From positions 23,114,558-23,178,557 of the forward strand of contig NC_030388.2 in NCBI RefSeq assembly GCF_001625215.2: a stretch of DNA of 64,000 nucleotides, in the 5' to 3' direction. The stretch comes from Daucus carota subsp. sativus (lineage: Eukaryota; Streptophyta; Magnoliopsida; Apiales; Apiaceae). This document shows, piece by piece, positions 1 through 64,000 of this stretch. A program made the translations under genes and the position numbers. Under the pieces are notes generated by a model. It did no database searches, was not told the DNA's origin, and saw nothing but the letters and a program-made list of their open reading frames with translations. Position 1 is the stretch's first letter. Each line of letters begins with the position of its first letter.

Positions 1-63
1 AGGGGTTGAAGGACATCAAGATCTCGTCGACATTTTCAATGCCACCAAGATCTGGGGGGTATC
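1..63 (+). mobile_element. Internal 3' end of an LTR retrotransposon (cut by window edge)
   Basis: The sequence directly before the LTR holds a G-rich stretch (ctggggggta at about 51-60) in the position of a polypurine tract. This places the element body to the left, outside the window. No coding region of the element can be seen. Confidence 0.55.
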
Positions 64-893
64 TGTTATACGCAAAAATCACCATGAAGACCCGGCCCAT
101 GAAAGAAGACTATGATGGGCTCAAGATTGGACCAAGCCCAAACTAGCCATGTCAACCAGAAGAACCCACTTCAAGAAGATTGGGCGCGCCCAATCTTCAG
201 GGCGCGCCAAGTTGAAGCTTACAGAGAAAGATCGTCATTTGAAGGGCAGAAGAGGACATATTTTACCTAGGGGGACGCCCTTGGGTGTGTATAGATCCTA
301 CTGTTAATTTGTCGAAGACTCTACCTTGTAGTCTGAGGAGTTGCCCTCCTTGGGAGATAGAGAATGAAGATTAGAGGAGGCCTTGCTCTGTAGTCTGGCG
401 AGTTGTCCTTGTCGGGGAACATGTGGAACCTTCTCGAAGGCGCGCCCTGAAAGGCTCTATCTCTGTAGTCTGGCGGGTTGTCCCTGTCGGGGAGTAGAGA
501 AGCGTCCTTGCATTTGGGGTAAGCCTTGGGTGCTCGAGAGTCTACAAGGCCCAAGGCTAGGCCTCATCGTATTGGACCCCTTTCGGGAGGAAGATTCTAG
601 AAGGGGAGGCCCAGCCCGCTTGGGTCTCTTAGGAGAAAGAACTACGTACCGGCTTGATCCCCTATAAATAGGGGTACGTAGGCACATCGTGGGCATAGGT
701 AGCTCTTGGGAACGAGAGGCCGGTGAATAGACCCCTAGTTTTCTTCGCGATCTTGAACCCTATGCCTACAATCTCAGCCACATCCAAACACAACCAATCA
801 CCACCCCCTATTCCGACGAACAACCGCCGCGACAAATCTTGATTTACGCCGCGAACCTCATCTTTGTTAACCTACCAGTTTTCTCCGTTAACA
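64..893 (+). mobile_element. 3' LTR of an LTR retrotransposon inserted in a receptor kinase gene
   Basis: The 830-bp segment begins TGTTATACGC and ends CCGTTAACA, giving the TG...CA ends and TGTTA/TAACA short inverted repeat of an LTR. A TATA box (tataaatagggg, about 663-674) lies inside it. Right after the last CA the receptor-kinase reading frame resumes at 894 with AATTC, the expected 5-bp target duplication; its partner would be outside the window. The segment is more GC-rich than its neighbours. Superfamily (Gypsy or Copia) cannot be decided from the LTR alone. Confidence 0.75.
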
Positions 894-2618
894 AATTCCA
901 CATGCCACTTTGTATGAAATATCATAAATCTTATCACTTCTCAATGTGATTGTATCCCCTGCTTCAGGGAAAATGTATTTGTCGAGAGATCCATTAGGCA
1001 TAAACTCGTATATCAGTGCACGTTTTCGATTCTCAAAGCAAAAGCCGACAAGTTTTACAATGTTAACATGGTGGATTCTACCAATAGTGCCAACTTCATT
1101 GATGAAATCATGGCTGCTAGCGTTGGAGTTGCCTAATACCTTAACAGCTACTACCAGGCCGCTTCTAAGTTTTCCTTTATATACCGTGCCAAATCCACCT
1201 TCACCCAATTTATCATTGAATCCGTTGGTGATTTTCTTTATATGTGAATAAGTGTACCTAATAGGCATGAGATCATTTTGACCTTGCAGGAAGTTTTCAA
1301 TGGTGTCATCCACTGACAAATGTCGTCTTCTTAATTTATATACCAGAAACACAAATAGTAATGCTATTCCGCAAAGAAATCTTATACCAAGAGCAATTCC
1401 TAAAATATGACATCGCCAAGAAAGATAAGATGAGTGCAAAGTGATGGCCTTCTTTCTAAATATTTATAAGAGTATGAAAACTAATGCAGGGTATAACATC
1501 TCACCAGTGTTCTTGTATACAGATGAATCATTGTCTGCGCGACAGTAAAAATTAAGAGTGAAGACAGAGGAAAATGGTTAATACTGTATCGACAAATGTG
1601 GAGTAGCCAGTAAATTCTGCATATATTTAAATAACTTACCCTCAAACCACCTTGAGAAAGCTTGCAAGTTGTCCCCTAGGCCTAGAAAGATTAATCATAT
1701 TAAGTTTTCAAGTCCTCGAGGCAGATGATTATGAGAAGCTTGTAATTAACTTACAAAATATTTGAATTATTTTCTCCTACCGCATTTAAATGAGATGCCA
1801 CGGATATCATCACAATAAGTGTACACGGTTGTCGGACAGACGTAATACGAAAGTTCTTCCTTGACTCGGGCACAGTATGACTTATAAGGAGCAGAACAAT
1901 TTAGGCAATAAAAATAATGAAATGGAAGCTCAATTCCGTAGAAATTCTCGGGAGTGTCTTGTGATTCAAATAAGGATGTTTGATGAATTTTCTGCCAAGC
2001 GGATGACACCAAAGTTGTCCACCGAATCCTACAGTTGTTCTCCACTTCTGATGAATTCAAAGGTCCAAAAATAATGTACGAGGAGACTGATGACGGTGAT
2101 GAGCATGGAGGGGAAGGTATATATCGAGCTGAAGAATTCACAGGAGCTGGACAATCAATATATGTTATTGGCGTATTAAATTGTCGACTGGCTGTAGACG
2201 GATAGATTAGCAGTCCCCTGGAAAAGCGATATGAATTCCTTCGGAAAGGATAAGTACTACGGATGTTGTTGGAGGAACATAAATAGTTATCTCCACCCAG
2301 CACTGAATCAACAATCCGAATCAAAGAGGTTTCATAATTGATAGCCTCCACATAGAATACATGCTTCGTATAGGTGTCCAAAGATAATGAAGTACGGTTA
2401 TTGTGGCAGAAGAGTTCATAGCTGAAATCGCTACAATTAGGCTCAAGGCCTCTGAGATAAAAGGGGCAGCTTATGTTATGTATATCACCACAAGAAGACG
2501 ATGAAGGCAAATTGTCTGATTTGCTGTAGTCGTCGCAGCTACCTACTGATATGAACAACGCAATAACAATTAAATGAAAAGACATTATTTGGTGTGGATG
2601 AAAGTTGCATTTCACCAT
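894..2618 (-). pseudogene. LRK10-like receptor kinase, truncated by LTR insertion
   Basis: Exon 1 (2618-1781, phase 1) encodes a signal peptide and an extracellular GUB_WAK-type domain with the [13 protein letters not shown] start, several N-glycosylation sites and paired cysteines. Exon 2 (from 1399) encodes a membrane segment, the basic RRRH stop-transfer motif and the kinase N lobe with a canonical glycine loop ([11 protein letters not shown]) and VAVKVL lysine. The frame stops after VACGI at 894, where the retrotransposon LTR begins, so the catalytic HFDIKP loop and C lobe are lost from this side. It is the same class as the intact gene at 60498-62779. The ectodomain and N lobe have no other breaks, so the disruption is probably recent. 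A secreted or membrane-bound fragment could still be made. Confidence 0.85.
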
Positions 2619-3128
2619 ATATTAGTAGCAGACTTGTAAAGGAGCTTCTTTGCTGAAAGCAAGAACTTTCTTAGTAATTATCAGCAAGAAAATATTGTAA
2701 TACTACAGTATGTAAGAAAGTCAGAGCTTGTAGTCATTTTCCTTAATATAATGTTTTCAAGAGAAAATGTAGTAATTTATTTACTGCAAATTTTTGTCAT
2801 GAATGTGAGAGCCTAGACATGACAGGCCTGACAGGCAACTGAAATATAGGAGTCGATTTGATAAGTATAAAATGTTCCTCTTAGTTGGTGATAATTACTC
2901 ATGTTCTACAGGTTAACGCGTTTTAAAACCAGATAGTGACTGAGATGATTCATTAATTTAAGTATTCTTGATTGAGCTGAATGATTCAGGGTCAACTGGT
3001 CGACTAATATTATATGACTGGCGTGATACATTGGTGAGGCGATGTAGTAGATATACTGTAACAATATTCCTTGTTTCTGACTTGAGAGTTTGTTGATCAA
3101 TAAAAAGTATATACTGTAATAGGGAATA
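2619..3128. other. Shared upstream region between two divergent kinase genes
   Basis: About 510 bp separate the start codons of the divergent kinases at 2618 (-) and 3129 (+). The stretch is AT-rich, has no convincing ORF, and would have to hold both promoters. No specific element is recognised. Confidence 0.4.
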
Positions 3129-5568
3129 ATGAGCTTCAACATGGTAATGGTTCATTATCATATGTTCAATTTGGCTGTATATGTAATTGTTTGTAATAGT
3201 ATCATTATGAGGATGGAATGCAAAGAAGTGCAAAACGACGTGTGCAGCAGGGTAACAAGGTGTGGAGCAACTGAAATTCGCTTCCCTTTTAATCTCAGAG
3301 ACGCTGATGAGGAGCAGCATAAGAAAGACCACTGTGTCTTCCCACCTGGATTTCAACTTACTTGCCACGATCCATCTGAGTTTTCTCCTGTAAATGATTT
3401 TCTTCCGATGTTGGAGTTTGAATACCAGGTTAACACCTCTCTTCCCGGGCTCTACCTGTCCTTCTCTGTTAAGGCTGTTGTCATTTCTATTGACTACAAA
3501 TCACAGCAGCTCCAGTTCATATATTCATCTGCTTTTGTATCTTCCTACCGAGTTATCAGACAACATTACCACTACTCTCACAGCAACCAGCATGATGACA
3601 ACCTGCCTAATTATCCTTTCAAGCCTTTTACATTGACTCACTCCTCATTATATCCTATTCAGCATAATGGTCCTATTGATTTCTATTATCACTTTACCAG
3701 CTACATGAATGACTATACATTTTACAACTGTTCATCAACAAGCGAAATAGATATTGGCATTTATGTAATAGAACCCGTCACTTCTATGAGAGGACATGGT
3801 TATCAAGTCTATGCTGTCTATTCTTATGCAGAAATATTGGAAGTCCTCATAACATCTTGCACCAAGATGTACAACATTTCGGATGTCCCCTTTATCATGG
3901 GAGGACTGACTTGGTTTGAGCCCAATTGTAATGATTGTGAAGACGAAGGTCAGTATTGCAAATTCAAACCAAACAGCACTACTCTCACCCAGTGCTACCC
4001 CAAAGGTATATGAACTGTGCTACACAAGATAAAATTATTGATTCGTCTTAGTTTTCACAAATATCAGCATCTCTTTACTTTACTATCTTCAGGAAATAAG
4101 CATACATCTTCCTTTTTTATTTTGCAGGTACTTCACCACTGAATGTTCCTTTAATAGGTGAACTTCTGAACTGGCACCTTCTCCCCTCTCAAATCTCTCT
4201 GTACACATTGGATATTTTTTTCTATTGTATAGTTAGTTATAACTCAGAAAGGTCGTCTAACAACTCAATAATCTCTGGTTCACAATTTACACTCCTTTTA
4301 ATTTTGAGCTTTGTACGTCCATGACATTTATATTTCTGTCTCGACAAAAGTATTAGTATTGTTTCAAATCAGGTGAATTAGGTAAGTAATTTTCACATTG
4401 AGTGGCATTATAAATCTGCATTTGTTTCTGATATTACTTGTTAACCCTCTGTTACATGATAGGTAAAGTTGGGGGTATCACTTTCGTGTTGCTCAGTTTT
4501 GTAGCACTGTATTATGCTACCAAGTCATATAAACAGAAGAAAAGATATCACTTGAAGATTGAAACGTTCTTGGAGGACTACAGAGCTCTAAAGCCTTCAA
4601 GATACTCTTATGCTGACATTAAAAAGATGAGCAATCAATTCAAAGTCAAATTAGGGGAGGAAGGTTATGGATCAGTGTACAAGGGACAACTTTCAAATGA
4701 TGTTGTTGTTGCAGTTAAGGTTCTCAATGATAAGGTGGACGCCAAAGAAAGTGGAGAAGATTTCATAAATGAAGTTAGTACCATAGGCTTGATCCACCAT
4801 GTTAATGTGGTCCGTCTGGTTGGATATTGCGCTGATGGCTGTAGAAGAGCTCTTGTTTATGAGTTCCTGCCAAACAATTCACTCGATAAGTTTGTCTACT
4901 CGAGAGAAAAGAAGAATAAAAGATTCCTAGGATGGGAAAAGATGCAAGATATTGCTCTAGGCACAGCCAGAGGTATTGAGTATCTCCACCAAGGTTGTGC
5001 CCAACCAATCCTCCACTTTGATATTAAACCTCACAACATCTTGTTGGACCAAAATTTTAATCCAAAAGTCTCAGACTTCGGTTTAGCAAAGTTGTGCACC
5101 AGAGGACAGAGTATGGTCTCCTTGACTATGGCTAGGGGGACAATAGGCTATATTGCCCCAGAAGTATTTTCCAGGAATTTTGGTAAAGTATCAGCCAAAT
5201 CCGACGTTTATAGTTTTGGTATGTTGTTGCTTGAAATGGTTGGAGTAAGGAATCATTCTTCAGTAGGAAGAGAAGGCGCAAGCGAAGTATATTTCCCAGA
5301 ATGGATTTACCATCAACTTGAACAAGAGAGGGAAACAGGAAGCCAGATTGAGCAAGAAGCAAACAGCACAATAGCAAAAAAGCTAACTATAGTTGGACTA
5401 TGGTGCATAAATTGGCATCCAGCAGAACGACCTTCTATGAAACATGTGATTCAGATGCTCCAGGAAGAAAACTGCCCAGCCATACCTCCTAACCCATTTT
5501 TCTCAGCAAATTCCAAAAATGCATCCACATTTAGCAACAAAGTTGAAGTTATTTCAGAATCAGACTGA
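3129..5568 (+). CDS. LRK10-like receptor-like protein kinase with a variant glycine loop
   Basis: Model: join(3129..4005, 4128..4157, 4463..5568), all introns phase 1, 670 aa. Exon 1 encodes a signal peptide and GUB_WAK-type cysteine-rich ectodomain (CGATEIRFPFNL near residue 40). A 10-codon linker exon follows. Exon 3 encodes a transmembrane helix, a basic juxtamembrane segment and a Ser/Thr kinase domain with [18 protein letters not shown] and a GTIGYIAPE activation segment. The HFD (non-RD type) catalytic loop is typical of the LRK10L family. Oddly, the second glycine of the GxGxxG loop is Glu (GEEGYGSVYKG), whereas the paralogue at 54.6-57.0 kb has GEGGYG. A 9-bp in-frame mini-exon at 4374-4382 is possible. 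It probably acts at the plasma membrane in signalling or defence; the ligand is unknown. Confidence 0.88.
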
Positions 5569-6349
5569 ATATTATGAGCTGTCTCTAGACTCTAGTGAAT
5601 GTTGTTCAATTAGAACCTCTAATATGTGATATGTTTATGGTATGTTTTAATGTTTGCATCAGTATAAAAAATTTGTCCTCAGGACTTAAACTAATGAATA
5701 ACTCTAGTTCATAGTGACCAAATATTGATGGCCTGAGGCCGAGCCTTCGATTCACAACTGTAATAAAATACAAATACACATCACCTGCATATCTCACTTG
5801 TTCAACATTACAGGCTTCAATTCAGGGAGCCTAATCGATGGAGAAAGTAAGACTGCTGATTTATATATTAGCTAGATCAATAATTGATTTCTTAGAAAGA
5901 TAGAGTTGTTCAAGTCGTCGTAAATATTAAGAAAAATGACTAAATTCCGATGGCAGGTCAATTAAAAGGTGCAGAAATACTAGTGATGACACTGCAGACT
6001 TATATACACTGCAAGAAAATAATTTAAAAAGTAAAAGATTTGATTAATAGGTGTGATATGAATCTAAGAAGTTAATTATTAAGTTTTTGGCACATGTGGA
6101 ATGTGATAAACTGGCTTAGTAAAGCTCTGTAAGGATCTCAAAGGAACTAAGATGACAAGTATAGTTCTCTTGCTGGCATTAAATTCAAATTTAGTTTCAA
6201 CAATATTTTTGACGCATCTTCTTCTTTAACTGATGATCGATTGATGCAATAATCCACCAGTTGTGGACATGTGGTACCACAAACAACATGTGATTTCATG
6301 GAGGTTCTACTTGCCAACTTTATTTAAAGTAACTTAGTCTGATTCAGAA
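5569..6349. other. Intergenic, no gene seen
   Basis: AT-rich 3' flank of the kinase gene. I see no gene or clear repeat in it. It separates the intact kinase from a kinase C-terminal remnant. Confidence 0.4.
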
Positions 6350-6688
6350 AAAACTTCAGACTTGTTGCTAGAAATGAATGCATTCTTGGAAATTAACCAA
6401 ATTTACTTCCCTTCACAGATTAATGATCAGACTGGCAAAGGAAAGGAGATTGAACTGGAAGATGCTGCTGAGGATGAACATAAATTGGTACAGAAGATGA
6501 TAATAGTAGCCGTGTGGTGTATACAGATGAAACCAAGTGAGCGTCCGTCAATGAGCAAAGTTATTGAAATGCTTGAAGGAGACGCGGATCTGGTGATGCC
6601 ACCTAAACCTTTAATTTGTAAACAAGAGGCTCCCATCAAGGAACATGAAGTTTGTCAAATTCTCCAAACAGATGATCTGAGATTATGA
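6350..6688 (+). pseudogene. Receptor kinase C-terminal remnant
   Basis: The reading frame resembles only the last part of the class I LRK10-like kinase at 61.7-62.8 kb: LLLEM, then YFPSQINDQ, GKGKEIELEDAAEDE, the [19 protein letters not shown] subdomain XI block, and IEMLEGD. The internal segment after LLLEM is shortened, and the ectodomain, membrane segment, N lobe and catalytic loop are absent. It is therefore a decayed duplicate. It marks where a second class I kinase once stood, downstream of the class II gene at 3.1-5.6 kb. Confidence 0.8.
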
Positions 6689-6970
6689 AATGCAAGTTAA
6701 TATCAAGTCCAGTGTCTTTTAGGTCGATAGTTCAATACTCTTTCTTTATTGTTTGAGATGACCTATAGACCCAGATGACTTGTATGAGAAAAATTGTTTG
6801 AGATTGCTATAATTCTGAAAATTCTCTGTATTGCATTGAAAATTTGTTTTCAACTTCTTATCCTTATTGTACAACATCACATTTAGACAATCTAAAGTTA
6901 CTAGGAATAAACAAAGACAATGCAGAAATAAGTGAAAGAATTAAATCGAGGTAATCTCTAACACAATGAG

Positions 6971-8122
6971 CTAAATATCCTTTCTGTACCAGTAGACTCC
7001 TTTGGTCTCGCCTTCATCCTTCTCCACGTAAATGCATTCCTTCATTTCTCTGTACATTGCCTTAAGAATAGGAGTTCCATCATACTGATAATAATCACCC
7101 AATACAGGCTTCATGGCCTCTGTGGCTTCAAGTCCGTGGTAATGTGGGATCATGGAGAAAATGTGGTGACAGACATGAGCATTGCAGACATTGTGGAACA
7201 CCTTGTTCAATATTCCATAGTCTCTGTCAACAGTGCATAGAGCTCCCCTCAACCAGTCCCATTCAGTTGAATCGTAGTAAGGCACAGAAGGATGAGTATG
7301 GTTGAGGATGGTGATCAATGTGAACCATCCGTTGACAACGAGCAGTGGACCTCCATAAACACAGAAAACCCAGACAAATCCTTTGGCTAATACTAGATTG
7401 TACAGCCCATAGATAACAGCAAGAATGGCAAGATCAGACACAATGATCTGCTTGCGCTCACGTTCTGTGTAAAGTGGGCTATGGGGATCATAGTGGGAAG
7501 TCCACCTCTCATACTTGTGTCCAGAAACATTAAACATCAAATATAAAGGGAAACCTATGAGAAGTGTGGTAACCCAGACAAGTACACGACCGGGTGGGTT
7601 GTTGAGAATTTTGTAGTAGTTCCTGATGTTGGACTTGAATCTGGGAACATAAACTTCATCATTCTCAAGCGACTGGGTGTTGGCGTGGTGACGTCTGTGG
7701 CTAATTTTCCAAGAGAAATAAGGGACCATGAGAGAAGAGTGGACAATAAGGCCAACAAGGTCGTTCACCCAACCATAATCGCTAAAGGCGTCATGATCAC
7801 ATTCATGGCCTACAACCCAAGCTCCCGTCAAGACACACCCCTGGACAGCAATGTAAGCAGCCCAACCCAAGTAGTTGATTGGATGGGGAAGATACTGGTC
7901 AATGTAATTAGTAGCAACAAAGTAGAGGGCATAGGCCATGAGGAGATCTTGAATGAGGTAACGAAAAGAAGTTATGAGTGATTTTTCAAAGCAATGGGCA
8001 GGAATGGCTTTCTTGAGGTCACCAATGGTAAAAGGAGGTTTCTCATGAGGAGCGCGTCGAAGTGCTTCTGTTTCAGTTTTTTTGGCTGTAGGAGGATCCG
8101 ACATTCGCCCACCTGCACCCAT
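6971..8122 (-). CDS. Divergent FAD2-type (delta-12 oleate desaturase/acetylenase family) membrane desaturase
   Basis: A single 383-residue coding exon; the start was chosen at the family N-terminus MGAGGRMS (8122), although the frame is open for 26 more codons upstream. Three histidine boxes are present: HECDH at residues 106-110, HRRHH at 142-146 and HVCHH at 316-320, with hydrophobic segments around 55-75, 84-104, 181-200 and 227-275. Length and C-terminus (KGVYWYRKDI) fit ER-resident FAD2 proteins, which act on phosphatidylcholine-bound fatty acids. Box 1 departs from the usual HECGHH and box 3 has Cys where FAD2 usually has Ala. Such changes are common in the divergent FAD2 relatives that make acetylenic, conjugated or hydroxy fatty acids, for example on the route to polyacetylenes. 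Product specificity cannot be read from sequence. All catalytic histidines are intact. Confidence 0.92.
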   Translation of the reverse strand: MGAGGRMSDPPTAKKTETEALRRAPHEKPPFTIGDLKKAIPAHCFEKSLITSFRYLIQDLLMAYALYFVATNYIDQYLPHPINYLGWAAYIAVQGCVLTGAWVVGHECDHDAFSDYGWVNDLVGLIVHSSLMVPYFSWKISHRRHHANTQSLENDEVYVPRFKSNIRNYYKILNNPPGRVLVWVTTLLIGFPLYLMFNVSGHKYERWTSHYDPHSPLYTERERKQIIVSDLAILAVIYGLYNLVLAKGFVWVFCVYGGPLLVVNGWFTLITILNHTHPSVPYYDSTEWDWLRGALCTVDRDYGILNKVFHNVCNAHVCHHIFSMIPHYHGLEATEAMKPVLGDYYQYDGTPILKAMYREMKECIYVEKDEGETKGVYWYRKDI

Positions 8123-9743
8123 TGTTCCCTCACTCTTGGTTTTTGTTGTGTGTTTAGTTGAAGTTGCTCTGTATTTCCTTAGAACACCTCGCATGTACAT
8201 TTATAGGGATATCTGATATGAACATGTTCGTAGATAGAAGTGTGGTGAAGCTTAAAGCGCCCGCCAGCCCGCCAGCCAGGGAAAAGTTTGAATAAACAAC
8301 TTTGAAAAGAGTAGGAAAATGCACTAGTACAGTCATTTTCAATGTGTGTTTTCTCTACATTTCGAGGTCTCCCTCGGCGGCTGTACTTTTATAAATTATG
8401 CAGTAGTACTCTCTTTTAACATGCATATCTCTTCTTCTTTTTCTTTTTTTCCTGATTTTATTCTTTTAGTTATTGCAATAACAGATATGGTGGCTGACGT
8501 TAGACTAGAAAACGAAAATTGAGTCATACATATATCTCAGTTATATTTGCAGATAATAAAGTTTCATATGTAAAAAGCTGGGGGAAACTGCAAGCATATA
8601 ATTTGAACTGATGACGTTTCACTGGTTTAACATTCAGAACCAATAGCTTCTGACATGTTCGCTGTTATGGATACGCATATATAAACTTCCTAAATGTTGT
8701 AAGAACAGACATTGGACCTCAAAATTAACGAATTAGATAGTTTTATCGATAGTAGTTTATGCATTTCTGGAAGCATTTGCTTCAATTATTCTATTTAATG
8801 TTTTTATAGCAATAGCTAGTATAAAGTATACTCAATATACATAGAATACACGGTAAAGTGAATGGCATATTAAGTAGTGTATAACATAAAAGTGAAGGGT
8901 GGAAAGATCAAAAAAGATTAAATCAGTCATCAAATATTATAATTTACATAGATACTCACCCAAGAGGCTACAATCAAGGAATAGGAGCCCGCCAAATCTC
9001 TTCAAACAGGTAATGTGAGATGACAAGAGGATCATGAACTCAAACATATGTAATACTAGTTAGTATCATCAACAAAATCAGTATATTCACAACATTCATA
9101 AATGACATAGAATGTTCTCATCAAAGAGCACTTTTACTTCTAGTAAGTCACTTCTATGCCATGGCCCATGGACTTAAAATCAAACAAGTATCATCCATCG
9201 ACAATCTATAAAATCTGCTTTTCTCATCAGAATTCTATGAACCGACTAGAGAAGATAAAAGAACCATAAAGTATACACAACATTGATTATAAGTAACAAG
9301 ATTTGAACTCACAAATAAACTCACATAGTAACATCTATATCAACATTTTCACCATTTCAAAGGATTCAATTGCATTTCACCAGTTAAAACTTAAAATCAC
9401 AATCACTACTGCTCCGAGACCAACTACATTAGAAAATTATATATAAAATCAATAGAAACATGGAAAACATCAGTCCTCTTTTCTTCTTTTTTGCCAAGTA
9501 AAATTGTGTTCACAGGAAAGCGACTCTGAAAAGTAAACACCAACAACAACACAAAGGTTGACAAACCACCATTAGAAATTGTAGGGAGACAGCAATAAAC
9601 TAGCAACAAAAATTAAAAGCGGCATGCATACAACTCAGGAACCGCAACCTGCAACACTCCCGCCTTAAGTGCATCAAGTTTATACTACTTCTCCAGCAAA
9701 TTCATCCGACAGTCATATCTCCTAAGTCCCAACACTTTCAATT
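8123..9743. other. Intergenic between the desaturase and rps10
   Basis: About 1.6 kb without a supportable ORF. It holds the desaturase 5' flank (about 8123-8500) and the rps10 3' flank (about 9600-9743). Otherwise AT-rich, with no obvious repeat. Confidence 0.4.
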
Positions 9744-10425
9744 TCAAATAGAAGCTAGGGCTGGAGCAGGTTCGCTCTCCCTGCTATCACTTAACCCATC
9801 TCTTCCCCTTGCACGTTGAAAACGGGTCTTGCAAAAAAACTTGACTTCAAATTGAGCTCCCATTATACGGTGGCGCTTCAACCAAAAGTACTTTTTGGCC
9901 AATTCATGCCTTTCCGCTTGTATGACCAGATGTTGTTTCTTTGTTGTCAAAAAAAATTGTTCTCTAGACTTCTTATCAACATGAGGCGATCGCAAAACAG
10001 TAAACAAGGATCGTTTAGTAGGCAATCTAATTTTATTTTGGTGAGCTGGATAAGTTTGTTCCTCCGCATTTTTATTGTCGAAAGTTTTAATAACCATGCA
10101 TATTTTGGTGAAACTCTTCTTCCTAACCGGAGCCTTAACATCCTCCTCTTTGCCGAGTCCAAGCAAAGTACTATAACTACGATTCACCTCCCAGCCACGC
10201 CTGCCACCAATTCCATTGGATAATGGTGACGCAAGGGGGATCTGGCTGAGGCTTCGAGTCGCAGACATCGGATCCAACACATCATCTTTTTTATTCAATC
10301 AAATCAAAATAGCACAAATCACAAATCAGATTAAACCTTACTATAGTCATTCATTCAATATTTAGCTAAAAATATACGTATAGAAAAAATTAGCGACAAA
10401 CTTAGATTGAAGAGAGGGAGGGGGG

Positions 10426-10465
<40 letters not shown>

Positions 10466-10621
10466 ACCTGAGAGAGGAAAGGCGCGGCGAACGGGGGAGA
10501 GATTGTTGGTGTTAAAGAGTGTCGACGGAGAGGCGGCAGTAAAGAGACTTGAAGCAAATTGGGATTTAGAGAGGACAGTTGAAGAACTTAGCAGTTTCTT
10601 CACACAAAGGGAAGTAGCCAT
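9744..10621 (-). CDS. rps10: Nuclear-encoded mitochondrial small-subunit ribosomal protein S10
   Basis: Model: complement(join(9744..10285, 10468..10621)), 231 aa, phase 1 intron. The mature part carries the conserved uS10 core: FTKICMVIKTFDN, then LFTVLRSPHVDKKSREQF and ERHELAKKYFWLKRHRIMGAQFEV, as in plant mitochondrial S10. Exon 1 is a separate basic, Ser-rich presequence (MATSLCVKKLLSSS...LFNTNNLSPVRRAF) closely resembling that of plant mitochondrial small heat-shock protein HSP22. This indicates a mitochondrion-to-nucleus transferred gene that borrowed a targeting exon, as I recall being reported for carrot. The 5' splice site abuts a long CT tract in the intron. An extra stretch of about 50 residues lies between presequence and core, plus a short C-terminal tail. 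It works in mitochondrial translation. Confidence 0.88.
10421..10463. repeat. (GA)n microsatellite in the rps10 intron
   Basis: An almost perfect run of about 20 GA dinucleotides directly beside the rps10 5' splice site (CT on the coding strand). Likely length-variable, and it could influence donor choice. Confidence 0.9.
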
Positions 10622-10794
10622 TGTTGTTGATTGGCAATTAGAAATGTAGTCTAGGGTTTATGCAATTGTGAATTGTGAACGTGAGAGAGATGATGCTTTT
10701 TCATTTAATTGCAAGTGTTCGATAAAATGTCTTTTCGTGTTTGAATACATTTTTTTATGAATATTTTTAACATTTTTATACGTATTTTAAAATA

Positions 10795-10809
10795 TCTATA
10801 AATAGATAG
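10795..10809 (+). other. Candidate Helitron 5' terminus
   Basis: TCTATAAATAGATAG preceded by A resembles the plant Helitron 5' consensus (TC followed by an A/T-rich motif). It lies between rps10 and the Rep/helicase gene. The motif is short and low-complexity, so the call rests mainly on position. Confidence 0.35.
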
Positions 10810-10990
10810 ATACTCCTCCCATTTTAGTTGGTAGATTACACCCATTGCCCCTCTTCAGCATTCTATTCACGCCTCATGCCATTCAGATTTAGCTATTTTT
10901 TCCCAAGACTCACGTGTCATGCCAGCACCCACGTGCCTTACTTTCAAAACTGCGGAGGCTTGCTACTTTTTTGTTTTTAATATGTTTAAA

Positions 10991-10999
10991 TTTGGCGGG
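10991..10999 (+). promoter_or_regulatory. Possible E2F site upstream of the Helitron Rep/helicase gene
   Basis: TTTGGCGGG fits the plant E2F consensus TTTSSCGS and lies about 190 bp before the proposed start codon. E2F sites drive S-phase genes. One match of this length is expected by chance every several kb, so support is weak. Confidence 0.25.
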
Positions 11000-11191
11000 T
11001 GGAACTGCTGGGTAACGTAGCGAACCAATGGCTAATGCTTCTATTCAGATGGACCTCAATCTTTATGTATATCTAATCATAATGCAGCATATTTGCATTT
11101 TGAATTTCAAATTCAAAAGCACGAGCTTCTTTTTTCTCTCCATTTTTCTTCGCCGAGTCAGTGAAAGTCGACACTTCAGCTGGAGAAATTC

Positions 11192-14100
11192 ATGGACGAT
11201 GTAAGTTTCATTGTAATGTTATTATTCAAGTTGCTTTGCCGTTTTCCCTTAAGGCGTCAACTCTCATAAGGATTATTTTATTATACAAAACCTGTGTTCG
11301 GTTTTTCAGCTTAAAAGGGGATGCCGTCATTATTCTGATGTTGCTTCTGATAACAGGGATGGAAAAGGTTACAGATTTAACTTCATTCTGCTACATTTTT
11401 TTATGTCCCCCATGTGTTTGATTTTATTTCAGAGTTAATTTCTTTGCACTCATTTACAGGAAAAGCGCCTAGGACGCCCTTCACTGATCTGACAAACTTA
11501 ACAAACTGCTCTTCTCTCAAATCGTCTTTCGATGCCATACACTCAGATCACCGGGGTGCTGTCTCAGCCAATGTGTCTAAAAAAGGTATGATTCTTATGT
11601 TTTCCACGTACATCGACCTTTTAAATTGTTATGCGTTTCACTCAGGTATAAAGCATAGGCCTCACACCGTCTTTTTTTTGTCCACTATAAAAGTCAACAT
11701 TATTGTTAGTACTAAAAAGGGATTGGCTGCTGCATGCGCTGATTGTGTTTCTAGATCTCCTGGTTCCATTGATTTATTCCACAAGGTTTGTTCCTTGCTG
11801 TTTTCAAACATGTGCACTCACTTAACATTCCATAAGATTTAGAGTTCAGAAATAACGTTCAGATTGTTGTTTGCTAGGCCAATGTTCATCTGCCTAGCAG
11901 AGGTCTTTTCTCTTCTGAAAACAATAATGGTAAACAGCTCCTTATTCATAATTAAATCAAATTGGTATTATGCATAATTAATTTGTTAAATCGTGGAGCT
12001 CCTTATGAATCACATAATTATGCTCATGCATCTGTACCAATTAACCTATTATTTGAGTCCTTTTTTATGATTCAGTCAACAGCACAGCTACTCCTCTGCA
12101 AAGTTGCTTGAGTGATGATATTCAGCGGTTTAATACTAAACCAAATTCCAGTACGAACTTCTTGATCCTCTCTTTATTTCCTCAGTTTAGATTACTTTTG
12201 TTAGAGAACCATATTATTTCCCAGGTGTGCAGCCTAAGAGAAGGAAGGCAGCTGATGATGAGCATAATGTTCATCCGCAGCAGATTTTTAAACCAAGAGG
12301 AAAGAAATCTAAACTTCACATGGCCAAGGATCTTAGTTGTTTTACCACAAACATTCCAGGCAACCAGACATATCCAGTTCATGCTTCTGTTTTGTCCACT
12401 CATCTTGATGACGGTATTTGCGACACTGAGAAATGAAATAAATATATACATACTTGATCTAAGCTTAACATTCTTATGCTTTATATTCAGGAGAATCCTC
12501 ATTCATTGCAGATGACCAAATGTGTGACCACTTTATTACCGATCATGGTGTTTACATAATCTTTTACTCTGAATTTATCCTTGGATTAATATAAGGCCAC
12601 ACTCCAGTACAGTTTTTTATGTTTCTGTGATTCTTTGGCTCAATGTAGATAACTTTTCTTACATCATATATTATTGTACAGCTGTGCCGGGTAAGAGAAG
12701 GGAGCCAGCTGATGATCAGCTGGGTGTTCATTCGCAACAGATGCCTAAACAAAGAACAAACAAATCTAAACTCCACGTGGCTGAGGATCTTAGTTGTATA
12801 ACCAGAAACATTTTAACCAATCAGACAAATCCACTTGATGATTCTGTTTTGTGTACTCATCTTGATGACGGTGTGTGATTCTCTTACCAGAAAATAATAA
12901 ATTGCTTATACATAAATACTACTCCCAATTTAGATGCATAAATGCAGTAAACTGAACATTGTTATGGTTTATATTCAGGAGAATCCTCATTCATTGCAGA
13001 TCATCAAGTGTATGATGACTTCCTTGGCGATGATGGTATTGTCTGTTTTTCTTGGACTATTGTTTTCTTACTGTTACATAATATTTCAACTCTCTCTAAC
13101 GCTGTGCATTTAAATTAGATTATTCCGAACATGACGAGGAATTTAACTCCAGATATGATAAAAATCTAAAACCTGGTATCAATTTCCAAAAAACTAATCT
13201 ATTTTTTTTCAAATTTTTTAGATTTCAATTAAGTAACACCATCCCAATGTTATGCAGTTCCAGAAGGGTATGGTTTCCTAGGTCCACCTACGGGGAAATG
13301 TGTCAAATGTCAATCTATAATGTGGCCTGAGGAGAGATCTAATAAAGGTGTCAAAAAGGCTTTGTTCAAGTACACTATATGCTGTGGCAATGGTAAAGTC
13401 AAGCTTCCACCGGCCCCAAGAACACCATCATATCTTTGGCAACTTTACAATGATCCAATCAAAGGTCCTCACTTTCACCGTAATACACGGGTATATAATA
13501 CTATGTTTGCCTTCACATCAACTGGTGGCAATGTCGATACATCTATAAATAGAGGTGGATCGCCTTACATTTATAAGTTGAATGGTCAAACCATCACCTT
13601 TTTGGTTCCTTGATTCCAGATGAAGGGAAGGATCCCAAATTCTCACAACTATATATCTACGACACTGCTAATGAGGTTCAAAACAGAATGAGGTGGATTG
13701 AGGTTGATCGTTCTGATGAAATTGATCAAGAAATTGTGAGCGGTCTGATTGTAATGTTGGATGAAAAGAATGAACTTGTGAAGAAATTCCGAACTGCCCG
13801 TGACAGGTTTGAAAAGGATAATGTTGTTGAATTGGATATCTTTCTGAAGGTATCTAAAGCAACTGATGGGAGGGAAAATCGACCTGGACCTTCAAACGAA
13901 GTAGCTGGAATCTTGGTCGGCGATCAAGAGGAGACTGATCAGAGCCGTGATGTGATAGTTGATGAAATCAAATTAGGATTACAAAGGATTCCCAACATTC
14001 ACCCTAAATTAATGGCGTTGCAATATCCTTTACTTTTTCCTAATGGTGAAGATGGGTTCCACCTAGGATTAAAATATGAGGCAACTGAAGAGCAGCGTGG

Positions 14101-17100
14101 TAAAACAAGAGAAAGCATCACCTTGAAGGATTATTATGCATACAGACTTCAGGTCAGGCACAATGAAGGTATGTATTTTATAATATTTCCCAACTTTTGT
14201 TATTCTTTGTATACTTGCCTATTCATATCTATTTTGGTTCTGTAGGCATGTCGCCAAGACTTGGTGGACGACTGTTTCAACAGTATATTGTAGATGCATT
14301 TTCTACAATTGAGCAGGCCCGTCTATGGTGGTACAGAACTCATCAGACCACTCTAAGGAGTGAGTTGTACAGTCACATATGCGATACTATACGATCTGGT
14401 GATCTAGATAAAACTAATCTTGGAAAGAGTTTCATTCTACCAGCGGGCTATGTTGGATCAAAGCGATATATGCAACAGAATTTCCAGGATGCTCTCGCTG
14501 TATGTCGACACATTGGTCACCCAGATATTTTCCTTACAATGACATCAAATCCTATGTGGCCAGAGGTTATTGAGATGATGAAGCTGATTCCATATGGTAC
14601 CCCTGTCGACAATCCAGATATCATTGCTAGAGTATTTAAGCTAAAACTTAATCAGCTGCTCCATGATATACGACAAGAAAGTTTCTTTGGAACATGCATT
14701 GGAGGTATAATGTTCAGAGCATACATTAGTTTCTAAACATGTGCTCTATTTATCATTAAATTTCTTTGCCTTTGCTTATTTTGCTTTCAGTTATGTATGT
14801 TGTTGAATTCCAAAAGCGCGGTCTGCCTCACGTTCATATGCTGATATGGCTTGATTCAGAATCGAAGGTAAAATTGAAAAGAGATGTTGACAAATTCGTT
14901 TCAGCTGAAATACCTGATCCACAGATTGATCCAGCTGGTTATGAAGCTGTCAAACAGTTTATGATCCATGGCCCGTGTGGTCCTGAATTCCCAAAATCTC
15001 CCTGCATGGTTAATCACAAGTGTTCTAGGCATTTTCCCAAAAAGTGAGTACAAATTTTAGATTACCACTTCCCAACTAACAAAACCTGCATTACTCGAAT
15101 GTTATTACCTAACTTTTTCTGACTAACCATAATCAAACAGGTATGCAAATAGCACAACTTTTGATGATTCCGGTTTCCCCGTGTACAAGAGGACGAATTC
15201 TGGGATTACAGTTAAAGTTAGAAACGCGCAGCTGGATAATCAATGGGTTGTCCCATATAACAGAGATCTTCTGGTAAAATACCAGTGTCATATCAATATC
15301 GAAATATGCTGTCATGCTCGCAACATAAAATATTTGTTTAAATATTGTTTGAAAGGTCCTGACAGAGCAACTATTGAAATTCGTGGTTCCAGAGTGACCC
15401 AAAAAACAAAGCCAGATGACCCTGTAGACGAGATTCAACAATATTTTGATGGAAGATATATATGTGGAGCTGAATCTGCATATCGTACCTTTGGTTTTGA
15501 CATACATTATAGGTCAATATCCGTTGAGCGTTTACCTTTCCACCTTCCAGGAAAACGTTCGTGCACATGGAGATCAGATGAACCTTTGAAGAAGGTTGTA
15601 AACAGAGAAAAATCACGCAGAAGCAAGTTGGAGGCATTCTTTCATCTCAATACCATTGACCCTAATGCCAGGGAGTATACATACGATGAAATTCCAAAAC
15701 ATTATGTCTGGCACGATTCTCTGTGTTCTTGGAACCCCCGTAAAAAGGGATTCCAAATAGGGCGATTGACCTACTGCCACCATAGTAGCGGCGATGTCTG
15801 GTATTTGCGTATGCTTCTCTCCCGGATAAAAGGACCAGTTTCATTCGAGGCTCTAAGGACAATAGATGGAAAACTGTACAATTCATTTCAGGAAGCTGCT
15901 AACCATTATGGTTTTCTCAATGATGATAATGAATGGCATGAGGTTATTGCAGAGTGTGCAAAATGTGGGTTTGCAGCCCAGATCAGACAACTTTTTGTTC
16001 ACATCATTGTCAATAGCCAGGTGAACGATATTTTCAAACTATGGTCTTCACATATTGAATCTTTGACTGATGATATATTACAGCAACGGCGGAAAAGCAC
16101 TGGCAATCCCTTACTCATTCTCAGTGACGAGGAGATTCAAAACCATGCTCTTGCAGGTATAAAATAAAAACTACATTTCATTAAATGCCCCGGATGATAT
16201 TATGCCTCATAACTTCTTCTGTTCTCATTTTCAGATGTTCATAAGTTGTTAAAGGCTGTTGGAAAGAGTTTGTCTGATTATCCAATGCTACCACAACCTC
16301 CGCCGATTTATCTGAATATAGGAACAAATAATCTCATACTGGATGAGACAAACTATGATGTTGTTGCCATGCAGAACGAATTTGACAAACTGATTGAGAA
16401 TTGCAATGAAGATCAGATGAAAGTTTTTGAAGAAATAATTACTGCTGTCGAGAAAGAACAGGGTGGTGTTTTTTTTGTTTATGGTAGTGGTGGCTGTGGG
16501 AAGACATTTCTGTGGAGAACTCTGATACACAAGTTACGATCACAGCGTAAAATTGTGTTGCCAGTAGCATCATCTGGAATAGCTGCAACTCTTCTTCCAG
16601 GTGGCCGTACTGCTCATTCGCGCTTCAAAATTCCTATCATTCTTGATGATTTTTCTGTCTGCAATATAGCACACGACTCTGATATTGCTGCACTTATTAA
16701 AGAAACAAGTTTGATTATATGGGATGAAGCACCAATGACTCATCGCTACGCGTTTGAATGTTTGGATCGTACACTACGTGATTTGATGAAATCAGTTGAT
16801 CCACAAAGATATCATCAACCTTTTGGTGGAATAACAATAGTTTTTGGTGGTGATTTCAGACAAGTCCTTCCCGTAATTCCATTTGCCTCTCGTGCAGATG
16901 TTGTCAATGCCAGCATCACCCGATCTCGGGTATGGAAATTTTGCAAGGTATTTACACTGAATCGTAACATGCGCTTAGGCCAATCAGATAGTGAAGAGAG
17001 GAATGAGGTTCTGAGGCAGTTTGCCAAATGGGTTTTATCTATTGGTGATGGTTCATTTTCAAATGTAGATAAATCAAAAGATGGCATCACTGAGTTTGAT

Positions 17101-17868
17101 ATTGATCTGCCTGATGGCTATTGCAACATGTCAGATTCAAACTCCGTTGAAAAAATTGTTGATGCGGTGTTTCCTGACCTTCAAAAAATGTACCATTCTC
17201 CACAGTATCTTGCCGAAAGAGCAATCCTTACGCCAACAAACAAAACTGCTGCTGAGATAAACTCTGTGATTGTGGATAAATTGCCAGGGGAAGCAGTATC
17301 ATACTACAGCCGAGATGAAGCTCAGGAGTTTGGTGGATCTGAATCTGATTTTCCTATGTGTTTTCCATCCGAGTACTTGCACAATTTTAATATGCCTGGT
17401 GTTCCTGCTCATGAGCTGATACTGAAGGAAGGTGCAATGGTAATGTTAATGAGGAATCTTGATCAAACAGTGGGGCTGTGCAACGGAACCCGGATGGTAG
17501 TCACAAAATGCCTCAAACATTCTGTGCAGTGTGAGGTTATATGTGGATCCTCTGCTGGCCTGCGTTTTTTTATTCCAAGAATCGAGTGTTGTCCCAGTGA
17601 TACCAAGCTCCCTTTCAAATTTATTCGGAATCAGCTCCCGCTACAAATTTGTTATGCAATGACAATCAACAAATCACAAGGACAATCCCTTTCATTTGTT
17701 GGTTTATATCTTCCGAAACCTGTTTTCAGTCATGGCCAATTATATGTTGCCATCAGCCGTGTTACTTCTCCTGAAGGGCTACGAATTTTCATAGATGACG
17801 ATCTGGGCAGATGTAGTCGCAGAACAGAAAATGTTGTGTATCCGGAGGTATTTTATAGTTTAAGATAG
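11192..17868 (+). CDS. Helitron Rep/helicase (RepHel) gene with one 1-bp frameshift
   Basis: Sixteen exons: 11192-11200, 11310-11367, 11460-11585, 11646-11785, 11878-11929, 12076-12150, 12225-12413, 12491-12547, 12682-12870, 12979-13035, 13119-13175, 13258-14168, 14246-14704, 14791-15044, 15141-16156, 16235-17868; most junctions are phase 1. Exons 12-14 encode the Helitron-like N domain and the HUH Rep motif (GLPHVHMLIW; His codons in 14829-14837). Exon 15 has the paired catalytic tyrosines (KYLFKYCLKG; codons at 15331 and 15343). Exon 16 is a Pif1-type SF1B helicase with Walker A GSGGCGKT (16483-16506), Walker B IIWDEAPM, GDFRQVLPV, and the C-terminal TINKSQGQ and YVAISRV motifs. One base is missing near 13590, breaking the frame; everything downstream is open. 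It performs rolling-circle transposition: strand nicking and joining by Rep, unwinding by helicase. Confidence 0.9.
12225..13035 (+). repeat. Tandem duplication of an exon pair inside the Rep/helicase gene
   Basis: Exons 12225-12413 and 12682-12870 are both 189 bp; exons 12491-12547 and 12979-13035 are both 57 bp. All four are phase 1 at both ends. The translations align without gaps: KRRKAADDEHNVHPQQ with KRREPADDQLGVHSQQ, HLDDG shared, and GESSFIADDQ with GESSFIADHQ. The Asp- and Lys-rich modules are therefore an in-frame internal repeat of the protein's N-terminal region. Confidence 0.88.
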
Positions 17869-18801
17869 AATGACCCTATGAAACACCTCCTAATTGGAGA
17901 CTATGTTTTTCATACTGCAAGCAGCTTACTTGCAGAGTATGGCTATCCTATTTTTCGATGTACTCCTACTTTTGTTTATTTGAAAAAGTAATGCATTGTG
18001 TCAAAAGGATAACTCACAAAGAATAAAACACGTGACAAAATATTTTTCCATGCACTAAATGTTTTATTCGTTACTGAATATATTATATAACAACTAACAA
18101 ATATAAATTCACAAAGTTTAAGTTGAAAATATTTAACATTAACAATCTAAATTAAACATTTGCATAAAGTGACTATTTTTAATATTTAACTTAATCCGTA
18201 ACTAAATTAATTTGGTTCAATCGTCAACTTCTATAGCACTGTTTCTTTAACACCGCTCCATCTGTTTCTTTTCATTTTATGGCAGACTTTTGCACACACA
18301 TTTTTAAGTGCGGTAACTGGGTGCTCAATTTTTTAATTTCCTAATTTATTTTGTTTTCATAAAAGTACATCATCAAACCATTCAATCACATAATTTACCA
18401 ATCACAAAAAAAATGAAAAGATGCACATCTCAAAACTAAAATATAAAAAACAGAAAAAAGTTGTATAATTAAATCAATTATCCATGTTTCTTAGAAAGAA
18501 TTTTCAGCAATATGTTTAAACATCTTCGATTAACTGTTATGTAAATGCTGAACTCGCTACAGATATAATACAAATAGTGAAATATAAACAACACGGGATG
18601 CACGCGATTTTATGAGGCTTTTGATAATATGACCACAAATAACTTTTCATTTATTAAAAATTTAAAATGATACATGGTCGTCTGTTTATTTGTCCCTTCA
18701 TTTATTCATGTTGCAACTTTATATGTCCCTTCATAACCATTGTCTGATTTGTACATATAACCAGACTTCTTTCAGAAAGCCATACGCCCATCTTAACCAA
18801 A
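17869..18801. other. AT-rich spacer after the Rep/helicase gene
   Basis: No ORF of note and no GC hairpin followed by CTRR, so no Helitron 3' end was found directly behind the transposase gene. Confidence 0.45.
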
Positions 18802-19545
18802 ATGAATGAACTCCAAAACTCACCTCCAACCAAGAAGCGGAAGATTTGTACTTCGATGTCACCGCTGATTTTGCTTGATGTTGATATCATTCTGAAAATA
18901 TGTTCTCTGCTGCAAGAAGATGGTTTCATTGATCTGTTCTTCTTCATTCAGGTCTGGTTCCCTTTTCAAACTTCGGAGACTCTGGCGACCCTGCTCAACA
19001 ATTTAGATTGGAGTAGAGTTCATGAGGTAGTTGAACCGTTTAAAAATCTCGAATGTAGGGTTTTCAACAACTTTGTCAAGCACAGTGCAGAGATTGGTGT
19101 CAAAGGCGCTATGTGCTATGTCTCCTGTAAGAACCTGATTAAAGCAAAAAATCCTCAACATCACCTACAAATCTTGAAAAGCATATCAGCTCATGACAGT
19201 ATGTCCTTCCTTGCTTACCACATTTTCCACACTCTCTATCACCCATCCACACTCCGTGAAAACGCTGTCATTCTGCATGCCAAGTGTGCTACTGATTCAG
19301 AATTTAGGGCCAAAGTTGAAAAGAACTGCACTACTCTGAAAGGACGTTACAGAAAGTACAATTGCAACCGGTATTATCGCCCAGACATCTTCCCCCAGAA
19401 TGGTGTATGCTCCTCTTTTGTTTCTGGGGAGGATCATAATATGGATGTTTTTGGTCTTGGTTGTTCATACAAGGAGATTGTCAACTCCTCTTGCTCGGAA
19501 TGCATGATTCTCATGATGAACTTCAAGATTTTCCGAGGTTATTAA
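18802..19545 (+). CDS. F-box-like protein (At2g35280-like), copy 1
   Basis: Intronless, 247 aa. After a basic KKRK start comes an F-box-like segment (LLDVDIILKICSLLQEDGFIDLFFFIQV, residues about 22-52), then a helical region with ALIA-type features (GAMCYVSCKNLI, HDSMSFLAYHIF) and a Cys-containing end (SCSEC). The same order is seen in the paralogue at 30861-31565. The family assignment rests on this overall pattern, which recalls plant F-box proteins of the At2g35280 type; the F-box itself is divergent, so SCF (Skp1-Cullin-F-box) function is unproven. It lies just downstream of the Rep/helicase gene, in the same direction, within the proposed Helitron cargo. Confidence 0.6.
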   Translation: MNELQNSPPTKKRKICTSMSPLILLDVDIILKICSLLQEDGFIDLFFFIQVWFPFQTSETLATLLNNLDWSRVHEVVEPFKNLECRVFNNFVKHSAEIGVKGAMCYVSCKNLIKAKNPQHHLQILKSISAHDSMSFLAYHIFHTLYHPSTLRENAVILHAKCATDSEFRAKVEKNCTTLKGRYRKYNCNRYYRPDIFPQNGVCSSFVSGEDHNMDVFGLGCSYKEIVNSSCSECMILMMNFKIFRGY

Positions 19546-20679
19546 GCAGATGAAATTTGTAATCTAAAGTTTTTTAACTATATCTCATCTTATATATTAT
19601 TATTGAAATTTCATATGAATGTGTTTGTCTCTCTGCTATCGTAGATAATTTTTACCTGCATCTTAATGCTGATATCATTGATTGGTTCATCACGCACGCT
19701 CGGTTTCTTCTGCATGTACTTTATACAGTGATAGATTTTCCACCATTATTTAATTCATAGGTTTAATACAGTATTGGGAGCACAGAATACGAATAGGTTA
19801 AATAACCGAGCAGACCTACTTGCCGTGTAATGCTATAAATATCTTATAGGCTAATACTAGGCACTGCAAGTCACTTGATTTAAAAAATCCATTAAATCAA
19901 ATTATGGAAATGAACTCCACCAGAATTCATAATTTTTATGTAATACGCCGTCATCCCACCAGCTAATTGACGATAATTCGTGGCACGTATCCCAATGCTT
20001 TATAAGAAATGCTGTGTTATGTTCAAAGTTCGTTCGGGTAAAAAAATCATATCCAGTTATAGCTAATCCTAAAAATTTGAGCGCTACAAACTGTGTACTG
20101 AATAATTTCTTTCGACGGATTCAATTTTTTCATATATTCAATCATACAGTCTACAAATAGGAAATTTTTTTCCGTATAAATAAATGATCAACTACGGTTT
20201 TCTCTTCAATATTATTCTAATAAAAAAATCACATAATGTGAAAGTCGACGTTAAAAAATTCCCAACTTTTTTTATTTATATAATTTCAATTTCATTTGCT
20301 ATTTTCAACTGACAAATTTATAGAAAATTTATTATATTTATTGAATCTTAAAAATCTTATTTTACAAATTAAATAAACTACCTTATGCAGTTGTTTGATA
20401 TGTTGTCTACCCTGTTTAGTATATATGGAAATATTAAAACATCGAAAGTAGATCTAATTTACTTAAGTTAAAGCTTAGACGACTGACAAATGTTAAAAAA
20501 TAAAATCATTACGCAATACAAACAACAACGATAAGAGTTAAAGTAGTTGAAATTGAGCACAAGATGATCTATCTCACAAACACAAATTCAACACCTGTTC
20601 AAATCAATGCCACAGTTTAAGAACTCAAACATTACAATTTATAAGGTTAATGGAAAACAGATTGGTATTCAATTTGTTT
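19546..20679. other. AT-rich spacer, no gene seen
   Basis: Between the convergent F-box-like gene (+) and B3 gene (-). No coding potential and no recognised repeat. Confidence 0.4.
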
Positions 20680-22168
20680 TCATATATCTTCGTCCCCTTC
20701 CAAAACTCTGATTCTGAATTGATCATAAGATAATGCTGGGCATTCAAAGATACATATATTTCCAACACTCAACTCCAAACCATCACACAGCATTTTCCAC
20801 CCATCTTCAATTGTCGCACAGTGATGGTCGTCCCGTTTCCTTATTAGAAGTCTCCAACAGCAAGTTCCCGAATAGATGTTAATGTACTGAAAGTTGTGCC
20901 AATCCTCGAACAAGTCCTTGAATTCATTCGAGATCTCCTGTGGAAATACAAAACCGTATAAAGACGTAATACCAGAAATATTTTCAAAGGCTAATTTCAA
21001 ATAGAAATTACACATAAGATCTACTTACAACAGCAAAGCAGTCATCGCGCAGGTGCTTATTTTCAACAGTAATTTGAAAATAATTGCTCAACAACGGATA
21101 CGAACCATTTGCATCTAAAAAGAATAATTGTCAAGAAAAATAAATGCATGAAATAACATAAATCGGTTACAAGAATCACGTCAAGGCAATGAACGGGCTT
21201 ACCCATGCAAAGTGGTGTCCCTGGGAAGAGTATCTCATTTTTCTCGTGATCAAATGCAGAAATGAAAATCATTTCACACCCATCATAGGTGAACAAAAAA
21301 AACTGCAAAGAACTCATACTATGGGTTCCTAATATATCAAACATTTTTCGCAGACCACTGAGTCGACAACTTTGTGAATTATATGAACCAACAATTTTTT
21401 TCCCATTACGAAGAACAAATATGATACGATCAGGTAGGGATTTCCCGCAGCAATCAATAAATCCCTCAGGAGGATCCTAAAATATAAAGCAACATGGTTA
21501 CATACCATAATTCCTAACTACATTTGGGGAAAGTTATACATAGGCTTACAATTTCATCAAAAACCATTTCCCCAGAAATATAATTGCTGACAAATCTCCA
21601 GCCACCATCTACCAGGTTTACTGCAAAATAAGACACAATAATATAATTACTTTACTTTCATATGTCTAAGAAATATACCAGGCTTCTAAAGGCAGTTAAC
21701 CTCTTCTCGGCAAACACTGTTGAAGACAATGTACTCTGCTTGGGTACTCAATCTCTGAACCATTAGCCCCAATTATGTAAACGTTAAAGTTCAAACGTCC
21801 AAAATATTCAAAAAGAAGCAACTCCCCCCCCTTTAAGCTCCAAGTCCTTATAAAACCACAAAAAACCCTTTATTTCACATTTCAGTAAATCAAGTTGAAC
21901 GCGTAGAACATATCCATTGCGCATTTTTACTTCCATTGATTCTTCCAATAATTCAACATATTTCGAGCAGAACTGCGCCGGAATTTTCTGTAATAAATTA
22001 GGTTAGTTTTTTTCGAAAAAAACATGTTACAACTATAAGCAGAACAAGTACGATAATCTGCTCAAATTTTATAAAAATTACCAGTGTATTTGACGAAGTG
22101 TCTTTGCGATTCAACAGAATGAGGAATTTATCAGCTACTATACCGCTACACTCAATAGACCTAAACAT
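20680..22168 (-). pseudogene. Three-module B3-domain protein, copy 1, with a 1-bp frameshift in a G run
   Basis: Exons (minus): 22168-22082, 21987-21701, 21620-21550, 21476-21203, 21114-21029, 20937-20680. The last exon is a typical B3 (REM-like) DNA-binding domain: ...CCWRLLIRKRDDHH, EDGWKMLCDGLELSVGNICIFE, ending FRIRVLEGDE. Exons 2-3 and 4-5 are two related upstream B3-like modules (GGELLLFEY; SLQFFLFTYDG). Exon 2 is 287 bp, one more than phase requires; the extra base is in a run of eight G (coding strand) at about 21824-21831, where seven would keep the frame. It could be a real lesion or a homopolymer sequencing error. Structure matches the intact gene at 40538-41900 exon for exon. Likely nuclear DNA-binding if functional. 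Confidence 0.75.
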
Positions 22169-23399
22169 GTTATAACAGCACAATAATTAATTTTTTAGAT
22201 GAACAATAACAAATCAAGAATAACTAAGATCTGTCTACTTACAAACAAACGACTCTTACCTCATAATTTGATAAAAGAGGGTGATACTTCCACTAAGCGA
22301 TGAACAACTTTCTCAACTGTTTGTACCAAACGCCCTGCTTTGATTTCTGCCTTCGACGAAATGTTCTCCCCTAATTTTGTTTCGATTCAATTAAAGAGAA
22401 CGCAATCTTTGATGAACAAGCCCATCAAAACGAGCAACTGGGCTTTATCTTATATTGGGCTTCATATCAAGATGGACATTAAATTATCAAGGAAATTAGT
22501 TAGTATGAATTAAAAAAATATTATTTGCAAACTTTTAACAAATTATTTTAAAAAATTTATTTTAAAATTAAACTAAAATGTTGTCCAATGGTATCTAACA
22601 AACTTTTTAATATTAACTATATTATAAAAGAAACTATATTATTCAAACCCAATATAAGATATTATACAATAAATTTGCAGGAAACATATAAAAAATATCG
22701 CTTACGGAAGTATGTAATAAAATTTAAAATTTTAAGGATTAAATATTACAAAAGAGAAAATTTAATACCTCGGGTTTTATTTATTTAACGTCTGACCTAA
22801 TTCAATATTATATCAGAACAGAGGCAAACACATATTTTTAATATCAATTCTAAATTAAACAGTAACATAAGTATTTTACATATAATACCTTACATAACTT
22901 TAAATTTTCAAGTATTAGTTAAAAAAAATTTCATTACGACACAAATTTAGAAATTTGTTCTTTATAATACTTCAAAAAATTTTGATATTTAAGAGCAATA
23001 TAATTCATAGTCCCGTATACTCATGCGAAAGATATAAGAATCGTAATATGAACAAGAATAAATTTCTATATGATGTTGTGGTTAATCAAATATAGACATT
23101 TTTTCAAGAAGAATTTGTCGTTTATATTTTCTTAAAATTTTATAGAGACCACCAAAAATATATGACAACATCGTCCAATTTTCTTCAAATTTCCCACAAT
23201 ACATTTCCACAAATTGACCATTTTCCCTTTCTGCACATCACTGGGTGTTAAAAACAAAAAACCCCTACACATTTTCAACCACGTTATCATAATTGCATCA
23301 AACAGAATGTAGCAACGTAGTCAACATTACAAACTCAGAATACAATAAAAACAACAATCAACCAACTACATGCAAAGACACTAACTGGTCTCCTACACT
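22169..23399. other. AT-rich spacer, no gene seen
   Basis: Very AT-rich. No supportable gene. Confidence 0.4.
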
Positions 23400-24052
23400 T
23401 CAGCCAGATTCATCTGACTCATCTGAATCGATCCCTGGAATAAAGCCATAGAGCACACTCCTGAATTGATTAACGTTCTTTCGATTCTGTCTTCTGTTGT
23501 TTGCGATTGCATTAGCCTCCTGCTTCAACTCTTCACACCTTTTGTTCCACATATTAACACCCTCATTAAACTTTTTGATTAGATTGTCCACTTCTTTAGC
23601 TGTTTTCTCATTGTGCCTCTCTAGAGAGCTTTCAGAATCATCAAGAAATCTACGTGTACTTTTACAATAACTCATTGGCAAAGTTTCGAACGACGAGGAG
23701 GTTTCTCCAATTTTTGGCCTTTTCTTTTCTTCAACAAGATCCGCAATGCTCCTGCCAATTTTAGTTGACCAACATATAATATCCATTAAATCAAACAGAC
23801 AAACAAATCTTAAGAAAAGATAATTATTTACCCATATCTTTTGTTGATTAAGACTGCTTGCTTGATCAGCTCGCTCTGACGCTTCTCCATGTTCTGGAAG
23901 AGAGAACTGAGTTCTTCCGTCGCAGTTTCAACTTCTGTCACAAAAGCATCTGAAGCAATAACTAGATTATAAATTTCATCCACAACATTGTTCTTCATAT
24001 CTTCATATCTCTTCCTCTTTGCAGCCTGGTTTGCAGCATCGGCGGAAGCCAT
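23400..24052 (-). CDS. Unrecognised coiled-coil protein
   Basis: Two exons (24052-23832 and 23751-23400, phase 2 intron) give 190 aa. Starts MASADAANQAAKRKRYEDM; heptad-like segments cover about residues 20-72 (DEIYNLVIASDAFVTEVETA...) and 105-160 (LERHNEKTAKEVDNLIKKF). The C-terminus is acidic (DSDESDESG). No catalytic motif or membrane segment is seen, and I do not recognise the family. It is divergent from the RPA-like gene at 24655, about 600 bp away, so the two may share a promoter region. Both splice sites are canonical and the frame is intact. It may be a partner of the neighbouring DNA-binding proteins, but that is speculation from position only. Confidence 0.65.
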
Positions 24053-24654
24053 TTTCTCACGTTAAAAACTATCTTTATCCTCCACTATTTCAATCCTTTA
24101 ATACTACAGATGACAACCCTTTTACAACTGACCAAAAAACTGAATTAAACTGCATGACTTTTGGTTTTCCATAAACTGCTTCAGTCGATAATCACAATTT
24201 AAAAAAATAACTGTCTGAAAGAGTAAACCGTTTTAATAATATTTCTTGCCTTTTCCCTCGATTTTCCAGGTACCAATATAAAAACAATATGCCAGCGCGG
24301 TAAAAAAACATTTTTTAAAAACAAAAGTAAAAGTTAATATGTACCTGAGAGAATAATGGCAGAGGTGTGGAATACATGCCACAAGATAATCAAATTTAAC
24401 AGGGCTTAAGTTTCATTTTTTTTATTCAAAAGTTGAAATATTACAACTATTTCACAGAAGACCATTGTACAATAAAATCCATGTTACAGTACTTTTTTTT
24501 TGGAGAATCTGAAAAAATCTACATACAACAGGGAAAGCTGGTGAAATCACGTGAAGCGGCATGAGTCTGTACGTATCTGCAATAATAGTCATAAACTTTA
24601 TATTATTAGACCACACAGGCTTCAAACAACTGAGGAGTTCTTTCAGTGTTAAAC

Positions 24655-25765
24655 ATGGCTCTGAACAAATTTTATGGTATTGAAGAGTTACTAGATCCGG
24701 GTATATACACACAGAGAATCAAAGTTAAGGTTTCAAGGAAATGGAAAGACAGTCCACCACAAACACAATCTTTGGGAGGTATCAGCGTGTTCCTCACAGA
24801 CAATTCAGTAAGATTTCTCCATTCTTATTTCTATAATTTATCTACAAATGTACGATTTTTCATGTAACATTATTATTTTCCTGTTTCCCATTCTAGAATA
24901 CTCGAATATACTGCTGGATTCCTTCTAATCTGGCAGAGTTTTACGGTGAAAGTTTGGAAGAAGATGAATGCTATGAAATAACAAACTTTATGATCAGCAG
25001 ATATGTATCAAACTGTAGGTGGTCTGACGATGATAATTTTTTAATATTCATGAATACAACCATTGTTCTCCCCCTCCAAAGAGAAGATTATTTTACAGTA
25101 AGAGAAACATTCAAATTCACCAAGCTTTCAATGTTAGATGTTCAACATTTCCAGGAAAATCATTGTATAGGTAAATACAAGTACATCTTATAACTCTAAC
25201 TATCTTTCCATTAACAAAATGATATTATGCTTACACATTAAACTACTTGATTCAATCACATTTAGACATCATTGGCATACTTGGGAAAAAAGCATCTTTG
25301 GATATATTCATCAACAAACACGGTGAAGAGGAAGTATACCTAGACTTTGAGATAATGGACAACATGTAAGCAGTTTCATGTATTTGTTTTTTAACAAACA
25401 AGAAATTTTTATTTCTTGAGATTTTTTTAAATATGAGGATGCAGAAATAAGAAGACAGTAAGATTCAGAAATGGAATGGCTCAGCTTTGCAACAGTGCTT
25501 TCAACAGATGCACTGAAAATGATTTGGAACCAACAACAATTTCAATATCATGCTGCCGGATGCAATACAATCAGTATACTAACAAAATTTTATTGATTGA
25601 CTCTCCAGCAACAAAATTTTTTATCAACTACCGCTCTGCACAACACAATCAGCTCTGCAAAAGGTAAAATTCTGCTACATAATACAAATCACAATAACAC
25701 TCCCATGTTAACAGATATCTTATCCTGTTTTCAGGTATCGTGCACTGACGAATAATGTGGACTAA
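24655..25765 (+). CDS. RPA1-like ssDNA-binding protein, short form, copy 1
   Basis: Model: join(24655..24807, 24897..25170, 25266..25365, 25445..25663, 25735..25765), 258 aa, all junctions GT-AG. It has the plant RPA70/DUF223 pattern: a first OB fold with VKVSRKWKDS and GISVFLTDN, IYCWIPSNL, EDECYEITNFMISRY; then a second OB fold beginning DIIGILG with a later SISCCRMQYNQ and ATKFFINY. The zinc-binding C-terminal domain of full RPA1 is absent, so this is a two-OB-fold protein. Exons 2 and 3 are 274 and 100 bp, exactly as in copy 2 (33238-34341). It would bind single-stranded DNA in the nucleus. RPA-like genes are known passengers of plant Helitrons. Confidence 0.85.
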
Positions 25766-25929
25766 CTATGTAGAACAAATCTTTATTGTAAGATGCATTT
25801 CGAAAAATTATTTGTGCTTCCAAAATATCTGGAAAGTTATAGCATTTGTCGTAATAGCAGCTCTACTAACAGAACATTTCATTACCTAACAACTAACATA
25901 ATCAGGAAAACAATCAATTTCTTGGCAGT

Positions 25930-27240
25930 AAAGAAATTAGACCTGAACAATTTTCCTCACTTCAAAGGTGGTTTTTTCAATCAGAGTGAATTGTAGTTGT
26001 TCTCCTTCATCAGGTTGAGTCCCCTGTGTTAATTCATTCCAACCAACTCCAAAACTGCAGGTCTTCTTTCCCCTCAACACTTTCAGTTCATAAGTGTTAC
26101 CATCCGTAGTAACTTTTACCTTTGTTCATTCATTCCACTTTTTATAAACGTCTTGCATATACCGTGGCAGAAACTATAATACAAAAAAAATTCTTACTTG
26201 CATTTATAAAGTAGTAGTCATACTTTTCGTTGTGAAAGATTTTGACGGGATTTCCTATGTATAAGACTTCACATGAAAACTTAATTAGCTGGCCATCACT
26301 TTTCCAACAAAATAAAATTTCAAACACACTAAATTTCATTGACAACTTAGCTCACCACTTCACCGGTATGAGCACTTATCCAGTTCCACAGAACCTAATG
26401 CTTATATAATATATAATATAACATACATGTATATATCAAACAAATTCAGCAGAAGTTCAATCATTTTTATTGAACAAAACTCTGTGATGAAGAATATACC
26501 ACTTTTGTAAACATTATTGAATTGTTCTTTATGAAGTACTGCAATTTCAAATCTATGTTCTCCAGCTGTGCTTAAAAGAGTGCATTTGTCACCAATTTGG
26601 AGCTCGCAAACTCTGGCAAATTTACACCATTCATGATCGAAGAACAAGCTTTTCCTATGACATTGGAGTTTAATTTTGCATACAAAGTTTTTAAAACCCA
26701 ACTCAATTGTTTCAGTTTCTTCATCAATACCAATGCCGACAGCTTCCTCACATGAGAATACCTGGAACAAATAATACATCTTACCCAATAATCACATAAC
26801 AACTCAGAAATTCAAGTTCTCCACAAGGTGTTTTCCATTGATTACAAATTCAAGTTCTCCATCAAAAGCTGATCAAGCATTCTAAAAAAAATGTCAACTG
26901 CAGCTTATCCTTCTGTAATTCACTTATGGCAAATACACTTTCACTATCAGTTGAGCTGATTGTATTTAGATCAACATTGTTTTCGCCACATTACATAGTT
27001 TTTTTGTAATCTACCTCTACTGCATACTGATTAAAAATTTCTAATTTGAATTCTGTGCAACCGATATACTATAACAAAAAAACATAGCACGAATTTTCAA
27101 GATAAACTTTGACTAAAGTCTCTATTCCTTCAACAATCCCTGAATCACTAACAAAGCGTGCAATCCATGTATTTTTTAAGGGTACATGCAACCGTATATT
27201 ATCAAGACCAAATGAACTAAAAGATGCTGCAAAGACGGTC
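25930..27240 (-). pseudogene. Degenerate B3-type gene, copy 2
   Basis: Pieces of B3-like modules lie in order on the minus strand: SSFGLDNIRL...WIARFVSDSGIVEGIETLV (about 27215-27080), a well-formed B3 module with HEWCKFARVCELQIGDKCTL and FEIAVL (about 26761-26520), and a final WNELTQGTQPDEGEQLQF block near 26000-26110. Stops and missing splice sites prevent one clean model, unlike the copy at 40538-41900. Probably a decayed member of the local B3 family; exon limits are approximate. Confidence 0.5.
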
Positions 27241-28197
27241 GGCAATTTGTGAAAAAAAATGCCTCAAAATTAAAAAAAAACTATATGATGTAGAAGTACA
27301 TAAAAGCTACCAAAAAGATTTGCAAGAGTTGAGCCCATACCAACACAGCTTTCTTATTCAGCTGTTCCACAATCTGACATATAAAAAAATTTCTACCGCA
27401 CGATTCTGTTAATGGCACAGAAGCTGTTGACGTAGATTTCGTAGGAACTAATTAGATTAACAAAGTAGGACAATAATGTCAACACAACAAACAAATCCCA
27501 AATCTATTACCTTTTCTAGGGCTTGCAGACATCCTGTTCAATTACGTATAACAATAATTACAGCTAAGATTTAAGCACAATACGTGATACTGAAAATATA
27601 TTCATTTCAATACCTCATCGTCAAAGGCTGGAAAATGGATTCATAACCGAATAAAGCTCCTTTCCAGTTCTTCCCTAGAGAAAGAGTTAACTTCAAAATC
27701 TTCAATGTTCGAATACAATTATTTAATGGTTTTTACTACTCGTGAATACAGAAATACCAAAATCAGTAATGACTATATTTACTTTTATATATGAAATATA
27801 AATTACTAAATTGTCTGATGTTATAAACAAGACCCAACTAAAAATAGGAAAAGATAAATTAAAAAACGAATCTATTAGTCAATCGTTTGCTAGCAATTTA
27901 AATACTACCTCCATTTTTAACAATATGTCTCTTTACTCTCATGCATAAAATATAAAATTTGTTGTCATTTTATTAACAACAAAATGACAACTCTTCCCTC
28001 AATTTTTTTTTAAATTCTCTCCTATAAAAAAATAAAATACCTTTAACTTACTTTTCTTTTGCCTATAATTGCTTCAAATTTGAATAACTCTAACCATGAG
28101 GCATTTATTTTACTTTAACCATTAACCTTTTTTTTTGTTCTTTTGTAACAGCAAAATATGCAAATTAAATATATAATACATTGTTCTAATTACAAAA
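27241..28197. other. AT-rich spacer, no gene seen
   Basis: Between two B3-type genes in the same orientation. Possibly an old 5' exon of the degenerate B3 gene near 27.5-27.7 kb, not resolvable. Confidence 0.35.
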
Positions 28198-29697
28198 TCA
28201 ATTGCGAATGTTAGTGATATCACCCTTAACGATTTCAACCCTAAATTGATGATAAGATTCATTAATCCATCTAAAATAACATTTATCTCCAACACTTAGA
28301 TTCAAACTATCGCGGAAATCATTCCATCCATCATGTATTGTAGTCCTTCTCTCCCTGCGCCGTTTCTTGATTTCAAGTTCCCATGACAAAGCTCCTTTGT
28401 AGACTAATATTTGATCTTTGTTCTTCCACTGATTAGTTAATCGACTAAAATCAACTGATACCGTCTGCATAAAATGAAAACTAAATTAAAAAATTTCTAA
28501 AATATATTACAATGAAGTATTAAATCATTTATTATTTTTTATCAACACACCACACCAGGGGAATGCTTTAACATGTGACATGGCATAACATGGATTTCGA
28601 AGTCACAAGGATAACGAAAATTCATAGATAAATAACCTGCAAAAATACAAAACAAATTAGCTTCTTACTAAAAATATTAATAGTAAAACAATTTCAGACA
28701 AAACTAACCATAGCTGATTGCCTGAACATCAAGACATACTTCTACACTGCATCCATCAAAGAGACTAAGATTAAACAGGCGACCACCATCATAACTAAAT
28801 ACCATTAGCTCCAACTTTTGAAAGCTGGACAATCTCAACCCATGGCATATATTTCTAAGCCCAGATATTTTACGGCCAAGAAAATCGAAGTGACCCCCAA
28901 ATCTGAAATTATTCTTTAGCACATAGGTGAACTACTCTGGTATTTTTGAACCGCAGATACGCATGAATGATCTCGGCAGCCACTAATAAACCAAAAAATA
29001 TCAAATATTAACAGGGGACCCATGGTATATAATCTTCACAAAACGACACGTAATTATAATATAATAATGTAAATATCAGACTTACGATTTCATCATCTGT
29101 TATATGAGCATTACTAATAAATTTCACAAACTTCCAGTTTTCCTGTTCTTTGGCATCTGAAATACAAGAACCGAAAATTTTAGATCTATAAATCAAAAAA
29201 CAATAAAACAAGAAATGCAGTGCTCTAAAACATTTCACAACTAACCTGTTGCCAAAAAGGAAGTTTCCGATGTATTCACAAATGCAGCATAGTCAATCTC
29301 ATTTCCATCTTCAGCAAATATATTCACGCTGAAATCTTTCCCGTCGACGTATTCAAAAAGTAGGATCTCACCACCAACAAGTCCAAAATCTTTGAAGAAA
29401 TCACCCAAACCTTCCAAACGACGGTTACTTTCATCGTAAGACACATGCATTCTGTAACTAACCATTCCTGAACTTCAAATTCCATCTATCTTGAAGATTT
29501 TTTCGCTGCATGTCACAGAACTTTTGAGGAAGTACCTGAAATGTATAGGCATAGTTACGAACTACAACCAATATGCATAGAATGAAGCTTTGAAAAAGTG
29601 AATGGATTTAACAAACCAGATAAATCGAAGAACAATCAGCCGGAGTGAGATATATGAAAAATTCGGCGACGAAAGATTGGAAGTCCATTTTTATCAT
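28198..29697 (-). pseudogene. Three-module B3-domain protein, copy 3, with a 1-bp frameshift
   Basis: Exon 1 is 29697-29617 (27 codons, as in copy 4) and exon 2 is 29535-29246, with PQKFCDM..., GLVGGEILLFEY and FSVNIFAEDGNEIDY. Later modules lie at about 29160-29089, 28970-28709, 28640-28553 and 28465-28198; the last is a typical B3 domain (WELEIKKRRRERR, HDGWNDFRDSLNLSVGDKCYF, FRVEIV). Exon 2 is 290 bp, one base too long: just after KFRNG, near 29465, the frame hits a stop, and one fewer base restores the run into SYRMHV. It lies inside the proposed Helitron cargo, antisense to the RPA genes. Without the lesion it would be a nuclear DNA-binding protein. Confidence 0.72.
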
Positions 29698-30860
29698 GGT
29701 AGATTTCGACGATCTGATAAAATGATCTAACAGAGCATAACAAAAACTGATCGACAGATATATAGAAGAAAAAATAATAAAAACGGTTTCAAATAGAAAA
29801 GAAAAAAATAAAATCTTCTGCGGTGCATTTTTCGAAATCTTTGAATTGCTTTTTAATAATTATCTTAGATCAGATAGTTTTAAATTTAATAATGTAACAA
29901 TTTCAACATATCATAAATACCAACATTACCGTCTATTAGAACTTTTGTTTCAGCTGAATTAAATGTTCTTCGAAACAAGAAAAACATTAACATAATGATG
30001 AAAAAACTTTTTCCAATCTCATTTTTATTATTTTAAAATAATTATTATTAATCCATAAGTTGCTTACAAAAATTGTCCTACAACGTTAATCCAAGTGTTT
30101 TTTATTTGTTATCGAGATCCTATTTCAAACATTTATCATATGATGATGCTTATGATTGAAAACTTCTTTTTCAAATTATTGTTATGTATAAGTAATTCAT
30201 TAGAATAAAATACTCATAAAACTGAATTTAAAATGATAACTCATTAACATTGTCTTTAAATAGGGATTTGAATTTAGTTGTCAAATGTACCACATAGATA
30301 TTATTTGGATAATCCTTCCATCATCAATATCTATAGACCACATAGATATTATTCAAGGGATGTTTCATGAAATTTGTTATAACAAATTAACACTTAATCA
30401 ATGCTCTTGGCGAGCAAAAATTTTTTGGCTGGAAGTTACCTCCGATAAATAGCCGCCCTAATAGATACTATTTCATTACTGCTCATAACTATGTTTCGTG
30501 TAACACTGCTAAAGTTAATTATATTTCTGTACTGATATCAATAATCCAAACATTTCAAATGATAATTATTTTAAAAACAAAAGCAGTGCATCACAGCAAT
30601 ACAACATTACAAATCTAACGCAACCTACCTATGATTTGTACATCAGTCATAACAGGTTTTTATGCACACTGTTTCCTACACACTTCGCCAAAAAAAAACC
30701 TCGGGAATTTAAAAGATTAGTAATAATATATTAACACATACACAGCATCACTACTACTCTATCCTATAGGTACTGATTGTTTAGGCTCCATTAGCATACA
30801 CACAACCATAACTTCTCCCCACACTTCCTCTTCATTGTCACACCCTGCTTTCATCACAAA
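29698..30860. other. AT-rich spacer, no gene seen
   Basis: Between the divergent B3 gene (-) and F-box-like gene (+); would hold both promoters. No ORF or repeat recognised. Confidence 0.4.
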
Positions 30861-31565
30861 ATGAAAAGATATCCTCTTCCTGAAGAGTATCTCCTAAATC
30901 TTAACATGGATATCATGTTGACCATATGTTCTTTCCTTCTCCGAGACAATTTTCTTGCATTTACTAATTTCTTTCAAGTTTTTGTTATGTACAAGAATGA
31001 TGAGGAGATTTTCAGTCTTCTTCATCATCTTGACTGGACAAACATGCATGTTCACAAACTATCATGGAATGAAGTTGTTACCTCTCGATTCAGTGGTTTC
31101 TTACAAACATCTACTGAGAAGATGGTTATTCATGCCATTGCTTACAATGCATGCAACAATCTAATCCTGAGAATTCAAATAAACCAAAATATGTCTCTTC
31201 TTCAAATTCTAGCACATCATGATCACTTTTCATTTCTTGCTTTTAACATCTTCAGACCATTTTTCGATAATAATGTTTTCAAGATGTCGGCAAAAGCAGT
31301 TCACTTTATGTTCAAGAATAACCAAATTTTCAATGAACAGCTGCAGAGTTTAACAGAGGCATTCACTGGCAGGTTAAGACTGTGCACCGGAGGATGGGAT
31401 GCAAGACAAGTTATGAAGCCTTCGTTTCCCATGTGTGAATCTTACAAAACACAACCCGCTGATCATTTCTCACCATATGGTTGGCCAGCTCATATCGACA
31501 GGGTCAGAAATTGCCAATGCAGCTATTGTTTTCTTCAGATGTTGTTCGAGATTATTTTCGACTAG
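30861..31565 (+). CDS. F-box-like protein (At2g35280-like), copy 2
   Basis: Intronless, 234 aa, intact. The F-box-like N-terminus (YLLNLNMDIMLTICSFLLRD, residues about 10-29) is followed by FFQVFV, a HLDWTNMHVHKL block, MVIHAIAYNACNNL and HDHFSFLAFNIF, and a Cys-rich end (CQCSYC). Copy 1 at 18802-19545 has the equivalents LLDVDIILKICSLLQED, FFIQVW, NLDWSRVHEV, GAMCYVSCKNL, HDSMSFLAYHIF and CSEC in the same order, though overall identity is low, so the two are old duplicates. Family and function are as uncertain as for copy 1. Confidence 0.6.
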   Translation: MKRYPLPEEYLLNLNMDIMLTICSFLLRDNFLAFTNFFQVFVMYKNDEEIFSLLHHLDWTNMHVHKLSWNEVVTSRFSGFLQTSTEKMVIHAIAYNACNNLILRIQINQNMSLLQILAHHDHFSFLAFNIFRPFFDNNVFKMSAKAVHFMFKNNQIFNEQLQSLTEAFTGRLRLCTGGWDARQVMKPSFPMCESYKTQPADHFSPYGWPAHIDRVRNCQCSYCFLQMLFEIIFD

Positions 31566-32184
31566 CTTAATCGGAGAAGCAGCAGCTTAACAATTACGTA
31601 TATGCCCTTATTATTAGTGTTTTCATCATTTCGTAGAACTGGGCTTTGTATTTTTATTAGGTCACTATGATATTTTGACTATAATACAATCCTACATTTT
31701 CAATTATGCTTAAAAATATATATTCCTTGCAATTTCATAGGGAAATTACATAATTAAATGGACCTAATTTTCACAACTATATTTAATTAATTACGGGTTA
31801 GGCATAAAACATAATTCTTTATTGAATGTATCATAGAACTAAACATTTTAAATAAATCATTAATATAAAACTGAAAATATTTAGAAGGCGCAACAAAAAC
31901 AACGGTAATGGTCTTTAAATCTGGACCCAAAAGTTCAAGTAAAAGTATAAGAAGAAACTATTTCACGAACAACTACATTGATTCTTTTTTTCAACAAATT
32001 TTAGATACCTAAAATAAAATAATTTCTACCCACATGTTGCTTTCAATGCAGCCAAAAACCATTTTGGAAGTCATTCAAAAATTTAAAAACAAAAAAACAA
32101 TAGCAACAGATACATAATAATGAATACTATTGAATATATCGCTTGAACTACTAATTCAGATTTAACTCAAACCAACCATATTAC

Positions 32185-32432
32185 GGGGCCGTTTGGCTGA
32201 GCTTAAAATAAGTGCTTCTTGCTTAAAATAAATAAGTGGAGTAGAAGTTAGAAGTCAGACAAGACTTATAAGTGATTAAAGTGTTTGGCAAATAAGCAGA
32301 AGTTCTGAAACAGAAGCTAGCATTCCTAGCTTTTTATAAGTGCTTCTTGACTTATTACAGAAACAGTACGAAATAAGTGCTTCCAACTTATAAGCCCAGA
32401 AGTCGGCTTAAAAGCCGTAGCCGAACACCACC
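32185..32432. mobile_element. Foldback MITE with GGGGCCGTTTGGC / GCCGAACACCACC ends
   Basis: The ends are imperfect inverted repeats (ggggccgtttggctgagctt with the complement of ggcttaaaagccgtagccga). The interior is rich in aataagtgctt-type motifs on both strands. Relatives sit at 42677-43051 and 58505-58739. A target duplication could not be fixed. Confidence 0.65.
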
Positions 32433-32674
32433 TACATGACCCCATTGACTTTGGAAAAAATATTAGATAGTTCATTCACTACATAGCTACATGACACGTT
32501 TTAAAATTTTTTGTCATGAAAATCTAAATTAAATAATATAAAGAACATATAAAACAAATTAATAAAAATTCAGAAGTACAAGGGCAATGCACCTAAAGTT
32601 GCTTGCCTGGATTAAAATAACTCATCTGATTTCAGATAAAAATAGTATACAACATAAGAATAACTATCTATCCA

Positions 32675-33046
32675 CAGTGTTACAAAAATCGGGGATCGGA
32701 CCTAATCGGTTGAGCTACCGATTCAGGGATTAATCAGAAATCGGGGATTAATCAGAAGGATTAATCAGAGTGAAAATCGGATTTATTTTTATATTAAAAT
32801 ATTATTTAATATTCAGTTATCATTATCTTAGCTATTTAGTAACTAATATATTTACTATATTCATAAACTCTATAATTATTCATATTTAAAGTAATATAGT
32901 ATTTTAATTTTAATAATTTTTCATATATACTTCTATTAAGAAATATATATAAGGATTAATCGAATTTCAAAAATCGAATCGGTGGCCGACCTTTCAGGGG
33001 ATTAATCGGGAATTTATCGGTTAAATCGGGGATTTTTAGAACACCG
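32675..33046. mobile_element. hAT-like MITE with 8-bp target duplication
   Basis: A 372-bp AT-rich element bounded by CAGTGTT...AACACCG terminal inverted repeats, extended as caaaaatcgg/ctaaaaatcc. It is flanked on both sides by TCTATCCA (32667-32674 and 33047-33054), an exact 8-bp target duplication as hAT elements make. It contains repeated aatcggggatt motifs. Confidence 0.85.
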
Positions 33047-33237
33047 TCTATCCATTGTAAATACTTCAAGTACTATAAGATATTTAATGTGGATATATTT
33101 TACATGCAGGCTATATTAATTCCATACCAACAAACTGAAAAGGTGGAAAGCATTCATTACGTCCACTTACCATGCAGCACTTTATGAACTGCTCTTAAAG
33201 GGAAACACCCAACAACAACATAAGGCATTTATCAGAT

Positions 33238-34341
33238 ATGGAGATGACCTATCTTCATGATCTACACTTGCACCAAGATTCCAACTTAAACATTCAAGTT
33301 GCAGTAACAAGAAAATGGACGGAGACTGATTCAGCTGAACGTGTTCAAGGGATCAACCTAATCGTCGTTGACAAATATGTAACCACTTCTTTTGTTCAAT
33401 AGCTAAATATTAGACAGATCTTTTGTATTTCCAAACTATGTCTGATTTCATGTGGTTTCAGGATAATCGCCTGCACTGCTGGATACCTTCGGAACTTGTG
33501 AATACTTTCATAGACAAGTTTGTCGAAGGATGTCATTATGTCATCAACAACTTTTCAGTCGAGCAATTCAACCAGAAAGATCGTTGTTTTGAGGCGGAAA
33601 TTCATATTGTTCTACATAGCGAGACTGCTATAACAGAAATGCCAACAAGCTACAGTCAAATTCCTAAAGACATTTTCTGTTTCAAAAATTTGAAAACAAT
33701 CCTCGAATCTACTCAAGCACATGACTACTTAATCGGTGAGTAAATATTCCATTAAACTTGGTTAGTCATAAGTTACTTCTCAATATTTAACCTGTATTTT
33801 CCTAAAAAAGTTTATTCCTATTCTTACCAAAGATTTAGTAGGTATTGTTGAAGATCTCAAACCTATGGAGCCAGTGAATGGTCCTGCTTTTGAAAAACAT
33901 TTCTACATAGAATTTGTTTTGACTGATCTAATGTAAGTCCTCTTCCGCCTTTATCAAAATTGCATTTTTCGATATTTATATGTTAGTTTCTAAAAAAATG
34001 CTTCCATATATATCATAACAATAGTGATCGTGTACGGGTGCGTCTGTGGGACCGTTGTGCACTCCAATTCCAAAAACAAGTCAATGATAACAGGGGCAAG
34101 CCTTCAATTATCACTATTTCAAGCTGTAAGATCATAAAAAATCAGTACAATGGAGAAACAACCATAAGGACCGTTAAAGCAACACGGACTTTCCTCAACT
34201 ATCAAACTGAAAGAGAGGTTGTTCTCAGGAAAAGGTAATTTTCTCATAATTGAATACATCAAATTTTCGTTCATTATAATTATGTTCATGCTCATTTTTT
34301 CTAATCCTTATAGGTTCTGGGAGATAAATGGATTTCAGTAG
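33238..34341 (+). CDS. RPA1-like ssDNA-binding protein, short form, copy 2
   Basis: Model: join(33238..33378, 33462..33735, 33833..33932, 34025..34234, 34314..34341), 250 aa, intact. OB-fold pattern: IQVAVTRKWTETDS, GINLIVVDKY, LHCWIPSEL, EGCHYVINNFSVEQF, then LVGIVEDLKP, ITISSCKIIKNQYNGE and TFLNYQTERE. No zinc domain. Exon lengths 274 and 100 bp and the phases match copy 1 (24655-25765), and both end in a tiny last exon, so the two are duplicates of a two-OB-fold ancestor. Probable role is ssDNA binding in the nucleus. As part of the proposed Helitron cargo it could protect or recruit to single-stranded transposition intermediates (inference). Confidence 0.86.
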
Positions 34342-34934
34342 CAGTCCAATATGAAAAGATCGTTCAACAGATGACGTTCATCATATTATGCTTTCATTCT
34401 GTAATCTATGATTATCATGTCAAATGTTGGTTGTTATGTTCATCGAAATTATTTTGCTTTAAGATTATTGTAATTTCATCACTTACAATATATTCATAAA
34501 GGAAGAACACGGCTGATAAAAAACGCAATGACACTAAGCCATACGGTAAAAGTATAATAAAAAATGCATACACTCCGGATCTTAAATGAAAAAACAGATT
34601 GCATTTCCAACACTTTACAACAGTTGAAAGGTAATGAAGCGAAAGGACAGTATGTATCAGAAAATTAGCTGTAAACCTGTGAACACGCCTTAGTTTATAA
34701 GCTTTCTGCGGAGGCGCGAAAAAAATGAAGCTTTACTGTCAAAGCTTGGTAAGACAACTCAGTTTTTAGTTCTGATCATTCACCAACCACGGAGTTCATT
34801 AAATGCGTATTGTAAAATAACACTCCATGCATGAGACATTACACATAAACTCAATATCAAAAATATATTCAAAGATACTTCCACTGCACTGAACTGCATT
34901 CTCACAGAAATAAACTCTTATCAAGATCAAGAAA
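34342..34934. other. Spacer between two tandem RPA-like genes
   Basis: Promoter region of the long-form RPA gene. It contains GCGCGAAA (34714-34721), listed separately. No ORF. Confidence 0.4.
34714..34721 (-). promoter_or_regulatory. Possible E2F site upstream of the long RPA-like gene
   Basis: GCGCGAAA, read as TTTCGCGC on the minus strand, is an exact match to the plant E2F consensus TTTSSCGC. It lies about 215 bp before the start codon at 34935. Cell-cycle control would suit an RPA gene, but one 8-base match is weak evidence. Confidence 0.3.
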
Positions 34935-37629
34935 ATGGGGTTCATCAGCCACACACCGATCACAAGTTTGAATTCTTCTACCATAAAATGGACTATAAAG
35001 GCAAGAGCGCAAGCTGTTTGGAAAGGAATCACTAGAGAAACTAAAGAATTCAGAGGCTTAAACATTTTGTTGGTTGATGACTCTGTAAGTGCATTAATTT
35101 CTTCAAAAGTTCTTTACATCTTAGTCGTACATGAACTACTATCCACAGATATATACATGATTTGTAATTTTTACCTCCAGCGTACCCGTATTCATGCGTT
35201 TATTGCCGCCAAGTTGGCACCACTTTTTGAAAAGGAAATCGTCGAAGGAGAAATCTATCAGCTAACAAATTTCATAGTTCAAGATTATACCGGAATGGAA
35301 TTTAACAGATGCGTTCGTTTTGATAAACATATCTTCTTCTCTCATTACACAAAAATGGAACAATGCGCATCAACAACTTTAACTATACCAAATCCGGTCG
35401 TGGATCTCTTCTCTTTGAAAGATCTTCAAACAATGGAAGAAGATAAGCGTTTCCTTTGTGGTACTTTCTGCAAAACTGAAACTCTTTAACTCAATGCATG
35501 GTAAACTGTAGACCTGTTTTAGGTCACACAAATATGATAACTCATTTTAAATATATAAAAATAATGAAGATGTCTGCGGAGTTCTTAAAGATCCTCAGGA
35601 TTTTAGAGACTACATGAATGATAGCGACGAGGCAAAACAACAGAAGAAATTTACGTTAACAGATGGAAGGTCTGGCTATTACTGCATGCAAAATTTGTTA
35701 GCTTTCATGTTTATATATGTTCCAATAACATTATGATGAATTCTAAACAATTTTTATCCATGTCACAGCACGGACGTAGGCGTTACACTATTTGATGATC
35801 TGGCTAAGATGTTTGAAGAAGCCATCAAGAATATAACTACTGGAAATATTGTGGTGATTCTCAGTAGTGCAAAGATTGGGAAGTTTCAAGGTAACATTTT
35901 CCCTAACAGACTGCGTACATTAAGGATATTTATTCAGCGTAGAACACTATTACAAAATTATTCACTAATTGTTTTGGATTGTTAGAAGCAAAACCTGATC
36001 AATATATTATCTGTTATTTAGGTGATGTTAACCTAACAAATTATCCAGCAACAAGATTTTATATTAATGCTGATCACCCAGCAGTGAAGAGATTGCAAAC
36101 AAGGTTTTGAACATGCTTCTCAACAATGCCATTCGAATTCAAATCCTTAACAATTTATTATGTTTTGAATATTTTCTTTACGACATATTTTTTCCACAAC
36201 ATACAACTAACAGGTCCAAAGATAAGACTTTTTTGGTAGAAAAGGAAGTCACACTCACTCAGTTAGAAAAAGTTGTTATCGAAGATATGTCGATTGCCGC
36301 TATAAAAAAAATGAACAAAGAGGTACAACATATTTCCAAAATTTTACGTGTGCTCAGCTAATGTTCATATAATGTTATTATACTATTGATTGTGGACATG
36401 CAGGCCAAGGTTAATTGCAAAGTTACTGTTAAAAAAATTGAAGAGCATTTAAATTGGTTCTTCTACATCTGCATAAAATGCAACTTAGAGCTCGAACTCA
36501 TTGATGGAAGATACAAATGCAGTGGATGCAGTCGTTTCTTTCCTTGGCCACAAAAAAGGTATTTTTTAATTTAAACATTTAATTCAATATTTAGTTTTTA
36601 TGATACAAACTACAATTTGACGTGTCCATTATTACAGATTTAGAGTCTTTGCCCTTTGCTGTGATAAAACTGGTGTCTTGCCTTTAATGCTAGCTGATCG
36701 CGAGATAAGACGTCTAACGGGGAAGATGGTTTTCGACGTAGAGTTGGATCTAACTGAGGTTTGACTAATTTCCTAATAATTATAAATTTAAATTGCTGCT
36801 TGCTTGATTATTTTTCATTAATATCTTTGAGGTCGGGAAAAAATTTAGGAGCCAGGCGGGAATTTCCCGCTTATACTAAAAAATATGCTGAACAAGGAAT
36901 ACAATTTGACATTATCAATTAATCAAGATAATATATCCAAAATGAGTGAAGTTTATGAAGTCTGTGACATACTAATGGATGCTCAAGATAATGTTGGAAA
37001 TATCAAACATATGGAGCAAATGTCCGAAGAGGCGGAGGATGACCAAAATTTACAGGTAAATATTATCCCATTATTATTTTCTAAGTAGTAAACAGTAATT
37101 ACACATTATGATTTCTCAAAATAACGTTGTTGTTGGATACAATGGCAGGACATGGATGCTGAAACAGAAGGCTCGCATAATGTTTCGAAGCAACAAAAAA
37201 ATTCAGCCAAAACAGACAGACAGAAGAATGACAACGCAGGCGTGATTTCATCACAGAAATCTTCATTCAACCGAGAAAAAGCTATCAAGATTAAGAAGGT
37301 TGTGTGGAATTTTAGGCGGTTGCTCTATATATTAATTGTTCACAGTTTAACAGGTTTACATAACATTTGCACAGGAAAAGAATCCGATCAAGGAAAAAAA
37401 GACAGTTCGTGCAAGGGAGCAGTCAAAGTTGGCACCCAAAAAAAAAGGAAGGAAGCTAATCGAAGTCATAAGCGAGAGTGAGGATGAAGACATGACATTA
37501 AACAGCTACCAACTAAAGAACAAAAAACAGGTAAACTATTAATCATACCTTAAATCTTACATAATCCATTTATCGAACATGAAAACTTCAGCTTAATTTA
37601 TTAAACAGGGGAGCAAAGGCAGTCAGTAA
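34935..37629 (+). CDS. RPA1-like protein, long form with zinc-binding C-terminal domain, copy 3
   Basis: Twelve exons: 34935-35084, 35181-35460, 35570-35669, 35769-35890, 36022-36103, 36214-36322, 36404-36558, 36638-36758, 36849-37055, 37149-37298, 37375-37530, 37609-37629; 550 aa, no stops or frameshifts. Two N-terminal OB folds (GLNILLVDDS, EGEIYQLTNFIVQDY; then DVCGVLKD, VVILSSAKIGKF, ATRFYINAD) precede an RPA1 C-terminal OB fold with a CxxC...CxxC zinc site (CIKCNLELEL...KCSGCSRFF) and VFALCCDKTG, LMLADREIRRL. The acidic, Lys-rich tail (SESEDED, PKKKGRK) could hold a nuclear signal. Full RPA1 minus the N-terminal protein-interaction domain. Likely binds single-stranded DNA; a trimer with RPA2/RPA3 is possible. 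Confidence 0.88.
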
Positions 37630-38025
37630 TACTGAGGACTAAGGACGAAAATTGGCGTCTATTCTATTGTATCGTGCTCTGGAAAACCTAAGAAAATAGC
37701 TCTTTGACAGATAGTGCCTTCACAAGTTTTCATGCTCTTCTCTATCAAACTTTTGCTACTGTCAGATTAGCTTTAAATTTTGTACTTAACAATTTCAGTA
37801 CTACGTCTGCAATGTATTTTTCCAGGACCTTTGTCCATCGGTTAATATTATGGACTGTAATATAACCTTAAAACTTTTCCAAAAATCTATCAAGATCTAA
37901 CAGCATCACATCAACATAAATAATTGATTCACCAACTAAACCGTCCACCATTATTACCACCTCCAATATAGATTGGTAAAAAACATTTTACAAAAACCAG
38001 GTTGTGGAAAACATATTCCAGAGAA
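37630..38025. other. Spacer between two tandem RPA-like genes
   Basis: 396 bp, AT-rich, serving as 3' flank of one RPA gene and promoter of the next. Nothing else seen. Confidence 0.4.
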
Positions 38026-40181
38026 ATGTCTTTATCAGATTTTAACTGTTTGTCCGACCTCACTGCCGGATCTTTCAACTGGAAAATTAAGGTTCGAATC
38101 ATAAGAAACTGGAAGGGGATTTCAACGTCGGGTGATAGTTGGAAAGGAATAAACCTTCTTTTTCTTGATGATAAGGTTTGAAATATATTTTTTCCTATCA
38201 TAAATATTTTCTATTATATCATTCTGTGCCAAATACAAATCATAAAAACATATGTTATATTATGCAATTTTTTCATACAGAATTTTAGGATGCATGCTTT
38301 TGTGCCCGGAAAGGTTTTTGAAGAGCAGGAAACAAAGCTCAAAGATGGAAATATATGCATCATTTCAAACTTTACCATAAAAGAATACGATTCCTCTGAA
38401 AAGTTTAGATGTGTTAACCATGATAAACAAATTATCCTAACCAACTTCACTCAGATTGAAAAAGTAGACCTTGAAGATGGATTGATCCAGAGAAACATGT
38501 TTGATTTCTACGATCTTATCCAGTTAGAAAACATTGCAGACCAGAACCTCTATCTTACAGGTGATAATACTATTCTGTGACATATCTTATTTCCTACAAA
38601 GTTAATTTCAAACATAAAATACTAAATTCTTTATTCTATTGCATCTCTAGATGTTGTTGGTATCATAGAAAGAGACACACCCATAGGTGATTTGGTAAAT
38701 CGCTTTGGAAAAAAGCAAAAACAAGTAAAGTTCAACATTGTCGATGGCAGGTAATGATTCGGCCGTAAGGTAGATTATTATACCACACATAATCATAGAA
38801 ATATAATTTGACAAAATATCTCCTATTTTGAAGAACATCTGTAAATGTTTGTTTTTGGGATGCTATGGCTGAGAAATTCAACGAGGCAATCCAATGTGTT
38901 GAAGAGTATCCAACTATAATCATCATAGCAAGTGCAAAAATAACCTCATGGCAACCACCAAGGCAGAATTCAAAGCAATATGAAGTGGCAAATGTGACAG
39001 CAACAAAATTCTACATCAATTATGAGGATGAGAGCGTGGCGGTTTTAAGGAAAATGTAAGTTCATTACATATACTCCAACCTATTTGAAATATATATCTA
39101 AAAAATTCAATTATGCCGAGCATTTTTTTAAACAGGTATGCACAGGGGAAGTTTTCCAAATACAATTTCGTGAATCACGTTAAGCAAAAAGATGAAACAC
39201 TTACATTGGCTGATGTGAAGAAACTACCAATAAATTATGCTGAGGTAAAAAGCATACTATTATGTTCATAATCCTTCAGGTTATAATTCTATAACATTTA
39301 ACAAAAATGTCGTTTTCCAGAAAGAGATTATCTGCAAAGTTAAAATAAAAAAAGTCTTGGAGACGGGAGTATGGTTCCGCTACCACTGCACTTCATGCTA
39401 CAAAATCATTGAGATGAAGAATGGAACTCTAAAGTGTTATAGATGCTCTGATAGAAATGTGCCAGAACCAGATTTAAGGTATACAATTACTACATAGCTC
39501 ATAACGTTATATTACGTTTTATACTTTAATATGTCATATATAAACTTCTACTGTCATACAAACTTAATAATGAAAACTATTAAAAAAACAGGTGGGAAAT
39601 ACATGTTCAGGCAGAGGACAAGACTGGAGAGATTGATATACTTCTTCTTGATCGTGAAATCAGGACTATATTCAATTTGGCTGTGATTGACTTCGATGAG
39701 GAAGTGAGTGACAGTTAGATTTTATTTCCTATTCAAAACTATTGTTTTATCTGTTTTATACAACATCCATGGTTGCTCTAAAAATAGGTAATACAAAACA
39801 CGAAAGTACCGCAAATTATAAAGGCCTTGGAAAACCAGCATTTCGCAGTTAAACTGGAGATTAAAGACTCTAATATTTTAAAACAGCTTGGTACATACTA
39901 CGCTACTGGCATTTATGCATGTCCAACAAACGACACTATAGCTGAAGAAGAACTCCTTACTCCCCAATCAACATTCCCAACGACAGTCACTCAGGTAATA
40001 AATAGGAAATGATTACAACATAATTATTTCTCTAAGGCTAATGAAGATATTTATTTATTTCCCACAGGATTCAGGTCCAAGCTATCATATCGAAGATTTC
40101 TCCGATCCAAACATCAAAAGCCCAGAGGTTGATAAGAGGCCAAAAAGAAAGAAAAAGCTCACCAAAAAATATTGCGAGTAG
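38026..40181 (+). CDS. RPA1-like protein, long form with zinc-binding C-terminal domain, copy 4
   Basis: Nine exons: 38026-38175, 38281-38560, 38651-38750, 38834-39055, 39136-39244, 39321-39478, 39592-39703, 39788-39994, 40068-40181; 483 aa, intact. OB folds 1 and 2: IKVRIIRNWKG, GINLLFLDDK, DGNICIISNFTIKEY; DVVGIIERD, TIIIIASAKITSW, ATKFYINYEDE. C-terminal zinc OB fold: YHCTSCYKIIEM and LKCYRCSD, EIHVQAEDKTGEIDILLLDREIR. Exons of 150, 280, 100, 109 and 207 bp are the same length as in copy 3; one intron (after KFQ in copy 3) is missing here. Ends in a basic tail (KRPKRKKK). Role as for copy 3. Confidence 0.88.
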
Positions 40182-40537
40182 ATATATGAGACTATTAATC
40201 ATCTAAAGAGCACATCAAGTTTGAGTCTGTAAGTTTGAAGATATTCATTCCTATCTTATAAGATTATTGATTTACCATGATGTACTAAGATTCAGCAGCA
40301 AAGTCTTACCATATTTACATAATTGTTTTGATTAATACTTCAGGAAATTATAGACAATTCAACACAAACAGAGCAAATTAATTTTCCCAGAAAAACATCT
40401 AATAAAGATTGTTAAATGCACACGGTTTACCTAGCTATAATTCGTCATCAGAGCATAACCAATCAAAAATAACATCAGACACAAACTAACATATCTTCTA
40501 ATCATCACACCACAAAGATTTTAATACAACATCACCT
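40182..40537. other. Spacer between convergent RPA and B3 genes
   Basis: AT-rich 3' flanks. Nothing else seen. Confidence 0.4.
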
Positions 40538-41900
40538 TCAAACATGATGCCTATATACCTCACAATTAAATTTAAAATTCGAACCTGCCCTCCTGAAAAC
40601 ACAGATATCGCCAGGCAGCAATCGCAGAGATTTCCACAGCAAAGTCCACCCAGTATGGAGTTCAACCCTGTTAGGTCTCTTCTTCAACAGCACGTTCCAA
40701 GAATCATTACCATGCTTTATTTTAATAAATCCATTACAATCAATCTTGGACAAAAGGGACTTGAACTTTGCAGGAATTGTCTGAATATTATTGTTCAATT
40801 AACCCGTATCAGTAACAAAACCAAAATCTAACCAAATACTCAGAAGTTCAATAACAAAACTTACCACCCCAAAATCATACTCTAGAAGATGAGATGGCTT
40901 CAGTTCAACTTCAAAGAAATCACCAGAATCACCTAAATATTGAAATTAACAAGAACAATAAGATAGTATAAAAAACAATGTAACACTAATAGAGAAACAG
41001 TTTCAATTCAATCCTTACTGTTCACATTCTTTGGCATACAGTCTTTTCCAAAAGCATTCACAACAAACAAATCAACTCCAAGGTATGTGAAAACCAGGGG
41101 CTCAAAAAATGACAAGTTATAGAACTTATAAACTGGTTGCAGACCAGTTATGGTGCCATCCCCTTTATCATAAATCCCCCCTAAGAAACTGCCGTCGCTG
41201 ACTTGGAATCTTATTTCACGAGGAATTTGAGATCCATACTTGGAAATAAATTCCTCAGACAATCTCTGAATTGGGATTTTAACTGTTTAGAACCTCTCCG
41301 AAAATAACAAAAGGAAAAATATCTTCACATAAGTTAAAAATTATAAACAGTTTACCAAAGGTTCCCACTTGCTTGACAAATTTGGGTAGATTCTAATAAA
41401 CATGCACTGAAAGGGAGAAGCAATTCCTGAAAACATAAATATATTCAGTACATTATACACACTTAGGACAAATTAAACAAGTTGTAACCACATACCGGAT
41501 ATCCCATGCAAATCATATTTTACATCTAACAGAAACACTTCAAAATTAGGCCCTCCAAGGTACTTGAAATAAAAAAACTGACATTCTTTAGGGAGCAACT
41601 TTGACAAAAGAGCATGCATGTCAAAGAAACAGCCATCTTCGGCTGAGAACTTGATTGAAAACCTTTGCTCATCCATTGTCTTAATATTTACAATCTCAGG
41701 CAACAAACCCCCAAACCGATCAACAAATCCTCGGGGAAGAAACTGAAAACAAACGATGCATTGGTCTTACTAAAAAACGTAGAGAAAGTAATACAAGTGA
41801 GAAAAACATGAGCCAATACCAATTTCTGTGGGAGACTGCCTTTCGGGAAAAATATCAAAGCTTTCAAGAAATCCACAGGATACCTCATTTCAGGTTCCAT
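40538..41900 (-). CDS. Three-module B3-domain protein, copy 4 (intact)
   Basis: Exons (minus): 41900-41820 (81), 41742-41496 (247), 41426-41356 (71), 41265-41019 (247), 40932-40865 (68), 40780-40538 (243); 318 aa, no lesions. The last exon is a B3 domain: IPAKFKSLL, WNVLLKKRPNRVELHTGWTLLWKSLRLLPGDICVFRR, FNCEVY. Exon pairs 2-3 and 4-5 have matching lengths and phases (0 to 1, then 1 to 0) and related content (FLPRGFVDRFGGLLPEI / LSEEFISKYGSQIPREI; FFYFKYLGGPNFEVF / LVFTYLGVDLFVV). The gene therefore arose by duplication of a two-exon B3 module. Plant REM-type B3 proteins bind DNA in the nucleus. Convergent with the RPA gene at 38026-40181. Best reference for the broken copies at 20.7, 26 and 28.2 kb. 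Confidence 0.78.
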
Positions 41901-42251
41901 ACCTAAAATCCAAAAAAAAACAAATTACAGGACAACCAGTTGCTTTCAGAAAACAGATTGGAAAACAGTACTTTATTCAACAACATACAAACCCTGAGAT
42001 TTCTGAAAATAGGTAAAATGAGATTGTTCGGAGAGGAACTTTTACCTAAGTCTGAAGAGAGTATACTCAATCTGGAACAATTGCTTCTGATTTACAACAT
42101 TAACTGCTGCCAGTTATGGCCCAACAAAGCTGTAAGATTAATCACTCCACTGCGTTACGGCTTCCAAGAATAGTGTTGTAATAAAAGTCAAACTTATTCA
42201 ACATCAAAACTTTACGCAGATATTTGTAATAACTCTGTTTTATTTTAGAGT

Positions 42252-42412
42252 AGTGCTAAGTGCACATAATTGTGTACAAAAAATAGGTATGTGGCAAGTG
42301 ATGTGGTGGGTTTTAATTGGACTGGTTAGTTTAAATGCAGGGGAGGCGTCCAATTAAAATCCGCCATGTGTTATGTACATGTTTTTCTACATAATTATGT
42401 GCACCAAGTATT
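42252..42412. mobile_element. Small palindromic MITE
   Basis: The ends are inverted copies: agtgctaagtgcacataatt at the left and aattatgtgcaccaagtatt at the right, with tgtacaaaaa/tttttctaca inside. About 160 bp. Target duplication unclear. Confidence 0.7.
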
Positions 42413-42676
42413 TTCCTTTATTTTATTCATTTCATACATTCCATAAATCATAATCATATGTTTGAGATGAGCTTAAAAACAAAATAGCGACGGAATTTAA
42501 TACTTTGGTTTCAGCTTCTATTTCATTATTCATTTAGGTTTTATAAATTAACTTCTCAAGCTGTATTTTGCTAAAAGAAAAAAAAAATTCATCTTTTCCC
42601 AGAATTTATAAAATTTAATATTAAAAAAAATTTATTTACAAATATAAATAGTCTGTTAAAACAATGCCAACATTAT

Positions 42677-43051
42677 GGGGGCCGTTTGATTTAACTTAAA
42701 AGAATTTACTTATTGCTTTTAAGTGATTTCTTGATTAAAAGTGATAAGTAATTTTGTACTTATTAGCAATTTAAGTGTTTGGATAAATTCATTAACATTC
42801 ACGACTTATTAGGTATAAAAATTGCTAAAATATTATAAAATATCTTTTACAATTTTCATACAAATCATTGTGAACTTAATTTTCAAAAAAAAACACATAA
42901 GTCAAAAAAAAAGCTAGCATTTCCAACTTCCAAAAATCCAGCTTACAAATCGACAGAACTGATTATAATTTCTTTAACAAAACACTACGAAATAAGTAGA
43001 AGTTGAATTGTAAGATAGAAGCTGGGCTTAAAAGCCCAGCCAAACACCACC
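42677..43051. mobile_element. Foldback MITE, second member of the GGCCGTTTGG family
   Basis: Begins gggggccgtttga and ends agcccagccaaacaccacc; the last 20 bases read back as ggtggtgtttggctgggctt. The interior is AT-rich. Same family as 32185-32432. Confidence 0.65.
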
Positions 43052-43208
43052 TATATTAGCATTCACTTTTGCATACTGTAACAAAATTTAAAGAAACTTT
43101 ACGTCCCTTAACATGTAATATAAGTAGTTCTACTAATCGCAAAATTTATTTTATTTCTAATATCATTTAAATATATAAGTTTTTGCCAAAAAAATATAAT
43201 AAATTAAA

Positions 43209-43235
43209 GCCCGCGGTAGCGGGCACAATCCTAGT
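43209..43235 (+). mobile_element. Helitron 3' terminus
   Basis: GCCCGC-GGTA-GCGGGC (43209-43224) forms a 6-bp GC stem with a 4-base loop in otherwise AT-rich DNA. Six bases (ACAATC) separate it from CTAG (43231-43234, fitting CTRR), followed by T (43235). This is the textbook Helitron end: subterminal hairpin, CTRR, insertion before T. Confidence 0.85.
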
Positions 43236-43713
43236 TTTATATAATTATTCTTTCAAAATATTAAAAATAAAAATTTAGAATCAATTTTAATTTTATATAA
43301 TCGTTAAAATATTTTGTTCAATTTTTTTTCCTATATTTTAATACATGTGTCTAAAAATTAGACATTAGTTAAAATGAATATACAAAGTATTATGTCACTT
43401 CATTTCAAATAAATGTTTATTTTAAATTTTATGACATATTTTAAAGTATATGAAAAATGACATTGAATTATACTTAAACAAAAATAAAATTGAAAAATGA
43501 CATAATGTATCATTTTCAAGCATTGATATTGATTATTTTATGTGTCGTCCAATTAAAAGTAGTTATCATTCCCATATTTTATAAAAGCAAATTGCCAAAC
43601 GTTAAAATATGACATAAAATAATATGGCATAAAATCGTGTCGTCTCCTGCAGGCTACACTTACTATTTGTACAAATTTAAGTAGAGACGACTCACCATCC
43701 TAGCAGCTCTCAG
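43236..43713. other. Spacer between the Helitron end and the kinase pseudogene
   Basis: AT-rich, no gene seen. It marks the return to the receptor-kinase cluster. Confidence 0.4.
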
Positions 43714-45553
43714 TTCGATTCAGAAATATCGTCAAGCTTGCTGCTTTTTTGCTATGATGTTATTTACTTCTTTTTCAATATTTTGGCTTCTCATTTCCGA
43801 CCCCGTTCAAGCTGATCGAAAACCCATGCTGGAAAATATGCGCTGCTTTTTTCTACACCTACTGAAGTGCGATCCTTTGTTCCAACCACTTCCAGCAACA
43901 ACATTCCATAGCTATAAACATCTGATTTCGTTGACACTTTTCCGAAATTTCTGGAAAATACTTCTGGTGCAATATAACCTATTGTCCCTCTTGCCATAGT
44001 CATGGAGACCATACTTTGTTCTTACACAACTTTGCTAAACCAAAATCTGAGATTTTGGGATTGAAATTTTGGTCCAACAATATGTTGTGAGGTTTAATAT
44101 CGAAGTGGAGGATTCGCTGGGCACAACCTTGGTGAAGATAAGAGCAATTTTTAGCATCTTTTCCCATCCAAGGAATCCTTCGTTCCTATTTTTCTTAAAG
44201 ACAAAGTTTTCAAGTGAGTTGTTTGGTTGAAACTCATAAACGAGAGCTCTTCTACAGCCATCAGCGCAGTATCCAACCAGACGAACCATATTGACGTGGT
44301 GGACTAGGCCGATTGTACTAACTTCATTTATAAAATCCTCTCCACTTCCTCTGGCACCAAGCTTATCATGTAGGATTTTAACAGCAACAACAACATCATT
44401 TGAAAGTTGTCCCTTCCCTTGAACACCGATCTATAGCCGCCTTCCCCTAATTTGACTTAAAGTCGTTGGTGATCTTTCTAATATCAGCATAAGTGTATCG
44501 TGAGGGCTTAAGTGCTCTGTAATCCCCCAAAAAGGTTTCGACCTTCCACTAGCATCTTTTCTTTTGTTTATAGGACTTTATAGCATAACACAATGCTACA
44601 ATCATAAGGAATCCAAAAATGATAGCTCCAACTTTACCTACAATATTAAGAAGATATGTTAGGTTAAGCGACCAGTTCTCACATCCAGGAGTATATGCCA
44701 AGAGACCCGGTCTTGGTTTAAGTTTTAGGACAGTTTACTAGGATCATATAAGGATCATTAGGACAGTTTGCTCTTATATCACTACCGAAGGCATGCATAT
44801 ATTTTTGGATCTGTTTCTCCATATACTTATCACAACTATGCGATGATTTACAATTATAATGTCTTCCTTTAGTATTTTGTGTCTGAACTAATGTACTATA
44901 GTGCGGAGTCAGTTATCATAACTATGTGATGATTTACAATTAAAATGTTTTTATTTAGCATTTTCTAGTCTCATCTAATGCAACTATAGTGCGGAGTAAG
45001 TGTAATTGTGAGTTTAGCAGGGATGAGGATTCACCTGTTATAAGAAGTATATGTGATGAACCTGCAAGAGAAGAAAGACAAAAGTTACTATAACACAGTC
45101 GATTAGTTCTGTAATTCACTCTCTCTTTCTCTGCTATAGTTCTATGATCTCAAAGTATTCAGTCTTCCTAGATATATGGTTGTAATAAGCATAGAAATAT
45201 TTAAAAATTCAAATGCATACCTTTGGGCTCTGTGAAAATCTTGCGTTTTTTTTTTCTGAATTTGCAATACTGTCCTTTGACTTCGCAATCACCACAATCA
45301 GGTCCGGACCAAGTCAGCCCTCCCACCGTGTAGGGGACATGAAGGGGACATGAGAAATGTTGTACAACTTGGTGCGAGATGTTAGAGGCACTTCAACAGT
45401 GTCCAGGAGAGAACAGATGGCATAGATTTGATGATCATGGCTTCTCAGAGAAGTGACAGTACTTATGATACCGAGAAGGGGTAGATTTATAGTCTGGGCA
45501 TATCTACTTAAATCACTTGTTGACGAACAATTGTAAAATGTATAGTCATTGCA
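43714..45553 (-). pseudogene. LRK10-like receptor kinase pseudogene fused to a MED14 fragment
   Basis: Closest in type to the intact gene at 54614-57036. Kinase blocks are readable on the minus strand ([54 protein letters not shown]) but broken by several deletions (near 44020 and 44140, and about 130 bp missing before the C-terminus at 43740). The ectodomain is present only from about 45553 to 45230 (NDYTFYNCSSTSD through CEVKGQYCKF). Upstream of that the sequence switches abruptly to a MED14-like fragment, so signal peptide and the first half of the ectodomain are gone. Non-functional. Confidence 0.85.
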
Positions 45554-46110
45554 GCCACGGAGTATCTTACCCCACAGAAGACCGCAAGGCTGGCTGCTCC
45601 TGATGAAGATTTAATAGTGCACCTTGATTGTCCTTCAGAATAGACCCCAAGATCTCTTTGAATAGATCTGGTAATTGAGCAAATAGCCACAATACTCCCA
45701 GGTATACCTCTAAGAAGTTTCTTTAAAGTAACAAGAGGAACCCATCCGCCACCATAACCCCTATCATCCCCAAGTCCAATAATAGCTGTAGTTCACCTCT
45801 AACATGAGCCTGGTGGTCTGCGCAGAGGCAACCCTGGACTAATTACAGACAAAGTTGAGGACGCTGAAAGAGAATTTCCTACACGACTAAGGCTATTAAC
45901 ATGGTTGCCTAAACGGAAAATTCCAGCAGAAGCAGGAATACCAACTCTGTTTGCGGACAGTTGTGTACCTGGACCTGCATTGCTCGGAATTCCCAGACCA
46001 ACAACACCTGTAAAATTAGGGTCTAAGCCATTCAGTTGTTGAGCAACATGCTCTAGAATGAAGGGGCGAATTGTGGACATGGTGATGGTAACGATCCTCC
46101 AGCTAGGCAA
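45554..46110 (-). pseudogene. Fragment of a Mediator subunit 14 (MED14/SWP) gene
   Basis: The minus-strand translation, with small frameshifts, gives RGEL, GGGWVPL, then YLGVLWLFAQLPDLFKEILG, SILKDNQGALLNL and QEQPALR. I recognise this as the conserved middle of plant MED14 (STRUWWELPETER), part of the Mediator transcription complex. A Ser/Gly/Pro-rich stretch (NGLDPNFTGVVGLG..., PLRRPPG) precedes it. The fragment ends at 45554, where receptor-kinase ectodomain sequence begins. Stops and frameshifts make it non-coding. The identification is from memory of the family and could be checked by BLASTX. Confidence 0.65.
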
Positions 46111-46208
46111 TTTTAAAGAGAGTGACATATGTGATATGTACAAGTTTCTTGTTAAAAAATATTTAGAAGGAACATGTTGTAAAGAGAAGCATTCACACAG
46201 TAGAATGT

Positions 46209-46608
46209 GCTTCACATCAAGTCATTAGTCTCGAAAGGATACATTCAGTTGTCTAGAGCCCCTTGTTCAAAAGCATGCCAAGTAGTAACAAAAACAGAAT
46301 ATGGCAGCAGGTGGATAATCTCTATAGGGATTTGTTGGAAGAATCAGAAACTGATCATGATGAAGTTGTGGAGGCGAATAAGAGTAATAGTCTAAGTAAG
46401 AGCATCCTGAAGGACTGGAATGTATCTCATAGAAGTAATGCAGATCAGAGTCTCGTAAAACTACAGCACAAGTGAGAGTGAAAGAAGAGAAAAAGATTGC
46501 AAAGAGAAGGGGATGTATATCAGCGGAAAAGATTAAAGAACTAGAGATGGTGGATGCTTATGATGATGATCATATTATAGACATAGAAGAAGCTCCAAGT
46601 TTTATTTG
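46209..46608 (+). other. Unrecognised ORF pair, possibly a gene fragment
   Basis: 46263-46475 reads SSNKNRIWQQVDNLYRDLLEESETDHDEV... and a following frame reads KEEKKIAKRRGCISAEKIKELEMVDAYDDDHIID, ending in SFI and a stop near 46606. The acidic/basic composition looks protein-like, but I do not recognise it and the joint between the parts is unresolved. It could be another captured or duplicated gene piece beside the MED14 fragment. Confidence 0.35.
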
Positions 46609-48817
46609 ATTGATCCTCCAAGCTATAGAATTACTGTAATGTTTAACTTTGGTGTGTCTGCTTATCATCATCTTCTCACAAGTTCCTAGATTTCATAATG
46701 AGTACTCTGTAGATCAACCTGATAAATCACAAGAAAAATCTCTACTTCATATTTTCAAGATGATAAGTTCAACACGGACAAAGATTGATGAACTTGAGCT
46801 GAGCATTTCATTTGAGAACCAACTATATAATATAAGCTTGTAAACATAAAATAGGACATAATTTCGTTAATAATAATAAGAAGAAGGTATCCTATCCTTT
46901 TCATTTCCAACCTTCTAATCTCAGAATTATGTGTTTTAAAAGTCCTTTTCTTATATATGAGTATCGCATGTTGGCATGTATCTGAACACAGGAATCAGTG
47001 AATCACACCAGGTAAGACAAAAATTGACATGCAGATGAAAGGATAAGATTTAGACCTGCACTGTGCACATATCATCGTAAATAGCATGGAGTAAGATAGT
47101 AAGGATTGGAACACACAACCTCTCTAACAATGTCAATTGTGTCCTCTACCCACAAGATTTTCCTATCGTAGCTCGAAGAAGATAAGCTTCGTATATAGTT
47201 AACATATAGTGAAAAACAAAATATTTGTGCAACTCTGTTTATTCATTTGAATGTCTTCAATCTTCAGTTGTCTAAAAAAGAATCAACACAATCGTTTTAG
47301 TTTTGAAAAATTAGTCTTTCATTTTGCGTTTTTTGCGCTGTTTGCTTCAGTGAAGTTGCAATTTGGCATCATACAACTTCTCAAAATCTTGCCATTATGA
47401 CCACTTGGCATCACAGATTTAGTAGGGATAATCTCATAATTAGCTTGTGTTGATTGATGTCATAATCTTCTCCTAGCATAAGGCCACAATATAAGACTCG
47501 TTTTTTGGCATACATATGATCGGATTTCATCTTACAATCTAGATGTTCCAAGTTGGGGAACGTGATCATTCACTGTACATGGTTTTGTTATTGTTTCGCG
47601 CAAGCCTGAACCTTAGAAAGAAGGTGAGAGACCAGACACCTTGTCGATAACGGGGACTGTAAAGTCATGCATGTATCATCCTATCATAACTCTAAGAAAA
47701 TGAACTTCGTATATATGTTCAAGATCCTTTAGACATGCTTAGAATGCATCTTTATATCTATCAGGGTTTCAAACTCCATCGTTTAGTTTAATATCTATCA
47801 GGATTTAGATATAGAGAGAGAAAAGGAACAAGTAGCGTCGTAAAATGATCGGGGCGATACTAGGTACCTCTGCTCAAGTATCGGATCATATATTGTTAGC
47901 TTATCCAGATTTGGGTCTGTGATCATTTTATACAGATATAAACCCATCCCAGGTAATTCAGATCCGCATCTGAACCGAATATGATCCAGTATCGTATTTT
48001 TATTTTTTAACTGAGTAGTTAATGATCCATCGAATATGAGCCGGATATGATCCACTAATATTAAATATCATTATTATTTCAATTATGCAAATAATTATCA
48101 TTTTGTCCACATGCTGCTCGCTCAATTAAGAAGAGGAAACCAACAGAGCCAAACCAAGATAAAGAGGTTAAATATGTTGATGAATTAATCAAAAGAAAAG
48201 ACGGTGAGGTAGGAAAGACGAAGTAGTTTAAACTGGAAACATCTCGCAATTGATATATAACTATATAATATGTTTTTTTAACCAACAACCGAGAGAAATA
48301 GGTTTAAAAAATTGTTTCCGACAAATAAGACATATACTTTTCACATAAATATGTTAACGAGAAGGAAGTGTTATACTTCAAACACAAAGCAAATGCAGTT
48401 AAATAACAAGTCAAGGGAAGAACATTGCAAAATATAGATTAGCCGGGTATAATAGTAAACAAACCTAAAAATAGTACGCTCCTAATACTCTGAAAAAGAT
48501 AGCAATAGCTCTTACGTGAACAACAATCTGAAATTCTACTTCAAAACTTGAAACCAACACTCCAACAGTTTCACCGATTGAGAACTGGCCTCCCTAAGAA
48601 TCCAGATTATAAGAAATGTTGCCACAATTTTTGAATCATATATCTCTTCATCACCTTTTCTAACTATATTCAAATATCTTCTATCAAAAGATGTCTCGTT
48701 CAGTGCCGATACGAGGTCATATATAATATTTTATAAAAATAATTAATCGATTTATGCTAACTCTTTGAATGATTATATCAAAATCAACTCTAAAATTGTT
48801 TTTATATTAGTAACTTT

Positions 48818-49110
48818 TTCAATACCAAAATGATAACACACAAAATAAAATTTAATATTCATATTTTATGTAATTTTTTACCGTTTCATAATATAAATAA
48901 GTCATGTTCACATTCATTAGAATGTTCAATACTAAAATGATAACACATAAAACAATATTTTAATAATCATATTATGTAATTTTTTTACTGTTGCACAACA
49001 TATAAGTCATGTCAACCTTGATTATAATGTTCAATACCAAAATGACAACACAAAAGAATTTAATATTCAGATTATATAATTTTTTTACCGTTGCACAACA
49101 TTATCGATAA
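48818..49110. repeat. Tandem repeat, about 106-bp unit, nearly three copies
   Basis: Units begin ttcaata(c/t)(c/t)aaaatga at 48818, 48925 and 49030. Each continues with AT-rich sequence containing tttttac(c/t)gtt and, in the first two, ataagtcatgt. Similarity is high but not exact. Confidence 0.8.
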
Positions 49111-49502
49111 TATTAGTAGTTTCATCTTTTTTCTCAAAATTTTAATAAAATAAATACTCTTTTGGAAAAATGGATCTCTCGTAATCATCAAGACATGACA
49201 TTTCTTGTTGTTCAAGTCTCCTTTTCATCAAACCTACGAGCTATTATTTTATCAATATGCTCAAACTTGACAAATAGTTTTGCATAACTTAGTACAATCA
49301 GCTCTCGTCCCTCTCCAAACGAAAAATCCCCTTTAACTGTAAACCCTGAGGCATATCTTACAGCAAAATTGTCGTCAATCATACCAATAATCTCTCATAC
49401 AATATATCTATTATCCTCTGATAAAGATATTAAACACAATCAATTCTTTATCACTAAAACACATTTAATTTAAAGATATGTATACACCAATATTCAATTA
49501 TG

Positions 49503-49548
49503 AGGTCTTTAACACCCATGTCCAGAGGTCTTTAACACCCATGTCCAG
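49503..49548. repeat. Perfect 23-bp tandem duplication
   Basis: The 23 bases at 49503-49525 (aggtctttaacacc...) are repeated exactly at 49526-49548. Confidence 0.95.
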
Positions 49549-49689
49549 AGTTTTCAAGGGTGAATTTAGGATGTAAATGAAATGAAATGTAACATGTTCG
49601 GCATTTGTTTCCGAGTTAAAAAAAAAACATATAAAGTGAAACAACATTAATTCCTGAATTAACAGAAATTCAGTCCCGACCCAAATTCC

Positions 49690-51818
49690 TATCATGCCTC
49701 GTTAGTCTATCTTGTATAAGATCTCAAAAGCATCTTTTACTTCATCAACTGTTCTTATACAATCCAGATATAAAGAAACTACACCTCGCTACATCAAGTC
49801 TAAGGTAAGATGCATGCCACTTTTTTCGAAAGAAATAAGACTAAATAATATTTATTTCCAACATCAACACAAGATGCTACAATTAATAAATGAGGAACCT
49901 CACCTTGAACTTTAGCATGTAAAATGACTTATCACTAACAATAGCGACCTACTCTCAGCCAGTAAACATTCCGAAAAAAATAAATAGTTTTCAACAGGAA
50001 AGTCAGGGACAGAATGAATAGTTTCAGCAATTAGCAGATAAAACAGGTTTTAACAAGTGCTAGAAGGTGTTTGATGAATACTTTAACTATGACATTAATT
50101 GTTTGAATCAACCTGCCCGCAGCCCAATCATAGGAACAAATAAATTCTTTTGAGCAAATTTTCAATAAGGTTCCACCATATATACGCTCAGCAGAAAATG
50201 ATGGCTTGATGCTTTTTTTTCCTGTGAAATATATAACATTATTACAAATATATAGATCATGTGATACGCAATCATGTCATTTAGGATGAAGTTTTCTTTT
50301 AAAAAATTTAGACTCAAATGCAAATAGTCATCATATATTGGATAATGTTTGATGAGGAAAGTTTGAAGAACAAGAGGCAAAACAGACGAGAAGAAATGAG
50401 TTGTATAACTATAAAAAAGAGCTGCACGTCAGGATAACTTCAGCTGGCAATAATGATACTTTCTCCAACATGCAACTAAACAAGGTTTCAGAGCTAATTT
50501 CTCTCTATGTCATACATATTATTTTTATCTTAAAATCGATATAACAAATATACATCAGGCCGAGGGATGATATCAGAGTCTGTCTACGCACAAATGAGTA
50601 TTTGGCAGAAGGGTAAGAAGAATATATGAAGTTACAAACCTGGAAATCTTTACGACATATTTTGATTCTCGATGCAGTTTCCCTAGCAGCATATTCTCCA
50701 GCAGGTGACCAAACAATCTGCAGTGCTGAACCGGAAAACTTAATTTCCCATGCCAAGTCTGTACATATATGGTATTTACCATTTCCAAATACAGCAAATT
50801 GCCCATTGGGATTACGCTTTAAGCTCTTGGAGGAAATATAGTATCATGCCGTTACATAGTTGTGAATAAGTGGTCTGTATCTATGATCTTTAAAATTATT
50901 ATTACGGTCAAGCATTTTACATATAAAGTTTTCTTATATGCATATATATAATATAATGCAACAGGCAAATACCAACCAAAGAAAAATGAAATCCAATCCA
51001 AAAACAAAATATGGGTAACTGACTTTAACAAATTAAAAAGAACATATTCAAAATAAATTTTATCTGACACGGGAAGACTACGATACCTTAGTTATGAGTA
51101 CTGAATACACAATTTATTTATTATTAGACGACCTTGTGAATGAGTATACAAGGATTATATATCAGCAGAGGATAAGTACACAAGGATTATATATCAGCAG
51201 AGGATGAGTACACAAATCAATCTGTACAGAAGATTTTATATAATCCTTGTATCACAAGGATAAGAAATTAAGAAGTGTCGCATAAATTAGACATATGAAC
51301 TTTACCCGTAACGAAAGAATATGAAATAGATGTTAAGCATTGGATTGATGACAGCAAATGAAGATTATGATCGATATGAAAAGAGGATTCACCAAGTTCA
51401 CATGTAATGAATCTAATGATTCAATATTTTTTCTGTAACTATCTCGATCAATTCTCAGGACTTGTTGATGAACATCTTACAAACTATATATACAAGGACC
51501 AACTCACTTGTGTATAGAAATCACAGGTGCCCAACTCCTTAATTGCCAAAGGCAAACTCTCTCCATCAGAAACCTTAAAAGAAAGATGGAAAAGCTTGAA
51601 ATTTTAATAGGGTGCCTCGTTGAGATATGTACTACAACAGCAAAATTGATCCACTAGGAAATGAGGAGACCTCATGATCTGATTCCACACTAATGTCAGC
51701 AGTTTGGATCTTCTTATGTTTTATCCATACAACTTTTCCGCTGATGTCCATACTAGCTGCAGGCTCTTCTCGTCCAATTTTCACCATCACAATCCCCTCA
51801 GCAAAACCAATAACAACC
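49690..51818 (-). pseudogene. Coatomer subunit beta' (COPB2) pseudogene, middle exons
   Basis: Minus-strand exons in order: GFAEGIVMVKIGREEPAASM...SGKVVWIKH (from 51818), VSDGESLPLAIKELGTCDFY (about 51575-51510), LKRNPNGQFAVF...KYHICTDLAWE...GSALQIVWSPAGEYAARE (about 50840-50636), SIKPSFSAERIYGGTLLK joined to FICSYDWAAGRLIQTI (about 50215-50085), AIVSDKSFYMLKFK (about 49960-49910) and VDEVKDAFEILYKID-stop-GIWVG (about 49760-49690). This is the region after the WD repeats of plant beta'-COP, part of the COPI vesicle coat. Introns are retained, so it arose by DNA duplication, not retroposition. A deletion near 49970 and a stop near 49707 show decay, and both gene ends are missing. Confidence 0.82.
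51144..51207. repeat. 32-bp tandem duplication
   Basis: Two adjacent 32-bp units (gtatacaaggattatatatc... and gtacacaaggattatatatc...) starting at 51144 and 51176, differing at only a few positions. They lie in an intron of the coatomer pseudogene. Confidence 0.9.
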
Positions 51819-52310
51819 CTGTGGAAGAAGAGTAACACAGAGATATTGGTTCGCTTCTGACAGAAATCAGTTTGACACACTCAAACTTGTCAGGCAAGAG
51901 AACTGAATATTTTTTTTAATATCACAATCAAGAAAACCACACAGATCAAATCAACTCTAAACTTCAATCTATCACCTCAAGAATTGACTTTTCTACAAGG
52001 CTCTCGGAGGAGATGTTGGTTGATAATGCAATATTTGAGGTTTCAAGTAGAGTAATAATCTAGAACTGCAATAATATTGTTAAAGCAACCTATTATCTAA
52101 CAAGTGATCCCTCTTGTTTACATGAATTGATATTGAACTTGCAATCAGAATTGTTAACCTTGGACATGATTGAATAGTCAGACTACTTAATGTGATTATA
52201 ATGACCACCAAGAAGCAATGGTGGGTAAGTAAGAAGCAATGGTGAAGGTGGCTTTGGTACAGTATATAAAGGTAAACTTCGAAGTGGAATTGTTGTTGCT
52301 GTTGAAGTAT

Positions 52311-53297
52311 GAGTTTATTGCAAAACGCAACCAACTGGATTTCCGAAAAATCACTTTTAGGCATATATTTTATATAATTTCATTTTGCACCCTGTTGGTT
52401 CGTTTGACGCGTCACTTTGCACCCCTTCTGTTAAATTTGTCTGTTAAGGTTAAAAATCTCGGGGGTAGTTTGGGAAATTTAAAAAAATTAATTTTAAATA
52501 GATTTTATTTAATTTTTTTTGACCCACTAAACGATATTTTTTGAAAAATCTTAAACAACGAAAGTTGTAGGGAACGAAAAGATCTTTTTAAAACAGAAAA
52601 AATCAAAATTATTGGAATCTTTTTGTAATTGTTTAATAAATTACAAAAATTTAATATCTTGTAAAAAGTCGTAATGAATTCAATTAATTTTCAATTTCGA
52701 TGATTTTTTATGATTCGGAAAACACTTTCAATTGCCTATAATTTCAAATTTTATTTCGAAGCTAGAATCAATTAAAACCTATTTTAATTGAATTTAAAAC
52801 TAAAAAATGAGTTGTATACATTATTTTCAAAATATTTTGAAACATAATATGTGGAAACAACATGAACGAAAGTTATAGGCAATCGAAAGAGTCTTCTGAA
52901 TCATCAAAAATCATTAAAATCTGAAATTGATTGAATTTATCACGAATTTTTCCAAGATCTCTGATTTTCGTAATTTATTAAAAAATTACATAAAAGATTT
53001 CAATAATTTTGAATTTTATTGTTTTAAAAGGATTTTTTTCGTTCTCTACAACTTTTGTTTTTTAAGATTTTTCAAAAAATATCGTTTACAGGATCAAAAA
53101 AATTAAATAAAGTCTGGTTAAAATTAATTTTTTAAAATTTCCCAAACTACCCCCGAGACTTTTAACCTTAACAGTCAAACTTAACGGAAGAGGTGTAAAG
53201 TGACGCGCCAAACGAACCAAGAAGGTGCAAAGTGCAATTATATAAAGTATATGCCTAAAAGTGATTTTTCGGAAATTCAGTGGGTTGCGTTTTGCAT
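52311..53297. mobile_element. Foldback (long terminal inverted repeat) element, about 1 kb, inside a kinase
   Basis: The left arm (ttgcaaaacgcaacc, then atttccgaaaaatcactttt, gttggttcgtttgacgcgtc, ctcgggggtagtttgggaaa) recurs as its reverse complement in the right arm up to ggttgcgttttgcat. The arms account for most of the element. It splits kinase codons; aagtat on both sides is the likely core of the target duplication. Confidence 0.85.
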
Positions 53298-53675
53298 AAA
53301 GTATTAAGCAATTCCAGTGGTAGCCGCCACGATTTCACCAATGAAGTTGGTACAATTAATAGGATCCATCATGTTAACATTGTAAAACTTTTTGGCTTTT
53401 GCTTTGAGAGCCAAAGGTGTGCTCTAATCTATGAGTTTATGCCTAATAAATCTCTTGATAAATATATTTTGGTTGAAGGAGGAACGACCACTTTAAGTTG
53501 TGAAAAAATTTATGAGATTTCATGTGAAGTGGCCTGTGGTATTGTGTATTTACATCGAGGTTCTGACATGCAAATTTTGCACTTTGATATCAAGCCTCAT
53601 AACATTCTCCTCGACGAAAATTTCAATCCTAAAATATCTGATTTTGGTCTAGCAAAATTACGAGCTACTGATGAT

Positions 53676-53738
53676 AGTATTGTGACTATTTAGAGAGAAA
53701 AAAAAAAAAGAAAAAAAAAAGAGAAGTATTGTGACTAT
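53676..53738 (+). mobile_element. Tiny poly(A)-rich retroposed insertion with a 14-bp target duplication
   Basis: AGTATTGTGACTAT occurs at 53676-53689 and again at 53725-53738, flanking 35 bp of A-rich sequence. The undisrupted paralogue near 62374 has the site once. Perfect duplication plus an A-rich tract is the mark of target-primed reverse transcription, so this may be an extremely 5'-truncated LINE or SINE. Confidence 0.75.
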
Positions 53739-54114
53739 GACTGCTGCAAGGGGAACACTGGGATACATGGCTCCGGAGTTATTTTACAAAAATATTGGAG
53801 GTGTTTCAAACAAGGCGGATGTCTTCGGAATGTTATTGTTTGGAAATGGTGGGGCAGAGGAAGATTTTGAATCCATTTACGGCCCAAACTGGCCAATTTG
53901 ACTTCCCTTCATGGATTGATGATCAAATAAGCAAAAAGAATGAGAATAAAATTGAAGATGCTGCTGAGAATGAACAAGAGTTAGTTAGAAAGATGAGTAT
54001 TTTAGCAATGTGGTGTATACAAATGAAACCAAGTGATCGTCCTTCAATGGACAAAGTTATTGAAATGCTTGAAGGAGACACTGAGGTTTTGGTGATGCCT
54101 CCAAACTCTATGAT

Positions 54115-54247
54115 TTATTCGCGTGAGGTGCCAGTCCACAATCAAGAACTCAATCAAATATCTACCGAGTTGATAATCTAGTTATTCGCGGGAGGTGCCA
54201 GTCCACAATCAAGAACTCAATCAAATAGCTACCGAGTTGATAATCTG
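54115..54247. repeat. 67-bp tandem duplication at the pseudogene 3' end
   Basis: The kinase tail from ttattcgcg (54115) through the stop is repeated from 54182 with only a few differences. Confidence 0.9.
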
Positions 54248-54613
54248 ACAGTAAAGGTTATTCGGGGATTATATACTTGATCCTCAAGCTGATGATGTCA
54301 TTTTATTTCCTTTTTCTAGCCTATATTGAATGTACTAACTAAACTGACTTATACGGTTATACTAAAAGTCAAGTGCTCAAGGATTTCAAGGAAAATAAAC
54401 AAGAGAAGTATAGTTCTGTGTAAGAGTAAATAAGCTTCTTAGCATTTCATAAATTAAGCGGGCTGTGTTATATGCATCGGATTAAACAGTATTATAGGTT
54501 TTCTTTGGCTTCATGAATTATTTCTTTTCAGCGTAGTAGTACAACAATACCATGAAACATCGTGCCATTTCTTAGATTTCTACTTGCACAATGTTACTAG
54601 CGGCACCTCATTA
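54248..54613. other. Spacer between convergent kinase genes
   Basis: AT-rich; nothing recognised. Confidence 0.4.
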
Positions 54614-57036
54614 TCAATCTGCTTCAGAAATAGCTTCAAGCGTGTTGCTGAATGTGGAAACATTTCCTGCAGTGGAAGAGCCAAACGGATTAGGAGGCAT
54701 GGCTGGGCAATATTCTTCTTGGAGCATTTGAATCACATGTTTCATGGAAGGCCGGTCAGCTGGATGCCAATTTATGCACCAAAGTCCGACAATTGTTAGC
54801 TTTTTTGCTATTTCACTATTTACTTCTTCCCGAATCTGAGTTGTCGTTTCCCTGCGGTTATCAAGCTGGTGGAAAACCCATTCTGGAAAATATGCTTCAC
54901 TGCTGTTTTCTGTTCCTACTAAAGTATTATCCCTTGCTCCAACCATTTCAAGTAGCAACATACCGAAGCTATAAACATCCGATTTGGATGACACTTTCCC
55001 GAAGTTTCTGGAAAATACTTCTGGTGCAATATAGCCTATTGTGCCCCTAGCCATAGTCATGGAGACCATACTTTTTCCTTTGGTGCACAACTTTGCTAAA
55101 CCAAAATCTGAGATTTTTGGATTAAAATTCCGGTCCAACAAGATGTTCTGAGGTTTAATGTCGAAATGGAGGATTGGCTGGGCACAACCTTGATGAAGAT
55201 ACTCAATTCCTTTGGCTATGCCTAAAGCAATATCTTGCATCTTTTCCCATCCCAGGAATCTTTTATTCTGTTTTCCCCTCGAGTAGACATACTTTTCGAG
55301 TGAATTGTTGGGTAAATACTCATAAACAAGAGCTCTTCTGTTTCTGTCAGCACAGTATCCCACAAGACGAACCACATTGACATGGTGGACTAGGCCAATT
55401 GTCCTAACTTCATTAATAAAATCTTCTCCATTTCCTTTGGCATCAACCTTATCATTTAGGACCTTAACTGCAACAACAACATCATTTGAAAGTTGTCCCT
55501 TGAACACCGATCCATAACCTCCCTCCCCTATTTTGACTTTGAATTGATTGCTCATCTTTTTAATATCCGCATAAGAGTGCCTTGAGGGTTTAAGAGCTCT
55601 GTAGTCCTTCAAAAACATTTCAATCTTCAACTCGTATCTTTTGTTTCGTTTGTATGACTTGGTAGAAAAATACAGTGCTGCAAAAGTAAACAAAATGAAG
55701 AAGATACCTCCAACTATACCTACAAATGATGAGAGGTTAGTATATGTCTATGATGAAACCAAATAGAACTTCTAAATCATCAACGGCCTGTTTAATATAA
55801 CTCCCAATTTATTTTCTTAGCTCAAAAACTTAAAAATTACTCTGTTTACTAATTAACCGATATAGCATTTTTTGTGACTATTATAAAAAAAGTAAAAAAT
55901 TACACATCAAATATGTATTCTTGTTCCAAGAAAAATAAAAGGTTGGGGAAAAGCTTTGCGGGATCTCACACACCTGTTTTTGGAAGTTCATGTGACGCAG
56001 GACCTCGACCTGCAAAATAAGAAGAGGCCGATCAATAATGATTACTTCTGAAAATCTTTAAATTAAAGAAAATATTATGATAGTTAACAGTTAACACCTA
56101 ACAGGAAGTTCCACACAATTCTAATAAATTGCTCTAAGCATCACATAACAGAATTGATCATACTTGACTAGTTACTGTTATAATTATTTGGTAAGGTAAA
56201 ATTAAGAGGACTATATGTATACCTTTGGGGTAGCACTGGGTGACGATGGTACTGTTTTGTTTGAATTTGCAATACTGTCCTTTGGCTTCGCAGTGGCCAC
56301 AATCAGGTTCGGACCAAGTCAGTTCTGTGACGGTGGTGGAGTCATCAGAAATGTTGTACATCTTGGTGCATGATGTTAAGGGGGAATCCACAGTTCCATA
56401 GTCAGAATTGACGACAAAGACTCGATGACCATGGCTACTTAGAGAATCCACGGGTAATGCAACCAAAAGATCTGAAGATCTAGGAGAACTAACTAATTCA
56501 CTTGTTGATGGACACTTATAAAATGTGTACCCATGTCGAGGATCAGTTAGCTTGTTTCCTGTTGAAGTAAAAGGTTTGAAAGGATATTTGGACTGATATT
56601 TGTTATAGTTCTTGTGTGTTCTAGTACTACCGAAAAAAACACCGAATCCATCAAAGCTGAGCTGCCTTGACTTGTAGTCAATATGACTGACAGAAGCTTC
56701 GACAGGGAACGAGAGGTAGACACCGGGAAGAGAGGTGTTGACTTGGTATTCATAGGCCATAATCGGAACAAACACACCTGTCCCATATTCGTCGTCGCAG
56801 GAGAGTTGAAAGCCAGTTGGGAAGACACACTGATCCTTGTTGTTATGAAGCGCATCTCTGTCTTTCAGATGAAAAGGGAACCTGATTTCAGTTGTGCCAC
56901 ACCATGCCACATTGCACCCATCATTTTGCATCACCGAACCTCCCGGACTAGTGATCATATTACTACAAACAATTACAGCCACCAGGAACTTTACTATATG
57001 ATGATGATGAATCATTAACATGTTGGAGGAGACCAT
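54614..57036 (-). CDS. LRK10-like receptor-like protein kinase (class II)
   Basis: Model: complement(join(54614..55719, 55974..56009, 56223..57036)), phase 1 introns, 651 aa. Exon 1 has a signal peptide and GUB_WAK-type ectodomain (CGTTEIRFPFHL near residue 45; NTSLPGVYLSF; CEAKGQYCKF). A 12-codon linker exon follows. Exon 3 encodes a membrane helix (about residues 274-292) and a Ser/Thr kinase with GEGGYGSVFKG, VAVKVL, HFDIKPQNILL, DFGLAKL and GTIGYIAPE; all key residues are present. The kinase exon is 1106 bp, the same as in the gene at 3129-5568, its closest relative here. Predicted plasma-membrane signalling receptor, possibly in pathogen or wall sensing as known for the LRK10L/Lr10 family. 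Confidence 0.9.
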
Positions 57037-58504
57037 TATTTCGGATGAGTATCTTTAAGTTTCCTTAGTACTTTTTTTTTTGAGAATGAAGTTTCCTCAG
57101 TACGTGTTTCTCCAATTTTGTTTTAAGTTTCCTCTACTTGTTTCTTATACTAGCCATCAAATTTTGGGGTTTTCTCGGTGAATACCAAGTCCTAAATAAT
57201 TTTTACAAAAATATTATTATTTTTAAAAATATTTTGTAAAAATACAAAATTTTGGAAATATTTATACAAATATAGTGTGCAACCCGTTGTAATCACATGA
57301 AAACTATGCTTATAACCAGATGCAACCATACTTGCAACTCCAACGGGTCAACTAACTAAAATAGGATCTAGTTGCAAATTGTATTTTTACAAATATTTTC
57401 TAAATAATTACTCCTTCCATCCCCATCAATTGTTTATTGGGGTACGGAGGCTCGGCACGCATTCTAATGCTCTCATAAAATATAGTCTGATAAATTATTT
57501 TAAACATTTTTTTTTCTTCTGAATAAAACTTTACTATCCAAACTTTTATAAAAATAAGGAAAATTCAAAAAAAATAAATTAAGGAACTATGTTTTAAATG
57601 TCCTTAAAATGCGTGTCGAGCACTGCAAAAAAAGTGTGAAGAAATGAGAGAGACATGGGGAGTAATATTTTAGCAAATATTTTCAAAAGCTAGTAACATC
57701 ACAAAAAAATTAGAAAAAATGTTAGTTTTGGACTTTCGATAATTCCTTAAAACTTCACGTATTCCAAATGAAAAATGCTTAGTACCCAAAATTTGTTTTC
57801 AAATTTTTTTCCCAAATCTATGTGGCAATGTGTGATTGGCTACACTCATACCTATAAATAATAGGATCCCTGTACGCACATAAACCACCCAACTAAAATT
57901 CGACACATGTCTGCCACGACATTTAGAAAAAGAATTTGGGGACAAATTTTAGATTTCTAGAATTACTCATTAGTAGCTTATGATTTAACTCACACTAATA
58001 ATAATACAACCTCCTTACCAAAAAAAAAAAAAAAATACAACCTAACCTCGAATAATCAATTAAATTAATTATCTATTTGCCACACTATTTGGGAGGGATG
58101 TTTGGAAACAGGGGTTTGGGTACACTGAGTCAACCCGAACCAATTTTTTCGAATAAAAAATTACCCAACCCAAACCCGATCCGAAATATAAAATTTCCGA
58201 TCCTAATTGATATTTTCTCAGAGTCGGGTTTGGGTTGTGTCACCCCAACCCTGACCCCTACTACACTCCGCCAATGGGTGTGGAGCCTTCCACTATGAAG
58301 AAACATTTGCTTGTTGATTGGTCACACTGGTGCTATGATCAATTTTTGTGGAAAATGAGAATCTTGAACCGAGTCAGTGACCCCCCTTATGGCCCAGATT
58401 GTGGAATCTCTCGCTAAAAAGAATCATTGACTTGTCAATGACCTCCTTCTAGTGCTATCTATTGTCTGTGGCCACTTTTGCACTTCAAACTCCACCCAAA
58501 AACT
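57037..58504. other. Intergenic, AT-rich
   Basis: No gene. 57190-57420 has inverted aaaaatatt/aaaaatac ends around a gcaacccgttg core and may be an old MITE. 58.1-58.3 kb has repeated cccaaccc/gggttt motifs reminiscent of transposon ends. Confidence 0.35.
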
Positions 58505-58739
58505 GGGCGTTTGTTTAACATTTATAAGTACAGTTTCTGAGATTATAAGTTCAGAGCATTTGTTGTTTGTATAATAAGTCAAGAAGTATTTATAAAATTT
58601 AGAAATGCTAATTTTTGTTTCGGAATTTCTACTTATTTTCAAACACTTTAATAATTTATAAGTCTTATTTTGCTTCTAACTTCTATTCCACTTATTTATT
58701 TTAATCAAAAAACATTTATTTTAAGTTCACCAAACGGCC
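58505..58739. mobile_element. Foldback MITE, third member of the GGCCGTTTGG family
   Basis: Begins gggcgtttgtttaacattta and ends aagttcaccaaacggcc, an imperfect inverted repeat with the same ttataagt and acttatt interior motifs as the copies at 32.2 and 42.7 kb. Confidence 0.6.
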
Positions 58740-58909
58740 TCAACGTCTGATGTGCACCAACGACTTTAATTTCCGGCACCTTAAGCAATACGTTACTCTG
58801 TATCTCATTATTTATATAATTGTTTATAGTTATTCTAAAAGCTAACGAAAAAAGATAGACTAATAAAATATTCTAGCATATTATTTATGGATAACTTGAA
58901 TAAAATATA

Positions 58910-59165
58910 CTCACTCCGTCTCATTTTAGTTGTCACATTTTTATTTTTGTTGGTAAAATTGATTAATTTTTGACCAAAGATTATAAGTCACTCTTTCATT
59001 ATTTTAAAATACTGAAAATTACATCTTAAAGTAGATTAAAAGTTATTTCCGGTGATATTTTTTTTTATTTTTTCAATTGATAAAATATTAATAAATTTCA
59101 GTCAAATTTTGGTCAATTTGACCGGCACAAAACCAAATGTGACAACTAAAATGAGACGGAGGGAG
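58910..59165. mobile_element. Stowaway-type MITE, copy 1
   Basis: 256 bp; begins CTCACTCCGTCTCATTTTAG and ends with the reverse complement of CTCCCTCCGTCTCATTTTAG, flanked by TA on both sides. Tc1/mariner-type Stowaway features. Confidence 0.9.
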
Positions 59166-59357
59166 TACATTGTACTACCAGTTATAATTGCAGAACACGT
59201 TATGACGTTTAAAAAATAAAATGCTCTCAATAGTTAACAGTTTATATTGTGTGACGGGACTCGACACGTATTCTATTTTTTTAAAAAAATTTCTTTCTTC
59301 AGAAAATAATTTGATGCTTAAACTTTTGTGTAGAAAACGAAAATTTTAAAAATATTA

Positions 59358-59585
59358 CTCCTTCCGTCCCATTTTAGTTGTCACGTTTCTATTTTTGTTG
59401 GTCAAATTGATTAAGTTTTGACGAAAGATTATAAGTCACTCACTCATTATTTTAATAAACTGAAAATTACATCTTAAAGTAGATTAAAAGTTATTTCCGC
59501 TGATATGTTTTTTTTATTTTGTCAATTGATAAAATATTAATAAATTCCAGTCAAACTTCTAACAACTAAAATGTGACGGAAGGAG
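59358..59585. mobile_element. Stowaway-type MITE, copy 2
   Basis: 228 bp; begins CTCCTTCCGTCCCATTTTAG, with matching inverted end and flanking TA. The interior (gattataagtcactc, ttaaagtagattaaaagtta) is nearly the same as in copy 1, about 200 bp upstream, so both belong to one family. Confidence 0.88.
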
Positions 59586-59641
59586 TATGAAACTATTCTT
59601 TAGATGCATCTTTAGCATACATGCTAAACCGTTAAAAAAAT

Positions 59642-60409
59642 GGGTTAATAGGCAAAATGATCACCGAACTCGTGGACAACTTGCAGTTGGGTCACTGAAC
59701 TCAAAAAGTTTGCAAACGGATTACAAAACTAGATTTAACTTGCAGTCAACTCACTGAACTAATAAAAGGTTGCATTTAGGTCACTGTGCCGTTAAGTATC
59801 AGTTGACTTTAACGGAATCCGTTAAAAAAATAAAAAAAACTAAGGAAAAAAAAATAAAAATTGATTTTTTTAAAAAAAATCTGAAAATTTTGAAAAACTA
59901 TGGAAAAATATTAAAAAAATTTGATTTTTTAAAAAAAACTGAAAACTTAAAAAATTGAGAATTTTGAAAAATCTATAAAAAAATATGGAATTTTTTTAAA
60001 AATATGAAAAAATTGAAAAACTTCGAAAAAAATCTAATTTTTTTGAAAGAATAAAAAAAATCTGAAATTCAAAAAAATATATCTAATTTTTTGAAATTAA
60101 AAAAATATCAGAATTTTTTGCATATTTGAATTTTTTTGAATTTTTCAAGTGTTTTAAAAAAAATCATATTTTTTTTTTAAAAAAAATCAATTTATATATT
60201 TTTTTTTCAAAGTTTTTAATTTTTCTTAACGGATTCCGTTAAAGTCAACTGATACTTAACGGCGTAGTGACCTAAATGCAACTTTGTATTAGTTCAGTGA
60301 GTTGACTGCAAGTTAAATCTAGTTATGTGATTCGTTTGCAAACTTTTTGAGTTCGGTGATCCAACTGCAAGTTGGCCATGAGTTCGGTGATCTTTTTACC
60401 TATTAACCC
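59642..60409. mobile_element. Mutator-like MITE with a 10-bp target duplication
   Basis: 768 bp. Terminal inverted repeats over 100 bp start GGGTTAATAGG and contain gatcaccgaactc, acttgcagttgg and aaaaagtttgcaaacg. TTAAAAAAAT flanks both ends exactly (59632-59641 and 60410-60419). Long repeats plus a 9-11-bp duplication indicate a Mutator-like (MULE) MITE. The interior is A/T homopolymer-rich. Inserted about 80 bp before the start codon of the kinase at 60498. Confidence 0.88.
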
Positions 60410-60497
60410 TTAAAAAAATTTGTAAAAACTTGAGAGAAACCTTCAGCCGGGATCATAATACTGCTGGTACCGTGTACCTCAAACTTTTAGCCCAGAA

Positions 60498-62779
60498 ATG
60501 TCTTCCACGATAATGGTTATAGTGTTGTTTATATCAGTAAGTTGCAGCAGCAGCTACAGCAAATCAGACAATTCTTCTTCATCATCGTCATCTTGTGGAA
60601 ATATCCACAACATAAGCTGCCCCTTCAGTCTCAAAGGCCATCAACATAATTGTTCGTATCTCATTCGTGAGCTCTCCTGCGAGAATGATCTTGCTTCTAT
60701 GATATTAGAACAATATACCAATAGTGGCTACTATACCAACCGTGTGTTTTATGTGGAGGCTATCAATTATGAAAAATCTTCTATTCGGATAGTTGATTCA
60801 GAACTGGTTCAACAAATTTTTTTATGTTCACCTAATATTGCTCCCTATCGTTTTTCACGTGGTTGGGATTTCCTGGGTAGCAAATTTTATACAGAGTCCC
60901 CCATTCCGGAATTTAATACGCCAGTAACATATCTAGACTGCAAAGCTCCTGTCAATTCATCGGCTCGATATTTACCTGTACGCTCTTGCTCATCATCAGC
61001 CTCGTCGTACGTTGTTTATGGTTCGATGGATTTATCAGAAGTGGAGAATGATTGTAGGATTCGGTCGACAACTTGGGTGTCATCAGAATGGCCTAGTTTG
61101 AATGAAAATTCTTTTTTGGACGATCAAGACAGTCACAGTAGTATCTACGGAACTGAGCTTCCGTTTGATTATCTATACTGCTTAGGTTGCTCTGTTCCTG
61201 TTTCTCTATACTCATATTGCTCGAAGCTCCACAATGAAAATTTAAATGTGAACTGTCATTTCTACGGCGATTGTGTTTTCCTGGATCGTAAATTGAGACT
61301 AAAATGTGGTAAGAAAGCAAGAAGTATATATTTCTCATTTTTGCATAAGCTTTCCTCTTGTAATCATATATCAGGCGGCCTAACACAATTTTGGATGATG
61401 TTTCCTCCTAGGCCTAGCGTACAACCGGCAAATGATCAGATATTGGTTGGACGGTGAGCAATTTCAGTCATTTTACCACTCCATATGATACCTCCGGGCA
61501 CTCGACTAAACAAGTCTGAGGGGGACGGAGAGAGTATAATTTTGAAGATTCTAAACTTTTTTTGTTCTGTTTTGACATTTTTATGGTTGCTACCGGGCAG
61601 ATAATCCGTACGTTTTTAAAATCGCATGTAAGAATCTTATAGTCTCCGATTTGTTTTGATATTCTTCTGAAGATCGATGAACATTACTTTTTTTAACTCG
61701 ATTTGACCCTTTTCTTGTTGGTGATGTTTTATATATATACAGGGAGTCTTCTTGGTGCTAGACAATTGTTTGGAATATCATTAATATTATTTATGGTATA
61801 TGAATTGAGGAGAAGGCATTTTTTGGCGTATGGCGTCATAGAAGACTTCCTGCAGACTCAAAATAATCTCATGCCTATTAGGTACAGTTATTCAGAAATC
61901 AAGAAAATCGCCAATGGATTCGGTGATAAATTGGGGGAAGGTGGCTTTGGCACGGTGTATAAAGGTAAACTGAGAAGTGGCTTTGTTGTGGCTGTAAAAA
62001 TATTAAGCAATTCTAATGCTAGCGATCATGATTTCATCAATGAAGTTGGTACCATTGGGAGGATTTATCATGTAAACATTGTAAAACTTGTTGGATTTTG
62101 CTTTGAGGGTCAAAAACGTGCCCTAATTTATGAGTTTATGCCTAATGGATCTCTTGATAAATACATCTTCTCCGATGGAGGAACAACCACTTTGAGTTGT
62201 GAAAAGATTTATGAGATTGCTTGTAAAGTGGCATGCGGTATTGAGTATTTACATCGAGGCTGTGACATTCAGATCTTGCATTTTGATATCAAGCCTCATA
62301 ACATTCTCCTCGATGAAAATTTTAATCCTAAGATTTCTGATTTTGGCCTTGCAAAATTGCGTGCAACTGATGATAGCATTGTAACTATGACTGCTGCAAG
62401 GGGAACAATAGGTTACATGGCTCCGGAGCTGTTTTACAAAAATATTGGAGGTGTTTCGAACAAGGCAGATGTGTATAGTTTCGGGATGTTGCTGCTGGAA
62501 ATGGCAGGGCAAAGGAAAAATTTGAAGCCAATGGTGGAACAAATTAGCCAGATATACTATCCTTCATGGATCTATGATCAAATAAGCAAAGGAAAGGAGA
62601 TCGAAATGGAAGATGCCACTGAGGATGAAAGGAAGTTGGCAAAGAAGATGATCATTGTAGCAATGTGGTGCATACAAATGAAACCAAGTGAGCGTCCCAC
62701 AATGAACAAAGTTATTGAAATGCTTGAAGGAGATTCTGAGCTTTTGGTGATGCCTCCTAAACCTTTAATTTGTCCGTAA
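60498..62779 (+). CDS. LRK10-like receptor-like protein kinase (class I)
   Basis: Model: join(60498..61308, 61743..62779), phase 1 intron, 615 aa. Signal peptide ([15 protein letters not shown]), then a Ser-rich stretch and GUB_WAK domain ([13 protein letters not shown]), many Asn-glycosylation sites and paired Cys. Exon 2 encodes a membrane segment, basic RRRH, and a kinase domain with [44 protein letters not shown] and the MKPSERPTM block. Compared with the remnants at 6.6 and 54.1 kb, the stop after LICP removes roughly 19 C-terminal residues outside the kinase fold. A further small exon at 61380-61455 is possible. Probable plasma-membrane receptor. A MULE-type MITE lies just upstream and may affect its promoter. 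Confidence 0.88.
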
Positions 62780-62988
62780 GAGATGCCAAGGGAGCAACAA
62801 GAATTCCAACTGTCTGCAGACTGATTATCATGTTATTAGTTTGAGGCCTTAAAAGTATGTAATTGCATGTGGGTAATAACTGTGGATGGATCAAATTTCA
62901 CTTAACGCATACAATAAACCAGAAGAAAGTATAGTTCTGAGCAAGTAGTTCTAGCATTTTAGGGATAGGAGATGGTTCATGTAAGCAT
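62780..62988. other. 3' flank of the class I kinase
   Basis: AT-rich; no gene. Confidence 0.4.
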
Positions 62989-63177
62989 CTAGCTTCTACG
63001 GACAATAAGCTTATTATTTCTGCCTTTCAGATAAAAAGGGAAGCTAAGTTTAGTTGATCCACTGATGCATTTATTAGTTCTTACAGCAGCACCTTGCAAC
63101 TTTAGGGTGACTCTTCTACAAAAAACAAATACATCAGAGTTCTTATGATGATCAACCATGACCCTGTTAAAGCTCAT
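62989..63177 (-). pseudogene. N-terminal remnant of a class II LRK10-like ectodomain
   Basis: The frame MSFNRVMVDHHKN...TKLSFPFYLKGRNN parallels the start of the gene at 3129 (MSFNMVMVHYHM...TEIRFPFNLRD). It ends after about 62 codons; nothing further of the kinase follows. Together with the gene at 60498 it suggests a lost class I/class II gene pair. Confidence 0.7.
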
Positions 63178-63485
63178 GAGTTCTACTACTGGATAAATAG
63201 AAATATGGTGCTGAGTGTTATCTACTAACCATAACTGGAATACATACTCATAGCAAGATTATAAACATGATAGAGCCACGTGAATAAGTCATTTACGGAC
63301 TGAACCAAACAACCATCATCCATCAATGACGCAAAACGAAAGCGTAGGAAATTGAGGGTTAATTTAAGAATCACTCTTACACGAGAAATCCTGGAGCCTA
63401 TTGAATCCACAAGACCATCCTAAAAAACACAAGGAAGAATTCAATTCACAAGAAAATGACAGAAATTTTTTAAGAGTTATTTTCA

Positions 63486-63700
63486 TTCCGTTGGACAATG
63501 GTAATGCAAGGCAGCGGATCAAATACATTATCTTTTTAATCAATCAAATGAAAACAGCACAAATCAGATCAAGTACTCATCAATATTTGTAAAATAAAGT
63601 TGATAAGATATGTACATGTATAATTAGCAACAAACTTGATAAAGATAGAGGACAGTGAATGATAAACTGAGCAAGGAAAGGTGTGCTAACGGTAGAATCA
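63486..63700 (-). pseudogene. Decayed copy of the rps10 exon 2 start and intron
   Basis: ttggacaatggtaatgcaagg...cggatcaaatacattatcttttt...aatcaatcaaatgaaaacagcacaaatca lines up with 10214-10320 of the rps10 gene in the same orientation. Further on, attagcaacaaacttga and ctgagcaaggaaagg...aacgg match 10389-10493. About 27 coding bases are missing. It is a non-coding duplicate. Confidence 0.75.
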
Positions 63701-64000
63701 CAACATTTATCTTTGCTGCAGGTCACTCTCACCAGTTTTCTCTACAGATAATTAATAATAATTAACTAAATCAAACTGCGTTATTTAGTTAACAACAATT
63801 AGTAATTTTCTCCCTGTATAAGAGTAGCTCTAGGCTTTATGAATAAGGAAATCGCAAAGCTAAAAGGGGTAAAAGGTATAAACAAAGATGAGCATAGTGA
63901 GATATGAGAAAACACTACAGACAGTAAGCCTTCATCTTTATAAATGTAGTGGTGCATCGAATTAAACATCATATGGTGTCATAGCTTTTACATCAGGTAC
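63701..64000. other. Window end, no gene seen
   Basis: AT-rich; nothing recognised. Confidence 0.35.

Follow-up and report, generated by a model that had tools for sequence, protein, structure and literature searches.

A giant Helitron interrupts a dispersed repeat in carrot

Gene fragments are regarded as the main cargo of Helitrons. An earlier note on a 64-kb window of carrot DNA (the whole stretch that we analysed) had read a Rep/helicase gene, a Helitron 3' terminus and eleven cargo genes as a single transposon of about 32 kb, which raises the question of whether the ends and the genes at this locus belong to one unit, and whose genes they are. We found that positions 10795-43234 of the window (32,440 bp) are one complete Helitron of the form TC...CTAG, inserted between an A and a T (Table 1). 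Its 5' terminus has TC at 10795-10796, and its 3' hairpin has a perfect 6-bp stem and a 4-base loop and stands 6 bases ahead of CTAG. The note had placed the 3' terminus at 43209-43235; the hairpin and CTAG are there, but the T at 43235 belongs to the flank. Both strands of the 64 kb were scanned for a perfect, GC-rich stem of at least 6 bp followed by CTRRT, and this strict scan gave a single match, ending at 43234, in line with the note, which had noticed no other 3' terminus between RepHel and this end. The same scan on 10 simulated sequences gave one weaker match in each of three. Exact searches of viral and prokaryote collections did not find the 3' end. The Rep/helicase gene at the left (RepHel) was confirmed by profile matches to Helitron_like_N (1.5e-39), PIF1 (6.5e-90) and Pif1_2B (7.8e-19).

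The element's two flanks together make up a single copy of a dispersed repeat, one half on either side. When the joined flanks were compared with the genome, 14 of the 38 matching places elsewhere spanned the A/T junction, and the remaining 24 matched the right half only. Both halves were present without an insert in 10 of 12 other copies when counted as rows of a multiple alignment, whereas only 5 of the 12 pairwise BLAST alignments carried across the junction. Next to the junction lies an indel-prone stretch, where the interrupted repeat lacks about 15 bp relative to most other copies. These empty sites are paralogous and lie within one carrot genome, where they provide the joined sequence, left of 10795 to right of 43234, that the note had proposed as a check. 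The genes in the window's outer flanks are copies of one another.

Table 1. Features of the element and its insertion site, in window positions
Feature	Position	Strand	Basis
Left half of interrupted dispersed repeat (target site), last base A	10762-10794	+	alignment of repeat copies
Giant Helitron, complete	10795-43234	+	ends, sister copies, interrupted flanking repeat
5' terminus common to the family, begins TCTATAAATAGATAGATACTCC	10795-10890	+	genome matches to 5' end
RepHel (HUH Rep and Pif1 helicase), one frameshift near 13595	13233-17865	+	profile matches; modelled exons, upstream exons excluded
FBX1, 'F-box-like' protein 1, single exon, 246 aa, open	18802-19542	+	ORF, genome relatives
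B3a, B3-type, frameshift in C run	20683-22180	-	B3 match under Pfam cut-off
Coiled-coil protein (CC), 2 exons, 190 aa, open	23400-24052	-	gene model, dN/dS
RPA1, two-OB RPA70-like, 5 exons, 258 aa, open	24655-25765	+	gene model, profile, dN/dS
B3d, B3-type, decayed	25940-27500	-	B3 match under Pfam cut-off
B3b, B3-type, single frame break plus single in-frame stop	28201-29700	-	B3 E 5.1e-8
FBX2, 'F-box-like' protein 2, single exon, 233 aa, open	30861-31562	+	ORF, dN/dS
Stretch missing from chromosome 1 copy	32184-33046		comparison with chromosome 1 copy
RPA2, two-OB RPA70-like, 5 exons, 250 aa, open	33238-34341	+	gene model, profile, dN/dS
RPA3, RPA70-like with C-terminal part	34935-37540	+	exons modelled to 36764; tail exons seen to ~37540
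RPA4, RPA70-like, 9 exons, 483 aa, open	38026-40181	+	gene model, profile, dN/dS
B3c, B3-type, open in four modelled exons	40538-41900	-	B3 E 1.7e-9
3' terminus: hairpin GCCCGC-GGTA-GCGGGC, ACAATC, CTAG	43209-43234	+	strict hairpin/CTRRT scan, genome-wide 3' ends
Right half of interrupted dispersed repeat (target site), first base T	43235-43390	+	alignment of repeat copies

Sister copies share the gene set and, in three of four, both ends

Copies with the same gene set are present on chromosomes 1, 5 and 9, at sizes of 35-58 kb. A 5'-end query from 10796 gave 15 genome matches, 14 of them starting at the first query base, and 3' ends with at most three mismatches numbered 18 genome-wide, against 0 for the reversed pattern; the comparison of copies covered all but 9 of these 5' ends and all but 12 of these 3' ends. 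The earlier note had pointed to other copies with both ends as a check, and both were located at five loci besides the window: the gene-bearing giants C9b (37,440 bp), C5c (34,922 bp) and C9a (25874156-25932310), and the short elements C5s and C3s. All five begin with TC and end with CTAG. A fourth gene-bearing copy, on chromosome 1 (C1), has the 3' end and is missing the first ten bases. C1 is collinear over the whole unit; its matching pieces have 73-98% DNA identity, with most of the long ones at 80-88%. On the right, its homology to the window stops at the 3' terminus, and on the left, where C1 is cut, it breaks off 11 bases inside the 5' terminus.

RPA, B3 and 'F-box-like' relatives recur between the same ends, which the note had named as a further check. 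The middle genes are reordered in two copies, and C5c has no match to B3d. Two matches of C9a, to RPA2 and B3c, were dropped because they look like paralogue cross-matches, the genuine genes lying beyond the part of C9a compared in that case. The frame is open at the site of the RepHel frameshift in the diverged copies C9b and C5c, whose RepHel pieces are free of stops; in C1, both RepHel and RPA3 contain stops. Some further apparent stops in the translated comparisons probably lie where an alignment passes through an intron. Taken together, and within this one genome, the ends, the empty sites, the copies and the recurring genes support one giant unit of about 32 kb, and we conclude that the window copy, the dispersed copies and the empty sites fit what defines a Helitron.

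The cargo genes

The element holds 11 cargo genes: four RPA70-like, four B3-type, two 'F-box-like' and one coiled-coil gene. The claim that several are free of lesions held for eight of them (RPA1-4, with RPA3 modelled to 36764, FBX1, FBX2, the coiled-coil gene and B3c), but three B3 genes and RepHel itself carry lesions. A profile of four RPA sequences matched RPA70 DNA-binding domains in the solved structures 4gnx, 8rk2, 1fgu and 1jmc (E 2e-11 to 5e-10), and the RPA4 sequence alone matched no solved structure. In Pfam, DUF223 was over the cut-off for RPA4, and REPA_OB_2 and Rep_fac-A_C were slightly under it. At the level of profile comparison, we regard the RPA match as firm. B3c (37.9 bits) and B3b (33.2 bits) scored over the Pfam B3 cut-off of 30.1.

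The label 'F-box-like' for FBX1 and FBX2 denotes a putative resemblance. The F-box identity proposed for these ORFs found no backing from profiles, in that none of nine 'F-box-like' members matched Pfam F-box; their sole recurring match was a weak one to NNH6 (5 of 9, best E 3e-4). An FBX1 profile gave no meaningful match to solved structures (best E 0.1), and the AlphaFold model of FBX1 is all helical but, with a pLDDT of 45, too poor for use. The coiled-coil protein had no profile match over cut-off. The stretch missing from the chromosome 1 copy probably consists of later insertions. A repeat within it is found again at 58564-58734.

CATGCA, which we take to be the RY/B3 site, is 1.8-1.9-fold over expectation in the window copy (C8w, 35 sites), C9b (45) and C5c (44), and 1.5-fold in C1. 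Four control stretches gave 2.3-fold in one and 0.7, 1.2 and 1.3 in the others. In the window, 11 of the 35 sites lie between genes, with no concentration there. The excess may hint at a target of the B3 proteins, and we treat it as a weak lead.

Selection on RepHel and the accessory genes

Across diverged copies (dS 0.7-2.2), dN/dS was 0.05-0.36 in RepHel and in all eight cargo genes tested, namely RPA1-4, FBX1, FBX2, CC and B3c; dS is near or past saturation, the alignments were picked by protein similarity, and the window is in every pair. For the window against C9b and C5c, the ratios were.05 for REP,.09 for HEL,.31-.36 for RPA1,.18-.26 for RPA2,.11 for RPA3,.10 for RPA4,.15-.23 for FBX2,.16-.20 for CC and.29-.30 for B3c. 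FBX1 gave.12 against C5c only, its comparison with C9b being saturated. Ratios against the young chromosome 1 copy were higher (0.10-0.53). From these alignments, we conclude that RepHel and the eight accessory genes are under purifying selection, which argues for a conserved accessory set and not for captured fragments. Because sister copies hold the same genes, most of them kept by selection, the cargo looks like the transposon's own toolkit and not like passengers.

Linkage of cargo-type genes to RepHel

Genome-wide, close RepHel genes (at least 80% amino acid identity; the next at most 67%) occur at seven loci, and all seven have RPA4-type and FBX1-type genes on the same strand. For FBX1-type genes (at least 55% identity), a same-strand RepHel lay within 40 kb in 12 of 14 cases, where chance would give 1%; the link fell to 15 of 38 for 'F-box-like' genes at 25-54% identity and to 1 of 13 under 25%. 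Among more distant RPA loci (31-50% identity), 45 of 55 lie downstream of a same-strand RepHel within 40 kb, a raw count without random control, and 34 of the 45 sit 5.6-12.7 kb from it. The few close relatives without a listed same-strand RepHel were C8:18405567 (3' end present) and C1:24373718 for the RPA4 type, and C5:24653962 and C8:11961737 (a 40-residue piece) for the FBX1 type. We conclude that a single RPA gene, 6-13 kb downstream of RepHel, is the usual arrangement in ordinary carrot Helitrons, and that in the giant lineage further genes sit in the interval.

Alternative explanations

The 3' end could have come from a short non-autonomous Helitron, with a 5' end of its own, that inserted beside an old host gene cluster, with RepHel an unrelated relic. 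Two short elements, C5s (11.2 kb) and C3s (13.1 kb), do share the family's ends; neither has RepHel or cargo, and one of the two holds host gene fragments. However, the sequences outside 10795 and 43234 are halves of one repeat copy, and copies on other chromosomes have the same 3' point and the same 5' end. The interrupted repeat and the sister copies already contradict this reading, and we rejected it as almost certainly wrong. A different possibility is that segmental duplications spread a host RPA/B3/F-box cluster that happens to include a Helitron gene, and whole, multi-exon genes with gene-like selection would suit it. Yet six left flanks compared with one another gave no cross match, and among seven right flanks there was a single match of 40 bp, at non-corresponding positions. 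An A precedes the 5' end in all six readable left ends, and the RPA4- and FBX1-type genes at all seven close RepHel loci also speak against duplication. A T follows the 3' end in 7 of 7, although it was built into the search patterns for most. Homology ends at the Helitron termini in the compared copies, which contradicts duplication; we rejected it as highly improbable. Neither a short Helitron owning the window's 3' end nor an RPA/B3 cluster without RepHel, the findings named in the earlier note as speaking against its reading, turned up in this one genome.

Cargo genes captured once from the host long ago, and kept inside a true giant Helitron by host selection and not through use in transposition, deserve more weight, since selection by itself is silent on the beneficiary, a few RPA4- and FBX1-type relatives stand without a listed same-strand RepHel, and distant 'F-box-like' genes are less linked to RepHel (15/38 and 1/13). 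Against a single capture, most RPA relatives at 31-50% identity themselves stand downstream of other RepHel genes (45/55), and FBX1-type genes are near a same-strand RepHel far more often than expected (12/14). We consider host capture unlikely.

A model for the giant Helitrons

We are confident that the window element is one of a family of giant, autonomous-type carrot Helitrons with selected accessory genes. As in other Helitrons, RepHel would nick the ends and peel off one strand. The RPA70-like proteins, chiefly RPA3 and RPA4 (dN/dS ~0.1), would coat and protect the single-stranded or circular intermediate, which at >30 kb would be unusually long, and aid its copying. The B3 proteins, whose genes lie on the opposite strand, may bind element DNA for regulation or de-silencing, and the 'F-box-like' and coiled-coil proteins may target host factors. 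The lineage would have arisen from an ordinary plant Helitron with RepHel and RPA, through the addition of genes in the interval from RepHel to the terminal RPA. Somewhat doubtful, though conceivable, is a broader proposal of phage-like modular Helitrons in more than one RepHel lineage, in which a RepHel core would carry a shuffled, selected accessory set (RPAs coating ssDNA, B3 proteins binding the element itself, 'F-box-like' proteins removing host silencing factors) to deal with host defence as well as with a giant ssDNA intermediate.

Plant Helitrons that combine RepHel with an RPA70-like gene (PHRPA) are known [Roffler et al. 2015, PMC4683698, in excerpt], and the carrot element shares with them, as excerpted, the TC and hairpin-CTRR ends, the A/T target, RepHel and the RPA-like ssDNA-binding gene. 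Compared with those elements, it has four diverged RPA paralogues and adds conserved B3, 'F-box-like' and coiled-coil genes; the three shortest of its family's complete copies with genes measure 32-37 kb. The excerpted review PMC6431247 describes maize Helitrons of up to 39 kb with up to nine captured gene fragments, and calls full-length gene capture exceptionally rare. These maize elements are likewise large, with several gene-derived parts inside Helitron ends, but they carry fragments, whereas the carrot element carries whole multi-exon genes that are common to diverged copies and under purifying selection. VANDAL MULEs with the anti-silencing protein VANC (PMC5735166, in excerpt) offer a possible analogy, in that a sequence-specific DNA-binding protein serves as accessory; they are another transposon class with another protein, and the role of the carrot B3 proteins is the one proposed above.

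In carrot and related plants, some of the genes called 'RPA', 'B3' or 'F-box-like' may belong to transposons. The family also offers a natural case of how a rolling-circle transposon manages a single strand of >30 kb, and of whether plant Helitrons supply counter-silencing proteins of their own. If our reading is true, whole accessory genes selected through deep divergence would make Helitrons genome-like mobile units.

Structure of the element

The earlier note had placed a Rep/helicase gene at the left of a possible giant Helitron of about 32 kb and a Helitron 3' terminus at its right, with no second 3' terminus noticed between them, and both observations were borne out. When both strands were scanned strictly for CTRRT preceded by a perfect GC-rich hairpin, the 64 kb yielded one match, ending at 43234; the same scan of ten simulated sequences gave one match each in three, all weaker than the window's. 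The 5' terminus is a TC at 10795-10796. The gene encoding the HUH Rep and Pif1 helicase (RepHel) matched Helitron_like_N (1.5e-39) and PIF1 (6.5e-90), and 967 aa of it aligned to LOC135148359 (Daucus carota subsp. sativus) with 100% identity. It has a single frameshift near 13595, where two related copies, C9b and C5c, are open.

Eleven cargo genes lie between these features. Splice models of four RPA70-like genes (RPA1-4; RPA3 to 36764 only), a two-exon coiled-coil gene (CC) and one B3 gene were all open, as were two single-exon 'F-box-like' ORFs (FBX1 and FBX2); the remaining three B3-type genes carry lesions. Solved RPA70-type chains matched a profile built from RPA1-4 (E 2e-11 to 5e-10). 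A tandem duplication with ~210- and ~110-nt copies (12211-13040) lies between the 5' end and the modelled RepHel exons. The chromosome 1 copy lacks 42248-42418 and 42547-43051 or has them shorter; these stretches, just inside the 3' end, look like small later insertions.

A family of giant copies

We searched a 441-Mb assembly of 11 contigs, in which the window is G000:C8:23114558-23178557. The first 405 bp, taken from the second base, had 15 genome matches, 14 beginning at query base 1 and one (C1) at base 11; six were paired with a 3' end (window, C1, C9a, C9b and the short elements C5s and C3s). The 27-bp 3' pattern with at most three mismatches had 18 matches, five paired with a 5' end (window, C9b, C5c, C5s, C3s), and its reversed control none. 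Other copies sharing both ends, which the earlier note had proposed to look for, were found in the gene-bearing C9a, C9b and C5c, and the same gene types recur between the same ends in the latter two. C1 retains the 3' end, and unrelated sequence replaces its first ten bases. C1 aligned to the window in pieces ranging from 73% to 98% identity, most of the long ones at 80-88%; for C9b and C5c, DNA identity was 64-80% in every aligned piece except one of 40 bp (90%). RepHel pieces of C9b and C5c contained no stops.

Loci of the giant family and their gene order (window positions for the window element, chromosome positions otherwise)
Locus	Position	Strand	Extent	Gene order or content
Window element	10795-43234		32,440 bp	RepHel, FBX1, B3a, CC, RPA1, B3d, B3b, FBX2, RPA2, RPA3, RPA4, B3c
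C1	24304823-24354799	minus	50 kb	Collinear copy of whole unit; order as window
C9a	25874156 to 3' end 25932310		58 kb	Genes seen outside 25913500-25929599; order as window in parts seen (last block: RPA4 and B3c only)
C9b	33022435-33059874		37,440 bp, both ends	RepHel, FBX1, B3a, B3b, FBX2, B3d, CC, RPA1, second CC, RPA2, RPA3, RPA4, B3c
C5c	31007573-30972652		34,922 bp, both ends	RepHel, B3b, FBX1, CC, RPA1, B3a, FBX2, RPA2, RPA3, RPA4, B3c (no B3d match)
C8b	RPA4-type gene 18405567; 3' end 18410828			3' end 3.6 kb behind gene; no RepHel among listed RepHel matches

Between copies, gene order is constant at the first position and in the last block and shuffled in the middle. The RepHel strand carries the RPA and 'F-box-like' genes, the opposite strand the B3 and CC genes. 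The RepHel search gave at least 121 matches, seven loci having at least 80% identity and the next 67% or less. All seven carry FBX1-type (at least 63%) and RPA4-type genes (at least 72% over exon 2; part of exon 2 in C4) on the RepHel strand; C9c and C4 are recognised by these three gene types on one strand. Because only the best candidates were scored (RepHel 119 of 282, RPA4 88 of 1012, FBX1 100 of 100), the search counts are lower bounds.

Insertion as one unit

We queried the joined flanks (195 bp left, 245 bp right), scoring the 40 best of 91 candidates. Besides the window itself, at least 38 places matched at 67-82% identity; 14 of the 38 crossed the A|T junction, and the remaining 24 matched the right half only. 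The empty-site check found its answer at paralogous sites in the same genome: among 12 of the 38 repeat copies in a multiple alignment, ten carried both halves with no insert between, and two (L045, L046) were too short on the left to tell. Pairwise BLAST with loose settings crossed the junction in five of these 12 and started to its right in seven. The window is ~15 bp shorter than most repeat copies directly behind the junction, where the copies also differ by indels. Since most aligned copies carry both halves uninterrupted, the best reading is that the two flanks are parts of a single repeat copy.

Comparison of the 400-bp left flanks, readable in six copies, gave no cross match at E <= 0.01; seven right flanks had a single 40-bp cross match at unequal places; homology between copies therefore stops at the element ends. 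We also considered segmental duplication, and homology ending at Helitron ends speaks against it. Within the window, parts of 1-10794 and 43235-64000 are copied in each other, many of them inverted.

Selection on RepHel and cargo

We estimated dN/dS by Nei-Gojobori counts on exon pairs, always including the window, in alignments chosen by protein similarity and covering the RepHel parts REP and HEL and eight cargo genes (all but B3a, B3b and B3d). Against C9b, dN/dS was 0.05 for REP, 0.09 for HEL, 0.23 for FBX2, 0.16 for CC, 0.36, 0.26, 0.11 and 0.10 for RPA1 to RPA4, and 0.30 for B3c; FBX1 was inestimable, its synonymous sites being saturated. Against C5c it was 0.05-0.31 across REP, HEL and the eight genes (B3c on three of four exons). 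In both comparisons dS near 1 or above (0.70-1.31 and 0.82-2.24) limits these ratios. The aligned C9b sequences had no stops, and C5c had a single stop each in FBX2 and RPA4. C1 gave 0.10-0.53 at dS 0.15-0.26; its RepHel contains four stops and its RPA3 one. We conclude that, at the level of coding sequence, RepHel and the tested cargo are under constraint. The four RPA genes are older than the copies, because RPA1-3 are 27-31% identical to RPA4, whereas RPA1-4 are each 55-81% identical to their C9b counterparts.

Origin of the accessory genes

Among 55 more distant RPA4 relatives (31-50%), picked by eye from the search that scored the best 88 of 1012 candidates and counted without a random control, 45 have a same-strand RepHel no more than 40 kb upstream, in 34 of these 45 at 5.6-12.7 kb, which is the ordinary plant arrangement. 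RPA4 is 23-53 kb downstream of RepHel at the seven giant-family loci. Using 65 of 70 FBX1 and 119 of 121 RepHel matches, with split pieces of one gene excluded, we found 12 of 14 FBX1-type genes (at least 55%) within 40 kb of a same-strand RepHel, against 1% at random places, an expectation resting partly on approximate chromosome sizes. The association was weaker for more distant relatives, which lay near one in 15 of 38 cases at 25-54% identity and in 1 of 13 below 25%. These positions tie the accessory genes to Helitrons, and the best reading of the giant lineage is a RepHel + RPA Helitron that has been expanded.

Further loci were observed. G000:C7:14845409-14878833 (minus) has, on one strand, a RepHel (64%), an RPA relative (50%) and 'F-box-like' genes (63% and 30%), and is possibly a second giant lineage. 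Groups of 'F-box-like' genes lie near RepHel of 52-58% identity at C5:25.78-25.85 Mb, C6:12.89-13.41 Mb and C9:22.91-23.02 Mb. G000:C8:15071031-15085557 is a tandem array of five evenly spaced distant 'F-box-like' matches, with no RepHel nearby among the matches listed. A public contig of 1,621 bp encodes a 479-aa RPA4 relative (P0015), which points to a spliced transcript from a related gene.

The short elements, C5s (11.2 kb) and C3s (13.1 kb), share their ends with the giant family and have no match to its cargo or RepHel proteins. Four C5s ORFs were scanned against Pfam: one matched WS_DGAT_C (6e-13) and adh_short (1e-6), a second weakly matched an ABC transporter model (0.006), and two had no match. 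This content looks like the usual fragment capture, and both elements are presumably mobilised in trans. They share an 895-bp segment of 94% identity and some shorter ones; the remainder differs.

Proposed mechanism

An element of this kind was absent from the titles and abstract openings searched (giant/autonomous Helitron, RPA, DUF223, B3, F-box, gene capture, carrot), a set lying mostly outside the subscription literature. Passages of PMC6431247 call Helitron capture of full-length genes exceptionally rare, and parts of PMC4683698 and PMC5735166 describe plant Helitron RPA and VANC, respectively.

Alongside the demonstrated unit, family, linkage and constraint, we propose that RepHel would drive the rolling circle while RPA proteins would coat the transposition intermediate. 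B3 proteins may bind element DNA; enrichment of the RY motif (CATGCA) in giant elements is a weak lead to such self-binding. The 'F-box-like' and coiled-coil proteins may act on the host.
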